Under the pieces are notes generated by a model that was not told the origin of the DNA, did not search any database, and saw only the letters and a list, made by a program, of their open reading frames with translations. Both the position numbers and the translations under genes were made by a program. Source: Chimonanthus salicifolius (lineage: Eukaryota > Streptophyta > Magnoliopsida > Laurales > Calycanthaceae). From it: a DNA stretch of 64,000 nucleotides. Below are positions 1 through 64,000 of this stretch, in pieces (within the stretch, counting starts at the first letter, position 1; each line of letters starts with the position of its first letter). Location of the stretch: contig CM023539.1 in the NCBI GenBank assembly GCA_013350335.1, forward strand, positions 26,715,043 to 26,779,042. The letters run 5' to 3'.

Positions 1-1242
1 AAGGGAAATGAATACAATGACTTGGGAGCAATTCCCAGCTACTTTCCTGGATCATTATTTTCCTGAGGAGGAGAAGGAGTGCCAGACTCAAGCCTTTTTA
101 TCTTTGGTACAAGGTACCATATCGGTGGCAGAATACCACCAGGAATTTCTCAGTTTTTCTTGCTATGCATTCTATATGGTGGATACAGAGTATCGAAGGG
201 CATGCAAGTTTGAGAGGGCCTTTGGCCAAGTATTAGGGCCAAAGCAACCATAATCAAGGCAGCTACACTGGCAGAGGTGGTCAGTAGGGCCACTATAGCA
301 GAGCAAGAGATGGTTGAGTTCGTGAGTTTTGACAACCATCTAGCTCAGAGTGGGAGGGGTACATTTCAGCACAACAAGAAGTTTCGACCGAACTTTAGCA
401 GACTTTCACCATCCACTAGGTCAATGGGGGGCTTTCGTCCCAATCATCCCTCCCTATCAGCATCAGTTACTCAGGTTCCCCGAGGGGTGAACAACTGCTT
501 CCATTGTGACGAGTCGGGTCACTTCAAGAGGGAATACCCGCAGCTCAGCAGACCCTCTTATTCCAGAGGTTCATTTCGTCCACCAGCTAGGCCAGCTAAT
601 TCACGAGGAGGCAGGACATATGATCAGGCAGGACGGGCTCCTAACCCTACCGGATCTGGACGGTTATTTACTCTAGCTCCTCCAACAATAGTGGATCACT
701 CTGTGATTCAAGGTATGGATGTAGTCAGTAGTTCCTATGCCTTTGCTTTATTTGACTCTGGAGCATCCCACTCTTTCATATCTGCTGCATTTATAACTGC
801 TACTAGTACATTGGTACAAAAATTGTCCACATCACTCACCATTGTATCCCCCATCGGAGACACATCATTGGGGCATATATGCACAGCAGTGAATACTGAA
901 CTTGCTGGACTCAGATTTGAGTTCAATTATTTGGTACTCACTATGACCGAGTGCGATATAATCTTTGGCATGGACTGGTTGGCTAGCTTTCAGGCCAACA
1001 TTGACTGCTATCGCTGTAGGGTGACATTTTGGTCACCCAAGGGAAAACAACATGTGGTGCGAACTGACAAACAAAGCATACTGCATGAAGGGTTGAATCA
1101 TCTGGTATTGAACAGTATCAGAATCAACAAGGCACAGGTGGCTGAACTTTCGGCAATAGTAAAGGACTATGCAGATGTATTTCCAAAAGAACTCCCTAGC
1201 TTGCCTCCCATGAGGGAGATTAGTTTTGAAATCAAGTTGTAG
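1..1242 (+). pseudogene. gag: A1 gag-protease remnant of a Ty3/gypsy element
   Basis: Decayed Gag and protease of a + strand Ty3/gypsy retrotransposon; the 5' end lies outside the window. The first frame (8-253) has the Gag core (TWEQFPATFLDHYFPEEEK, then FYMVDTEYRRACKFE). Comparison with the homologous A2 Gag shows a one-base shift near 215-225, after which the reading continues in the 277-1242 frame. That frame has a zinc knuckle CFHCDESGHFKREY in which the last Cys is replaced by Tyr, a basic Ser/Arg/Pro-rich linker, then an aspartic protease with an intact LFDSGASHS active site and the downstream IIFGMDWL. TAG at 1240-1242 ends the frame, and homologous protein continues in the same frame after it. 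Gag would build the cytoplasmic virus-like particle and the protease would cut the polyprotein. Cannot make a working product. Confidence 0.93.
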
Positions 1243-1257
1243 CCTGGCACTTCACCT

Positions 1258-2502
1258 GTGTCATTACCACACTACCGGATGGCACCAGCGGAGATGTCTG
1301 AGTTAAAGAAACAGATTGATGAACTGCTCAGACTCGGGTGCATTCGGAACTTGGGGAGCCCCAGTTTTATTTGTGACGAAGAAGGATGGTTCACTCCGTA
1401 TGTGCGTAGATTATCGAAAACTGAATCAGCTGACGGTCCGGAACAAATACCCTCTACCCAGGATCGTTGATCTATTCGACCAACTGAGGGGTTCCAGCCA
1501 TTTTTCAAATATTGATCTGATGTCTGGATACCATCAAATCAGAGTTAGGGAGCAAGATATAGAGAAGACAGCCTTCAGAATGTGGTATGGACTATATGAG
1601 TTTGTCGTCATGCCGTTTGGACTCACCAATGCACCGGCAGTGTTCATGGATCTGATGAATAGGATCTTCCGCTCTCACTTGGACCAGTTTGTCATTGTAT
1701 TTATTAATGACATCTTGATCTATTCCAAAACTCAGGAAGAACATGCTGAACACCTGAGGATAATTCTGGACACATTGAGGAAGAACAAATTATATGCTAA
1801 AGCCAGCAAGTGTGAATTCTGGCTACCTAAGGTTAACTTCTTGGGGCATGTTATATTAGCAGAAGGTATAGCCGTGGACCCGACTAAGGTGATGGCAGTG
1901 AGTGAATGGAAAGCACAAAAGAATGTAACCGAGATCCGCAGCTTGTTGGGATTCGTTGGTTATTATAGGAAGTTTATTATGGACTTCTCCAAGATTGCAT
2001 CTCCCCTGATCCGACTCACTCAGAAAGGAGTCAAATTTGAGTGGTCAGACGTGTGTCACTTGAGATTTGAAGAGCTGAAGAAGAGACTTACAACTATACC
2101 TATCTTAATTTTGCTAAAAGGGGCAAGGGTTATGGAGTACAATGTGATGCTTCAGGAGAAGGACTCGGGTGTGTCCTCAGTCAAACTCATCGTGTGGTGG
2201 CTTATGGATCAAGACAGTTAAAAATTCATGAACGCCTTTATCCCACGCATGATCTGGAACTGGCTGCAGTGGTCTTCACTCACAAAAGCTGGAGACATTA
2301 TTTATATGGCGAGAAGTTTGAAGTGTTTTCTGATCATAAGAGCTTGAAATACTTGTTTGATCAGAAAGAGCTCAATCTGAGGCAACGCAGATGGATGGAA
2401 TATCTGCAAGATTATGAGTTCGTACTTCGTTATCACCCTGGCAAGGCGAACAAGGTGGCGATGCCCTCAGCCATATATCACATGCATCAGTGGCATGTTT
2501 GA
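1258..2502 (+). pseudogene. pol: A1 reverse transcriptase-RNase H remnant
   Basis: Continuation of the A1 polyprotein. 1258-1350 opens with the linker before RT ([20 protein letters not shown]). A small deletion near 1349, relative to A2, shifts the frame to that of 1316-2221, which carries the RT core: [42 protein letters not shown] and the catalytic box. The box reads FINDILIYS where A2 has FIDDILIYS, so the first catalytic Asp is Asn and the enzyme would be dead even without the frameshifts. Another shift near 2115 breaks the start of RNase H. Its remainder is readable at 2194-2455 ([37 protein letters not shown]), and a further deletion near 2460 breaks the RNase H/integrase linker. Domain identity is certain. 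Confidence 0.93.
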
Positions 2503-3410
2503 TAAGGACAGAATGGGAGATGCTGAATACCATTCGAGAGTTCAATTTATATATCAATAACCATGGGAGTATGTACAACTCGATCATACGGTCCAACATG
2601 GTTACCAAGATTGAACAGGAACAGCGGACAGACGCGGAAGTAGAGGAGATATGGGCCAAGATGTGTACTGGTGAAGTCATACCGGAATGGGAGTTACGAC
2701 CAGGACAGGGTCTTGTATTCTGAAGAAGGATATATGTGCCTAAGAGCTGCAGAAAAGAGTTACTGATTGAGGTACATCAGACCAAACTTTCAATTCATCC
2801 GGGTAGCACCAAGATGTATCACGACCTGAAGAGACATTATTGGTGGCACGGACTCAAAAGGGATGCGGCAGAATTTGTGGCTCATTGATTAACGTGTCAG
2901 CAGGTTAAAACGAAACATCATAAGCCACCAGGGCTACTCAAAACCTTACCAGTGCCGGAGTGGAACTGGGAACACATTTCCATGGATTTTGTGACAGGGT
3001 TGCCAAGGTAGACCGACTGACCAGTCTGCAGATTTCATTCCTAGTAAGATGATAGACTTATCTGAGATGTTGAGACAGCGGTATATCAAGGATATCATCC
3101 GATTACATGGTATTCCCCGGACTATAGTGTCCGACAGAGATGGCCGATTCACAGGCAGAGTATGGCAAAGTATGCAGTCGGCCATGGGAATAGATTTACT
3201 GACAAGTACATCATTCCATCCACAGACTGATGCATAGTCTAAAAGGACAATACAAACGTTGGAGGATATGCTGAGAGCATGTATGCTAGATTTCAAGGGT
3301 AGATGGGAGGATCACTTGTCGTTAGTAGAATTCTCATACAACAACAGTTACCAGGCAAGCCTCCAGATGGCTCCATTTGAGGCTTTATATGGTAGGCCAT
3401 GTAGATCACC
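2503..3410 (+). pseudogene. pol: A1 integrase remnant, cut off by a deletion into the LTR
   Basis: Integrase of A1. The N-terminal zinc-finger region is readable (KLSIHPGSTKMYHDLKRHYWW), but an in-frame TGA at 2887-2889 falls just before the LTC of the Cys pair. The catalytic core follows: [11 protein letters not shown] supplies the first Asp, and HGIPRTIVSDRDGRFTG the second. Between them about 25 residues present in A2 are lost or scrambled near 3010-3045, and a TAG interrupts the stretch leading to the Glu ([14 protein letters not shown]). The protein stops matching at CRSP (about 3410), where the sequence changes directly into the interior of an LTR. The integrase C-terminus, chromodomain tail, polypurine tract and about 240 bases of the LTR start are therefore missing. 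Confidence 0.9.
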
Positions 3411-3728
3411 AAGTGAGTCCAAGTTTAATTTATGTTGGGCTGAATTAAAATGGAAAGACAATCAAGTGAGTGAGTTGGTTTTGAAGTGATTAGTTAAATG
3501 AGTGAGTTGATTTGAAATGATTTAAATCAAAGTCGTGGGTTAAATTAAAAGTGAGTGAAGTGTGAAGGTGAAGGATTGTTGTTTCAAACACCAAATCAAG
3601 GGGTACACGTTGGCATGGGAGTTTCATCTCAAAGATGAAACCCCCACATGGAGAAGTAATGGAGAGGTGAGGAGTGGTGGTTCATTTCAAATTCAAAACT
3701 TCAAGGGCACACGTTGGAGGGGGGGAAA

Positions 3729-3748
3729 GTTTCATCTTAAGATGAAAC
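3729..3748. repeat. Perfect 20-base palindrome GTTTCATCTTAAGATGAAAC
   Basis: Best of three related hairpins in the A1 LTR (others at 3621-3641 and 3832-3852), each followed by a run of Cs then CA. The same type recurs in the A2 LTRs (6912-6942, 7011-7040, 7163-7190 and the equivalents near 15684, 15785 and 15938) in a degenerate form. Function unknown. Confidence 0.85.
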
Positions 3749-4294
3749 CCCCACATAAAGCATTAATGAGAGGAGGAAGATAGGGGGAGGCTACACCAAG
3801 GCAACCTTTGGTGGCCGTTGGAGCCTTGGGAGTTTCATCTCATGGATGAAACCCCCAAGGGAAGCATTAAAGAGGGAAGCATTAAGGAATGGGAGTTACA
3901 CATTGGGAGGACCAAAGTCATCACCTTTGGGCCGACCCTAGTAATCAAGGAAGAGGCTAATTTTTCAATTCTCTCTCTCCCTCTTGGCTGATATCTTTCC
4001 CTCAAAACATTTATTGGTGGACTAGCACTCTAGGAGAAAGAAGACCAAACACTTAGAAAATTTTATCATGTTCTCTCCCTCCCTCTCAAGGCTGATTTTC
4101 CTCTCAAGACCAAAAAGGACTTCGAATAATTTGATCTCAAGCTTCTCTCTCTCAATTCTATCACTAGGCCGAACCACTCCAAGGGGTTTTCAGCAAGGTC
4201 AGTCTCGGCTAAAGATCAAGAAGGGAGGAAGGAGAGGCTGAGGAAGGAAAGGAGCAAGAAGGAGTGAAAGAAAACTGGAGGAGACGCGGAATCG

Positions 4295-4300
4295 GTAAGT
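4295..4300 (+). other. Candidate splice donor GTAAGT in the A1 LTR
   Basis: GTAAGT follows a conserved GGAGGAGACGCGGAATCG. The same arrangement (GGAGGAGTCGTCGG then GTAAG) recurs in other LTR families at 29289, 42656 and 62929, always just before a hairpin cluster. At 26312 the GT is GC, and in B3 (- strand, near 51650) it is AT. It fits a 5' splice site of a leader intron; no transcript evidence is available. Confidence 0.4.
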
Positions 4301-4357
4301 GCTCGATAAATTGCAAACAATAAGAAAAAAAATGGTCAAGGACATGGTTCGGCCATT

Positions 4358-4362
4358 GCATG
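4358..4362. repeat. Target-site duplication GCATG (left of A2)
   Basis: Five bases directly left of the A2 terminus, identical to 16948-16952 on its right. Removing A2 restores an intact GGTTCGGCCAT-TGC-ATGGCCGAACC hairpin. Confidence 0.95.
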
Positions 4363-7300
4363 TGTAACACCCCGCCCTTTCCACTCTAATAATCAGATTT
4401 TTTTTTTTAAATATAATAATCAACCAAGTGATCGGGGCAGAGTGTCACGACGTGAGTTAAGTTCGGACTTCTAAAATCCGACCCTTAACTGGCCAAGCCC
4501 ATGTGCGTATGGACTAAATCCATAAAAATCGATCCACACATGATACTAATAGAATTGCGGAAAATACTTAAATCTAAACTAACTGATGGCTATAATGGAA
4601 CCTATGACTACTCCAATTTCCATTCTTAGATAGCAAAGTACTTAATCATAATCTCCAAAAATTACTAGCAATCTTAACTAATCGTTCAATCAAACCATCC
4701 AAAATAAATCAAACCATAGCATCTACTTAACTACTTATTACATGCCAACACATCTAATTACCAAATTACATTGTCCAAATAACAAGTCCATAAATAGTCC
4801 ATTCAAAGTCCATTTAAATCATTCAAACCGTCCAAGCTTCTTTGCTTGGTCCCCTTCTCGATCCTCATTCTGTCTTTCCTGCATCATCCACTAAGGGTAG
4901 AGATAGGGCGTTAGATCAACGCGCCCAATAGTGTTTCCGAATAGGGCTACAACAAGGTTAGTATCAAACATGCAAATAATATAATAATACATGTGTCAAA
5001 ATTCCATAAAAACATGCTATGTATGAAATGAACATGTAATGAGTCCCACCCATCACCATTCTACATAGCCTCCTCTTGACGGGATTCTCATCGTCAAGGT
5101 ACCCCACAATGGTCTTTCGGATGCCCCGACAGAGTGTGGCCTCCGGATTCCTCTTGATGGGATTCTAATCATCAAGGTACCCCACAGTGGTCTTTCGGAC
5201 GCTCCGACGGAGTGTGGCCTCCGGTTACAACACCATCATCCCATGCCATGCATGAGATGTCTATGCAAACATGCCATTTGTAAATATAACATTTCATTCA
5301 AATAACTTATTCAAATAAACATAAAACAGCAAATAACATATGTGGTTACAACAAGGTAGGAAACCTACACTATGTTACTTTGTTCGACCCTTCCTTTGAA
5401 CCGTCTTCCGATCACGGCTTGTACACCGTTCTAGAAATCCAAATACCTTATGTACATAGCAGCAAGTTAATCATTTATCTACCTAATTTCCAGCAAAGCT
5501 CAATGTTCCAAGAACCACTTAGTGGGGTTCGGCCATAGCCATGGCCGAACCTCACCCATTAAAACTTTGGTCACCCTTATTTATCTAAACCATTTTGATT
5601 AACCCAAAACTCCCAAATGAACCTTGGTAGGGTTCGGCCATACTGTTTGGCCGAACCTTACCATCTTGGGTTTTCGCTCACATGTCCATTCCTATGATCT
5701 TTTCATCTTGGATCATTTCATCATAATTACCATCATGCCATTTAGCTTAGCCTTTGGTTTAATTTATCTTAAACAAAGTCCATCACCAAACCATTTTAGT
5801 GGGGTTCGGCCATACACATGGCCAAACCTCACCACTTAGTTTTTGATCTTTTAAATCCTTCACTCATTCATACAAATTAATCACTAAGTCCATCAATCAT
5901 CAATAGTGGGGTTCGGCCATACTACATGGCCAAACCTCACCAATCTAATTTTTGTTCCTCTTTCCATCATCTATGATGGCTGATTATATACCTATACTAA
6001 GTCCATATACAAACCTATCTTATTCTTAAATCAAAGCACATAATAATTGCATAATTTCCATCCTACACTTGATCCAATTATCCATCAAAAACAGTTCATG
6101 GGGTTCGGCCATACACATGGCCGAACCCTATGGTTCTCTTAATGAAAACCCTCCAATATTTATCTATGATGTTGATCAGTAAATTTACCATAATATTGAC
6201 ATGGTTCAGCCATGTCATAGCTACTCCAAAACAGTAAGCTTATCTACCTTTTAAATCCTTTAAAACCTCCATTTCATAATATGGATTTTGTCTCTCATAC
6301 ACCATAAAAATCACCAAGTTTTCCCATGGGGTTCGGCCATCCAAAGGAGCCGAACTCTATGGTCCATATTTTACCATTTTTAAACATCATAATCCTATAT
6401 CTAAACCATTGATGGGTCTGGCCATACGATGGCCAGATCTCATTCCCTTAACCAACTTTTATTTATCAATGGCTCAAAGTGCAACTTACCAATACCGCGT
6501 CTCCTTCGGTTCTTTGACTCCTTCCTTGGTCCTTTACTTCCCTTTCCTCTCCTTCTTTCTTCTTGTTCTTTTGGCTGAGACAAACAACCTCCTTGGAATA
6601 CTTCAGCCAGATGATATGAATTTGAGAGAGAAAATGAGAGAGAAAGAAAGAGAACTTTGGCCTTGGATGAATGTGCTAAACCTTGATGCCAAAACCCTTT
6701 GGCTGAACTTGTCTTGATGAAAAGAGATCAATCCAAGGACTGATTAAGCAACCAGCTGCTGGTTTTGGTTTTGAAAGATGAAAACCATCCAAGGAAGAGA
6801 GAGAGATATCCAATTCTTGATTCCAAATGGGGTGATCGGCCAAAGAGATGGGTTTTGATTAAACCCATGTGTAACTCCCATTGTCTTAACCCAAATTCTT
6901 TTATGTTACTTGGGGGTTTCATCTATGAAATGAAACCTATCCAAGCTCTCAACGTCTCCCATGGATGGTGTTTCTGTAACCTCCCCTTTCCTTAAGGCCT
7001 CATATGGGGGTTTCATTTTGAGATGAAACTCCCATGTGCTGCACCGTCCCTCCATTGGTTGCCTCTTTGTTTTGGCTTGTGTAACAACCACCTCTCTAAT
7101 GTGTAACTCCAAAAAATAGCAGCTCCATTCAGCTCCATTTGATCCTCATCAACGTCCCAATTGGGAGTTTCATCATTGAAATGAAACTCCCCTCCTCCAA
7201 GTGTGAACACACTTTGTAACTCCCATTGGTTTAATATCTATTTTGAAGTTTCAACTTTTAAATAAAACTCTCCATGTTCCAACGACTAGTCCCTTGGTTA

Positions 7301-8178
7301 ACCTTGTATTTGTAACTCTCAAACAGCCATTGTTTTAGCTTAAGTAATCACTACCTCTCCATTTGGAGCTTCATGCATAAGCCACAATCCCCATGCTCCC
7401 AACGTTGTAGCCTATACTTTTGAATTTGAAATGCCATAATCTATTATGTGTAACTCCACCAAACAGCAACTCCATTTATTCTCCATCCTTGGAGTTACAT
7501 GCATGAACTATCAATCCATTTATTGGCTGTCCTTTGAAGACTCAAGCATGGTATAAACCCTATACCATCTCCAACGTGCATATTGATTTGAAATTCAACT
7601 CTCACCCAAGTAACTCCCATGTAACGCCATTTCATTCTTCACTTGAGTGGGAGTTACATGCATATAAAGCTTCCCATGCAGCCAACGTTTCTTATTTTAT
7701 TAATTGGAAGTTAAAACACTATATTCTCATTCACACACCTCACCTATTTGAAATAATATTCCATCCAATTTATTTAATTAACTTCCCAACTCAACTCATT
7801 AATTTTAATGCAACTCAACCCATAAATTCAACTCAACTATTACCCATCATTTAATTTATCTCAATCCCACTCAAACATTAACTAAACTTAACCCAATTAA
7901 GTTTTGAACTCACAAATTGATTAATCATATCCACCTCGACCCATTGGGTCCAATTTGACCATTTTGACCCATTTAACAAAATTTGACCCAATTACCAATC
8001 TTGACCCGTTTGAGTACATCTCATCCATTTATTTGTCTTGTGAACAAAACTACCATCCTTTGGGTCTTGATTGAACCATTGACCCAATTAAATTCAAATC
8101 AAATATATCACAATGGCAATTCCATAAATATGGATAAATTCATGTAAATTGTTATCTTTGAAATTCCAGGGTGTCACA
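4363..8178 (-). repeat. A2 3' LTR (left)
   Basis: 3816-base LTR. Read on the + strand it opens with TGTAACACCCCGCCC, then the conserved tail block (GTTAAGTTCGGACTTC, CTTAACTGGCCAAGCCC), a GGGCGTTAGATCAACGCGCCC hairpin-like segment near 4907, two tandem copies of a segment with CCGACGGAGTGTGGCCTCCGG (5080-5225), the hairpin cluster at 5524-6440, CT-rich sequence at 6500-6560, TTTCAT hairpins at 6910-7190, and an AT-rich end with repeated TTGACCC motifs. Confidence 0.95.
5524..6440. repeat. Hairpin cluster GGTTCGGCCAT...ATGGCCGAACC in the A2 left LTR
   Basis: Seven hairpins start near 5526, 5630, 5801, 5908, 6101, 6329 and 6414. The arms are conserved while the 3-7 base loops vary (AGCC, ACTGTT, ACAC, ACTAC and so on). 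The spacers are AT-rich and differ. The last copy is the variant TCTGGCCAT-ACG-ATGGCCAGA, in which both arms changed together. Not protein-coding: the short frames across it are accidental. Confidence 0.9.
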
Positions 8179-8183
8179 ATACA

Positions 8184-8195
8184 ATCCTCTTTTTA
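8184..8195 (-). promoter_or_regulatory. A2 polypurine tract
   Basis: On the - strand AAAAAGAGGATTG lies a few bases before the 3' LTR, the expected place for the primer of plus-strand DNA synthesis. The equivalent in D4 is AAAAAGAGGG at about 60578-60588. Confidence 0.7.
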
Positions 8196-8240
8196 CAATT
8201 TTCGTCCCGAAAATCGAACGAAGTAGGATTCCGACATACA

Positions 8241-9511
8241 TTACACAAACAACTCAGGGTGAGCATTTCTCATCTCTGATTCTAATTCCCAAGTGGCTTC
8301 CTCAACCCCATGTCGATCCCATACTACCTTGACGAACTGAATTGCTCGGTTCCGCAACACCCTTTGCTCAGTCTCTATTATTCTGACCGGCTTCTCGATG
8401 TAAGTGGCGTCGCTTTTCACATCTATTTCTTGCACATTCAAAACATGAGACGGATCGGCGTTGTACTTCCTCAGCATCGACACATGGAATACATCATGTA
8501 GAGACACCAATTGCGAAGGAAGTGCCAACTGATAGGCTACATCCCCCATCCTTCTTATAATTGAAAACGGTCCCACATATCTTGGCAACAGTTTTCCTTT
8601 CTTCCCAAATCTCATGTGCCCTTTTCGTGGTGAGACCTTCATGAATACCATATCTCCCACTTCAAATTCGAAAAACCTCCTTCTTTTATCAGCATAGCTC
8701 TTTTGCCAACTCTGTGCATCAATAAATGTTGACGTATCAACTGAATCTGTGCAGTAGTTTCTGCAACTAGCTCGGGTCCAGTCAGCACAGGCTCGCCGAC
8801 CTCGGTCCAGCACACTGGTGACCTGCATGGTCTACCATACAAAGCCTCAAATGGTGCCATCTGCACGCTTGCTTGGTAGCTATTGTTATAAGAAAACTCC
8901 ACCAGTGGCAAATGATCCTCCCATCCACCTTTGAAGTCTAGCATGCACGCCCTCAGCATGTCCTCCAATGTTTGTATTGTCCTTTCCGACTGTCCATCAG
9001 TCTATGGATGGAACGCTATGCTAGTTAGTAGATCAGTCCCCATGTCTAACTGCATACTCTGCCATACCCTGCCGGTGAATCGGCCATCTCTATCAGATAC
9101 GATTGTCCGAGGAATACCATGTAATCTGATGATGTCGTTGATATACCGCCGACCCAATGTCTCAGATGAATCCGACATCTTGATAGGAATAAAATGTGCG
9201 GACTTGGTCAGTCGGTCTACCACGACCCATGTAGCGTCATTGCCCTTTGAGGACCTCGGTAATCCCGTCACAAAGTCCATGGAAATGTGCTCCCATTTCC
9301 ATTCTAGCACTGACAAGGGTTTGAGTAACCCTGGTGGTTTCTGGTGTTCCGTCTTAACTTGGTGACAAGTTAAACAATGAGCCACAAACTCTGCAACATC
9401 CTTCTTGAGTCCATGCCACCAATAATGTCTTTTTAAGTCATGATACATTTTTGTGCTACCCGGATGAATGGAGAGCTTAGTCTGATGTGCCTCTATCAGT
9501 ATTTCTTTTCT
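8241..9511 (-). pseudogene. pol: A2 integrase and chromodomain-like tail, broken
   Basis: C-terminal part of A2 pol, after the TGA at 9512-9514 that replaces the Cys codon seen in A1. The N-terminal zinc finger is complete in sequence (HPGSTKMYHDLKRH ... HCLTCHQVK). The catalytic core has [11 protein letters not shown] (Asp), VSDRDGRFTG (Asp) and, after a TAG at 9002, [17 protein letters not shown] (Glu). A one-base deletion near 8719, seen by comparison with D4, moves the reading into the 8241-8828 frame. This encodes the basic integrase C-terminus ([41 protein letters not shown]) and a chromodomain-like end, EEATWELESEMRNAHPELF. Integrase joins cDNA to the host chromosome in the nucleus, and chromodomains bias where. 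Broken by two stops and one frameshift. Confidence 0.93.
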
Positions 9512-11008
9512 TCAGCTTCTTGGCACATAAATTCTACCTCGGTACATAAGACCCTGTCCTGGTCGTAATTCCCAATCCGGTATAACCTCGCCAGTAGACA
9601 TCTTGGCCCATATCTCTGCCATTTCCAGATCTGCTCGCTGCTCCTGTTCAATCTTTGTAACCATGTTGGATCGTATGATCAAATTGTACATACTCCCATG
9701 GTTTGTGATGTATAGATTTAACTCTCGAATGGTATTTAACATCTCCCATTCGGTCCTGATCAGACATGCCACTGATGCATGAGATATGCGGCTGAGAGCA
9801 TCCACCACCTTGTTAACCTTCCCCGGATGATACCGAAGCGCAAATTCATAATCTGCCAAGTATTCCATCCATCTGTGCTGCCTCAAGTTGAGCTCTTTCT
9901 GATCAAATATATACTTCAAGCTCTTGTGATCTGAAAATACTTCAAACTTCTCACCATATAGATAGTGCCTCCAGCTTTTGAGAGCGAAGACCACCGCACC
10001 TAATTCCAGATCATGTGTGGGGTAGAGGCGCTCATGTATCTTTAGTTGTCTTGAACCATATGCCACCACACGATCACGTTGCATGAGTGAACATCCTAGT
10101 CCCTCTCCTGATGCATCGCATTGTACTTCATAACCTTTGCCTCTTTCCGGCAAAACTAAAATAGGAGTAGTTGTAAGACTCTCTTTCAGCTCCTTAAACC
10201 TCTGATTGCACAACTCTGACCACTCATATTTGACCCCTTTCTGAGTGAGTCGAGTCAATGGAGATGCTATTTTAGAGAAATCCATGATGAACTTCCTATA
10301 ATATCCAGCCAAACCTAGGAAGCTACGGATCTCAGTGACATTCTTCGGTGCTTTCCACTCCCTCACTGCTGCCACCTTTCCCTGATCAACGGCTATGCCA
10401 TCAGCTGTTATAACATGCCCTAAGAATTTGACCTCAGGTAGCCACAATTTGCATTTGCTTGCTTTGGCATACAACTTGTTCTGTCTCAAGGTGTTCAATA
10501 CTATTCGTAGATGCTCAGCATGATCCTCCTGACTCTTGGAATAGATCAGGATATCGTCAATGAACACTATAACAAACTGATCCAGATATGGACGGAAGAT
10601 TCTGTTCATTAAGCCCATGAACACAGCCTGTGCGTTGGTAAGTCCAAAAGGCATGACTACAAATTCAAATAGTCCATACCGTGTCCTGAAAGCTGTCTTT
10701 TCTATATCTTCCTCCCTGACCCGAATTTGATGATAACCGGACATCAGGTCAATCTTGGAAAAGTGACTGGAACCCCTCAACTGATCGAATAAATCATCGA
10801 TCCTAGGTAGAGGATACTTGTTCCGGACAATTAGCTGATTCAACTTCCAGTAGTCCACAAACATTCTGAGTGAACCGTCTTTCTTTTTCACAAACAACAC
10901 TGGAGCTCCCCATGATGATGTGTTGTTCCAAATGCAACCCAGTCTGAGTAGCTCATCAAGCTGCTTCTTCAACTCAGACATTTCTGACTGGTGCTTTGTT
11001 GATGACAA
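9512..11008 (-). pseudogene. pol: A2 reverse transcriptase-RNase H frame (open but detached from gag)
   Basis: A continuous 490-codon reading of RT and RNase H. RT motifs in order: [82 protein letters not shown], and the intact catalytic FIDDILIYS. RNase H follows ([66 protein letters not shown]). Compared with A1, about 44 codons between the protease and RT are deleted near 10985, which puts RT out of frame with gag-protease. The apparent N-terminus in this frame is an accident of that deletion, not a real start. The frame ends in TGA just before the integrase zinc finger. The only RT in the window with its catalytic box intact. Confidence 0.94.
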
Positions 11009-12722
11009 TATTGTTCAACACCAAATGGTGCAACCCTTCCTGCAGTCTACTTTGCTTGTCGGCACGAACTATACACTGCTTTCCCTCGGGTGACCAAAAT
11101 GTCACTCTTCGGCAATAACAATCAATATTGGCTTCATAATCAGCCAACGAGTCCATGCCGAATATAATATCATACTCAATCATGTCGATTACCAGATAAT
11201 TGAACTCAAATCTGAGTCCAGCGAGTTCTGTATTTACGGCCGTGCATATGAGTCCCAAAGACGTGTCTCCGATAGGGGATACTACTGTGAGTGTGGTGGA
11301 CAGCTTTTGAACTAGTGTACCAGTAGCAGTTATAAAGGATGCAGTTATAAAAGAGTGCGAAGCTCTAGAATCAAACAATGCATAAGCATAAGAACTATTG
11401 ACAACGGCCATACCTTGAATCACAGAATGATCCACATCCTCAGGAGGTGCCAGAGCAAATAGTCGTCCAGATCCGGTAGGATTAGGAGCCTGACCCGCCT
11501 GATTATAAGTTTTGCCTCCCTGGGAGTTAGCTGGCCTAGCTGGTGGACGGAAAGATCCTCTGGAATATGAGAGCTTATTGAGCTTTGGACAGTCTCTCTT
11601 GAAGTGACCCGGCTGATCACAGTGGAAACAGTTGTTCACCCCTCTGAATGACTGGGTGACTGATGCAGATGGGGAGGGCTGATTTGGACGAAAGGCCCCC
11701 GTGGACCCTGCAAATGTTGTGGGTCTGCTGAAGTTTGGTCGGAACCTCTTGTTGGGTTGGAACCCACCCCTCCCACTTGGAGCTCGGCGGTTGTCAAACC
11801 GCACCATTGCATTCAACTCCTGTTCTGCTATTGTGGCCTTGCTGACCACCTCAGCCAATGTGATGCACTTGAATATGGTCACTTTGGCCCTGATATTTGG
11901 CTGTAGACCCCCCTCAAACTTCCTTGCTCTGCGATGTTCTGTGTCCACCATATAGAATGCATAGATGGATAAACTGGGAAATTCCCGGTGATACTCTGCC
12001 ACAGTCATAGAGCCCTGTACCAAGGACAGAAAGGCTTGCGTCTGTCGCTCTTTCTCCTCCTCCGGAAAGTAGTGTTCTAGAAAGGTTGCTGAAAACTCAT
12101 CCCATGTCATGGCCGTCCTCTCCCTAACTGGTATGAGTGCCCTCTGCTTCTCCACCACCTCCCACCATTTACCGGCATCTTCTATCAGTTGTGAAGTAGC
12201 CAGTAGAATCCTGTCAGCATGACTCGAGATCTTAAGTAAATATAAGATCTGAGTGATTTTCTTCAGCCAATGCTCGGCTCCGACAACCCCTTCCTTCCCT
12301 TTGAAGTAGGGAGGACGCTATTGCTGGAATTCCCGAGCCATACTCCTGTCACTGGCATACTTGGAACTTTCACTTCCATTCATATGTTGCTGGAGTACAG
12401 AGGTTACCACTGCTTGAACTAAGCTCTGAAGTTCAGGCGGCACATGTGGTATATGTACACCACTGGTCCCTTCTCCCTCCTTCCGTGATGAATTCTCACT
12501 CCCCTTTTCTTCCCTCCAAGAGTGCGGTGATTCTTCCTCATTGTGTGATTTTTCATGGACAGATCGCTCCTCATCAGGTTGGGTTACCTCATTCTCATGT
12601 ATAGACCGCTCCTTTTTATGCACAGATTTTTCGTGTTGCGATACCACCTTCTCATGTTGCGTGATTTGCAACACCTTTCCCTTCCCTTTCTGGTTCTGAG
12701 AGATCTATTTCTTTGGAGCCAT
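10974..12722 (-). pseudogene. gag: A2 gag-protease with two nonsense codons
   Basis: The natural start is ATG at 12722-12720 (MAPKK), followed within six codons by TAG and then a hydrophilic Glu/His-rich N-terminus (repeated QHEKS/VHEK). A second TAG at 12320-12318 follows REFQQ. Between them and 12158 the same frame reads the Gag core: PPYFKGKEGVVGAEHWL, then DAGKWWEVV, TWDEFSATFLEHYFPEEEK and FYMVDTEHRRARKFEGGLQP. It then has a basic linker, one complete CCHC zinc knuckle (CFHCDQPGHFKRDCP) and the protease. The protease active site reads LFDSRASHS instead of DSGAS, a Gly-to-Arg change in the signature that should inactivate it. The frame ends at INKAPVRNV, where the deletion near 10985 joins it out of frame to RT. 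Confidence 0.94.
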
Positions 12723-13122
12723 TTCCCTAAGTCACGAAAACATTATTGACTTAGTTTCCTCTTACAGTTTGTATTTTCACAATTTTGGGAACATTTCCAA
12801 ATAAGTAAACTTTTTTTTTTTTTTGTTTTTGGGGAAAATTTCTAAATCCCTATTTGTTTGTTTTTCTCAATTTGGGGGAAAATTGGGGAAGTATATCCTA
12901 TGTTGCTATGTTTGATAAATCCATTATAATGACTGTACTTTTGCTATCTTTGTTGTTCTCAGATTGATTGTTCAGTCTGAGTCCACGAAGTAAATTAATC
13001 CGGCCCCCAGTCAGCGGACTCCGAAGAGTCGGTCAGTTGGGATTCTTATCCGTCAGTGAGACATGAAACCGTTTTAATCTTACTTCGGAAGATTCAACTT
13101 CCCGTTTCCCTCTGATACCAAC
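12723..13122 (-). other. A2 leader between primer site and gag start
   Basis: Untranslated leader. On the + strand, 12965-13122 is nearly the same as 34569-34725 (N1) and 55236-55393 (N2). It contains GACTCCGAAGAGTC at 13017-13030, which on the sense (-) strand is a 5-bp stem closed by a C(TTCG)G tetraloop. It also has degenerate TTTGGGGAAA repeats at 12785-12890. This part of a retrotransposon RNA usually carries packaging or dimerisation signals; that role here is inferred. Confidence 0.75.
13111..13122 (-). promoter_or_regulatory. A2 primer-binding site, initiator tRNA-Met type
   Basis: The - strand reads TTGGTATCAGA directly inside the 5' LTR, matching the complement of the initiator tRNA-Met 3' end (TGGTATCAGAGC) over its first ten bases. 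Confidence 0.9.
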
Positions 13123-16100
13123 TGTAACACCCCGCCATTTTCACTCTAATAATCAGAGTTTATTTTTTTTTAAATATAATAATCAACCAAGTGATCGGGA
13201 CGGAGTGTCACGACGCGAGTTAAGTTCGGACTTCTAAAATCCGACCCTTAACTGGCCAAGCCCATGTGCGTATGGACTAAGTCCATAAGAATTGATCCAC
13301 ACATGATACTAATAGAATTGCGGAAAATACTTAAATCTAAACTAACTGATAATGGAACCTATGACTACTCCAATTTTCATTCTTAGATAGCAAAGTACTT
13401 AATCATAATCTCCAAAAATTACTAGCAATCTTAACTAATCGTTCAATCAAACTATCCAAAATAAATCAAACCATAGCATCTACTTAACTACTTATTACAT
13501 GCCAACAAATCTAATTACCAAATTACATTGTCCAAATAAAACAAATAACAAGTCCATAAATAGTCCATTCAAAGTCCATTTAAATCATTCAAATCGCCCA
13601 AGCTTCTTTGCTTGGTCCCCTTCTCGATCCTCATTCTTTGTCTTTCCTGCGTCATCACTAAGGGTAGAGATAGGGCGTTAGATCAAAGCGCCCAGTAGTG
13701 TTTCCGAATAGGGCTACCACAAGGTTAGTATAAAATATGCAAATAATATAATAATACATGTGTGTCAAAATTCCATAAAAACATGCTATGTATAAAATGA
13801 AAATGTAATGAGTCCCACTCATCACCATTCTACATAGCATCCTCTTGACGGGATTCTCTTCGTCAAGGTACCCCACAGTGGTCTTTCGGAAGCCCCGACG
13901 GAGTGTGGCCTCTGGATTCCTCTTGATGGGATTCTCATCATCAAGGTACCTCATAGTGGTCTTTCGGACGCCTCGACGGAGTGTGGCCTTCGGTTACAAC
14001 ACCATCATCTCATGCCATGCATGAGATGTCTATGCAAACATGCCATTTGTAAATATAACATTTCATTGAAATAACTTATTCAAATAAACATAAAACAGCA
14101 AATAACATATGTGGTTACAACAAGGTAGGAAACCTACACTATGTTACTTTGTTCGACCCTTCCTTTGAACCATCTTCCGATCACGGTTTGTACACCGTTC
14201 TAGAAATCCAAATACCTTATGTACATTGCAGCAAGTTAATCATTTATCTACCTAATTTCCAGCAAAGCTTAATGTTCCAAGAACCACTTAGTGGGGTTCG
14301 GCCATAGCCATGGCCGAACCTCACCCATTAAAACTTTGGTCACCCTTATTTATCTAAACCATTTTGATTAATCCAAAACTCCCAAATGAACCTTGGTAGG
14401 GTTCGGCCATACTGTTTGGCCGAACCTGACCATCTTGGGTTTTGGCTCACATGTCCATTCCTATGATCTTTCCATCTTGGATCATTTCATCATAATTACC
14501 ATCATGCCATTTAGCTTATCCTTTGGTTTAATTTATCTTAAACAAAGTCCATCACCAAACCATTTTAGTGGGGTTTGGCCACACATGGCCAAACCTCACC
14601 ACTTAGTTTCTGATCTTTTAAATCCTTCACTCATTCATACAAATTAATCACTAAGTCCATCAATCATCATTAGTGGGGTTTGGCCATACTACATGGCCGA
14701 ACCTCACCAATCTGATTTTTGTTCCTCTTTCCATCATCCATGATGGCTGATTATATACCTATATTAAGTCCATAGACAAACCTATCTTATTCTTAAATCA
14801 AAGCACATAATGATTACATAATTTCCATCCCACACTTGATCCAATTATCCATCAAAAACAGTCTATGGGGTTCGGCCATACACATGGCCGAACCCTATGG
14901 TTCTCTTAATGAAAACCCTCCAATATTTATCTATGATGTTGATCAGTAAATTAACCATCATATTGACATGGTTCAGCCATGTCATAGCTACCCCAAAACA
15001 GTAAACTTATCTACCTTTTAAATCCTTTAAAACCTCCATTTCATAATATGGATTTTGTCTCTCATACACCATAAAAATCACCAAGTTTTCCAATGGGGTT
15101 CGGCCATCCAAAGGAGCCGAACCCTATGGTCCATATTTTACCATTTTTAAACATCATAATCCTATATCTAAACCATTGATGGATCTGGCCATATGATGGC
15201 CAGATCTCATTCCCTTAACCAACTTTTATTTATCAATGGCTCAAAGTGCACTTACCAATACCGTGTCTCCTTCGGTTCTTTGACTCCTTCCTTGGTCCTT
15301 TACTTCCCTAGCCTCTCTTTCTTTCTTCTTGTTCTTTTGGCTGAGACAAACCTTGCTGTAACCTCCTTGGAATACTTCAGCCAGGTGATATGAATTTGAG
15401 AGAGAAAATGAGAGAGAAGGAAAGAGAACTTTGGCCTTGGATGAATGTGCTAAACCTTGATGCCAAAACCCTTTGGCTGAACTTGTCTTGATGAAAAGAG
15501 ATCAATCCAAGGACTGATTAAGCAACCAGCTGTTGCTCTTGGTTTTGAAAGATGAAAACCGTCCAAGGAAGAGAGAGAGATATCCAATTCTTGATTCCAA
15601 ATGGGGTGATCGGCTAAAGGAATGGGTTTTGATTAAACCCATGTGTAACTCCCATTGTCTTAACCCAAAGTCTTTTATGTTACTTGGGGGTTTCATCTAT
15701 GAAATGAAACCTCCCCAAGCTCTCAACGTCTCCCATGGATGGTGTTTCTGTAACCTCCCCTTTCCTTAAGGCCTCACATGGCGGTTTCATTTTGAGATGA
15801 AACTCCCATGTGCTGCACCGTCCCTCCATTGGTTGCCTCTTTGTTTTGGCTTGTGTAACAACCACCTCTCTAATGTGTAACTCCACAAAACAGCAGCTCC
15901 ATTCAACTCCATTTGATCCTAATCAACGTCCCATGTGGGAGTTTCATCATTGAAATGAAACTCCCCTCCTCCAAGTGTGAACACACTTTTTAACTCCCAT
16001 TGGTTTAATATCTATTTTGAAGTTTCAACTTTTAAATAAAACTCTCCATGTTCCAACGACTAGCCCCTTGGTTAACCTTGTATTTGTAACTCTCAAACTG

Positions 16101-16947
16101 CCATTGTTTTAGCTTAAGTAATCACTACCTCTCCATTTGGAGCTTCATGCATAAGCCACAATCCCCATGCTCCCAACGTTGTAGCCTATAATTTTGAATT
16201 TGAAATGCCCTAATCTATTATGTGTAACTCCACCAAACAGCAACTCCATTTATTCTCCATCCTTGGAGTTACATGCATGAACTATCAATCCATCTATTGG
16301 CTATCCTTTGAAGACTCAAGCATGGCATAAACCCCATACCATCTCCAACGTGCATATTGATTTGAAATTCAACTCTCACCCAAGTAACTCCCATGTAACA
16401 CCATTTCATTCTTCACTTGAGTGGGAGTTACATGCATATAAAGCTTCCCATGCAGCCAACGTTTCTTATCAATTGGAATTTAAAACACTATATTCTCATT
16501 CACACACCTCACCTATTTGAAATAAATATTCGATCCAATTTATTTAATTAACTCCCCAACTCAACTCATTAATTTTAATGCAACTCAACCCATAAATTCA
16601 ACTCAACTATTACCCATCATTTAATTTATCTCAATCCCACCAAACATTAACTAACCTTAACCTAATTAAGTTTTGAACTCACAAATTGATTAATCATATC
16701 CACCTCGACCCATTGGGTCCAATTTGACCATTTTGACCCATTTAACAAAATTTGACCCAATTATCAATCTTGACCCGTTTGAGTACATCTCATCCAGTTA
16801 TTTGTCTTGTAAACAAAACTACCATCCTTTGGGTCTTGATTGAACCATTGACCTAATTAAATTCAAATCAAATATATCACATTGGCAATTCCGTAAATAT
16901 GGAAAAATTCATGTAAATTGTTATCTTTGAAATTCCAGGGTGTTACA
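13123..16947 (-). repeat. A2 5' LTR (right)
   Basis: 3825-base partner of the left LTR with the same internal order, including the hairpin cluster at 14290-15210 (copies near 14293, 14399, 14571, 14674, 14868, 15095 and 15181). Differences from the left copy are scattered substitutions and a few small indels, for example nine bases missing near 13350 and an insertion near 15353. The hairpin at 15181 is a perfect GATCTGGCCAT-ATG-ATGGCCAGATC. Confidence 0.95.
14290..15210. repeat. Hairpin cluster in the A2 right LTR
   Basis: Seven GGTTCGGCCAT hairpins matching one-for-one those of the left LTR, with a few arm substitutions (GGTTTGGCCA at 14573 and 14676). Confidence 0.9.
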
Positions 16948-18872
16948 GCATGGCCGAACCCTAATTTTTATTATGGATGAAAGAACCAATGATGAACCAT
17001 AGGGTTCGGCCATGTCTATGGCCGAACCACCATGGAAAGAGTTAAGGAAGTTTTATGGGTTTAACGTGATTTTAAACTAGAAGATGATGGACCATAGGGT
17101 TCGGCCATTTGGTATGGCCAAAAGACATTGGTTTGATTTTAATGGATTTGAAGGAAGGAAATCATAAATGTATGTGTATGATTTTTTTTTAAAAGGTTTA
17201 AAAGGATTTAAATGGATAGAGGTATGAGAACCAATCATAGATGTATAATAGGTTTTAATGGAAATAAGGAACCATAGGGTTCGGCCATGTGTATGGCCGA
17301 ACCCCATGGAGAGACAATGATGGATAGTGTGGTTAGGTGTAATTAATTTTTAAGATGGTTAATAATTTAGAAAAGTGTTGGGCTGTTGGATCAAAAAGAA
17401 TGGAAAAGAGGAGCACCAAAACCGAAGGGTGAGGTTCAGCCATGGTGTATGGCCGAACCCCACCAAGTACTATTTATGGATTTAGATATCATAGGGTTCG
17501 GCCATGGTGTATGGCCGAACCCCATGAGGAAGGTTTTTATGGATTAGGTGGTTACCAATGGTGGATGATTAATTGTTAAGTGATTAACTAAGAAATAAGG
17601 GAGTAATGGATCAAAGGAAGGATTAAAATCAAATAGGTGAGGTTCGGCCATAGTATATGGCCGAACCCCACAAGTTGTGTTTTTGGACTTAGACACTATT
17701 ACAAATCAAATGGGTTGTTGGTTTGACTCATGGATATGTTATAAGGTAACGGGATTTCACAAAGAGGGCACGATCGTGAACAGTTGCTAGCTTAAAGCTC
17801 AGTGACACCTTAGTTGTCTTGGGTAGGATTCTACCTCTTTGAAACCGTGGTTTATGTGTGATGGTTTTATCTTATTTTGATGAGTTATGTTGTAAGATAA
17901 TATGTTGCAAATATGACGATTTAATGCTATGTATATCATATAAAATAGCATGTGATTCATTAGCAACTCATGCATGGCATGGGGTGAAGGTTATGTGACC
18001 GGAGGGGCCACACTTCGTCGGGGCGTCCGAAAAAACTATGTGGGGGTACCTTGATGATGAGAATCCCATCAAGAGATAACCGGAGGGGTCACACTCCGTT
18101 GGGACGTTCGAAAGACCTATGTGGGGTACCTTGATGATGAGAATCCCATCAAGAGATAACCGGAGGGGTCACACTCCGTTGGGACGTTCGAAAGACCTAT
18201 GTGGGGTACCTTGATGATGAGAATCCCATCAAGAGGATACATTTGATTGTGATGGGTGGGACTCATTGCATACATGGCATGGCATGATTTTAGAAGATTT
18301 TGATGTTACATTATTTATATGCATGTTTTATACTAACCATTTGGTAGCCTTACTTAAAATTCCTACTGGGCACGTTGTTCTAACGCCCTACTTCTACCCT
18401 AGTAAATGAAACAGGAAATGAAGGAAATGATGATCGTGAACGGAGCCAAGCATAAGAACTTGGGAATGTTTATTGTTATTTTATTAAGTTACTCAAGAAC
18501 ATGTAATTTGAGTAGTTAGACTTCGGCATGTAATAATTTAGATATTTGTTATGCTTTATGAATGGTTTGGTATGGATATTTAATTTAATGTATTTGGTTA
18601 AGTGACTAAGTACTTTACTATCTAAAAGAAATGAACTAGAGTTAGGTTCTATTATAATCCACAGTTTATGTTATTTTCAGCAAAGCTAACATATTATGTG
18701 TGAACCGTTTTCATGGACTTAATCCATGCACACATAGGGTTGGCCAGTTAAGGGTCGGACTTTAGAAGTTCGGACTTAGCTCGAGTGGTGACGTCCCGCT
18801 CTCTATCACTTTTAAAAAAAAAATATAGACTCTGATTTTTGGAAAGTAAGTGAAAAAGGGAGGGGCGTTACA
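16948..18872 (+). repeat. A1 3' LTR, second part
   Basis: Resumes with the TSD GCATG and GCCGAACC, the right half of the split hairpin. Six more hairpins follow at 17003, 17100, 17279, 17434, 17495 and 17640. Then come GGTAGGATTCTACC at 17822, CTCATGCATGGCATGGGG near 17967, three tandem units with the CTCCGTTGGGACGTTCGAAAG core, the ACGCCCTACTTCTACCCTAG block at 18380, and the conserved end block terminating in AGGGGCGTTACA at 18872. The flanking CTATT is probably one copy of this element's TSD; the other copy lies outside the window. Confidence 0.88.
17998..18240 (+). repeat. Tandem repeat in the A1 LTR, about 80-base period, three units
   Basis: Units start at 17998, 18079 and 18159. Each is ACCGGAGGGG, CACACTCCGTTGGGACG, then GTGGGGTACCTTGATGATGAGAATCCC. 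The last two units are identical over most of their length. Related arrays with 63-base units occur in the B LTRs. Confidence 0.88.
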
Positions 18873-18941
18873 CTATTTCTACCCTCGTCGATGATAAAGG
18901 AAACGAGGGAAACAATGAATGTGAAAAGGGCCAAGCATAGG
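18873..18941 (+). repeat. Older LTR fragment receiving A1 and G, left part
   Basis: Starts CTATTTCTACCCTCG, the conserved LTR block found elsewhere as ACGCCCTACTTCTACCCTAG, and ends CCAAGCATAGG, where G inserted. It continues at 25118. Confidence 0.8.
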
Positions 18942-19221
18942 TGTAGCGACCCGACCCGATTTTTCGGGATTTTAGGGTCTCAGTAGCAGTAGGGATGGGA
19001 TGGACCCCGTTATAGGCCTTGTCTCGCCCGATCCCGAGCTCAGGAGCTCGAAGAGTATTTTAGTAATTTAAATTATTTAATACTTTGTCATACCAAAATA
19101 ATTGAAAATCACACACTTTTCCTCACCCAAGGTTTAACATCCAATTTTTCTTCTGATTTTGAAACACTGTTTTTGTAAAAAAAAATAATAATAATAATAA
19201 TTAAAAAAAAAAAAAAAAGAG

Positions 19222-19242
19222 AAACCCTAAACCCTAAACCCT
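19222..19242 (+). promoter_or_regulatory. Telo-box, three AAACCCT units
   Basis: AAACCCT repeated three times, the plant telomere-type motif, which is a known promoter element of growth-linked plant genes. It sits five bases before a TATA box, so a promoter role is more likely than a telomeric relic. Confidence 0.7.
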
Positions 19243-19247
19243 CCCCT

Positions 19248-19253
19248 TATAAA
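19248..19253 (+). promoter_or_regulatory. TATA box of the G LTR
   Basis: TATAAA just downstream of the telo-box and upstream of a pyrimidine-rich leader. This predicts an RNA start about 30 bases later, near 19280, and so a U3 of about 340 bases and an R-U5 of about 2.4 kb. Confidence 0.65.
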
Positions 19254-20767
19254 CCATCCTCTTCACCGCGTACTGTAGCACGCATCTACAGTGCCGCGGC
19301 GCCCTTGCCGCTGCCTTCTCCTTTTCCCTCTCGGCCGTCCGTCTTTTCTCTCTCCCTGGTTCTTCTCCTCTCGTCCTCCGGCCCTCTTTCCCCTTCGCCC
19401 CGACAACCGGCGTCTCGGAGCCGCCATCACCGCCCGACCGAACAATCTTCTTCCCCTCCTCTTCTTTTCCGTCGGTTCCTCCCCCTTCCTCGGTTTTCAC
19501 CGATTTTCCCTTTTTTTCCCTTCCCTTTTCTCCGATTTCCCTCTAATTTTACCCAGTTTTCCGATGGGTTTTCCCAACCCCCCTCTGGTTTTTCCTTCTT
19601 TCTTCTTCTTCCTCTCCTTCCTGCGTTTTTCTCCTCTTTCTCTTTCCCCCCTTCGGCTGGGCAGCCGAGTCAACTCGGCTGAGTAACCGAGTTGGCTCAG
19701 CTGAGCAGCCGAGTTGGCTCAGCTGAGTTTGGGTGTGGGCCCCGCTGAGCCGGGCCTTGCTCGGCTCGCCCTTGACCCAGCTCGGCCCAGTCCAGTTTTG
19801 GGCTCGGTCCCAGTTTCAGGCCCAGCCCAGCTTTGGGCCCGGCCCAGTTTCAGGCCTGGCCCATTTCGGGCCCAGTTTTAGGCCCGGCCCATTTCGGGCC
19901 CATTTTCAGTTCAAGCTTAGTTTAGCCTGTTTTATCCCCTTTACTTATTCTGTACTCTTGTCTCTTCAAATCGAGCCCCCTTCAAACCAACAGACCCGCC
20001 TTCTCACGATTGATTTTCAAACGCACACCGGTGAGGGAACTAACACACTTTTAGCATACACATTTCTGCATTTATTTATCTTCGAATTATGTGGATGCGG
20101 AATGCGCAGAATGGGACCCCTTATATCTAGTTCTACCGCTCGGCAAGGGAACCGTTCAGATAAGTATGCGGTGAGGGGACCACTCTGTGTATCCACGTCC
20201 GGTAACGATGTGAGGATGATAGATGGACTTGATGTTATACCAGTTGTGCATGATTAAGTAATTTGGATGTGATTGAATGATAATATAATGAAATATCAAC
20301 ATGCTAGTATGTGGTAGACTGTGGTATACATGATTGTCTAGGATTTGATGTTGCTTCATTGAGAACATGTCTATTATTATTTGTACCTGCACATACCTAT
20401 TGTTAATCGTACATGCATTTGTCGGATGTGTAGAATGTCGAGGGGGCTTGGGCGTTAAGTAACATTAGGGTTATGTGGGGCCACGCGACGGATGCGTGGT
20501 GGGATGTGTATTGCCTTGTGATTGTATATGGGTAGTCGTGCCCCTAGCTTGAATAAAATGGTCGGTCTATCTTGTGGTCACCAAATACACCTTTGAGGGA
20601 GGTGTAACCTAACTTGGGGAACAAGGTGCTTGGAAGTTCCCAATAGGGATCCTTTGGGGAAGTAGTCGTGTCAATCCTAGATAGGCCATCAGGCTGAATG
20701 TTGGTTCACCCAAGGTAACCTTAGAAGCCTCTCATAGTTCCGATACCCGAAGGTGGGACGGATGAGA

Positions 20768-21165
20768 TGATCCCTGTGTGACCGAGTAGGCTGAGGAGGT
20801 GCTCGCCTAGGTCGAGGGACGAAGCGGTGAGGGGCAGCTCCTGCTGGCATGGGTTGTGATCCATGTGTGACCGAGTAGGCTGAGGAGGTACTCGCCTAGG
20901 TCGAGGGACGAAGCGGTGAGGGGCAGCTCCCGTTGGCATGGGTTGTGATCCCTGTGTGAGCGAGTAGGCTGAGGAGGTGCTCGCCTAGGTCGAGGGACGA
21001 AGTGGTGAGGGGCAGCTCCCGCTGGCATGGGTTGTGATCCTTGTGTGAACGAGTAGGCTGAGGAGGTGCTCGCCTAGGTCGAGGGATGAAGCGGTGAGGG
21101 GCAGCTCCCGCTGGCATGGGTTGTGATCCCTGTGTGACCGAATAGGCTGAGGATGTGCTCGCCTG
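20768..21165 (+). repeat. 89-base tandem repeat in the G 5' LTR, four units plus partial
   Basis: Units start at 20768, 20857, 20946, 21035 and 21124 (partial). Each contains GACCGAGTAGGCTGAGGAG, CGCCTAGGTCGAGGGACGAAG and CAGCTCCCGCTGGCATGGG with a few substitutions. All reading frames across it are incidental. Confidence 0.95.
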
Positions 21166-21700
21166 ATCATTGGTTAAGGGATTGAGGTGGTCTAGGTAAG
21201 GCGGTCGTGGGCCATGTTGAGTACCTACCGAATGGCCCGTACGGTGGGTCGAGTGCGTGTTGTGTGGGAACCATGTACGTGGATCTTTGTTATTCCTTAG
21301 TGGTAGATATGCAGTGTGTGATGTATGTTGTGTGATTATATGCATGTGTTCCCTTGCTGAGTATGAAGTACTCACCCCCTTGCCTTTCATGTGGCTCGAT
21401 CTATGCGGGATCCAGCGGGTCCCAATACCAGGCTTAGGCGTTGATGCTTTCGGATTGCTTAATTACTTTCCTTTTATTAATTAGAAAGAACCTTGTGTCT
21501 ATTTTGGATATTGTCTATCGTTGTGGATGACTGTACTAGCTACCTACTGCACTGTTGTGTTAACTGGACTTATGGCATCTCTTTTCTCTTATGGTGATTG
21601 ATGTTTAGTCAAAAAAAAAATATGCCGGTAGTTTGGAATGTGTGATATCTCGGTTTAGTATCGGTAGTAATACGCCCGTTTCGGGATGGGGTGTTACATT

Positions 21701-21712
21701 TGGTATCAGAGC
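21701..21712 (+). promoter_or_regulatory. G primer-binding site, initiator tRNA-Met
   Basis: TGGTATCAGAGC, two bases after the LTR end; a full 12-base match to the complement of the initiator tRNA-Met 3' end. Confidence 0.93.
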
Positions 21713-21948
21713 GCGGTTCTACTCTCGGACTGTGCTGTTGGGCTAAATTGAGAGTTGTTAATGATTGACGACTAAGTTCGTCCCCCGCAAAGTATGGTAG
21801 ATGAGACCGAGTTTGAGGTGGAGACTAGGCACGCTGATTTTGTTGTTGTATGTTGGTAGAATGGTTAAATTTTGACGCTTGAGCTGTGTTTGGTTTTAGT
21901 TCCTTATTTGACTTAAAGGCTGATCGGTGCTTGATTTGTGAACAGGCG

Positions 21949-24024
21949 ATGGTAAGCACTCGTTCCAATAGGGCAGGCCGTCCGGGGCCGTATGGGATGC
22001 CTGAGATCACAGAGGTATTAGAGACTCCACAAGCTGAGGTGGAGAACACACCAGTGGTAGTGCCCGAGGGATCGGTAGAACAGCCTCCAGTGGTCCCTGT
22101 GCCAGTTGAGGGTCCTGCTCAAGGACACCGAGACCCTGAGGCGATGTTCGCCAGGTACGAGAGGATGATCGAGACATATGAAAGGAATATGAAAAGACAA
22201 GAAGATCTGATAGTTCAGCATGTCGACCAGCCCGTTAATCCCCCACGTGTAGTTGGACAGTTTGAAACTAGACAGATGGTGGCACTCAGAGAGTTCAAGC
22301 GCTATTTTCCGTCTATATATCATGGGGGTACGAACCCCTTGGAGGCTGAGAGGTGGTTGGGTGAGATGGACCACCTACTGGATTCATTGGGCATTGTAGA
22401 GTCTGATCTGAGAGTCACTCTAGCGACACATCACCTTCAGGGAGAGGCTTCTAGTTGGTGGCTTGAGGAGCCCCTCCGAGAGTTGGGACGAGCTGACTGG
22501 GGCAAGTTCAAGGAGCTCTTCTTAGCCAGGTTCTTTCCATCGGTAGTGAGGCAAACAAAAATCAGTGAGTTCATTAAACTGGAGCAGGGTAACTTTACAG
22601 TGCGGGAGTATGATGCCCGTTTTGTGGAATTATCACGCTATGCTCCACATTTGGTGGCGAAAGAAGAGGATAAGGCCCGTAAGTTTGAGGAGGGCCTACA
22701 CCCGACTCTACAGTGTATGGTTATGCCTTTGAGGTGCGTTACCTATGCAGAGGTGGTACAGCGAGCACTGATAGCAGAGGGCGCCATCATGAGATCCAGC
22801 GGCGCGGTTTACCAGCCAGCATCAGTGAATACTTATAAGCTGAGCAGAGGCCATGACAGGAAGAAAAGGCGACCAGCGCCTTATCAGACCCGAGGGGTTA
22901 TTCCCGGGAGACCACATTCAGGTTCGATTGTGCCAGTAGTGGGTGGTCAGCCCGAGCCAGTTAAGTGTTTTGACTGCGGCCAGATCGGCCACATTCGGAG
23001 GGACTGCCCCCAATTTCAGCAGCAGCCTAGGGCCATTCATTGCTACACTTGTGGGGAGGCTGGACATATCTCGCGGGACTGTCCCCAGAGGGGTGGCCGA
23101 GGTGTTGTGGTGGCGCCCACCCAGGCGATGGTTCCCGTTGATGGATACGGTCGGATGGCATCGACTCGACCTACCGCACCGAGAGCAGCACCATCGCAGA
23201 AGGGCAGAGGCCGAGGTAGGCCCAATCAGTCAGCTCAGAGCAAGATGTACGCCCTAATGCAACAGCCAGAGGAGTTCTTGCCACCATCAGTCATGCAGGG
23301 TATGTTGGTTCTTCATGGTTCCTTGGCCCGTGTTTTATTTGATTCGGGTGCTTCGCACTCTTATATTGCTTTAGATTTTGCTCTTAGTTCTGGTTTGAAT
23401 GTGGTAAAGGCTAAGACACCTTTACATATCAGATCTCCTCTGGGTAGTGAGGTAGTTGTAGATCAGATTTGTCGGGGTTGTGTTTTATCGATGGGTGGCT
23501 TGCATCTTAAGTTTGATCTACAGATCATGGATATGTCAGAGTTTGATGTTATTCTTGGGATGGACTGGTTGTGTTCCCACCGGGTCGTCATTGACTGCTA
23601 TCGCAGGAGGGTTTCAGGTAGTACTATTTCAGGCGAGGCCTTTGTTGAGCGGTTCAACACTGCCTTTTGTCCAAGTGCAGATGAGTTAGGTGGACTTGTG
23701 GCCAGTCTGAGTTGGGAGGGTTCGGGGCCAGCAGGTGCTGAGATGCCCCGTGTGGTGTGTGAGTTCGAGGATGTCTTTCCAGAAAAGCTCACTGAATTAC
23801 CGCCACGTAGGGAGGTGGAGTTCGTCATAGACTTGCTCCCCGGCACCGCCCCAATTTCTGTCACTCCCTATCGGTTGGCACTAGCTGAGATGTTGGAGTT
23901 AGGGAAGCAACTGACAATGCTGCAGTCGGTTGGTTTTATCCGTCCTAGTACGTCGCCATGGGGTGCTCCAACCTTGTTCGCTAAGAAGGACGGGAGTATG
24001 AGACTTTGCATAGATTACCGATAG
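21949..24024 (+). CDS. gag-pol: G Gag-protease polyprotein with truncated RT
   Basis: An intact 691-codon frame. I start it at ATG 21949; the sequence just before, TTGTGAACAG, looks like a splice acceptor. Gag core: FKRYFPSIYHGGTNPLEAERWL, ATHHLQGEASSWW, FKELFLARFFPSVVR and LEQGNFTVREYDARFVELSRYAP. Two CCHC zinc knuckles follow, at about residues 340-353 (CFDCGQIGHIRRDC) and 365-378 (CYTCGEAGHISRDC), where A1/A2 have one. Protease: LFDSGASHSYIA with the catalytic Asp at about residue 465, and VILGMDWL. RT begins (TPYRLALAEM, WGAPTLFAKKDGSMRLCIDYR) and is ended by TAG at 24022-24024. After the stop, homology continues to NKYPLPWIDDLFDQ before the deletion joint at 24087. Could still yield Gag and protease, but no RT or integrase. 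Confidence 0.93.
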   Translation: MVSTRSNRAGRPGPYGMPEITEVLETPQAEVENTPVVVPEGSVEQPPVVPVPVEGPAQGHRDPEAMFARYERMIETYERNMKRQEDLIVQHVDQPVNPPRVVGQFETRQMVALREFKRYFPSIYHGGTNPLEAERWLGEMDHLLDSLGIVESDLRVTLATHHLQGEASSWWLEEPLRELGRADWGKFKELFLARFFPSVVRQTKISEFIKLEQGNFTVREYDARFVELSRYAPHLVAKEEDKARKFEEGLHPTLQCMVMPLRCVTYAEVVQRALIAEGAIMRSSGAVYQPASVNTYKLSRGHDRKKRRPAPYQTRGVIPGRPHSGSIVPVVGGQPEPVKCFDCGQIGHIRRDCPQFQQQPRAIHCYTCGEAGHISRDCPQRGGRGVVVAPTQAMVPVDGYGRMASTRPTAPRAAPSQKGRGRGRPNQSAQSKMYALMQQPEEFLPPSVMQGMLVLHGSLARVLFDSGASHSYIALDFALSSGLNVVKAKTPLHIRSPLGSEVVVDQICRGCVLSMGGLHLKFDLQIMDMSEFDVILGMDWLCSHRVVIDCYRRRVSGSTISGEAFVERFNTAFCPSADELGGLVASLSWEGSGPAGAEMPRVVCEFEDVFPEKLTELPPRREVEFVIDLLPGTAPISVTPYRLALAEMLELGKQLTMLQSVGFIRPSTSPWGAPTLFAKKDGSMRLCIDYR

Positions 24025-24086
24025 ATGAATTGCGTGACCATAAAGAACAAGTATCCACTGCCGTGGATCGATGATTTGTTCGATCA

Positions 24087-25117
24087 GATGAGATGATCCC
24101 TGTGTGACCGAGTAGGCTGAGGAAGTGCTCGCCTAGGTCGAGGGACGAAGCGGTGAGGGGCAGCTCCCGCTGGCATGGGTTGTGATCCCTGTGTGACCGA
24201 GTAGGCTGAGGAGGTGCTCGCCTAGGTCGAGGGACGAAGCGGTGAGGGGCAGCTCCCGCTGGCATGGGTTGTGATCCCTGTGTGAGCGAGTAGGCTGAGG
24301 AGGTGCTCGCCTAGGTCGAGGGACGAAGCGGTGAGGGGCAGCTCCCGCTGGCATGGGTTGTGATCCCTGCGTGACCGAGTCGGTTGAGGAGGTGCTCGCC
24401 TAGGTCGAGGGACGAAACGGTGAGGGGCAGCTCCCGCTGGCATGGGTTGTGATCCCTGTGTGAGCGAGTAGGCTGAGGAGGTGCTCGCCTAGGTCGAGGG
24501 ATGAAGCGGTGAGGGGCAGCTCCCGCTGGCATGGGTTGTGATCCCTGTGTGACCGAATAGGCTGAGGATGTGCTCTCCTGCTCATTGGTTAAGGGATTGA
24601 GGTGGTCTAGGTAAGGCGGTCGTGGGCCATGTTGAGTACCTACCGAATGGCCCGTACGGTGGGTCGAGTGCGTGTTGTGTGGGAACCATGTACGTGGATC
24701 TTTGTTATTCCTTAGTGGTAGATATGCAGTGTGTGATGTATGTTGTGTGATTATGCATGTGTTCCCTTGCTGAGTATGAAGTATTCACCCCCTTGCCTTT
24801 CAGGTGGCTCGATCGATGCGGGATCCAGCGGGTCCCAAGACCAGGCTTAGGCGTTGATGCTTTCGAATTGCTTAATTACTTTCCTTTTATTAATTAGAAA
24901 GAACCTTGTGTCTATTTTGGATATTGTCTATCGTTGTGGATGACTGTACTAGCTACCTACTGCACTGTTGTGTTAACTGGACTTATGGCATCTCTTTTCT
25001 CTTATGGTGATTGATGTTTAGTCAAAAAAAAAAAAAAAATATGCCGGTAGTTTGGAATGTGTGATATCTCGGTTTAGTATCGGTAGTAATACGCCCGTTT
25101 CGGGATGGGGTGTTACA
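24087..25117 (+). repeat. G 3' LTR, 5'-truncated
   Basis: Matches the G 5' LTR from 20761 to its end with few changes, apart from one extra 89-base unit and a longer A-run near 25024. Ends GGGGTGTTACA, followed by the TSD ATAGG. Confidence 0.93.
24094..24580 (+). repeat. 89-base tandem repeat in the G 3' LTR, five units plus partial
   Basis: Units start at 24094, 24183, 24272, 24361, 24450 and 24539 (partial), one unit more than in the 5' LTR. The unit at 24361 carries private changes (GTGACCGAGTCGGTTGAGG, GACGAAACGG). Confidence 0.95.
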
Positions 25118-25437
25118 ATAGGAGCTTGGATGCTTTTAGTTTTTATTTTGATTAAGTTACTTATGAATTTGTAATTTGAGTAACTAGACTTCGGACATGT
25201 AATAATTTAGATAATTTGCTATGGTTGGATAATTAGTTGGATAATTATGTTATGTGAATTATTGATTAAAGACTCGAAGTACTTTGCTATTTAAAATGGA
25301 ATAGAATTAGGTTCTATTATAATTCCGTAATTATGATTTTAATCCGCATGTGCATATTGTTATGTGTGAACCGTTTTCATGGACTTAGTCCATGCACACA
25401 TAGGGTTGGCCAGTTAGGGGTCGAACTTTAGAAGTTC
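25118..25437 (+). repeat. Older LTR fragment, right part
   Basis: Continues the LTR of 18873-18941 after G: ATAGGAGCTTGGATGC, GTAATTTGAGTAACTAGACTT, then CATGGACTTAGTCCATG, GGGTTGGCCAGTTAGGGGTC and TTTAGAAGTTC. Cut at 25438 by the start of the A3 LTR. The expected continuation (GGACTTAACTCGCG) is not seen on the other side of A3. Confidence 0.8.
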
Positions 25438-26345
25438 TGTAACACCTCGGAATTCCACGTTATTAATAATTACGGAATTTGCCATTTCTATTGTGAATTT
25501 TAGATATGGACCTTAGATGGGTAAAGTGTTGGGTCATTGCCCAATAAGACCCAACGGATTGTGGAAATGGTTTCAACAGAAATAAATGGGTATGGTGCAT
25601 TTAATTGGATCAATGTTGTTATTTGGGTCAAAATGCCCAATTGGGACCCAATGGGTCATGGTTAACTTGGTTGACCACCAAGTGAGTTCAATTTAAATTA
25701 AATGGGGCTGAATTAAAATGGTAATGTAACATATCTATCTGGATTAAGTGACATGCACATGGATTGGAAGCCAAGGTAAGGATATGCGTGTGAAGTGTAT
25801 GGGGATAATGTGCATACGAATGGAATGTATGGATGGAAAGATTTTAGGATTTGCTTGACCGAATATTAGATATCCATACCCATGATTATGCACAAGGATA
25901 CTTTTTAAAAAAAGGGGTCTTTCCCTTGATCAAGAGTGATACTAGGGGAATTGCTAAATATAGAAGATGTCTTAGTCGTGTATAGGAGATATCCATATCC
26001 ATGAGGATGCGCTCAATGGTGTCTTTTCTCCTTGATTAAAAACGGTACAAGGCGAGTGCTAAATTGAAGGGTCGACATCTTCTAATTAAGACACAAGGGG
26101 GCACATGGCACCTTCTAAATAGAGGACCAATTGGAAGTAATAAAAGGAGAGACACAAGGGGCGCACGGCACATCCAAATCAATAAGGGTCTTGACGCTGG
26201 TGTGCTTTAGCAGGAAGTCTTCTCGGCTGTGTGAAAGATCAAGAAGAACGGAGAAGATTAGAAGAGCAAGAACAAGCGAAGGAAAACCGGAGGAGTCGCG
26301 AAACCTGCAAGTAGTTTAATAATTTTGTTTAAAGAAAGGAACCAT

Positions 26346-27352
26346 AAGGTTCGGCCATGGTGTATGACCGAACCCTATGAAAGAAAATTGAGGGAACGAT
26401 TATGGTAATTTAATGGAAAGACATGGTTCAATTTATAGGTTTTGAGGGATGAAAACCATGCAATGTAATAAAGATATTAAAGGGTTTTAATGAATGTTTT
26501 TGGTAAAGAATTAGACCACGGGTTCGGCCATGGAGTATGGCCGAACCCCATAAATAATTATGGAATTATGTTCATGTATTTAGATTATGGAAAATGATGG
26601 GAAATGTTACTTATGAATTATTTTAAATGGATGGAAGGTTTGATGGTTTTAGATGCAATTAGATCATGAAAACCATGGAAGGAATATCAATGATTTTTTT
26701 TAAAGAGAAGACCATGAACCATAGGGTTCGGCCATGGTCTATGGCTGAACCCCATGGAGGATGGTTATTAATTTAGAAAGGTTTTAATAAGGGACTTTTG
26801 GATTAAAAAAAGGAAGGAACCTTGATTTATGGATTTAAGAATGGGAATTGATATAATTAGAAAGTTAGACATCATAGGGTTCGGCCATGGTGTATGGCCG
26901 AACCCCATGAAGTAATTTTTAATAGGTCCCTCATTGCTGGATCATATTTGGATTAAGGAATCGGTTATGGATCATTTTAAAGGGTTATTTGGAGTGTTAT
27001 ACATGTTTAAATAAATGAATGGACCTATGTTTTGGAACCTAAACATAAGTTGTTGGAGGTAATGGCAATATTGTAATATAGGATAAAAATCAAAGATCAA
27101 GGGTTCGGCCATGGTGTATGGCCGAACCCCATGAGGAATGTTTTGGTTATGGATTTGAACAATGGCAATGATGCAAAATAAGTGTGAAAATGATAGACCA
27201 TGGGTTCGGCCATGGTGTATGGCCGAACCCCATGGGGAATGATTTATGGTTTTAATGTATGAAGGGTTAGGTTAATGGAATGATAGCCATGGATGGCAAT
27301 ATGCTAATTAAGTAGAAATAATGGACCATGGGTTCGGCCATACACCATGGGG
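26346..27352. repeat. Hairpin cluster in A3
   Basis: GGTTCGGCCAT hairpins start at 26348, 26523, 26728, 26880, 27104, 27203 and 27331. Most share the loop GGTGT and extended arms to CCAT...ATGG. The last one has lost most of its right arm. Confidence 0.9.
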
Positions 27353-29476
27353 ATTGTTTTGTGGACTTTGCTGTTAACAAGGTTGGGTTTATGGACTTAA
27401 ACATTATTGTAAATCAAATGGGACATGGTTTTAATTGATTGATATATTATAAGGTAACGGGACCTCACAAGGTGTGTACGATCATGAGCGGTTACCGGAC
27501 AAAAGCGCAAGGTACACGTTAGTGGTCTTTGGTAGGATTCCGCCTCTTTGAAACCATGGGTTTATGTATAATGTCTTTTAATTATTTTGATGAATTTGCG
27601 TTGCAAAAGATATGTTTCCAATTGTGAGTTTTAATGCTATGTTTACAATATAAAATAGCATGTGTTTCATTAGCATCTCATGCATGGCATGGGGTGAAGG
27701 ATATGTAACCGGAGGGACCACACTCCGTCGGGGCGTCCGAAAAACCTATGTGGGATACCTTGATGTGCTTTTCCTATCAGGAAAAAACAGAAGGGGCCAC
27801 ACTCCGTCGGGGCATCCGAAAGACCTATGTGGGTGTACTTATATGTACTTGTGATGGGTGGGACTTATTGCATTTGACATCATGTGTAATAGCCGGAATT
27901 TTTAAATCAGTATATATATGGCATTTATTTATTTTTATAATGGAAAAATTGGAAATTTTGATATCATGGATGTTAAATGGATCAAATTTTGGGGCAAAGG
28001 CCCAAGTATGGTCCAATGGACCATGGGGTGAATAGAACTCATTTAAAAGGGGTCAATAATGGTCAAAGTGGGCCCGAAAATCATGTGGGACCCAATGGAT
28101 CAAAGTTTATTCAAAACTCTAAGGTAAATAGTAGAAAATAATTTAACTGGGCCGTGGGCCCAATGGTGGCCCAATTGATTTAAAAAGGGTGAATTGGAAT
28201 TAAACCCTCTAAGTTAGTAATGAAATGAAATGAAATGGCATGACCAAGTGGGGCCCACCTCCACCTCACCAAGTGAGGTGGCGTGTGGACCTGGGGCCAA
28301 CCATCATGATTGACTTGGTCAATCATGGATAAATTGAGAGGACTAAGGTGGATTAAGGAGAATTAAATTGATTTAAATTATTGTAAAATTATCTAAGTTA
28401 AAATTAATGGAATTAAAGTGACATGGCCAAGTGGGGCCCACCTCCACCTCATCAAGTGAGGTGGCGAGTGGGGTAGGTATAGGTGGGGGCCGTCCACCAT
28501 GGTTGACTTGGTCAACCATGGGTGGATTTCTTAAAGAGATAGATTAATGAAATTAAATTAGATGGGAAATAATTAACCTAAAGGATCCAATTAATTAAAT
28601 TAATTAGATTGGTCAATTTGGGTCAATATGGCTAAGTCAAAGGGGACATGTCAATGGTGGTTTCATCTCATTGAAACCACCTAAGAAAACACAAAATTAC
28701 CATGGACTTAGGGTGGTAGTTTTATCTCAACCACCACCACTCCAAACATGGTGACCCATACCCAAATGATGTTGGTCAAGTAGTCAAAGGGGGGAAGACC
28801 CAAACCACCCATTTTCAAACAACAAGACCATTGGCTAGTGGTGGTTTTGTCTCAACCACCACCACCAAAGTCAAGGTAGCCCATGCTTGGTTGGTGGAGC
28901 CATAATGGGGGAGTATGGTCCAAGTAAGACCAAAGAAATAAAATGAGTTTTACCTTAGCCTTTCCATTCCATCTCACTCTCTCCCTCACTCACCAAAACC
29001 GTCACTCACTTCCATAGAGAAGAAAAGAAGAAAATTTAGACGAGAAGAAGAAAAGAAAGGAAAGAAACTAAGTGTTGGAAAAACACCACCAAGACCAAAG
29101 TTTGGGGTGATTTCCTCATCACCTTCCCCTCTCCCTCTCTCAAGAAAACCACTCAATCTTGGCCGATCCTAAGCTTAGAGGGCCTCACCATTTGATCAAG
29201 CTCATCTTGACCGTACATCAAGGAGAAGAAGAGAAGAGAAGGCTAAGGAGAGCAAAGAGGAATGAAGGACCAGAGGAGTCGTCGGGTGGTAAGAATTCTT
29301 AAAACAAGAGTTTATATATATTTTTTTAAGATAGGATATGGAATCCATTTCTTAGACTAAATGTGGCCAAAAATGTTGTGGGCCATGGATCTAAGATCCA
29401 TCCAACGGTAGGATAAGAAATGGATGAGATGGTTTAAGGAAAAATAAAATGACATGGATAAGATGGACCATGAACC

Positions 29477-30247
29477 ATGGGTTCGGCCATGGTGTATGGC
29501 CGAACCCTATGGTGTTGAAAAGTGATTTTTTAAATGGGTTTAAAGGATTGGAAATGATGGATTAATATATTAATATTTTGGAAGTTTTAAAAGGGCCAAA
29601 ATGAATGGGGGTTATTGATTTTAAAAATGGATTTTTAGTGAAGAATAACCATGGACAAACATGGGTGAGATAATGGCCTTAAAATGGCACCCATGAAAGT
29701 GAACCATGAACCATGGGTTCGGCCATGGTATATGGCCGAACCCTATGGTGAGGGTTGGTGATTTTGATGAAAGTAAAAAGAGTGGAAAATTATGGAGAGA
29801 GATGAAAATTTTAATAGATTTATGAGTAAGGTATGTGATGTCTTAAATGGGATGAAAAATGGAGATTTAAATGGATGATTTAATTTCATTAGAGATAGGA
29901 TTAAAAGGGGATAAAATGAACCCAATAAAATGGAATTTAGGTATCATGGGTTCGGCCATGGTTATGGCCGAACCCATGACCCCTTTATGGGCCACATTTT
30001 GGGCCAAATATGGAATGCCGTATGAGATTAAACGATTTCAAATTTTATTAAATTAGGTGGCTGATTTTGTTGCATGCTAGGTCATGGTTAATGAATCCTT
30101 AATGGATCTAAGTTATGGATGAATTTTAGACTTAAAATATACATGAATGGGTGAATGATTAAACATGGAAGAGAGAGTGGCAAAATGGTAATTATTAGCC
30201 ACATTGAAGAACCATGGGTTCGACCATGGTACATGGCCAAACGCTAT
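29477..30247. repeat. Hairpin cluster in B1
   Basis: Four copies, near 29480, 29716, 29949 and 30217. The first three have long arms (CCATGGGTTCGGCCAT...ATGGCCGAACCCTATGG); the fourth is degenerate in both arms. Confidence 0.88.
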
Positions 30248-30840
30248 GTGGTTTGGACACGAAAATGGATATATTATGAATGAATAAATGAAACGGATAG
30301 TTGCTGCGTTTTAGGCTCGCAAATCGGAATATTTAAAATGGGCAAAATGGGAATTATGCATATGGTTAAGCCAATGAGAAATGTGGCTAAGTTAAGAGTT
30401 GATCTTGATAAACTTGTAATGTATTTAGGGATCATTAATGGATCTAAGGGTGTGATCAGTTAGGGATTTAATCATGAAATAAAATACGGACTAATTCGGT
30501 AAATATGTAATAAGGCATCGGGACGTCGCAAACGGTACGCGATCGGCGACCGGATTATCGAACTGAAACGTAACGAGACGCTAAGCGGTATTCGGTAGGA
30601 TTCCTACCTCTTTGTAAGCCGTGGATATGTGATGGTGATTTTAAATTATTTTGATGATTATGTGATTTGGTTTATGATGGATTTTTTATTATGAATTATA
30701 TGTTCATACTATGGTTTATATATTTTGATATTATGCATTAGATGGCTATGTATGATATATATTATGTTATGGTTTATATATATATTACATAGCATAATGC
30801 ACTTACATCTCATGCATGGCATGGGCGGGAAAATAATGAA

Positions 30841-31020
30841 ACCGGAGTCCATGCTCCGTCGGGGCGACCGAGAATCAGACATGGGGATAGCTCTTATGCT
30901 ATAACCGGAGTCCATGCTCCGTCGGGGCGACCAAGAATCAGACATGGGGATAGCTCTTATACTATAACCGGAGTCCACGCTCCGTCGGGGTGACCGAGAA
31001 GCAAACATGGGGACACCTTG
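30841..31020 (+). repeat. 63-base tandem repeat in B1, three units
   Basis: ACCGGAGTCCATGCTCCGTC starts at 30841, 30904 and 30967, followed each time by GGGGCGACC and GACATGGGGATAG or close to it. Equivalent to the 80-base units of A-family LTRs. Confidence 0.9.
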
Positions 31021-32331
31021 ACGGGGCTTTGCCATCAAGGGGAATACGATATTTTATGATGATACGGTGGATGGGTGGGACACATGACATAGGCACCCAT
31101 GGCATGGCATTCATCATATGTTTATTATATTATTGTCGGTATGCATGTTATCACTAACCCATGTGCTAGCCCTACTCGGAATCCTACTAGGCGCGTTGAC
31201 TAACGCCCTACTTCTACCCTAGTTGATGACGTAGGAGATGGTGGAAACAGTGGACACGACGGGAGCCAAGCTTAGGAGCTTGGGAAGCGGATATCTAGTT
31301 TTATTTAAGTTTCATTTTGGAGATGTAATTTAAAGTAGCTTAGCTCGTCGGACTGTATAATTTATATTTCTTGCTATGGTTTGGACTGCATTATGGACAA
31401 TATCGTTTTGAGGTATAAATGTGAACATAGGGATATTTTGGTAAGTTAATGTTGTATCTTCCCATCTATCTAAAAACCGGTAGGATAGACTCTATTATCA
31501 TGTTACGCATTCAGTTAGTTTCCGCGAGCTTACTTTCTACGCTGTGAACCAGTTCTCGTGGACTTAGTTCCGCGCACGCGTGGGGTTGGCCAGTTAAGGG
31601 TCGGGCTTTAGAAACTCGGACTTAACTAGCGTCGTGACGTCCGCGCCCGTTGTCACTTTTATTTCAAAAAAAAAAAAATTAATAGACTTTGATTTCGGTG
31701 AAAATGGGGCGGGCGTTACATCATGACATGGCATGGTTTATATGGTTTTCGACATTATGATGTTATTATATATGTTTTGTACTAACCATGTGTTAGCCCT
31801 AATTGGAATACCTACTGGACGCGTTGATCTAACGCCCTACTTCTACCCTAGTGGATGATACAGGAAACAAGGAGAACGATAAACGCGAAATAGGGCCATG
31901 AATAGGAGCTTGGATGATTTCAGTTATACTTTGATTTAAGATACTCATGGACTTGTATTTTGAGTATCTAGAATTCGGAATGTAATAAGTTAGATAATAT
32001 TTGCTATGGTTGGATGTTTATTTGGATAATTATGTTATGTTAATTATGATTAAGGACTTGACGTACTTTGCTATCTAAAAATGGAGTAGACTTATGTTCT
32101 ATTATAATTCCACAGTTATGATTTTAATCTATATGTTTATATTGTTATGTGTGAACCGTTTTCATGGACTTAGTCCATGCACACATAGGGTTGGCCGGTT
32201 AAGGGTAGGACTTTAGAAGCTTGAACTTAACTCACGTCGTGACATCCCGCTCTCTATCACTCTTTGTTTATAAAAAAGAAATAGACTCTGATTTTCGGAA
32301 AGCTAAGCGAGCGAAAAAAGGGCGGGCCGTT

Positions 32332-32705
32332 TTTTTTATGTGTGACGTAAGTATTTGCTAATGTATGATCTGGGTACTTGATATTAGACTTATTTTCAAT
32401 TTTATACTTATAAAGTATATAGAGATTATGACATCCTCTATAATATATTGGGTTATAATAGGTTTAGGTATGGAGGATGAGGTGAATAACAAGGAAATTG
32501 CTTTTTTAGTTAATATAGTGACTGAGGTAGTAGCTGTTAGTGCCTCGGCTTGGCCAAGCCCCTATGTTTGTCAATTCCATGACTCGGAAAAAAGCACTTG
32601 CTGGAAGCTTGAAGACCCAACATGATCAATAGAAAAGATCACGCTCCACTAGATTGAACCTCATTATGGCAATCACAAAATAGGTAAAATGTCATAGATG
32701 ACTAT
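32332..32705. other. Unassigned sequence between A3 and N1
   Basis: AT-rich, no recognisable domain and no LTR-like motifs. It is contiguous across N1 with 36373 onward, since removing N1 and one ACTAT joins the two, so it belongs to the older sequence that also holds the copia-like remnant. Confidence 0.5.
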
Positions 32706-33597
32706 TGTAACGCCCCGCCCTTTTCACTCTAATTTTCAGAGTTTATTTTTTTTTTTAGTATAATAATCATGTGATCAGGGCGGAGTGTCACGACGCGAGT
32801 TAAGTTCGGATCTCTAAATCCGCCCTTAACTGGCCAAGCCCATGTGCGTATGAACTAAGTCCATAAAACTGATCCGCACATGGTACATATATAACTTGCG
32901 GAATTAACTTAGTTTTAATCTAACTGAGGTTATAATAGAACCTATGACTATTCCAATTTTCCATTCTTAGATAGCAAAGTACATAACTTATTCTCCAAAA
33001 TTACTAATCAATCTTAACTAATCGTTCAATCAAACCATCCAACTTAAAACAAACCATAGCATCTATCTTAACTACTTATTAAAACCAACAAATCTAGTTA
33101 CCAAATTACAGTGTCCACATAATTCAAATAACACATCCATGAATAGTCCATTCAAGTCCATTCAAAATCATTCAAACCGCCCAAGTTTCCATACTTGGTC
33201 CTCTTCTCGCTCCACGTTTTTCCCTTTCCCTGCATCATCCACTAAGGATATAGATAGGGCGTTAGATCAACGCGCCCAGTAGTGTTTCCGAATAGGGCTA
33301 CCACATGGTTAGTCAAAACATACAAATAATATAATAATAATACATGTGAGACAAAATTCCATAAAAACATGCTATGTATGAAATGAACATGTAATGAGTC
33401 CCACCCATCACCATTCAACATAGCCATCACTTGACGGGATTCTCATCATCAAGGTAACCCACAGTGGTCTTTCGGACGCCCCGACGGAGTGTGGCCTCCG
33501 GATTCCTCCTGATGGGATTCTCATCATCAGGGTACCCCACAGTGGTCTTTCGGACGCCCCGACGGAGTGTGGCCTCCGGTTACAACACCATCACCAT
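32706..33597 (-). repeat. N1 left LTR, truncated A-type
   Basis: Matches the start of the A2 LTR on the + strand (TGTAACGCCCCGCCC to CCGGTTACAACACCATCA) including two GACGGAGTGTGGCCTCCGG units. It then passes at about 33597 into internal sequence starting ACAAGGGTTGATAGGG, so the hairpin cluster and the rest of the LTR are missing. Confidence 0.82.
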
Positions 33598-33692
33598 ACA
33601 AGGGTTGATAGGGTAAAACAAACCCTTAGAATCACAAAATACACCCTTACAAAATATTTCCATTTCCCTAACCTTTCTTTCTACCTCTTAAC

Positions 33693-34163
33693 CTAGTCTT
33701 CCGTAGAAGACCCTGCATCATCGTCAAAGAAATTGTCAGGGCATGTCATCAACACGTGCCCCAACACTCCGCACGTCAAACAAGGTATTATTCCCGGTCC
33801 TCCAATGTAAGGACAATTAGTCCTCTCCTTCCCGTGCCCGTGCAGTCCACAAACAGGGCAAATGACCTCAAGGAGGTAGGGGCAGTAAGTACAATTGTGC
33901 CCCTCCTGATTGCACAACTCGCACATATACCCGGGTTCTATCTCCCCTATAAATTCTCTTATGTTTGGGACATATTCCTCATCCTCTTCGGGTACAAAGG
34001 CCCCAACATTGTACTCGGGCGATCTTACCTCCATGTCCTGACTGTTTTCAAGTTCATTGATGAAGTTTGGTATGCTAGCATCGTCGGAAGAAGAAACTAG
34101 GTCTATCGGATAGCTAGGTGTCCCTCTGTTCCACAACTTGGTGTACTCTATGTTGCTCGTCAT
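33693..34163 (-). CDS. N1 small acidic protein with three zinc knuckles
   Basis: 156 residues from ATG at 34163-34161. An upstream in-frame ATG exists, but the preceding TTATACAG resembles a splice acceptor and homology with N2 supports this start equally. The N-terminus (MTSNIEYTKLWNRGTPSYP) is shared with N2; residues 25-75 are acidic. Three CCHC-like knuckles follow: C81-C84-H89-C94 (CX2CX4HX4C), C102-C105-H110-C117 (CX2CX4HX6C, longer than the usual last spacing) and C128-C131-H136-C141, then an acidic tail (DDDAGSSTED). Zinc knuckles bind single-stranded nucleic acid, in Gag typically the packaging signal. It is the only coding capacity of N1 and has no Gag capsid-like region. I do not recognise it as a named family; a role in RNA binding or packaging is inference. 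Confidence 0.75.
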   Translation of the reverse strand: MTSNIEYTKLWNRGTPSYPIDLVSSSDDASIPNFINELENSQDMEVRSPEYNVGAFVPEEDEEYVPNIREFIGEIEPGYMCELCNQEGHNCTYCPYLLEVICPVCGLHGHGKERTNCPYIGGPGIIPCLTCGVLGHVLMTCPDNFFDDDAGSSTED

Positions 34164-34725
34164 ATCTGTATAACAGCAACAAAAACATATCAATAACAAC
34201 CATAAATCAAATCAAACAAATCATTGTTTTGGGGAATTTTTCCTAATCAACATCTTGTACTTCTTATTTGGGGATTCTTCCTATGTATCATATAATGTCA
34301 CGTGTTTGGGGAATTTTACCAAATAAACATCTTGTGTTTCTTGTCCTTGGGGAAAATTTGTTTTTGGGGAAACTTCCTAAGTATCAAGTATCATTTGTCA
34401 ATTTGGGGAAGTCTTTATGTTCTCTTGTTCTCGGGGAAAACCTCCCTAAGTATCATGTGTTTGTTTCTCCATTTGGGCATATCGGGGAAGTGTTTCCTAT
34501 GTTGCTATGTTTGGTATATCCATTTATGTTGACTGTACTTCCTTTGCTATCTTTATTGTTCTCAGATTGATTGTTCAGTCTGAGTCTACGAAGTAAATTA
34601 ATCCGGCCCCCAGTCAGCGGACTCCGAAGAGTCGGTCAGTTGGGATTCTTATCCGTCAGTGAGACATGAAACCGTCTTAATCCTACTTCGGAAGATTCAA
34701 CTTCCCGTTTCGCTCTGATACCAAC
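34164..34725 (-). other. N1 leader with degenerate TTTGGGGAAA repeats and shared hairpin
   Basis: 34230-34500 holds at least six degenerate repeats built on TTTGGGGAAA plus TTCCTAAGTATCA, spaced about 45-60 bases. 34569-34725 nearly matches the leaders of A2 and N2, including the invariant GACTCCGAAGAGTC (34620-34633; C(TTCG)G tetraloop on the - strand). Confidence 0.8.
34712..34723 (-). promoter_or_regulatory. N1 primer-binding site, initiator tRNA-Met
   Basis: On the - strand TGGTATCAGAGC, a full 12-base match, two bases inside the right LTR. Confidence 0.93.
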
Positions 34726-36372
34726 TGTAACGCCCCGCCCTTTCCGAGAATTTCAAAGTCTAATTTTTTTTTTATGCCTAAGATACAGGATAAATGATGA
34801 AAGATTATTAGAAGAATTGAATCCCAAAGAGCCATGAGGTTCGGCCATGTGAATGGCCGAACCCCATGGGTTGCTTTATGGTTTTTATTTGGTTTACTTA
34901 GGGTTATGGTTACTGATTTGGGTCAGCCTTTGGATGGCTGAACCATGTATTGATCATGGTTGAATTAGCATGACTAAACCATGAGTGATCATGGTGATGA
35001 TTGGATCAAGTGAACCCTAGGGTTCGGCTATGAGTATGGCCGAACCCCATGGGGCTGTTTTGATAATTAATGGGCTGTTTTAAATGGGAGCTTATGGTTG
35101 TTTTTAATTAGGGGATCATTCATGATAATTATGGACAATGGCAAAAACTGTAAATACTAGTCGAATGATCAATGATTGAAATGATCATAGGGTTGGATGT
35201 ACGGACACGAACCCCACCTGATGTGGATGGGTCTATGATGTGATTAAATAAGTAAATGATGTTATGACTTATTGATTGATATATGGATAAGGTACCGGAA
35301 GTTGAACGACGAGCGAGTCGTGACCAGGTGAAGCTCAAAAAGGAACAGACACTTAAGCAAAGTTTGAGTAGGTTTCCTACCTACTTGTAACCACAGTTTT
35401 ACCCCAGTTTTCTTATGATACTCTTGTTTTAATATATGTGTTTCAAATGATATATTATGCATTAACAAATGGCATACAGGCATTGGCATCTCATGCATAG
35501 TCATGGGATAATGAATGAAGTTCTACAGTGATGGCTACGATTGTACATGATGGGGGTTGCCCATTGCATGTACATATTGTATAGAAGAGATGAATGTTGT
35601 TGTAATTTACCTTGTCGGTGCAAGGCACGTCAAGTGATGGCTACGATGGTACATGATGGGGGTTGCTCATTACATGTACATCGCTTATAGAAGAGATAAG
35701 GTGTGTTGTAATTTACCTTGTCGGTGCAAGGCACGTCAAGTGATGGCTATGAAAGTACATGATGGGGGATGCTCATTGCATGTGCATATTTCATAGCATT
35801 GTTTTACCTGTTTTGATGATCATGTATTATGATATGTATATGCATGTTTTATATGCTAACATGTGGTAGCCCTGATTCGGGAACCTACTGGGCGCGTTGA
35901 TCTAACGCCCTAATTCTATCCTCAGAGGAGATTGCAGGTACAAGCAAGGGGAAAGGAAAGGTCATTGACCGGGAGGGGAGCTGAGCCTAAGTGCTTTAAT
36001 GATGGATTTGGATTACGTTATATTACTGTCATTTGAGTACTATTGTTGGACATGTAATAATTCGTTATTTGCTATGGTTTGATTAGGATAATAACTTGTG
36101 GATGGTTGATCTATGTTATTTAATATTTAAGACTGTTACTTGCTATCTCGTCTTTCTATTCCGCAATTATCTAGATTATTCCGCATGTTGATGTTAGTTC
36201 CATGTGTGATTCACTATCATGGTCTATTCCATGTACACATGGGTGGCCAGTTAAGGTTCAGACTTGGGTAGTCTGAACTTAACTCGCGTCGTGACGCCGC
36301 CCGCTCTCTTCCGATGTTTATAAAAAAAAAAGAATTAGACTTTGAAATTCTCGGAAAGGGCGGGGCGTTACA
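34726..36372 (+). repeat. N1 right LTR: inverted D-type LTR between 40-base perfect inverted ends
   Basis: The first 40 bases (34726-34765, TGTAACGCCCCGCCC... to GTCTAATT) are the exact reverse complement of the last 40 (36333-36372). The body has + orientation: hairpins at 34842 and 35020, three repeats of GTACATGATGGGGG (35548-35775), the GTTGATCTAACGCCC block and the end block. It matches the reverse complement of the D4 LTR, whereas the element itself and its left LTR point the other way. Confidence 0.82.
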
Positions 36373-38093
36373 ACTATAGATGATACCCACACCTTAAAGA
36401 GGATTATCCCTAAGCTTAGAAAAACAAATGGTTAAAACATATGAAGCCTAGTGAGGAAGATTGACAGTGAATTGGAACCTTACAAGGAAATATGTATTTG
36501 GTTTCACTGTCAGCACGACCAGTCGTATCTCACTGACCCCTCGGTGTAGTCAGGATTGACCCATCATGGTCAAAGATTGGTCGGCACAAATGACATAGGT
36601 TCTGGAACACTGAACTGTCATTCTGGGTATGCCTCTGATCGAGAGTCTCGTCTGCACTGACCCCTCGGTGAAAGGCTGAAACGACCATTCGTGATCAACG
36701 ACTCCTCGATCAAGATGTTGAGTTTAGAAACTTTGAACTCATGTGGACTCTCGAAGAAACAAACATATCGGCATTCAAAGATCGATTGAGAGTACCAGGA
36801 CCGACCCCTCTGTAATGGGCGACAGGTCGTTCTGGGTAACAGGTTTCTAAGTTGAAACTACTGTCAAACATGTTTTACACCAGAACGAACCTCTAGTATG
36901 GACCGATCCCTCGGTACCATAAGTATCGACCCATCGGTGAAAAATGACATGTCAACCGAGAAAGAATATTACCGTTAGGAGTGCACTTAATGCACAACGG
37001 TCAGAATTGTAATGGTAACATTTCAAGCCACCGACTCCTCAGTGCGACCGACCTATCGGTACATTACCGTTATTAAAACTGGTTGTCTTCTCTATATAAA
37101 CCAACCTTTATGCAACTAGTTGGTATCCTTCGGACAGATCAGTTAGACCCTCATCTTTATCAGTGAGCTTAAGAAGGGCCAACAAAAGGATCACTCTCTC
37201 TCTCGTGCTTACACTAGGGGAATCAAATACAACCAATCAAATGGATTGAGTTGTGAGAGAGAGAGGAAGGATGAAAACTCATAAACAACCAATCTGAGAT
37301 TGAGTTTGAAAGTGAGAAGGAGAAAACCATAAACTAGGAAACCTTTTGTATAACCAATTTCCTTGACACCCTAAACTGTGATTGATAAATGACCGTATAA
37401 AGGGGAGCGTCGGCATACATCGGTGGGATCTCGAAGAAGCACACATCATAAGGAAGAGCTTCAAAGGCAAGTGCTTCTTGGTTTTAATTTTATTTAAAAC
37501 CTTTGTTTTGAAGTGGATTAAGGGGAGGTACCTTGGAACCACTATAAAAAATTTTGGAGCGGTGTCTCTGGCACAAAGGTGGGTGGAACTCCTGGACAAA
37601 TAGATAGATGCAATTCCTATTCGACAGTGGTGGGTGAAAGTCCCAGCTGATTGAGTGAGGTGGAATTCCTTCTCTAATTGTGAGGATGTAAGTCTCCACT
37701 TAGTGAAATTTGGGGATAGCTCAAGGTTGAGCGAGTCCTAACAGTGGATCTAGGTTGGCTAACCGAACCATTTAAAATTGGTCTTGTGGTGTTTGATCTA
37801 TGTGTGTTTGTATTTAGTATTTAAGTACTCTTCTTAACACACATCACTTTGTATATTGATTATCTCATTATACACATTGCGCACAAGCATCGATAATCAA
37901 AGTTTATATAAAGGGTCGTAATCTTAGTGTGATCACTAAATGAAATTATCACACTAAACAAATCTCTGATAAACATTCCGCTGCACTTTAAATCAAAATT
38001 TTTTTAAACACCATGAAAAATGGGATTGACCTATTCACCCCAACTCTAGGTCAATCACGATGTTATAGCACATTGAAAATGGGAACTTTTAAT
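36373..38093 (+). repeat. Probable Ty1/copia-type LTR (5' LTR) remnant
   Basis: Non-coding sequence with repeated GACCCCTCGGT-type motifs (36530-37070), a TATATAAA at 37093-37100, a CT-rich leader (37190-37205) and the copia-style LTR end CTATTCACCCCAACTCTAGG at 38030, leading to a primer site at 38094. The LTR start is not clear to me. Identification rests on the LTR-end motif and primer site. Confidence 0.6.
37093..37100 (+). promoter_or_regulatory. TATA box of the copia-type LTR
   Basis: TATATAAA in an otherwise GC-balanced region, about 1 kb before the primer site. Confidence 0.5.
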
Positions 38094-38105
38094 TGGTATC
38101 AGAGC
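38094..38105 (+). promoter_or_regulatory. Primer-binding site, initiator tRNA-Met
   Basis: TGGTATCAGAGC, a full 12-base match, just after the copia-type LTR end. Confidence 0.85.
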
Positions 38106-38651
38106 CTGGTGCTTTTGAGAAAGGATCTAACCGTCTGAGTTGATCCGTGCTAGAACAATGGCTATATGAGAAAAGCCATGATATTTCCAAGTCTCTGTGT
38201 TTGATGAAAATGGAATGAAAAAGTATAAATGTTTTCATTATAAAACATAGTTGGAAATATGTGAATAGAAATTGGTCTGTGCCTATGGAAGAAGTATTGG
38301 GTAAACTTTCAACTTCAATGACCACTCAACCCAAAGACCAAAACTGCTTGGACAAGTGATGAATAGGCTATGCATAAAAACCAAACATATGTAGCATTCA
38401 TCAGTGTTGCTTGATGACACGCAGTCAAAATATTTAAAAGACATGAAACTGCAAAAGTGGCTGAAAGAATCCACTGAAAATTGCCTCTTGTAGCCCAATG
38501 GATATCATCACCTATCAATAAATTTGTGAGCTGAAAAATATAGGTGATTGGTTAATTTCATCTATTGAAAAAGTCCAAGTTGTACCCTCTAAGAGAAAAA
38601 GAGGACCAAGGAAGGAACTTGAAGAAGGTAGTAACCTCCAAGTATCCTATA
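38106..38651 (+). pseudogene. Decayed gag-like region of the copia-type element
   Basis: Fragments such as AWTSDEEAMHKNQT-like reading at about 38340-38390 and YLKDMKLQKWLKEST at 38430-38475 resemble a worn copia Gag, but stops occur every 20-40 codons in all frames. It continues after the C solo LTR at 46162. Identity weak. Confidence 0.35.
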
Positions 38652-39878
38652 CGTAACACCCTGGATTTTCTTTACTTCTGAATATATTGGAGTAGTCCAT
38701 TTGAATTACGAATTAATGGAATGTGAGATTTAAAAAGTGGAAATTGACATTAGATGGGCAAGAAATGGGTCAATTACCCAATTAAGACCCAACGGATCAT
38801 GGGTGAACTTAATTTTAAAGTAATTGGATAAGTTTGAAGTAATTGAGTCAATTACCCAATTAGGACCCAATGGGTCATAGTGAACTTAATTTTAAGGTAA
38901 TTGGGTACGGACAAGTAAATGGGTCAACTACCCAATGCATTAAATTCACCTCATCAAGTGAGGTGGCATGTGAGTGATGTGGCATTGCCATGTGGCATGC
39001 ATGTCATCACATGAAAGCTTAGTAGACAAGGAGGCCACATCATCAAGTGACATGGCCAAGATGGGACCCACGTGCCATGTGCTGACCAAATCACACATGC
39101 ATGGCCGATATGACATGTTGACTTGGTCAACCACCAAGTGAGTTCAACTGAATTAAGTTATTGCTTGAGTTGAGAATATGGAGAGTCATCATCTCAATGG
39201 TCATGAACTAATGGACTCGATGGCAGTCAAAGAGTCTCCTTAGTTTAAGCCAAGGGTCTCCTTGGTTAAACCAAGGGACACCTTGGTTAGATAAAATCAT
39301 TAAGAGAGGGAATGAATAGTTGGAGCTGTTATACAAAATGACACAACCAAAGGGGCTGTACACACCCCTTGGTCGATCACTCCTTCCCTTACACACAAGG
39401 ACTTTTCTTCTCCTCTTCTCTCTTTTTCTCTCCCACCTACACTTCTATACTTGGTGAATTATTGAAGAGCAAGGAAAGAAGAAGAATGATTAAGGAAGGA
39501 ACGACAGACCTAAAGAAAAGGAGGAGTTGGGAAAGAAGGTATATTTAAGGTTTAGTAATATGGGATTAAGACTAAGGAAACCATAGGTTTGGCCGTGGTG
39601 TGGCCGAACCCATATGTTCCATGGTAGTTGGAATGGATGGCCAAATGGTTATAAGGCCATGGAATTGGAAATCCATTCAAAGGAATGGTTATGGGTTGGA
39701 ACAAAATAAGATTAAAAACCGAATTTATGCTATGAATGAAGGGATTATGAAAAAGACTCTAACCTTGACTAATGGGTTAGATAAACTTAGTAAACGAAGG
39801 GTTGAATATGAAATCCATGTTTAGATATGAATAAAGATGGATTTCATGGAGAAGGGCCTAATAAGGCATGCAAACAGA

Positions 39879-40445
39879 GAAGACTGACAAAAAGTCAGTC
39901 GACTAGAAGACAGGATTCAGTCGACTGAAAGGGGGCTGGCCGAGCACACAAGTGTATTCTGGGTGTTTCAGCCGACTGAATCTTATGATTCAGTCGACTG
40001 AAAGTGTGCTGACCAAACAACATAAGGGATACCTGGGTGTTTCAGCAGACTGAATCTCTGATTCAGCCGACTGAACATAGACGTACCAAATAAGTAAGTG
40101 AGTTGGTGTGTTTCAGCTGACTGAATCTTGTGATTCAGTAGACTGAAGGTATGCTTATCGAACACGTAAAGGGTTTATTGATAATTCAGCCGACTGAATG
40201 TATATTTGCCGAGCACACAAATAATCTGATCCAAAGTCGGCCGACTGAATTTGTGATTTAGTTGACTGAAAGTGTGCTGGCCGAGAACACAGAAGATTTG
40301 ATCTAGAGTCAGCTGACTGAATCTGTGATTCAACAGACTGAAAGGTTACTGGTCAAGTTTATATAGTGTATAGTCGTGTTTTCAGCCGACTAAATGTTTT
40401 CGGCTAAAAAAAAGATCGTACCTGGATGTGATTCAGTCGACTGAA
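39879..40445. repeat. Palindrome array based on TTCAGTCGACTGAA
   Basis: About fifteen copies of TTCAGYCGACTGAA, many the exact 14-base palindrome centred on GTCGAC. They mostly come in pairs about 25 bases apart (TTCAGCCGACTGAATCTTGTGATTCAGTCGACTGAA-like, with GTGCTGGCCGAGCACAC-type spacers). Pairs recur about every 72 bases (39967, 40041, 40112, 40184, 40236, 40308). It occupies the place held by the GGTTCGGCCAT cluster in other LTRs. Confidence 0.9.
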
Positions 40446-42655
40446 TTGAAAAATTGGATTTTTGTATGATTTTTCCAGATGCTTCTGTTTATCTGGTAGG
40501 GTGTAAGGAGTGATGAAATTAAAATGGATAATCAAATTGATTTATATATGTGATTGAATTTAATAAGGTAAAGAGATTCACAAAAGGGTTTGCGATTCGT
40601 TTCGACGTGATCGTTAATGTTATCTTCACAATACAGCAAGGATAGTATACTGGACGTTGGTAAGATTCCTACCTTATTGAGGCACTATGGATTAAATATG
40701 ACTGGTTTTATTTCCAAATATGATGTTTTACTTTGATTAAACAAATGATATATGTTATGAACTGAATTTCAATGATGTTACGTAATTTGATATGAAATGG
40801 CATTCTTGCATTCATTATCTCATGCATGGCATGGGAGGAAATACATGGGACCAGCAAGCCAAGTTATGAGCGGTCCGGACATAATTTGGGCTTGAAACTA
40901 GCTTGTATGAAGCTATGTGAACTATTGATATGTTGGCCTTGTATGGGATTGCTAGGAATGGGTACGACATAATTTGGACCAAAGAGCTCCTGGGTATATA
41001 GTCCCGAAACCCTGCGCAGAGGGAGGAGTCCACACTCCATCGGTAATTCCGATTAACATATGTGGGGAGGTATAACAGTGACCTAGTGGTGCCATCACAA
41101 AAAACTGCAGACGTAGTTGGCCAAGGGAACACCTTGATATGGTGATTTATCAAGGAAACTATTTATATATGATGGAATTGGATATGGAGATTGGGTTAGT
41201 AATCATTTGGAATTGACACCCATGACATGATGCATAAGTAAGCATGATTATGATATGGATATCATGCATTGTTTTTACTACCTATGAGATGTTTTACAAA
41301 TATGATATGGTGAATCTATCTTGTTATATCTTAATCCTATGTACCGTAACCCTACTTGGAATTCCTACTGAGCATGTTGACTGATGCCCTACTTGTAATA
41401 GCCCGAATTTTCGAATCAATATATATTTGGCATTTATTGATTTTAATTTGAATTTTAACATGATGGAATACCAAATGGATCAAAAGTTGGGACAAGGGTC
41501 CAAGAATGGTCCAATGGGCCATGTATTGGATGAAATCCATTTAATGGGTCAATGAGGACTAATCGGGTCAAGGATGGTCAAATTGGACCCAATACTCATT
41601 TGGGACCCAATGGACCCAATTGAGGTAAGCCTAAGGTAAGGAGAGAATTTAATTGGGCCGTGGGCCCAATGTTTACCCAATAAACCATGAATTAGAATTA
41701 ATACATGTAATTGGTCAATGGTAAGTAATCGGGTCAAAGATGGTCAATTTGAGTCAAAGAGCCATATGGGACCCAATGGGCCAAGGTAGGTAAGCCCTAA
41801 GATAAATGGGTAAGACAAGAATATAATTGGGTCATGGACCCAATTGTAATCCAATTAAAATAAATTAAATGGATTAGATAATTATAAAATTATCTAAGTT
41901 AAGATGTATCAAGATTAAATGGTATGACCAAATGGGGCCCACCTCCACCTCACCCATGGAGGTGGCGTGTGGACCCAAGGATAGTGGGGCCGACCACCAT
42001 GGTTGACTTGGTCAACCATGGGTGGATCTTATAGAAGAAATTTAATGGAATTAAATGAAATATGGGGTTTAATTAACTTAACCTAAAAATCAAATGGATC
42101 TAAGTTAATTAACCTAATCTAAATTGGTCAAATGGTCAAAACCACTCCAACAAACACAAACCACTCTTAAGAAATACAAAATAAAACCATGGGCTTAAAT
42201 GGTGGATTGGGCTCAACCACCCCCACCAAAGTCAAGCCAACCCATGCTTGGTTGGTGAGAAAGTTAATGCTTGAGTGAAAGGCTACTCCAACCACCTCCC
42301 TCCCATTTCCAAGCTAACCAATTTCACTCTCTCTCCCCACACACACATGAAATTCGTCCCTCACCTTGCAAGAGAGGAAAAAAAAAAGAAAACTTAGAAG
42401 AAAAACTTAGAAAGAAAGAGGAAGAAAAGAGAAGAAAAAGATAAGTCTTGGGCCACCCCAAGATCAAGAACCTTGAAGATCTCTCCCTCATCTCCATACT
42501 CTCTTTCTCTCTTAACCTAACCTCATTTACCTTAGCCAATCCAAGCATGTCCCACCATTGATCAAGCTCATCTAGCCAATCAAACAAGGGAAGGAAGGAA
42601 AAAAGAGGCCAAGGAAGTTGACGGGAGCGACAAAGAGCGGAGGAGTCGTCGGATA

Positions 42656-42664
42656 GTAAGTATG
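42656..42664 (+). other. Candidate splice donor GTAAGTATG in B2
   Basis: Follows GGAGGAGTCGTCGGATA, the conserved segment also seen before GTAAG at 4295, 29289 and 62929. GTAAGTAT is close to the ideal 5' splice site. Confidence 0.42.
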
Positions 42665-42874
42665 TTCTAAACAAGAAATTTATTATTTAGGGTTTTTAAA
42701 TTTTGAAATCCATCCTTGCCATATGATGGTGGCCAAATTATTTTAGGCTATGGAATGGATCTAAAATCCATCAAATGGAAGGCAAAGAAATGGAAGAGAT
42801 GGTCTAAGGAAAAAAATGAAATGAATGTATTAAGTATGGAAAAGATGGAAGTTTTAATGGATTGAATGGACCTT

Positions 42875-43922
42875 AGGGTTCGGCCATGTAGCATGGCCGA
42901 ACCCCATGGCCAATGTGGGATGATTTTTAATTAAGGTTTGAAGGTTTGAAATGGTGGAGAATGATGTATGATAATTAGTTTTCAAGTGATTTTAATAGTG
43001 ATTTTAAAGAGGATTTAAAGGCATAGAATGGAATGGATGAATGATCATAGGGTTCGGCCATGTAGCATGGCCGAACCCCATGATGAATAATGAGTGATTT
43101 ATTAAGATTATTAGGTTTGAAGATAATGAAGAAATTAGGTTAAGTTAATGATGAAATTTAAATGGATTTACAAAGTGAATGATATATTTTAGAGGGCCAA
43201 AATGAATGAGGATTATTGATTTTAAAAAGGGATTTCTTTTGGACTAAAACATTGGTCTAAGGATGGCATCAATGGATGATGAGCCATGAACCATGGGTTC
43301 GGCCATGGTGTATGGCCGAACCCTTGGTGGTATTTAATAATTCTCTTTATGATGGAAAAGTATAGAAAATGGTTAAGAAAAATGGATGGATTGTATGGAT
43401 GTTTCAAGTATGATATGTGATGTTGGTGATTTAAATGGATGATTTAAATAGAGGTATGTTTAAAAGGGTAAATGAAACCAAGAAAAATGGGGAAGGAAAC
43501 ATCATGGGTTCGGCCATGGTGTATGGCCGAACCCATGACCCAAATTTTGATCAATTTTAGGCTAAGGTTAAATGCATGTATCAATGCTTAGGAGTTTGAT
43601 TTAAAGGGCCAAAATGATTAAAGTTTTGTGATTTTAAATTGGATTATTTTGGGACAAAACTTAGTCTTTGAAAATGGTATCCATAAAGGTGAGCCTTAGG
43701 GTAGTGATTAGTGGATTTAATAAATGGAAAATAATGTAGAAGAATGCTAGATTTTAATGGATTTATAAAAATGATATGTGAGGGTTTAAATGGAATGAAA
43801 ATGGGGACTTGAATGGATAGTTTAAAATTCATTGGAGATTGGATTGAAGGGAGTAATATGGACCCAAGGGAATGGAAAATAAGCATCATGGGTTCGGCCA
43901 TGGTGTATGGCCGAACCCATGA
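42875..43922. repeat. Hairpin cluster in B2
   Basis: Five copies, near 42877, 43051, 43296, 43508 and 43891. The first two have the loop GTAGC and the last three GGTGT, so neighbouring hairpins share loops. Confidence 0.9.
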
Positions 43923-44765
43923 CCCATTTGGAGGTCATGATTGTGGGCCACCTTTAAGGCCAAATGTGAAAGGTTATATGGGGTTAAATGTTTTTCAAAA
44001 ATTAAGTAATGGGTGGCTGAATTTGGATATGATATGGAATCATAAATAGGTCTAAGTTAGGGATGAAATCTAGACTCAAAATATACATGAAGGGGTGAAA
44101 TATTAAACATGGAAGAGAAAGTGGCAAAACGGTAAATAAGTGCCACATTGAAGAACCCTATAGGGATTAGACATAAAAATCGGATATTTTGTGAATGGTT
44201 AAGTGAAGCGATTAGTTACTGCGTTGTAGGCCGCTAAATTGGAATATCTAAATTGGCCAAAAATCGAGTTTAGGTTTGTGTTTTAAACCACGAAAAAAAT
44301 GAGTCTAAGTTAAAGGGCTGATTTTCGATAAATTTGTAACCTAAATTAATGACTATTATTGAGTCTAAGTAGATGGATCAATTATGAACTTAATCGTGGA
44401 TAACGTAGGGACTAATTCGGTAAATGTAATAAGGTATCGGACATCGCAAACGGTACGCGATCGGCGACCGGATTATCGAACGGGAAGCGTAATGGAACGC
44501 GACACGGTATTCGGTGGGATTCCTACCTCTTTGTAAGCGATGGATATGTGATGGTGTTTTAAATTATTTTGATTTGGTTTATGATAGATTTATGATTATG
44601 ATTTATCTTATGATGAGTTTTAAGTTATGAATCATATGGATTATATTTTAATATTATGCATTATATGGCTATGTATAATATGTTGAGTATATGGATTACA
44701 TATATATATTACATAGCATAATGCACTACATCTCATGCATGGCATGGGCGGAAAAAAATAAACAA

Positions 44766-45003
44766 ACCGGAGTCCATGCTCCGTCGGGGAGACCGAGAAG
44801 CAAACATGGGGATATCTGAGGGGCCATAACCGAAGTCCATGCTCTGTCGGGGCGACCGAGAATCAAACATGGGAATAGCCTGAGGGCTATAACCGGAGTC
44901 CATGCTCCGTCGGGACGACCAAGAATCAGACATGGGGATAGCCTAAGGACTATAACCGGAGTCCATGCTCCGTCGGAGCGACCGAGAAGCAAACATGGGG
45001 ATA
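44766..45003 (+). repeat. 63-base tandem repeat in B2, four units
   Basis: ACCGGAGTCCATGCTCCGTC or close variants start at 44766, 44829, 44892 and 44955 with an exact 63-base period. B1 and B3 have three units. Confidence 0.9.
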
Positions 45004-46161
45004 ATACATTGTATGATCATACGGATGATGGGTGGGACACATGACATAGGCACCCATGGCATAGCATTCATCACATGCTTATTTTGTTATATGTTATTTT
45101 ATCGGTATATGTGTTATCACTAATCCATGTGCTAGCCCTACTCGGAGTCCTACTGGGCGCGTTGACTAACGCCCTACTTCTACCCTAGCTGATGACGCAG
45201 GGGATGGCTGGAAGCGGTGGACATGACAGGAGCCAAGCTTAGGGGCTTGGGTAGTGCAGTCTTAGTTTAATTACGTTTACATTTTGGAGATGTAATTTTA
45301 AAGTAACTTCGCTTGTCGGGTTGTATAAGTTTACATTTCTTGCGATGTTTTGGACGTTACTTATGGACGATTATATTTTGTGATATAAATATGAACATAG
45401 GGGCATTTTGGTAATTCAATGCTGTATCTTCCCTTCTATCTAAAAACCGGTAGGATAGACTCTATTATCATGTTCCGCAATAACTATAATCCGCGAGCTT
45501 ACTTCCTACGCGTGAACCATTCTCGTGGACTTAGCTCCGCGCATGCGTGGGGTTGGCCAGTTAAGGGCAGGGCTTTAGAAGCTCGGACTTAACTCGCGTC
45601 GTGGCGTCCGCACCCTCTCTTACTCTTCTATTTAAAAGAAAAAATAGATCTGATTTTCGGAAAACGGGTGAAAAAGGGCGGGGCGTTACACTACTTCTAC
45701 CCTATAGATGATGGAACAGGGAATGACAAGGAAACGGACATGAGACATGAAGGAGCCAAGTGTAGGAGCTTGGAATCAATGAAGTTTATTTTTACTTGTC
45801 TTTGAATGTTTATGATGTATTGGGAGGACTGATGTTTGGACTGTAATAACTTAGAATTATTTTGCTATGGTTTGATGATATTTAAGTTTCAGTTAAGTTT
45901 ATGGTGATTGGCTTTCCTTGCCTTATAATGTCATGTATATGAATAGTGTATTAGTCATATATTTAATTCCGCAATGTTTTCGGAAAAGCGTCTGAAATGT
46001 TTGGTCTTAGTCCACGTACACGTAAAGGTGGCCAGTTAAGGGTGGGGTTTTGGAATCTCGGACTTAACTCGCTTCGTGACGTTCCCTCTCTCTCTCTCAC
46101 TCATTTAAAAAAAGAATTATACTCTGATTTGTGGTGAGTGAAAAAAGGGCAGGGCGTTACA

Positions 46162-47395
46162 CTATAAGGCCATGTACCGAGATGTTTTAGAGACCAACAT
46201 CATGGTACAAAATCTGGAATATGGAACCATAGGATCAAATGAGAAGGCACCCAAAATTAAAACCAGATTAAAGAAAGTGCCAACACTGGATTGTGAACTT
46301 AGATTCTAAGTCTCACAATGATCGTGTTCAAATGTGTAAAGGAACTCACATTTGAAACATATTTTTGGAATCACCTTGTATCTTGCCTTCAATCCATGTT
46401 CTTTTTTTATTGTTGGATTAATCTTATGTAAGATACTTGTATGTACATGTAGGTTCGCACTCTAGTATTGGATTATACTTGTCTCATTTCATTTCATATG
46501 CCATGTAATTTTTGCATCTTTAGGAAATGAATGTAGTATGTGCATTACCTCATGTATAGGATGTGTATGGTATTCATTCACAATGTCGTTTCATTCCAAG
46601 TTCATAAACTTGTGAATCCCACATGGAATGAAACATACTCTATGCCCTTAAATGGATTATCTTTGGTGCGACCTACCAAAAGTGCTTCAATTTATGTACT
46701 AGCTCTTTCAAGGAATTAGAGTATAATTGAAAGAATGGTAATTGTGTTGATCATGTCTTGGGTAATAACATGATAATAGGCATAAGAGCTATATGTGTAG
46801 CATCATAATTCATTTCCATATGCTCAGTGACCATATTCAAAAACAGGAAATGAATGTATGATCAGTGTGCTTTGTGTCTCATTCCAATATTCACTAAGTT
46901 TGTACATTATGTGGAATGACTCATGTTCATAGACACCTTCTCATTGCTAAAGCCCAGAAATGCCGCATCACATGATATCACACACTTGGGCAATATACTT
47001 GAATCGGTGACTTAAATGTGCCCAAGAATTTTGGATTGATTTGGATCTCGGAAAAGAGATCTGTAATCCATGGTCTGTGCCTATTTTCAGAAGGGTGAAT
47101 CGAATCTTCAAATAGCACAGATGCGATGTGAATGTATGTATCATCACTTGCATTAAAAGGTGTATAAGCAAAGCTTGAAGAATTATGGACATCACAAGCA
47201 CACACACACACATACCTAGTCTACCTTCATTATAAATCCCAGGTCGAAGGATAGATTAGTCGGAGGTGCAGACAGATCGGTACTAGTGGATTTCAGAACA
47301 TTGTTTGAAAAAAAATCGTAAAGGGAGACAACTTGATATTTATCGGCATATCGACACAGACAGGTCGTTGGTCACGATTGGTCGGTGTGTCAGAA
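46162..47395 (+). other. Continuation of the copia-like older sequence
   Basis: Continues the sequence interrupted by C. The first 150 bases read YKAMYRDVLETNIMVQNL and onward in one open frame that I do not recognise; the rest is AT-rich without domains. The end (47300-47395) has CGACACAGACAGGTCGTTGG and GATTGGTCGGTGTG, faintly like 36545-36600, so a 3' LTR of the copia-like element may begin here before N2 cuts it. Confidence 0.4.
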
Positions 47396-48478
47396 TGTAA
47401 CGCCCCACCCTTTTTCACTCGCCGAAAATCAGAGTCTATTTTTTTTTAAAGTAAAGAGAGAAAGAGAGCGGAAACGTCATGACGCAAGCTACGTCTGAGC
47501 TTCCAAAGCCCGACCCTTAACTGGCCAACCATGCATGTGCGTGGACAAGTCCACTAAAACATTTCACACGTACTCAAGTTAAACATGCATAATAAATCAA
47601 AGATGCAGAATTATAATAGAATAACTATCCTATTCAATTTTAGATAGCAAGGATTCCATCACTTAACAATAATTATCTTACGTTAACATATCCAAAATTA
47701 ACATTCAAACCATAGTAAATAATCTAAGTTATTATAATCCCAAATGCTAGCTAGTCAAATTACATTGTCCATGAGTAACTTAAATAAAGTGAAACTAAAT
47801 TATCCAAGCTCCTAAGCTTGGTTCCGATCGCGTCCTTCGTTCCGTTCATTTCCTGTGTCATCATCTAAGGTATAAGTAGGGCGTTAGACAACACGCCCAG
47901 TACGTACTCCAAGTAAGGTCAAACACATGGATTAGTATGAAAATCCAGATATAATACATCATAGCCGTACTTGTAAAATATTGTATCAAAAACAGTGTAT
48001 GATAATAGAGATCCAATCATACAGATAAAACTAGAAACAATGCATGATAATAGAGATCATAATCATGCTGATTCAATGCCATGCCATGGGTGTCATATGC
48101 CATGAGTCCCACCCATCACCCATATCACAAGCACATAGTATTCCTCTTGATGGAAAATCCTCATCAAGGTATCCTAGACGAATGCCTTATGGACGCCCCA
48201 ACGGAGCGTGGATCTCCGGTTACAAATCAATCATACATCCCTCTTGATGGATAATGCACATCAAGGTACCCCCACAAATGTCTTACGGACGCCCCGACGG
48301 AGCGTGGATCTTCGGTTACATTTTATCCCTCCCATGCCATGCATGGGATGCAAGTGTAAACATGCTATGCAATAACACATATCATAGCATTAAAATTTCC
48401 ATAATTTAAACATATCATTTGATACCAAAATAACTCATCAAAACATGAATTAAAATCATCATGCTCATACTAACACCT
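47396..48478 (-). repeat. N2 left LTR, truncated
   Basis: Matches the right LTR (55394 onward) closely from TGTAACGCCCCACCC through two GACGCCCCGACGGAGCGTGG units (48192, 48289) to TTAAAATCATCAT (48460). It then jumps to CCTTTTAGAATTTTCGTCCCG, which resembles the internal sequence next to the A2 and D4 3' LTRs. Confidence 0.85.
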
Positions 48479-49106
48479 TTTAGAATTTTCGTCCCGAAAA
48501 ACTTCGACAGGGCTTTGGTTCTAATTATTGCCATTCCAATCATCTCAGATAAAACACTCTTATCTTCTTTCCATATTCTCATGTTCGTTCCTTCATCGTC
48601 ATATCGCTTCCCTGCTAACCATCATATCAGTGGTGTTCGTTGTTTCCTTCCATCTCCGTATAGTCACTTCCTATACCAACATTGTCTAGTATTTACCTCT
48701 TCATTATGTTTTATCTCTAATATGGACATTGTACTCCCTTCAGGACAATACACCGAACACAAGTCCATGCATTTATGCTATCATTATTTTCTATCATACC
48801 TTTATGTTTACTACGGTCTCTCATCAACTAATGTATTTCAAGGACATCTTTACACATTCATATCACGTTCACCCACATATGGGGTCTTATTCCCACAAGC
48901 CACATGTTATACTTTCTAAAGTTGATTACCCAATGCCATTCATACCATCTGTTATACACGGATATACAGTGCAACCATCACAGGACCTATACACTACAAT
49001 ACAACATCTGGAATTTAAATTTCCAATGCATTTGCTAACCGGCATTCTGGTAATCCATTATATCTTTCACAAGTGCCCATAATATTATACAGCTTGTCGT
49101 GGTCCA
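48479..49106. other. N2 internal region, left part
   Basis: Begins AATTTTCGTCCCGAAAA as in A2 (8197) and D4 (60592). Pyrimidine-rich and without protein similarity that I can see; a 152-codon frame at 48461-48919 has no domain and I take it as chance. Confidence 0.5.
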
Positions 49107-52100
49107 TGTAACGCCCGCCCCATTTTCACCGAAATTAGAGTCTATTTTTTTTTTTTTGAAGTAGAAGTGACAACGGGCGCGGACGTCACGACGAGAGTTA
49201 AGTCCGAGCTTCTAAAGCCCGACCTTTAACTGGCCAACCCCACGCGTGCGCGAAACTAAGTCCACGGGAACGGTTCACGCGTAGGAAGTAAGCTTGCGAA
49301 ATATAATTACGTGCAGAACATTATAATAGAGACTATCCTACCGGTTTTAGATAGAAGGGAAGATACAACATTGAATTACCAAAAATACCCCTATATTCAC
49401 ATTTATGCCTCAAAACGATATTGTCCATAATGCAGTGCAAATCATAGCAAGAAATATAAATTATACAGTCTGACTAGCTAAGCTACTTTAAATTACATCT
49501 CCAAAATGAAACTTAAATAAAACTAGATATCCACTTCCCAAGCTCCTAAGCTTGGCTCCCGGCGTGTCCACCATTTCTGCCATCTCCTGCGTCATCAACT
49601 AGGGTAGAAGTAGGGCGTTAGTCAACGCGCCCAGTAGGACTCCGAGTAGGGTTAGCACATGGATTAGTGATAACATACATACCAAATAATAATAAAGTAA
49701 ACATATGATGAATGTCATGCCATGGGTTCCTATGTCATGTGTCCCACCCATCCACCGTATCATCATAAAATATCGTATCCCCCTTGACGGCAAAGCCTTG
49801 TCAAGGTGTCCCCATGTTTGCTTCTCGGTCGCCCCGACGGAGCATGGACTCCGGTTATAGCATAAGAGCTATCCCCATGTCTGATTCTCGGTCGCCCCGA
49901 CGGAGCATGGACTCCGGTTATAGCCCCTCAGGCTATCCCCATGTTTGCTTCTCGGTCGCCCCGATGGAGCATGGACTCCGATTTCATTATTTTCCCGCCC
50001 ATGCCATGCATGAGATGTAAGTACATTATGCTATGTAATATATATATAATCCATATAAAATCCATAGCATCTAAGTATAGTCCATAGTCTTAAAAAAATA
50101 TTATCCATAGCATTAAATCATAATCCATAGTACTTAAACATATAATTCATAATTCGAAATCCCATCATAAGATAAATCATATAATTATCAAATTAAAGAA
50201 CCATCACATATCCAAGGCTTACAAAAAGGTAGGAATCCTACCGAATACTTTTTAGCGTCCCGTTACCTTTCCGTTCGATAATCCGGTCGCCGATTGCGTA
50301 CTGTTTGCGACGTCCCGGTACCTTATTACATATTTACCGAATTAGTCCATATGTTATCCATGATTAAGTCCTTAACTTATTACAACCTTAGGCTCTTAAT
50401 TACATTATCGTTTACCAAAATCAGCCCCTAACTTAGCCTCGTTTTCCGTGGTTTAAAACACATCCATAAATCCAATTTTGGCCATTTTAAATATTCCGAT
50501 TTGCGAGCCTAAGACGTAACATCTATCTGTTTCATTTAATCATTCGCAATGTATCCAATTTTATGTCTAACATACATAGGGTTCGGCCATGCATCATGGC
50601 CGAACCCATGGTTCTTCAATGTGGCCACTAATTACGATTTTGCCACTAGACCTCTATGGTTTAATATTTCCTCATTCATGCATATTTTTAAGTCAAAAAT
50701 TCATCCATAACTTAGATCCATTAGGCATTCATTGACTATGCCCTAATATCCATAAAAATAGCCACCTACTTTGATTAAATTTGAAAACATTTAATCCCAT
50801 AATTCATTCCACATTTGGCCTAAGATGTGGCCCACATAAGGAAGGGGTCATGGGTTCATTTTATCCCCTTTTAATCCCACCTCCAATGAAATTAAATCAT
50901 TCATTTAAATCCCCATTTAAATTTATCATCTCTTTCCATCATTTTCCATTCTTTTTACCTTCATTAAAAATCACTAAATCATCACCATAGGGTTCGGCCA
51001 TTCACCATGGCCGAACCCATGGTTCATGTCTCACCTTCATGGGTGCCCTTTTAAGACCAATGTTTTGTCCAAAAACAATCCATTTTTAAAATCAATAACC
51101 TTCATTCATTTTGGCCCTTTAAAAACTTTCAAAATATTAACATATTAATCCATCATTTCCATCCTTTAAAGCCATTTAAAAAAAATCACTTTTCAACACC
51201 ATAGGGTTCATGGTCCATCTTATCCATGCCATCTTTAAAACTAAAATACCTATTTACATTCCTCATGGTTTTCTCATTAAAACTCCTTAAAAATCAACAA
51301 CTTTTCTATCACTTAAAACCTTAACATCATTAACCCTTCTCCATAATTTTAGACCTCAAACCCTAATTAAAAATCATCCATCATTTACCATGGGGTTCGG
51401 CCATGCTACATGGCCAAACCCTATGGCCCATGAATCCATTAAAAATCCAAATTCTCTATGCTTAATAAAGACTTGAAATTCCATTAAAAATTCCATTCTT
51501 CCATTTCATCCATTTCTTAATCCATTCCTCCATTTTTATTTATTTCTTATCCTACCATTTGATGGATCTTAGATCCATGGCCCACAACTTTTTGGCCATA
51601 TTAAATCTAAGAAATGGATTCCATATCCTTTTTTTAAGAAAATCTTATCACCCGACGACTCCTCCGGTCCTTCTTCCTCTTTGCTCTCCTTAGCCTTCTC
51701 TTCTCTTCTTCTCCTTGATGTACGGTCAAGATGAGCTTGATCAATGGTGAGGCTCTCCAAGCTTAGGATCAGCCAAGATTGAGTGGGTTTGCTTGAGAGA
51801 GGGAGAGGGGAAGGTGATGAGAAAGGTGTCTCAAGTGTTTACCTTGAGGTGGTGGGTCAACACTTAGCCTTTTCCTTTTCTTTTCTTCTATTTTCTTCTC
51901 TTTTTCTTCTAAGTTTTCTTCTTTCTTCCTCTTGTGAAGGTAGGGGACGGTTTTGAGAGTGCAAAGAGATGGAGAGAGTGTAGTGGTTAGATGGAAATGA
52001 GATGGGAAGTCATCTCATCTTTTTTTTTGGTTGTCATTCATTCCTCCCACCAACCAACATGGCATTAATGGTGGTGGTTGGGGTAAAACCACCATTTAAG

Positions 52101-52725
52101 CCCATGGTTTCAGTCTTGTGTTTCTTCAAAGTGGTTTGTGTTTGTTTGGGGTGGTTTGTGTTTGTTGGAATGGTTTTGACCATTTGACCATAATTAACTT
52201 AATCAATCTAATTCAATTGATCCTTAGGTTAAGTTAATTAATTAATTCCTACTTAATTTTAATCCCATTAATTTCCCTCTATGAAATCCACCCATGGTTG
52301 ACCAAGTCAACCATGGTGGTCGGCCCCACCACCCTTGGGTCCACACGCCACCTCAATTGGTGAGGTGAAGGTGGGCCCCACTTGGTCATGCCATTTCATT
52401 TCATTACTAACTTAGAGGGTTTAATTCCAATTCACCCTTTTTAAATCAATTGGGCCACCATTGGGCCCACGGCCCAACCAAATTATTTTCTACCCTTTAC
52501 CTTAGAGTTTGGACCAATTTTGATCCATGGGGTCCCACATGGTGATCGGGCCCACTTTGACCATCGTTGACCCTTCTGACGAATTCCATTCACTCTATGG
52601 TCAATTGGGTCCTTCTTGGGCCTTTGTCCCAAAATTTGATCCATTTGGTATTCCATCACATCAAAATTCAAATTAAAGTAAATAAATGCCAAATATATAT
52701 TGATTTAAAATTTCAGGCTATTACA
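49107..52725 (-). mobile_element. B3: solo LTR of family B, - orientation
   Basis: 3619 bases with perfect TSD GTCCA (49102-49106 and 52726-52730). On the + strand it starts TGTAACGCCCGCCCC and ends CAGGCTATTACA. Same plan as B1 reversed: 63-base units (49800-49990), GGTAGGAATCCTACC (50231), three GGTTCGGCCAT hairpins, the GACGACTCCTCCGG segment (51654) with the donor GT changed to AT, a CT-rich tract, and hairpins TTGACCAAGTCAA (52298) and CACCTCAATTGGTGAGGTG (52349). Confidence 0.95.
50577..51424. repeat. Hairpin cluster in B3
   Basis: Copies at 50580, 50991 and 51394. A fourth site near 51203 keeps only ACCATAGGGTTCATGG, apparently a hairpin that lost its centre, since homologous B1 sequence has a full copy there. 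Confidence 0.85.
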
Positions 52726-54407
52726 GTCCACACCACTTAATTACATCAAAATCACTCATATCAACCTATGAGTTTCATTCTCGCAGAATTTACTCTGTCT
52801 CATGTTATCTCTTTTTCTCGTGAGCCCATTTGCAATCTCATGTAGATCAATGTACTCTGTTTCACTTTACCTGCTACCAAAATATTTTTTATACGTACTC
52901 GCTCAATACGTTCATTCGTCTACTCTCTGTGTGAGGTTAGTGATGACCTTGCCCCTCATTGAAAATTTGTTAGTGAAGTAGCCTGCCAATGCGAGCCTAT
53001 GCTCAAGGCTTTCGCTGATTCCATTTTAACTAGGTTTCTAGCTGCACTCTCCTGGAACTCCATCGGCTAACTACAAAATCAGCTGGCCAGTCTAACTCAG
53101 CAGTCACCCATAGTTTCCCATTCAAGTTTCACTAGACTCTTATCTTTTCCACTAAGTACATCTCCAAAATTAAGTATATCTTCATTTGCACATAAATCAC
53201 TATGTGACTAACACTTTTTGTTCAAAACTTCTACGATACCGAGTATCTCTCAACACTAACCTTCCTGTGATACAAGTCGTAATACGACTAACACTTTTTT
53301 CTTATAACGTTGGATGTAGATCGAAACATGTCCCAATCATTAGAATAATACGTCATCTATGGGACTAACAGGTCCATCACACTACCAACATGTCTACCAT
53401 GGTACCGATAACCGGCATCAATCCAAACCACCATGGGAACCATCATCCACGGTTATACACATCCATCACTGGTTTCACTCTATCAGTGAGTTTCATCTAT
53501 CCATAGTTAATAACCATCCATGAATATAATCCTTCCATGGGCATAATCCATCCTTGAGCATAATTAATCCACGGCACATCATCTACCATGAGATATTCTA
53601 TCCGTAGGAACAACACTCGAATGAATCACTACGTGACTGTGGCAACAATATCAAATCATAAATATATTCCGACCCCTAGTGAGACTTAAGGCCCATGACT
53701 TACTAAGCGGAAGACCAACGTCCAACATGATCAAGTCTACCTCACCTTGCATCCCTTCACCCCAAGGATGATTCAGTCAAGCTCTAAGGCGGTCGAACTG
53801 CGTCTAACGAAGCTAGCACCACCCCCATGGGGTAAAATAGTATCTAGCTCTGCGCATCAACGCACATCAAGTGTGCAAAATAGCCATGAGAGTGCCCTCC
53901 AGTGCGTAGCTTGTGAGGGACCCACTCCTCAACGGCAACCCTACGGGACCAAGTCTCTATATGTTCATATCGAGGCTCCCACGGTCTCACGGCTACTCTA
54001 TGCCTTACTCATGGAATCTATATACTTATCTCATCATTTTAACTACACAAAGGTGAGACGCAATGATCTACTAATCAGACAATCTCCTTTTTCTAACGGA
54101 CTAAGGCATAACGTTATCAATATCAGGTGAGGGACATATCCACACTACGTCTCAATCATCAATATCACGTGAGGGACGCACCCATACCATGTCTCAATAT
54201 AATCAAGTGACCTCGTCACATACATCTCAGTGCCAAAGTTCTCATAAACTCTTAAGTTTGCATACTTTATTAAAAATCATTCAATCTTCCATCACAATAC
54301 AAGGGTTGGTAGGGTTAGAAAAAACAAAAACCCTTCAAAGAACAAAACGTACCCACAACCCTTACAAAGTCTCCCCTTTCCCCGACATTTTCTTACCATT
54401 TCTTAGC
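52726..54407. other. N2 internal region, right part
   Basis: Non-coding as far as I can see. It contains degenerate repeats of CCATGGGCATAATCCATCC type (53440-53600) and two GTGAGGGACRCAYCCA segments near 54126 and 54170. From 54296 (ACAAGGGTTGGTAGGG) it matches the N1 internal region at 33599. Confidence 0.5.
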
Positions 54408-54888
54408 CTAACCTTCCGTTGAAGACCCTGCATCATCACCAAAATCGAAGAAGTTGTCAGGGCATGTCGTCGACGTGTGCCCCAACACTCCACAAGTCAG
54501 ACAGGGTATTATTCCCGGTCCCCCAATGTAAGGACAATTAGTCCTCTCCTTCCCGTGCCCGTGAAGTCCATAAACAGGGCAAATAACCTCAAGGGGGTAG
54601 GGGGCAGAAACTACAGTTGTGCCCCTCTTGGTTGCACAATTCACACATATACCCGGGCGAACCTATCTCCCCTACGGATTCTCTTATGATTGGGATATCT
54701 CCCATATTCTCTTCTGGAAAAGGGGCTGGAATTACTTCGACATCCTCGGGTGATCCTACTTGGACGTCTACATTAACTCCCATAGCGCGGTCTGGCCTGC
54801 TGGAGTTGTTGAAAAAAGAAACCAGATCTATAGGACAGCTAGGGGTTCCTCTGTCCCACAACTCTGTATACTTTATGTTGCTCGACAT
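54408..54888 (-). pseudogene. N2 copy of the three-zinc-knuckle protein, frameshifted
   Basis: Homologue of the N1 protein. The N-terminus (MSSNIKYTELWDRGTPSCP) and first knuckle (CELCNQEGHNCSFC) lie in one frame. An extra G in a G-run at about 54600-54604 (five Gs against four in N1) then shifts the frame. The rest reads YPLEVICPVYGLHGHGKER, CLTCGVLGHTSTTC and the acidic tail DDAGSSTEG. The second knuckle has also lost a Cys (CPVY for CPVC). The acidic middle region differs most between the copies, while the knuckles and first 22 residues are conserved. Confidence 0.82.
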
Positions 54889-55393
54889 ATCTGTATCACA
54901 ACAACAGAAGCATATCAATGACAACCGCAGTTCTAATCAAACTAATCTTTGTTTTGGGGAATTTCCCTATGTATCACATAATTTTGCTTATTTTGGGGAA
55001 AATCTTGATGTTCCTTGTTTTGGGGAAATTGCCAAATCAACATCTTGTATTTCTCATTTTTGGGGAAACTTCCTAAGTATCAAGTGTTGTTTCTCAATTT
55101 GGGGAAAAATCTGGATGTTTCTCATTTTCGGGGAAATATGTCCTATTTTGTTATGTTTGATAAATCCATATTTATAGTGATTGTCCTTCCCTTGCTATTA
55201 TTCCTTTTTCATCAATTGTTTCCCTTAGATTGAATGCTTCAGTCTGAGTCTAATCAAAGTAAATTAATCTGGCCCCCGTGCAGCGGACTCCGAAGAGTCG
55301 TTCAGTTGGGATTCTTATCTTGTCAGTGAGATATGATACTGTTTTAATGTTACTTTGAAAGATTCTTCCTTCCTGTTTCGCTCTGATACCAAC
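54889..55393 (-). other. N2 leader and primer-binding site
   Basis: Contains TTTGGGGAAA repeats (54950-55140) and the leader shared with A2 and N1 (55236-55393), including GACTCCGAAGAGTC at 55287-55300. The initiator tRNA-Met site (TGGTATCAGAGC on the - strand) is at 55380-55391. Confidence 0.85.
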
Positions 55394-56856
55394 TATGACG
55401 CCCCGCCCTTTTTCACTTGCCGAAAATCAGAGTCAATTTTTTTTTAAAGTAAAGAGTGAAAGAGGGCGGAAACGTCACTACGCGAGCTAAGTCCGAGTTT
55501 CCAAAACCCGACCCTTAGCTGGCCAACCATGCGTGTGCGTGGACAAGTCCACTAAAACATTTCACACGTACTCAAGTTAAACATGCGAAATAAATCGTAG
55601 ATGAGGAATTATAATAGAATAACTATCCTATTCAATTTTAGATAGCAAGGAGTCCATCACTTAACAATAATTATCTTACGTTAACATATCCAAAATTAAC
55701 ATTCAAACCATAGCAAATAGTCTAAGTTATTACAGTCCCAAATGCTAGCTACTCAAATTATATTGTCCATGAGTAACTTAAATAAAGTGAAACTAAATTA
55801 TCCAAGTTCCTAAGCTTGGTTTCGATCGCGTCCTTCATTCCGTTCATTTCATGTGTCATCATCTAAGGTATAAATAGGGCGTTAGACAACGCGCCCAGTA
55901 GGTACTCCAAGTAGGGTCAAACACATGGATTAGTATGAAAATCCAGATATAATACATCATGCTGTACTTGTAAAACATCATATCCAAAACAGTGTATGAT
56001 AATAAAGATCCAATCATATAGATAAAACTAGAAACAGTGCATGATAATAGAGATCATAATCATGCTGATTCAATGCCATGCCATGGGTGTCATAGGCCAT
56101 GAGTCCCACCCATCACCCATATCACAATCACATAGTATTCCTCTTGATGGAAAATCCTCATCAAGGTATCCCCACGAATGCCTTACGGACGCTCTGACGG
56201 AGCGTGGATCTCCGGTTACAAATCAATCATACATCTCTCTTGATGGATAATGCACATCAAGGTACCCCCACGAATGCCTTACGGACGCCCCGACAGAGCG
56301 TTGTCTCTGGTTACATTTTATCCCTCCCATGCCATGCATGAGATGCAAATGCAAACATGCTATGCAATAACACATTTCATAGCATTAAAAATTCCATAAT
56401 TGAAACATATCATTTGATACCAAAATAACTCATCAAAACATGAATTAAAATCATCATATATACAATTTCCATGGTTTTCAATAAGGTAGGAATCCTACCA
56501 ACGTCCAATTATTGGGTCCTTGTGTTTCCGTCCAAAAACCGATCACCGATTTCGTCAAGCCGATCGTACACCGTTTGTGAAATCCTGTTACCTTATTACA
56601 TTTAACACATACATACATTAATTTGGTGATCCATTTAATCCCATAAAATAACCAAATTAATTATTCCAATGGATTTAAACCATTCCCTTCATCCTTCCAA
56701 TTTAACCTAACCATTTGGAAATCATATAAATATTTCATTTTTAAAATCAGCCGTTTACCCGCCGTCCATTGCCCACTGTCCACTGTCCACTACCCACTGC
56801 CCACTGTCCACTGTGCACCAAAACTCACTAGTAGGGTTCGGCCATACAACATGGCC
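55394..56856 (-). repeat. N2 right LTR, first part
   Basis: Begins TATGACGCCCCGCCC (terminal TGTAAC altered) and matches the left LTR to about 56450. It continues with GGTAGGAATCCTACC (56486) and a short minisatellite, and ends inside a GGTTCGGCCAT hairpin (56835-56856) where D4 inserted. Confidence 0.85.
56768..56816 (+). repeat. Minisatellite CCCACTGTCCACTG
   Basis: Six or seven units of a 7-base CCCACTG/TCCACTG type repeat, present only in this LTR. Confidence 0.8.
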
Positions 56857-59800
56857 TGTAACGCCCCGCCCTTTCCAAGAATTTCAGAGTCTAATTTTTT
56901 TTTTTTAAAATAAACATCGGAAGAGAGCGGGCGGCGTCACGACGCGAGTTAAGTTCAGACTACCCAAGTCTGAACCTTAACTGGCCACCCATGTGTACAT
57001 GGAATAGACCATGATAGTGAATCACACATGGAACTAACATCAACATGCGGAATAATCTAGATAATTGCGGAATAGAAAGACGAGATAGCAAGTAACAGTC
57101 TTAAATATTAAATAACATAGATCAACCATCCATAGGTTATGATCCTAATCAAACCATAGCAAATAACGAATTATTACATGTCCAACAATAGTATTCAAAT
57201 GACAGTAATATAACGTAATCCAAATCCATCATTAAAGCACCTAGGCTTAGCTCCCCTCTCGGTCAATGACCTTTCCTTTCCCCTTGCTTGTACCTGCAAT
57301 CTCCTCTGAGGATAGAATTAGGGCGTTAGATCAACGCGCCCAGTAGGTTCCCGAATCAGGGCTACCACATGTTAGCATATAAAACATGCATATACATATC
57401 ATAATACATGATCATCAAAACAGGTAAAACAATGCTATGAAATATGCACATGCAATGAGCATCCCCCATCATGTACTTTCATAGCCATCACTTGACGTGC
57501 CTTGCACCGACAAGGTAAATTACATCACACCTTCATCTCTTCTATAAGCGATGTACATGTAATGAGCAACCCCCATCATGTACCATCGTAGCCATCACTT
57601 GACGTGCCTTGCACCGGCAAGGTTAATTACAACAACATTCATCTCTTCTATACAATATGTACATGCAATGGGCAACCCCCATCATGTACAATCGTAGCCA
57701 TCACTGTAGAACTTCATTCATTATCCCATGACTATGCATGAGATGCCAATGCCTGTATGCCATTTGTTAATGCATAATATATCATTTGAAACACATATAT
57801 TAAAACAAGAGTATCATAAGAAATACTGGGTAAAACCGTGGTTACAAGTAGGTACGAAACCTACTTAAACTTGGCTTAAGTGTTCGTTCCTTTTTGAGCT
57901 TCACCTGCTCACGACTCGCTCATCGTTCAACTTCCGGTACCTTATCCATATATCAATCAATAAGTCATAACATCATTCACTTATTTAATCACATTATAGA
58001 CCCATCCACATCATGTGGGGTTCGTGTCCGTACACCCAACCCTATGATCATTTCCATCATTGATCATTCGACTGGTATTTACAGTTTTTGCCATTGACCT
58101 TAAACCATATTGAAACCAACATTCATAACCATTCCACCATAGTGGGGTTCTATTACCCATTACCATATGGTTCTCCATTAGGATCTTTTTAAACCTTTTA
58201 ATTCAACATGGAACCATTAACAATTACGACTCATAAGCTTAGCCTATTTAACCCATGCCATGGTCCATAATTATCATGAATGATCCCCTACTTAAAACAG
58301 TCATAAACTCCCATTTAAAACAGCCCATTAATTATCAAAACAGCCCCATGGGGTTCGGCCATACTCATAGCCGAACCCTAGCGTTCACTTGATCCAATCA
58401 ACACCATGATCACTCATGGTTTAATCATGCTAACTCAACCATGAATTAAACATGGTTCAGCCGCATATTAACCCACCAAAACAGTAACATATTAATCCAT
58501 TTATTACCATAAGAACACCATATCTTCACATGGTTTTTAACTCACCAAAAACATGAAAGACTTACATGGGGTTCGGCCATCCAAGGTGGCCGAACCCTAG
58601 GTCCATGTTTTGGTCTTTCATACATATTTTTGGTGTCACTTATTCATATAAAAATCAGCACATCATTGCTGCACTTTAACCTCTCAAAACCATCTAATAA
58701 ATTCATTATTTTGTCCAAATAACCATAGCACCTCATGGGATTCGGCCATCCAAGATGGCCAATCCCCATGGTCCATTTTTCCAGTTTTAATCCACTGTTT
58801 TAGATCAGTAACTTAACCATAACATTACCATGGTTCAGCCATATATTGGCCAACCAAAATCAGTAAATAATCTTCATGTAAATCACATAAAAACCCCATG
58901 GTAATGTATGGTTTTTATCTCTCAAAACCATCACCATTAACCATAAAATGATCACACCATTTCATGGGGTTCGGTCATGCTCATTGGCTGAACCCTATAG
59001 CCTTTGCTTTGAACCACTTAAACATGTCATCTTATGTCTAATCTAATCATCCAAAACAGTAAGACATTTGCATGGTTTTATCTTACAAAAATCATCAAGA
59101 TTTCAACATCAATTCATGGTGTTCGGCCATCCAAGATGGCCGAACCCAATGAACCCTTTCATCATTTGATACCCAAGGTCTTAGACCCATGATACATTCA
59201 GCCATTCATGACATCTGAATCCATGTTTTAAACCTTTCTAAAACATGCATTTGAATCTTAAATCAAACCCAAAAACAGTTCATAAAACCCATGGTTTTCA
59301 TGTTTCAAAACATGAAAACCAAGCCATCTCTCACATGGGGTTCGGCCCTTCATGGTGGCCGAACCAATGGTTATTTTTACCATTTTAAATCCTCCACTAA
59401 TCAAGGTTAAAACCCTGGTGTAATCGGCCATCACCATGGACCAACACACACCCATTTTTTTAACCAAAAATCCATGAAACACTTACCAATTTCCAAGCTC
59501 TTGTCTTGCCTTTTGATCCTTGTTTCTTTTCTTTCTTAGCCTCCCTTCCTTTACTGATTATTTGCTTGAACCAATGGTGAAATCACCAAGTTACAATTCG
59601 GCCAAGAGAGGGTGTTCTTGAGTGAGGGAGAGAGAGAGATGAATTCTAAAACTTTTGCACAAGAAATTCGGTCAAGCATGGTGTTGTTTGCCTTTGTATT
59701 TTCAGCCACCAAGACTCCTCCACTCCCTCATCAATTCATGCACAAACCAATGGGTATTGGGTGCCATCCAAGGCACCCCTTGGCAGCTACCCATGCAACC

Positions 59801-60571
59801 ATACAGCTTCCCAACCAACTCACCTCAAATCCATGCATTTGCATTTAATTTCTACCATGGAACTCACCAAAACAAGTCCCCAACGTGTGGGACTTGTTTT
59901 GGTTGGGTTGAGGCCAGCCAACCTCTTCAACTTACCCTTAAACTCATTGATTTACAGTCCCTTGAATTTCCATTTCAACTCACCCAACTCAAGGTATGTT
60001 TATTCCAACCCAACTCATCACATTTAATGCATTTCATTTAATGCACATGAGTTAACTCACCTTTTGATTTAATTCCAACTCACCTCAATCCCACTCAACT
60101 GATTTGAATCGTGTTTGAGCTCCCTTGAGGGTTCACACGGTCAACAATAGTCAACTCGACCCGTTGGGTCCACTTTTAGCTCCTTGACCCGTTTTGACAA
60201 CATGACCCATTTATGGTATTTTGGTCATTTCTAATTGGTTTTTACATATGGATCAAGCCTACCCATTTTTCCTCCACTTGATTTCCAATCAAATAGGCTT
60301 AACCCCTTTTAATTTAAAATCACAAAACGGTCAAATAACCCAGCAAGACCCGATGGGCCCCATTTGTGCCTTTTGACCCATTTAGCCATTTTTGACCCAA
60401 ATGATGAAAATTACCCAACCAATCAAACTTAACATTCATAATGTGCTCATATGATTTTATTTTGAGCAATGGGCCCCACTATGTCCTTACTTAACATCAC
60501 AAAATAATTAATTTAACAACTCAGGGGCATTTTGGTAATTTTTCACTTCATTGAGAAATTGGGGTGTTACA
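56857..60571 (-). repeat. D4 3' LTR
   Basis: 3715 bases from TGTAACGCCCCGCCC to GGGGTGTTACA. The first 60 bases match the inverted ends of the N1 right LTR. It contains three CCCCCATCATGTAC repeats (57464-57690) in place of the CTCCGTCGGGGCG units of other families, then a hairpin cluster, and TTGACCC-rich AT sequence near its end. Confidence 0.9.
58348..59372. repeat. Hairpin cluster in the D4 LTR
   Basis: Six copies, near 58352, 58569, 58739, 58968, 59119 and 59339. They are more diverged than in A and B and have loops such as CCAAGG and CCAAGA. Confidence 0.85.
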
Positions 60572-60634
60572 ATATAACCCTCTTTTTAAAATTTTCGTCC
60601 CGAAAATTGAGTGAAGTAGGGTTCTCAAATTAAA

Positions 60635-61456
60635 TTACACAAACAATTCGGGGTGAGTTGTTCTCATCTCCGATTCAAGTTCCCATGTGGCCTCTTCATC
60701 ACCATGACGGTCCCATACCACTTTTACGAACTGAATCGCTCTGTTTCGCAACAACCTTTGTTCGGTCTCCACTATCCTGACCGGCTTTTCGACGTACGTC
60801 ACGTCGCTTTGTACTTCAATATCTTGAACATTTAAAACATGGGACGGATCCGGATTGTATTTCCTTAGCATCGACACGTGGAACATATCGTGTAGAGCTG
60901 CTAATTGCGATGGAAGTACTAATTGGTAAGCTACATCCCCCATCCTTCTTATGATGGAAAACGGTCCCACATATCTTGGCGACAGTTTTCCTTTCTTACC
61001 AAACCTCATATGTCCCTTCCGTGGTGAGACTTTTAGAAACACCAAGTCTCCCACTTCAAATTCCAGAAACCGTCTCCTTTTATCAGCATAGCTCTTCTGC
61101 CGACTCTGTGCAGTCAACAAGTGTTGACGTATCAACTTAATTTGTGCAGTAGTTTCTGGGACTAGTTCCGGTCCAATCAATGCAGGCTCACCTGCCTCTG
61201 TCTAACATACCGGTGACCTACACGGTCTACCATATAAAGCCTCATAAGGAGCCATTTGAAGGCTTGCCTGATAGCTGTTATTATAGGAGAACTCCACCAA
61301 TGGTAAGTGGTCCTCCCATCCTCCTTTGAAATGTAACATACACGCTCTCAGCATGTCTTCCAAGGTTTGTATTGTTCTTTCAGACTGACCATCAGTCTGT
61401 GGATGGAATGCGGTGCTAGTCAATAGCTCAGTCCCCATGGCTGTCTGCATGCTTTG
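60635..61456 (-). pseudogene. pol: D4 integrase C-terminus and chromodomain-like tail
   Basis: One frame with a single TAG at 61202-61204. It starts inside the integrase core (QSMQTAMGTELLTSTAFHP), then [17 protein letters not shown] with the catalytic Glu, [25 protein letters not shown], and after the stop the basic C-terminal domain ([48 protein letters not shown]). The tail EEATWELESEMRTTHPELF resembles a chromodomain end. The N-terminal side is cut by LTR B4. This copy shows where A2 has its one-base deletion, and apart from the stop and the cut it is better preserved than A2. Confidence 0.92.
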
Positions 61457-64000
61457 TGTAATAGCCCGAATTTTCTAATTAATATATATTTGACATTTAT
61501 TGACTTTAAATTGAATTTTAACATAATGGAATGCCAAATGGACCAAATTTTGGGACAATGGCCCAAGGATAGCTCAATTGGGCCATGGATTGGATGAAAC
61601 CCATTTAATGGGTCAATGAGGACTAATCGGGTCAACGATGGTCAAAGTGGGCCGATAGCCATGTGGGGCCCAATGGATCAAAATAATCGGTTCCAACCCT
61701 AAAGTAAGTGGGCAAAGAGAGAATCTAATTGGGCCATGGGCCCAATGATTACCCAATAAACCATGAATTAGAATTAATTCATTTAATTGGTCAATGGTAA
61801 GTAATTGAGTCAAGATAGTCAATTTGGGTCAAAGAGCCATGTGGGACCCAATGGACCAAGGCAACATGGCCAATGGGGCCCACCTCCACCTCACTCGTTG
61901 AGGTGGCGTGTGGACCAAGGAAAAGTGGGGCCAACCATGGTTGACTTGGTCAACCATGGATAAATTGAGAGGACTAAGGTGTACTAAGGCGAATTAAATT
62001 GATTAAAATTATTGGAAAAGGATTTAAGTTAAAATCAATAACATGGCCAAGTGGGGCCCACCTCCACCTCATCAGGTGAGGTGGCGGGTGGGGTAGGTAT
62101 AGGTGGGGGCCGTCCACCATGGTTGACTTGGTCAACCATGGGTGGATTTCTTAGAGAAATAAATTAATGAAATTAAATTAGATAAGAATTAATTTAACCT
62201 AAAGGATCCAATTAATTAAACTAATTAGATTGGTCAATTTTGGGTCAATGGAAGAAGTCAAATGATGGTTTTATCTAAACCAAAACCACTCTAAGAAACA
62301 CAAACCACCTAAGAAAAAACACAAAATTACCATGGATTTAGGGTGGTGGTTTTATCCCAACCACCACCACTCCAAACATGGTGACCCATACCTAGCCATG
62401 AGTGGGTCAAATGGTCAAGGTTGAAAGACTCAAACCCCCCTTGTGCAAACACCAAAACCATTGGCTTGGTGGTGGTTTGGTCTCAACCACCACCACCAAG
62501 GTCAAGGGAGCCCATACTTTGGTTGGTGGAGCCATAATGGTGGAGTGTAGTTTGGTCAACCAAAATGAGATGTGTTTGATCTCATTCTCATCTCCTTTCC
62601 ATCTCTCTCTCTCCCTCTCTCTTGCACTCTCAAAAAAAAAAAACGTCCCTTGCACTAAGGAAAAGAGAACAAAGCTTAAAAGAAAAACTTAGAAAGAAAG
62701 AAGAAGAAAAGAGAAGGAAAAGATTAAGTCTTGGGCCACCCCAAGATCAAGATCCTTGAAGAATTTTCTTCCCCATTTCCATACTCTTTCCCTCTCAACC
62801 TAACCCTATCTTAGCCAACCCAAGCATGTCCCACCATTGATCAAGCTCATCTAGCCGATCATCAAGAAGAGAAAGAAGGAGAAAGGGCTAAGGAAAAAGA
62901 AAGAAGGACCGGAGGAGTCGTCGGTGCGGTAAGATTTTCTTAAAACAAGAGTTTATGTTTTTTTTTAAAGATAGCATGTGGAATCCATTTCTTAGACTAA
63001 ACATGGCCAAAAATGTTGTGGGCCATGGATCTAAGATCCATCAAAAGATAAGATAAGAAATGGATGAAAAATGGAGGAATGGATTAAGGAATGGAAGCAT
63101 GGAAATTTTAAATGGAATTGTTATAAGTCTTTATTAAGCATAGGAAAAATAGAAATTTTGATGAATGGATGACCATAGGGTTCGGCCATGTAGCATGGCC
63201 GAACCCCATGGTGAATGATGGATAATTTAATTTAGATTATATGGTTTAAAATGTTGGAGAATGCTTAATGGTTGTTATGAGGATTTCAAGATTTTAAAAT
63301 GATTGAAAAGTTGGTAAGTTTTAAATGGTGATGATTAGTGATCTATGAGGATTAGGACCCATGTTTTTAGGTCATTCATGGGCTAAGTATGGTTTATATA
63401 TGTGGTTAAACAAAATAGAAATTAGGTTAGATTAATGATGAAATTTAAATGGATTTACAAAGTGTATGATATTTTTTTTAGAGGGCCAAAATGAATGAGG
63501 ATTATTGATTTTAAAAAATGGATGTCTTTTGGACAAAAACATTGGTCTAAGAATGGCATCAATGGATGATGAGCCATGAACCATGGGTTCGGCCATGGTG
63601 TATGGCCGAACCCTATGGTGGTAATTAATAATTTTTAATGATGGGAAAGTAAAGAAATTGGTTAAGAAAAATGGATAGATTGTATGGGTGTCACAAGTAT
63701 GATATGTGATGTTTAAATGGAATAAAGATGGTGGTCTAAATGGATGATTTAATTTTCATTGGAGGTATGTTTAAATGGGTAATTGAAACCAAGAAAAATG
63801 GGGAAAGAAACATCATGGGTTCGGCCATGGTGTATGGCCGAACCCATGACCCAAATTTTGATCAATTTTAGGCTAAGGTTAAATGCATGTATCAATGCTT
63901 AGGAGTTTGATTTAAAGGGGCCAAAATGATTAAAGTTTTGTGATTTTAAATTGGATTATTTTGGGACAAAACTTAGTCTTTGAAAGTGGTATCCATAAAG
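61457..64000 (+). mobile_element. B4: family B LTR, runs past the window end
   Basis: Starts TGTAATAGCCCG after CTTTG (expected TSD). Same order as B1/B2: CACCTCACTCGTTGAGGTG and TTGACTTGGTCAA hairpins (61887, 61940, 62121), CT-rich tract (62600-62625), GGAGGAGTCGTCGGTGC with GTAAG at 62929, then hairpins at 63179, 63589 and 63818. Whether it is a solo LTR or part of a full element cannot be seen. Confidence 0.9.

Follow-up and report, generated by a model that had tools for sequence, protein, structure and literature searches.

A single hairpin recurs in clusters in the long LTRs of Tekay/Del-like Ty3-gypsy retrotransposons throughout the 64-kb stretch of DNA analysed here (the window), and the new observation is that a conserved 5' splice site precedes these clusters. 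We suppose, with a probability of roughly 40%, that the hairpins form a stem-loop array in the leader RNA which would mark the unspliced genomic RNA for packaging and/or export. The copy number of the hairpin, its confinement to LTRs, the constraint on its arms, its place behind the conserved donor and the covariation of its flanks are what the sequence shows directly.

The hairpin and the elements that carry it

With up to six mismatches allowed over both arms, the window contains 53 hairpins, whereas one shuffle of it gave 1, which bears out the sequence-only reading of about fifty copies of one hairpin across LTRs. Twenty-six of them are perfect arm-loop-arm structures (0 in 100 shuffles), all with the arm GGTTCGGCCAT, and this arm is found 96 times at up to one mismatch against 0.88 expected from shuffles. 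The genome-wide count proposed in that reading was run as well and returned 68,959 perfect hairpins in the 852.6-Mb assembly, the reversed-pattern control giving 0. The arms are conserved, as had been stated; the loops, said to vary, do not do so freely, being 5 nt long in 143 and 4 nt long in 28 of 182 sense-oriented hairpins (up to three mismatches; nine hairpins without assignable orientation were excluded from this loop and pairing set), with GGTGT (45) and GTTGT (20) as the commonest sequences. A viral sequence collection searched for the hairpin contained none, a bacterial collection yielded a single palindrome, in a Buchananbacteria contig, which was judged from its surroundings to be due to chance, and among the titles listed by a literature search for the motif string none concerned a plant LTR.

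Domains typical of Ty3-gypsy elements (RVP_2, RVT_1, RT_RNaseH, Retrotrans_gag, Integrase_H2C2 and SH3_Tf2-1) were identified on separate pieces and make up the gag-PR-RT-RNaseH-INT set of this group; the nearest named proteins (best 120 of 7,976) are mostly plant reverse transcriptases. The clade name Tekay/Del is suggested by the long LTRs together with the domain content; the Pfam Chromo match in piece L015 (E 0.014, 15.7 bits) lies under the cut-off of 25.1. One of the window insertions, the A element, encodes a Gag with a zf-CCHC domain. The array is not universal in the group and is not required by every relative, because the complete 3,394-bp LTR of a related element, L017, has 0 hairpins at up to six mismatches. 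The genome sample of 200 kb comprises 20 fixed, non-random places on contigs 1-9, and pieces L002-L005 and L026-L037 were picked at hairpins. The features of the window are as follows (a slash marks a splice boundary); one weak lone hairpin lies at 39586.

4295..4300, + strand: splice donor GTAAGT of the host LTR of A, GGAGACGCGGAATCG/GTAAGT
4346..4362, + strand: left part of a split hairpin, right part at 16948-16960, A element between them, target duplication CATGC
4363..8178, - strand: LTR A1, with 7 hairpins at 5526-6439 and the splice-donor G at 6489; this is the 3' LTR of the A element
12727..15255, - strand: leader intron predicted for the A element from sequence signals, reaching from the LTR donor to the acceptor ...GTGACTTAG/, directly before GGAAATGGCTCC
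13107..13122, - strand: primer-binding site (PBS) region of the A element, GTTGGTATCAGAG
13123..16947, - strand: LTR A2, with 7 hairpins at 14295-15206 and the donor at 15255 (ATTG/GTAAGT); this is the 5' LTR of the A element
17003..17667, + strand: cluster in the host LTR of A; 6 hairpins, not counting the split one
26348..27229, + strand: hairpin cluster of LTR N1; 6 copies, lone arm at 27331, decayed donor ..ACCT/GCAAGT upstream
27885..31720, + strand: solo LTR B1; target duplication TCATG, donor 29289, 4 hairpins at 29480-30243
34150..34165, - strand: start of ORF0 (zinc-knuckle ORF, 156 aa here); acceptor ..TGTTATACAG/ followed by the first exon bases ATATGACGAGCAAC, PBS next to 34725
34838..35046, + strand: truncated LTR C; 3 hairpins, of which one is degenerate
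41394..45690, + strand: LTR B2; donor 42656, 5 perfect hairpins at 42877-43917
49107..52725, - strand: LTR B3; target duplication TGGAC, 3 hairpins at 50580-51420, decayed donor ..GGGTG/ATAAGA upstream
54875..54890, - strand: start of ORF0, whose frame is interrupted after 99 aa; acceptor ..GTGATACAG/ followed by the first exon bases ATATGTCGAGCAAC
56857..60571, - strand: LTR D, analysed as 56857-60549, with the TGTAACACC start at 60571; weak donor 59486, 8 hairpins, 0 perfect, at 58352-59446
61457..64000, + strand: LTR B4, cut by the window end; donor 62929, 3 perfect hairpins at 63179-63844

The splice donor and a predicted leader intron

The splice site behind which the clusters begin reads GGAGWCG../GTAAGW, and this pattern, counted irrespective of hairpins behind each match, occurs 6,521 times genome-wide against 8 for the control. 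Near 13 motif-defined donors, 0 hairpins (up to three mismatches) were found in 14,498 nt upstream, and the same threshold gave 68 counts in the 1.5 kb downstream, 66 of them distinct, since the A insertion cut donor 4295 off from its own cluster, and the two hairpins downstream of this donor belong to A1 and were counted a second time. The selection of pieces at hairpins partly explains the hairpins downstream of the donors, but not their lack upstream. The triplet ATG occurs 10 times in 3,900 nt upstream of these donors against 216 times in 3,900 nt downstream, and within the leader exon it is outnumbered by CAT, its reverse complement, in five of six LTRs, exon 1 of D (7 ATG, 7 CAT) not being ATG-poor. 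As the exon is ATG-poor, and CT-rich and then GA-rich, the transcript would begin within the LTR, some 300-400 nt before the donor. The sequence-only reading had placed the clusters always between a donor-like segment and a GGTAGGATTCCTACC segment; its first half stands for the LTRs that include the stretch (the donor has decayed in B3 and N1 and is weak in D), while the second is confirmed in part, the exact GGTAGGATTCCTACC string being present only in B1 and B3, with partial matches in B2 and N1.

At the other end, an AG abuts the first ATG of gag or of ORF0 behind the primer-binding site in all six leaders read; it is these leaders that provide the test, as a pattern scan (7 sites) requires AG at the ATG and hence tests nothing. 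ORF0 is an extra small ORF with an acceptor of its own, present in L011, L015 and two window pieces and coding for three zinc knuckles wherever its frame is intact. L011 has one acceptor before ORF0 and another before gag, and the leader of L017 possesses a gag acceptor despite its hairpin-free LTR. Because the clusters lie behind the donor and the acceptor abuts the first ATG, the hairpins probably sit in a leader intron and would be retained only in unspliced genomic RNA. In the A element, whose gag frame is broken soon after the ATG in this copy, the predicted intron contains the hairpins, the remaining LTR and the PBS. A second acceptor-like site, internal to the LTR, is conserved as well; the stretch from it to gag is not ATG-free in A. 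Spliced-junction copies, sought in the genome for two junctions, numbered 0. The sequence places potentially structured RNA between donor and gag, and the splicing itself is a prediction.

The proposed course of events is as follows. The leader exon, ending at the strong 5' splice site, would be spliced straight to the acceptor, which adjoins the start codon of the first ORF after the PBS, with predicted junctions to /ATATGTCGAGCAAC or /GAAATGCC. The spliced mRNA would lose the hairpins, the remaining LTR and the PBS, and so would be translatable and not copyable, while the unspliced RNA would keep all three. Its recognition element would consist of the fixed 11-bp upper stem, the loop of 4-5 nt and the covarying lower stem, and the repeated stem-loop would mark the genomic RNA for packaging by the zinc-knuckle Gag and/or for export of intron-containing RNA. 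We infer from these signals that splicing takes place in the cell, that the hairpins function at the RNA level through a binding protein, and that they serve packaging or export.

Pairing, arm constraint and competing explanations

Pairing in the lower stem amounts to 0.527 against 0.397 +/- 0.016 in shuffled sets (97 distinct flanks), and in the same 97 flanks pairs are observed versus expected 64/36.7 times at position -4, 60/33.9 times at -5 and 38/23.5 times at -6. Four pieces that were folded gave z from -3.4 to -5.5. The covariation is carried by few flank types and possibly by few events. TAGGGTT, which we take to be the telo-box core, was considered as a general flank feature and rejected, as it occurs in some flanks and is absent from the GTGA type. 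Among the options listed in the sequence-only reading, an RNA stem-loop in the leader fits best, given the donor after an ATG-depleted exon and the lower-stem covariation.

The main rival, which we hold to be possible though doubtful and which takes up the protein-binding palindrome of the sequence-only reading, is an array acting at the DNA level. The intron-like part of the LTR would then contain palindromes that each bind a dimer of some host protein and act as enhancer, silencer or boundary. This agrees with 11-bp arms that are fixed in sequence beyond what pairing alone asks for, with the narrow range of loop length and with the several sites per LTR. The arm variants fit it too, as they display no excess of sense-strand G.U wobble (42 G.U against 71 A.C); a recurring sense A.C mismatch at -1 or -2 equals G.U on the opposite strand. 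However, binding of a dimer would not demand compensating changes in the lower stem, where positions -4 to -6 nevertheless covary, and a promoter function would leave unexplained why the hairpins at the 13 donors are all downstream, with none on the U3 side.

The comparison of arms with spacers bears on another explanation, namely mutational upkeep (reverse transcriptase template switching or gene conversion copying arm to arm) or simple descent from a recent shared ancestor. Between B1 and B2 the arms are identical at 66/66 positions and the spacers at 568/763, while between A1 and A2, the two LTRs of one insertion, the values are 127/131 and 732/752. Donor-anchored comparisons (91 pairs from 14 pieces, which share sequences and are not independent) gave arm/spacer identities of.972/.965,.916/.788,.797/.606 and.719/.497 by class of spacer identity. 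In-cluster spacer identity is 46-59% for A2-B1, B1-D and A2-D, where the spacers do share little between families, as had been claimed, and 60-85% inside the B group, where they do not; H and N1 spacers were compared by local scores only, some of which exceed shuffles. When spacers of one and the same LTR are compared, their scores slightly exceed those of shuffles in B1, B2, B3, Hr, N1 and D, and not in A2, which touches on a possible origin of the clusters by unit duplication.

The many hairpins per LTR and the recurrence of loops within a family would suit upkeep or descent, and template switching would also yield covarying flanks. Nevertheless, we consider this explanation improbable: the arm sequence, and not mere complementarity, is kept while spacer identity drops to about 50%, which rejects simple descent, and gene conversion, an option of the sequence-only reading, is disfavoured because the A1 and A2 arms diverge as fast as the spacers, so that resident copies are not being converted. 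That reading had named arms evolving at the pace of spacers as its refutation; between families they evolve more slowly, and the equal pace within one insertion pair is what is expected if selection acts on active elements. Arms kept between families and decaying like spacers after insertion thus point to such selection rather than to gene conversion or simple descent.

The hairpins are also insertion hotspots, with an about 3-fold preference. The A element sits in the loop of the split hairpin with a 5-bp target duplication, and the 3' end of LTR D adjoins a hairpin (GGCCATGTTGTATGGCCGAACC), so D itself was inserted in one. LTR ends of the GGGCGTTACA type near a right arm number 341 genome-wide; among the first 100 of these in contig order, 79 lie within the left arm or the loop, which offer 17 positions, and 21 at 14 upstream positions (binomial p 5.6e-7; leaving out the GGTTC peak, 6.5e-4). 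The GGTTC site has received about 44 insertions against 6.2 per bp in the flank, as scaled from the first 100 of 230 in contig order. This excess and the two window insertions would be in line with hairpins kept as landing pads that attract the same elements into old LTRs; but we find this very improbable, the preference being too weak for its pure form, the gain to the target element unclear and the position behind the donor unexplained. Least probable of all is an element related to small RNAs, another option of the sequence-only reading, or to Pol III (DCL substrate or box-B-like promoter): the GGTTCG of the hairpin looks like the first bases of the tRNA box B, but the A following it there is G here, the perfect arms (GGTTCGGCCAT) depart from GGTTCGANNCC, which we take to be the tRNA-like Pol III box B consensus, so that box B was rejected, plant dicers would find little to work on in 11-17 bp of stem, and the window has no Rfam match at gathering thresholds. 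For bovine leukemia virus, microRNAs from Pol III promoters are described in the available part of the source.

Relation to known systems

The place of the hairpins between a predicted donor and gag, and the CCHC knuckle of Gag, both known here from sequence, resemble retroviral packaging. The packaging signals of retroviruses (Psi) are stem-loops that lie downstream of the major splice donor and ahead of gag, so that only unspliced genomic RNA contains them. Psi, however, consists of few different loops, whereas here about 3-9 near-identical copies extend over about 1 kb of LTR, and Gag would itself come from spliced mRNA. In the Rev/RRE system a protein from spliced mRNA binds an element in the intron and exports the unspliced genomic RNA, and export by a protein from spliced mRNA is reported, in the available part of the source, for CERV of Cer1 (PMC10309623). 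Our elements would share with both a genomic RNA with a predicted intron and, in ORF0 with its own acceptor, a candidate for the protein; they differ from Rev/RRE in that A has hairpins and no ORF0 between PBS and gag, and L017 neither. A bolder scheme, quite unlikely with all its parts, would give a plant chromovirus a system like Rev/RRE or Psi, in which one LTR donor and alternative splicing would provide both a zinc-knuckle regulator (ORF0) and Gag, the regulator or Gag would read the iterated GGTTCGGCCAT stem-loop of unspliced RNA for genome export and packaging, and the palindrome would double as a preferred landing site, the element partly nesting in its own hairpins.

The introns of Ogre and of EVADE/BARE1, as the available parts of the sources describe them, are situated either between gag-pro and pol or within the gag-pol ORF (PMC12786077, PMC3735527, PMC6317226). 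Splicing yields RNAs with different coding roles there, as is predicted here, whereas our predicted intron runs from the LTR to the first ATG and carries the hairpin array; an Ogre-type intron between the gag-pro and rt-rh-int ORFs does not correspond to it, since the donor is in the LTR, upstream of the PBS and gag. A 2025 review, in its available part, regards plant LTR retrotransposons as generally intronless, with Ogre and EVADE as exceptions, and their RNA export as not directly studied (PMC12786077). To the question of how these elements separate genomic RNA from mRNA, a leader intron with an iterated stem-loop offers a defined, testable candidate, and the numbers of perfect hairpins and donor matches in one genome are material for statistics. 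If the reading is true, it suggests that tens of thousands of hairpins are a tag for the RNA copy used to spread.

As to integration, the available part of the survey of Jedlicka (2019) gives a palindrome preference of plant LTR retrotransposons that is weak overall and not significant for Tekay (p 0.61; PMC6911290). The insertions described here likewise favour a palindrome and produce 5-bp duplications, but they favour one defined sequence, and its about 3-fold excess is an integration preference at the sequence level.

Abundance and distribution of the hairpins

The hairpin array (11-bp arm, short loop and inverted arm, in clusters of 3-9 copies per long LTR) is genuine and under constraint, with a huge copy number and an occurrence restricted to one retroelement group. 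The arm occurs 96 times in the 64-kb window (0.88 expected), and 26 hairpins are perfect as compared with 0 in shuffles; the sequence-only reading had counted about 50 hairpins, and 53 were recovered at up to 6 mismatches. In the 852.6-Mb assembly of 591 contigs, perfect hairpins (loop length 2-30 nt) number 68,959, as compared with 0 for the reversed pattern. The proposed count inside and outside LTRs, made at 20 fixed 10-kb places, put 52 of 56 hairpins within 1.5 kb of window-LTR homology, which marks them as belonging to these LTRs; in the 14 places lacking that homology there were 3 hairpins, all imperfect. Among the 30 LTR-end matches listed, 28 belong to the hairpin group (some being the same LTR from its opposite end), each preceded by 1-9 hairpins within 3.3 kb. 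Two listed ends come from the other gypsy element of the window and have no hairpins over the same distance; nor has that element itself (20768-25117):
20768-21698 and 24183-25117, other Ty3-gypsy element: repeats that are 97% alike and contain 89-bp tandem units, flanking a 713-aa gag-protease ORF; no hairpins

The measured LTRs of the hairpin group are 3.6-4.3 kb long, start with TGTAATAGCC or TGTRACACC and end with G[CT]GTTACA; the internal part, where present after the LTR, begins with GTTGGTATCAGAG. The domains recognised in the pol pieces are RVP_2, RVT_1, RNase H, Retrotrans_gag and SH3_Tf2-1, and a chromodomain match scored under the cut-off. Among the best 120 of 7,976 protein matches, the nearest named ones are mostly plant reverse transcriptases, and on this ground the assembly was treated as that of a plant. 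Judged by LTR features and pol domains, the elements fit the Tekay/Del clade. No hairpin motif in a plant LTR is mentioned in the titles or abstract openings of the papers listed by searches of the openly accessible literature. One perfect hairpin in a Candidatus Buchananbacteria contig (L001:2631-2656), in bacterial-looking surroundings, is taken as chance.

Constraint on the arms

That the hairpin is conserved beyond its surroundings was borne out between families, where arms change more slowly than spacers, but not within one insertion, where the rates are equal. The two LTRs of the A element, A1 and A2, are about 3% diverged, with identities of 127/131 in arms, 732/752 in cluster spacers and 2684/2771 in the remainder; since arms diverge like spacers here, they are free to change after insertion.

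Identity between LTRs of different families (B1-B4 and D, other window LTRs), arms being counted for hairpins that are aligned with each other in the two LTRs, and compared with cluster spacers
B1-B2: arms 66/66, spacers 568/763
B1-B3: arms 57/61, spacers 575/696
B2-B3: arms 43/44, spacers 411/602
B1-B4: arms 66/66, spacers 366/605
B2-B4: arms 66/66, spacers 596/703
B3-B4: arms 43/44, spacers 455/739
A2-D: arms 41/44, spacers 344/586
A2-B1: arms 50/55, spacers 338/728
B1-D: arms 43/52, spacers 342/700

Unpartnered hairpins give poor alignments (arm identity 12/31, 7/18, 7/22, 22/35, 21/61 and 8/34; 5/5 in B1-B3), which indicates that copies are also gained and lost. When 14 LTR pieces were anchored at the donor and hairpins were defined in one member of a pair only, arm/spacer identity was.972/.965 (1 pair),.916/.788 (7),.797/.606 (15) and.719/.497 (68). 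The pattern requires selection on replicating elements.

The predicted leader intron

The hairpins most probably lie within a leader intron. In sense, the LTRs carry a CT-rich and then a GA-rich stretch ending in GGAGWCG../GTAAGW (slash, predicted splice donor), a pattern found 6,521 times in the assembly against 8 for the control. Around 13 distinct donors, picked by motif alone from the window and the fetched loci, ATG occurs 10 times in 3,900 nt upstream versus 216 times in 3,900 nt downstream, and hairpins 0 times in 14,498 nt upstream versus 68 counts (66 distinct) in 1.5 kb downstream, the first one following at 44-53 nt in 5 of the 13. ATG/CAT (reverse complement) counts over the 350 nt leading up to the donor are 0/8 in A2, 2/7 in B1, 2/7 in B2, 1/9 in B4 and 1/2 in Hl (a piece of the LTR hosting the A insertion), LTR D being the exception (7/7). 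In LTRs B3 and N1 the motif is retained and its GT is mutated (ATAAGA, GCAAGT).

As to the intron end, the first ATG of gag or ORF0 after the primer-binding site (PBS) comes directly behind an AG in all six leaders read (ORF0, an extra ORF between PBS and gag):
L011 and window leader w55397: ..TACAG/ATATGTCGAG
window leader w34725: ..TACAG/ATATGACGAG
L015: ..GCACAG/ATATGTCAAG
A: ..TTAG/GGAAATGG
L017: ..TTAG/GAAATGCC

The pattern derived from them also matches locus L019, and a second acceptor-like site within the LTR (TTGATCTAACGCCCTATCTCTACCCTTAG in A2) is conserved too. The predicted splicing would join exon 1 to an AUG among the first of the spliced mRNA; in the A element, the gag frame meets a stop a few codons past the acceptor-abutting ATG. 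The assembly holds 0 copies of the spliced junction for either the LTR-internal or the ORF0 acceptor, as expected if spliced RNA is without PBS.

The complete LTR of L017 (L017:2684-6077; 3,394 bp; TGTAATAGCC start) has 0 hairpins at up to 6 mismatches, so not every LTR examined here bears the array, though most do. It has a GTAAG site following GGGAGAGCCACGGATT, the gag acceptor is present in its leader, and the layout may thus exist without the array; a different end sequence explains its absence from the 30 LTR-end matches. This LTR is a natural comparison for the array.

LTRs B1 (~2950-3120; window ~30834-31004) and B2 contain 63-bp tandem repeats with CCGGAGTCCATGCTCCGTCGGGGCGACC, also hairpin-prone and within the same predicted intron. 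LTR insertions at window 45690, 18872 and 36372 lie in or beside one common acceptor-like stretch (CCCTACTTCTACCCTA) of other LTRs, possibly a second insertion hotspot.

RNA action, ORF0 and insertion sites

We suppose, tentatively (probability about 0.4), that the array marks unspliced genomic RNA; for action at the RNA level as such, the balance tips slightly in favour. Pairing of the lower stem (flanks -1 to -6 outside the arms) is 0.527 versus 0.397 +/- 0.016 with shuffled partners in 97 distinct flank pairs (0.598 versus 0.442 in a first set), several kinds of Watson-Crick pair occurring at -4 to -6, and slight or no excess at -1 to -3 (52 vs 49.6, 34 vs 28.8, 59 vs 58.5); this excess favours a structure. 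The main rival is an array of DNA-binding sites. Arm variants in sense give 42 G.U and 71 A.C, and a sense A.C mismatch recurs at -1 or -2; both count against sense-made RNA. Four pieces fold far under shuffles (z -3.4 to -5.5), an effect of the palindrome itself that does not prove use. The window has no match to any Rfam family.

ORF0 is present in four pieces:
L015:919-1524, ORF0, 201 aa, whole
window 34165, (-), ORF0, 156 aa, whole
window 54890, (-), ORF0, 99 aa, broken
L011 near 6464, ORF0, 53 aa, broken

Both whole copies have three zinc knuckles; that of L015 has no Pfam match and a single relative (81%) among 5.8 billion proteins. L011 has separate acceptors before ORF0 and before gag. 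In Cer1, according to PMC10309623, CERV is made from spliced mRNA and needed for genomic RNA export. ORF0 with hairpins is reminiscent of this, and we offer a Cer1-like role as a suggestion only; the A element has hairpins without ORF0.

The A element is inserted in the loop of a hairpin belonging to a different LTR, and LTR D adjoins a hairpin. Across the genome, 341 GGGCGTTACA ends occur within the 0-30 nt preceding an intact right arm; among 100 listed, 79 fall within 17 left-arm/loop positions and 21 within 14 upstream positions. The left-arm set comprises 230, and among 100 listed 19 are exactly at GGTTC and 81 across 30 flank positions. Density scaled from the listed matches is ~15.8 per bp (left arm/loop) versus ~5.1 (upstream), and ~44 at GGTTC. 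The preference looks like a side property of the palindrome within abundant target DNA. LTR B3 (49107-52725) is inserted in a short palindrome (GTGGACCAC), with target duplication TGGAC.
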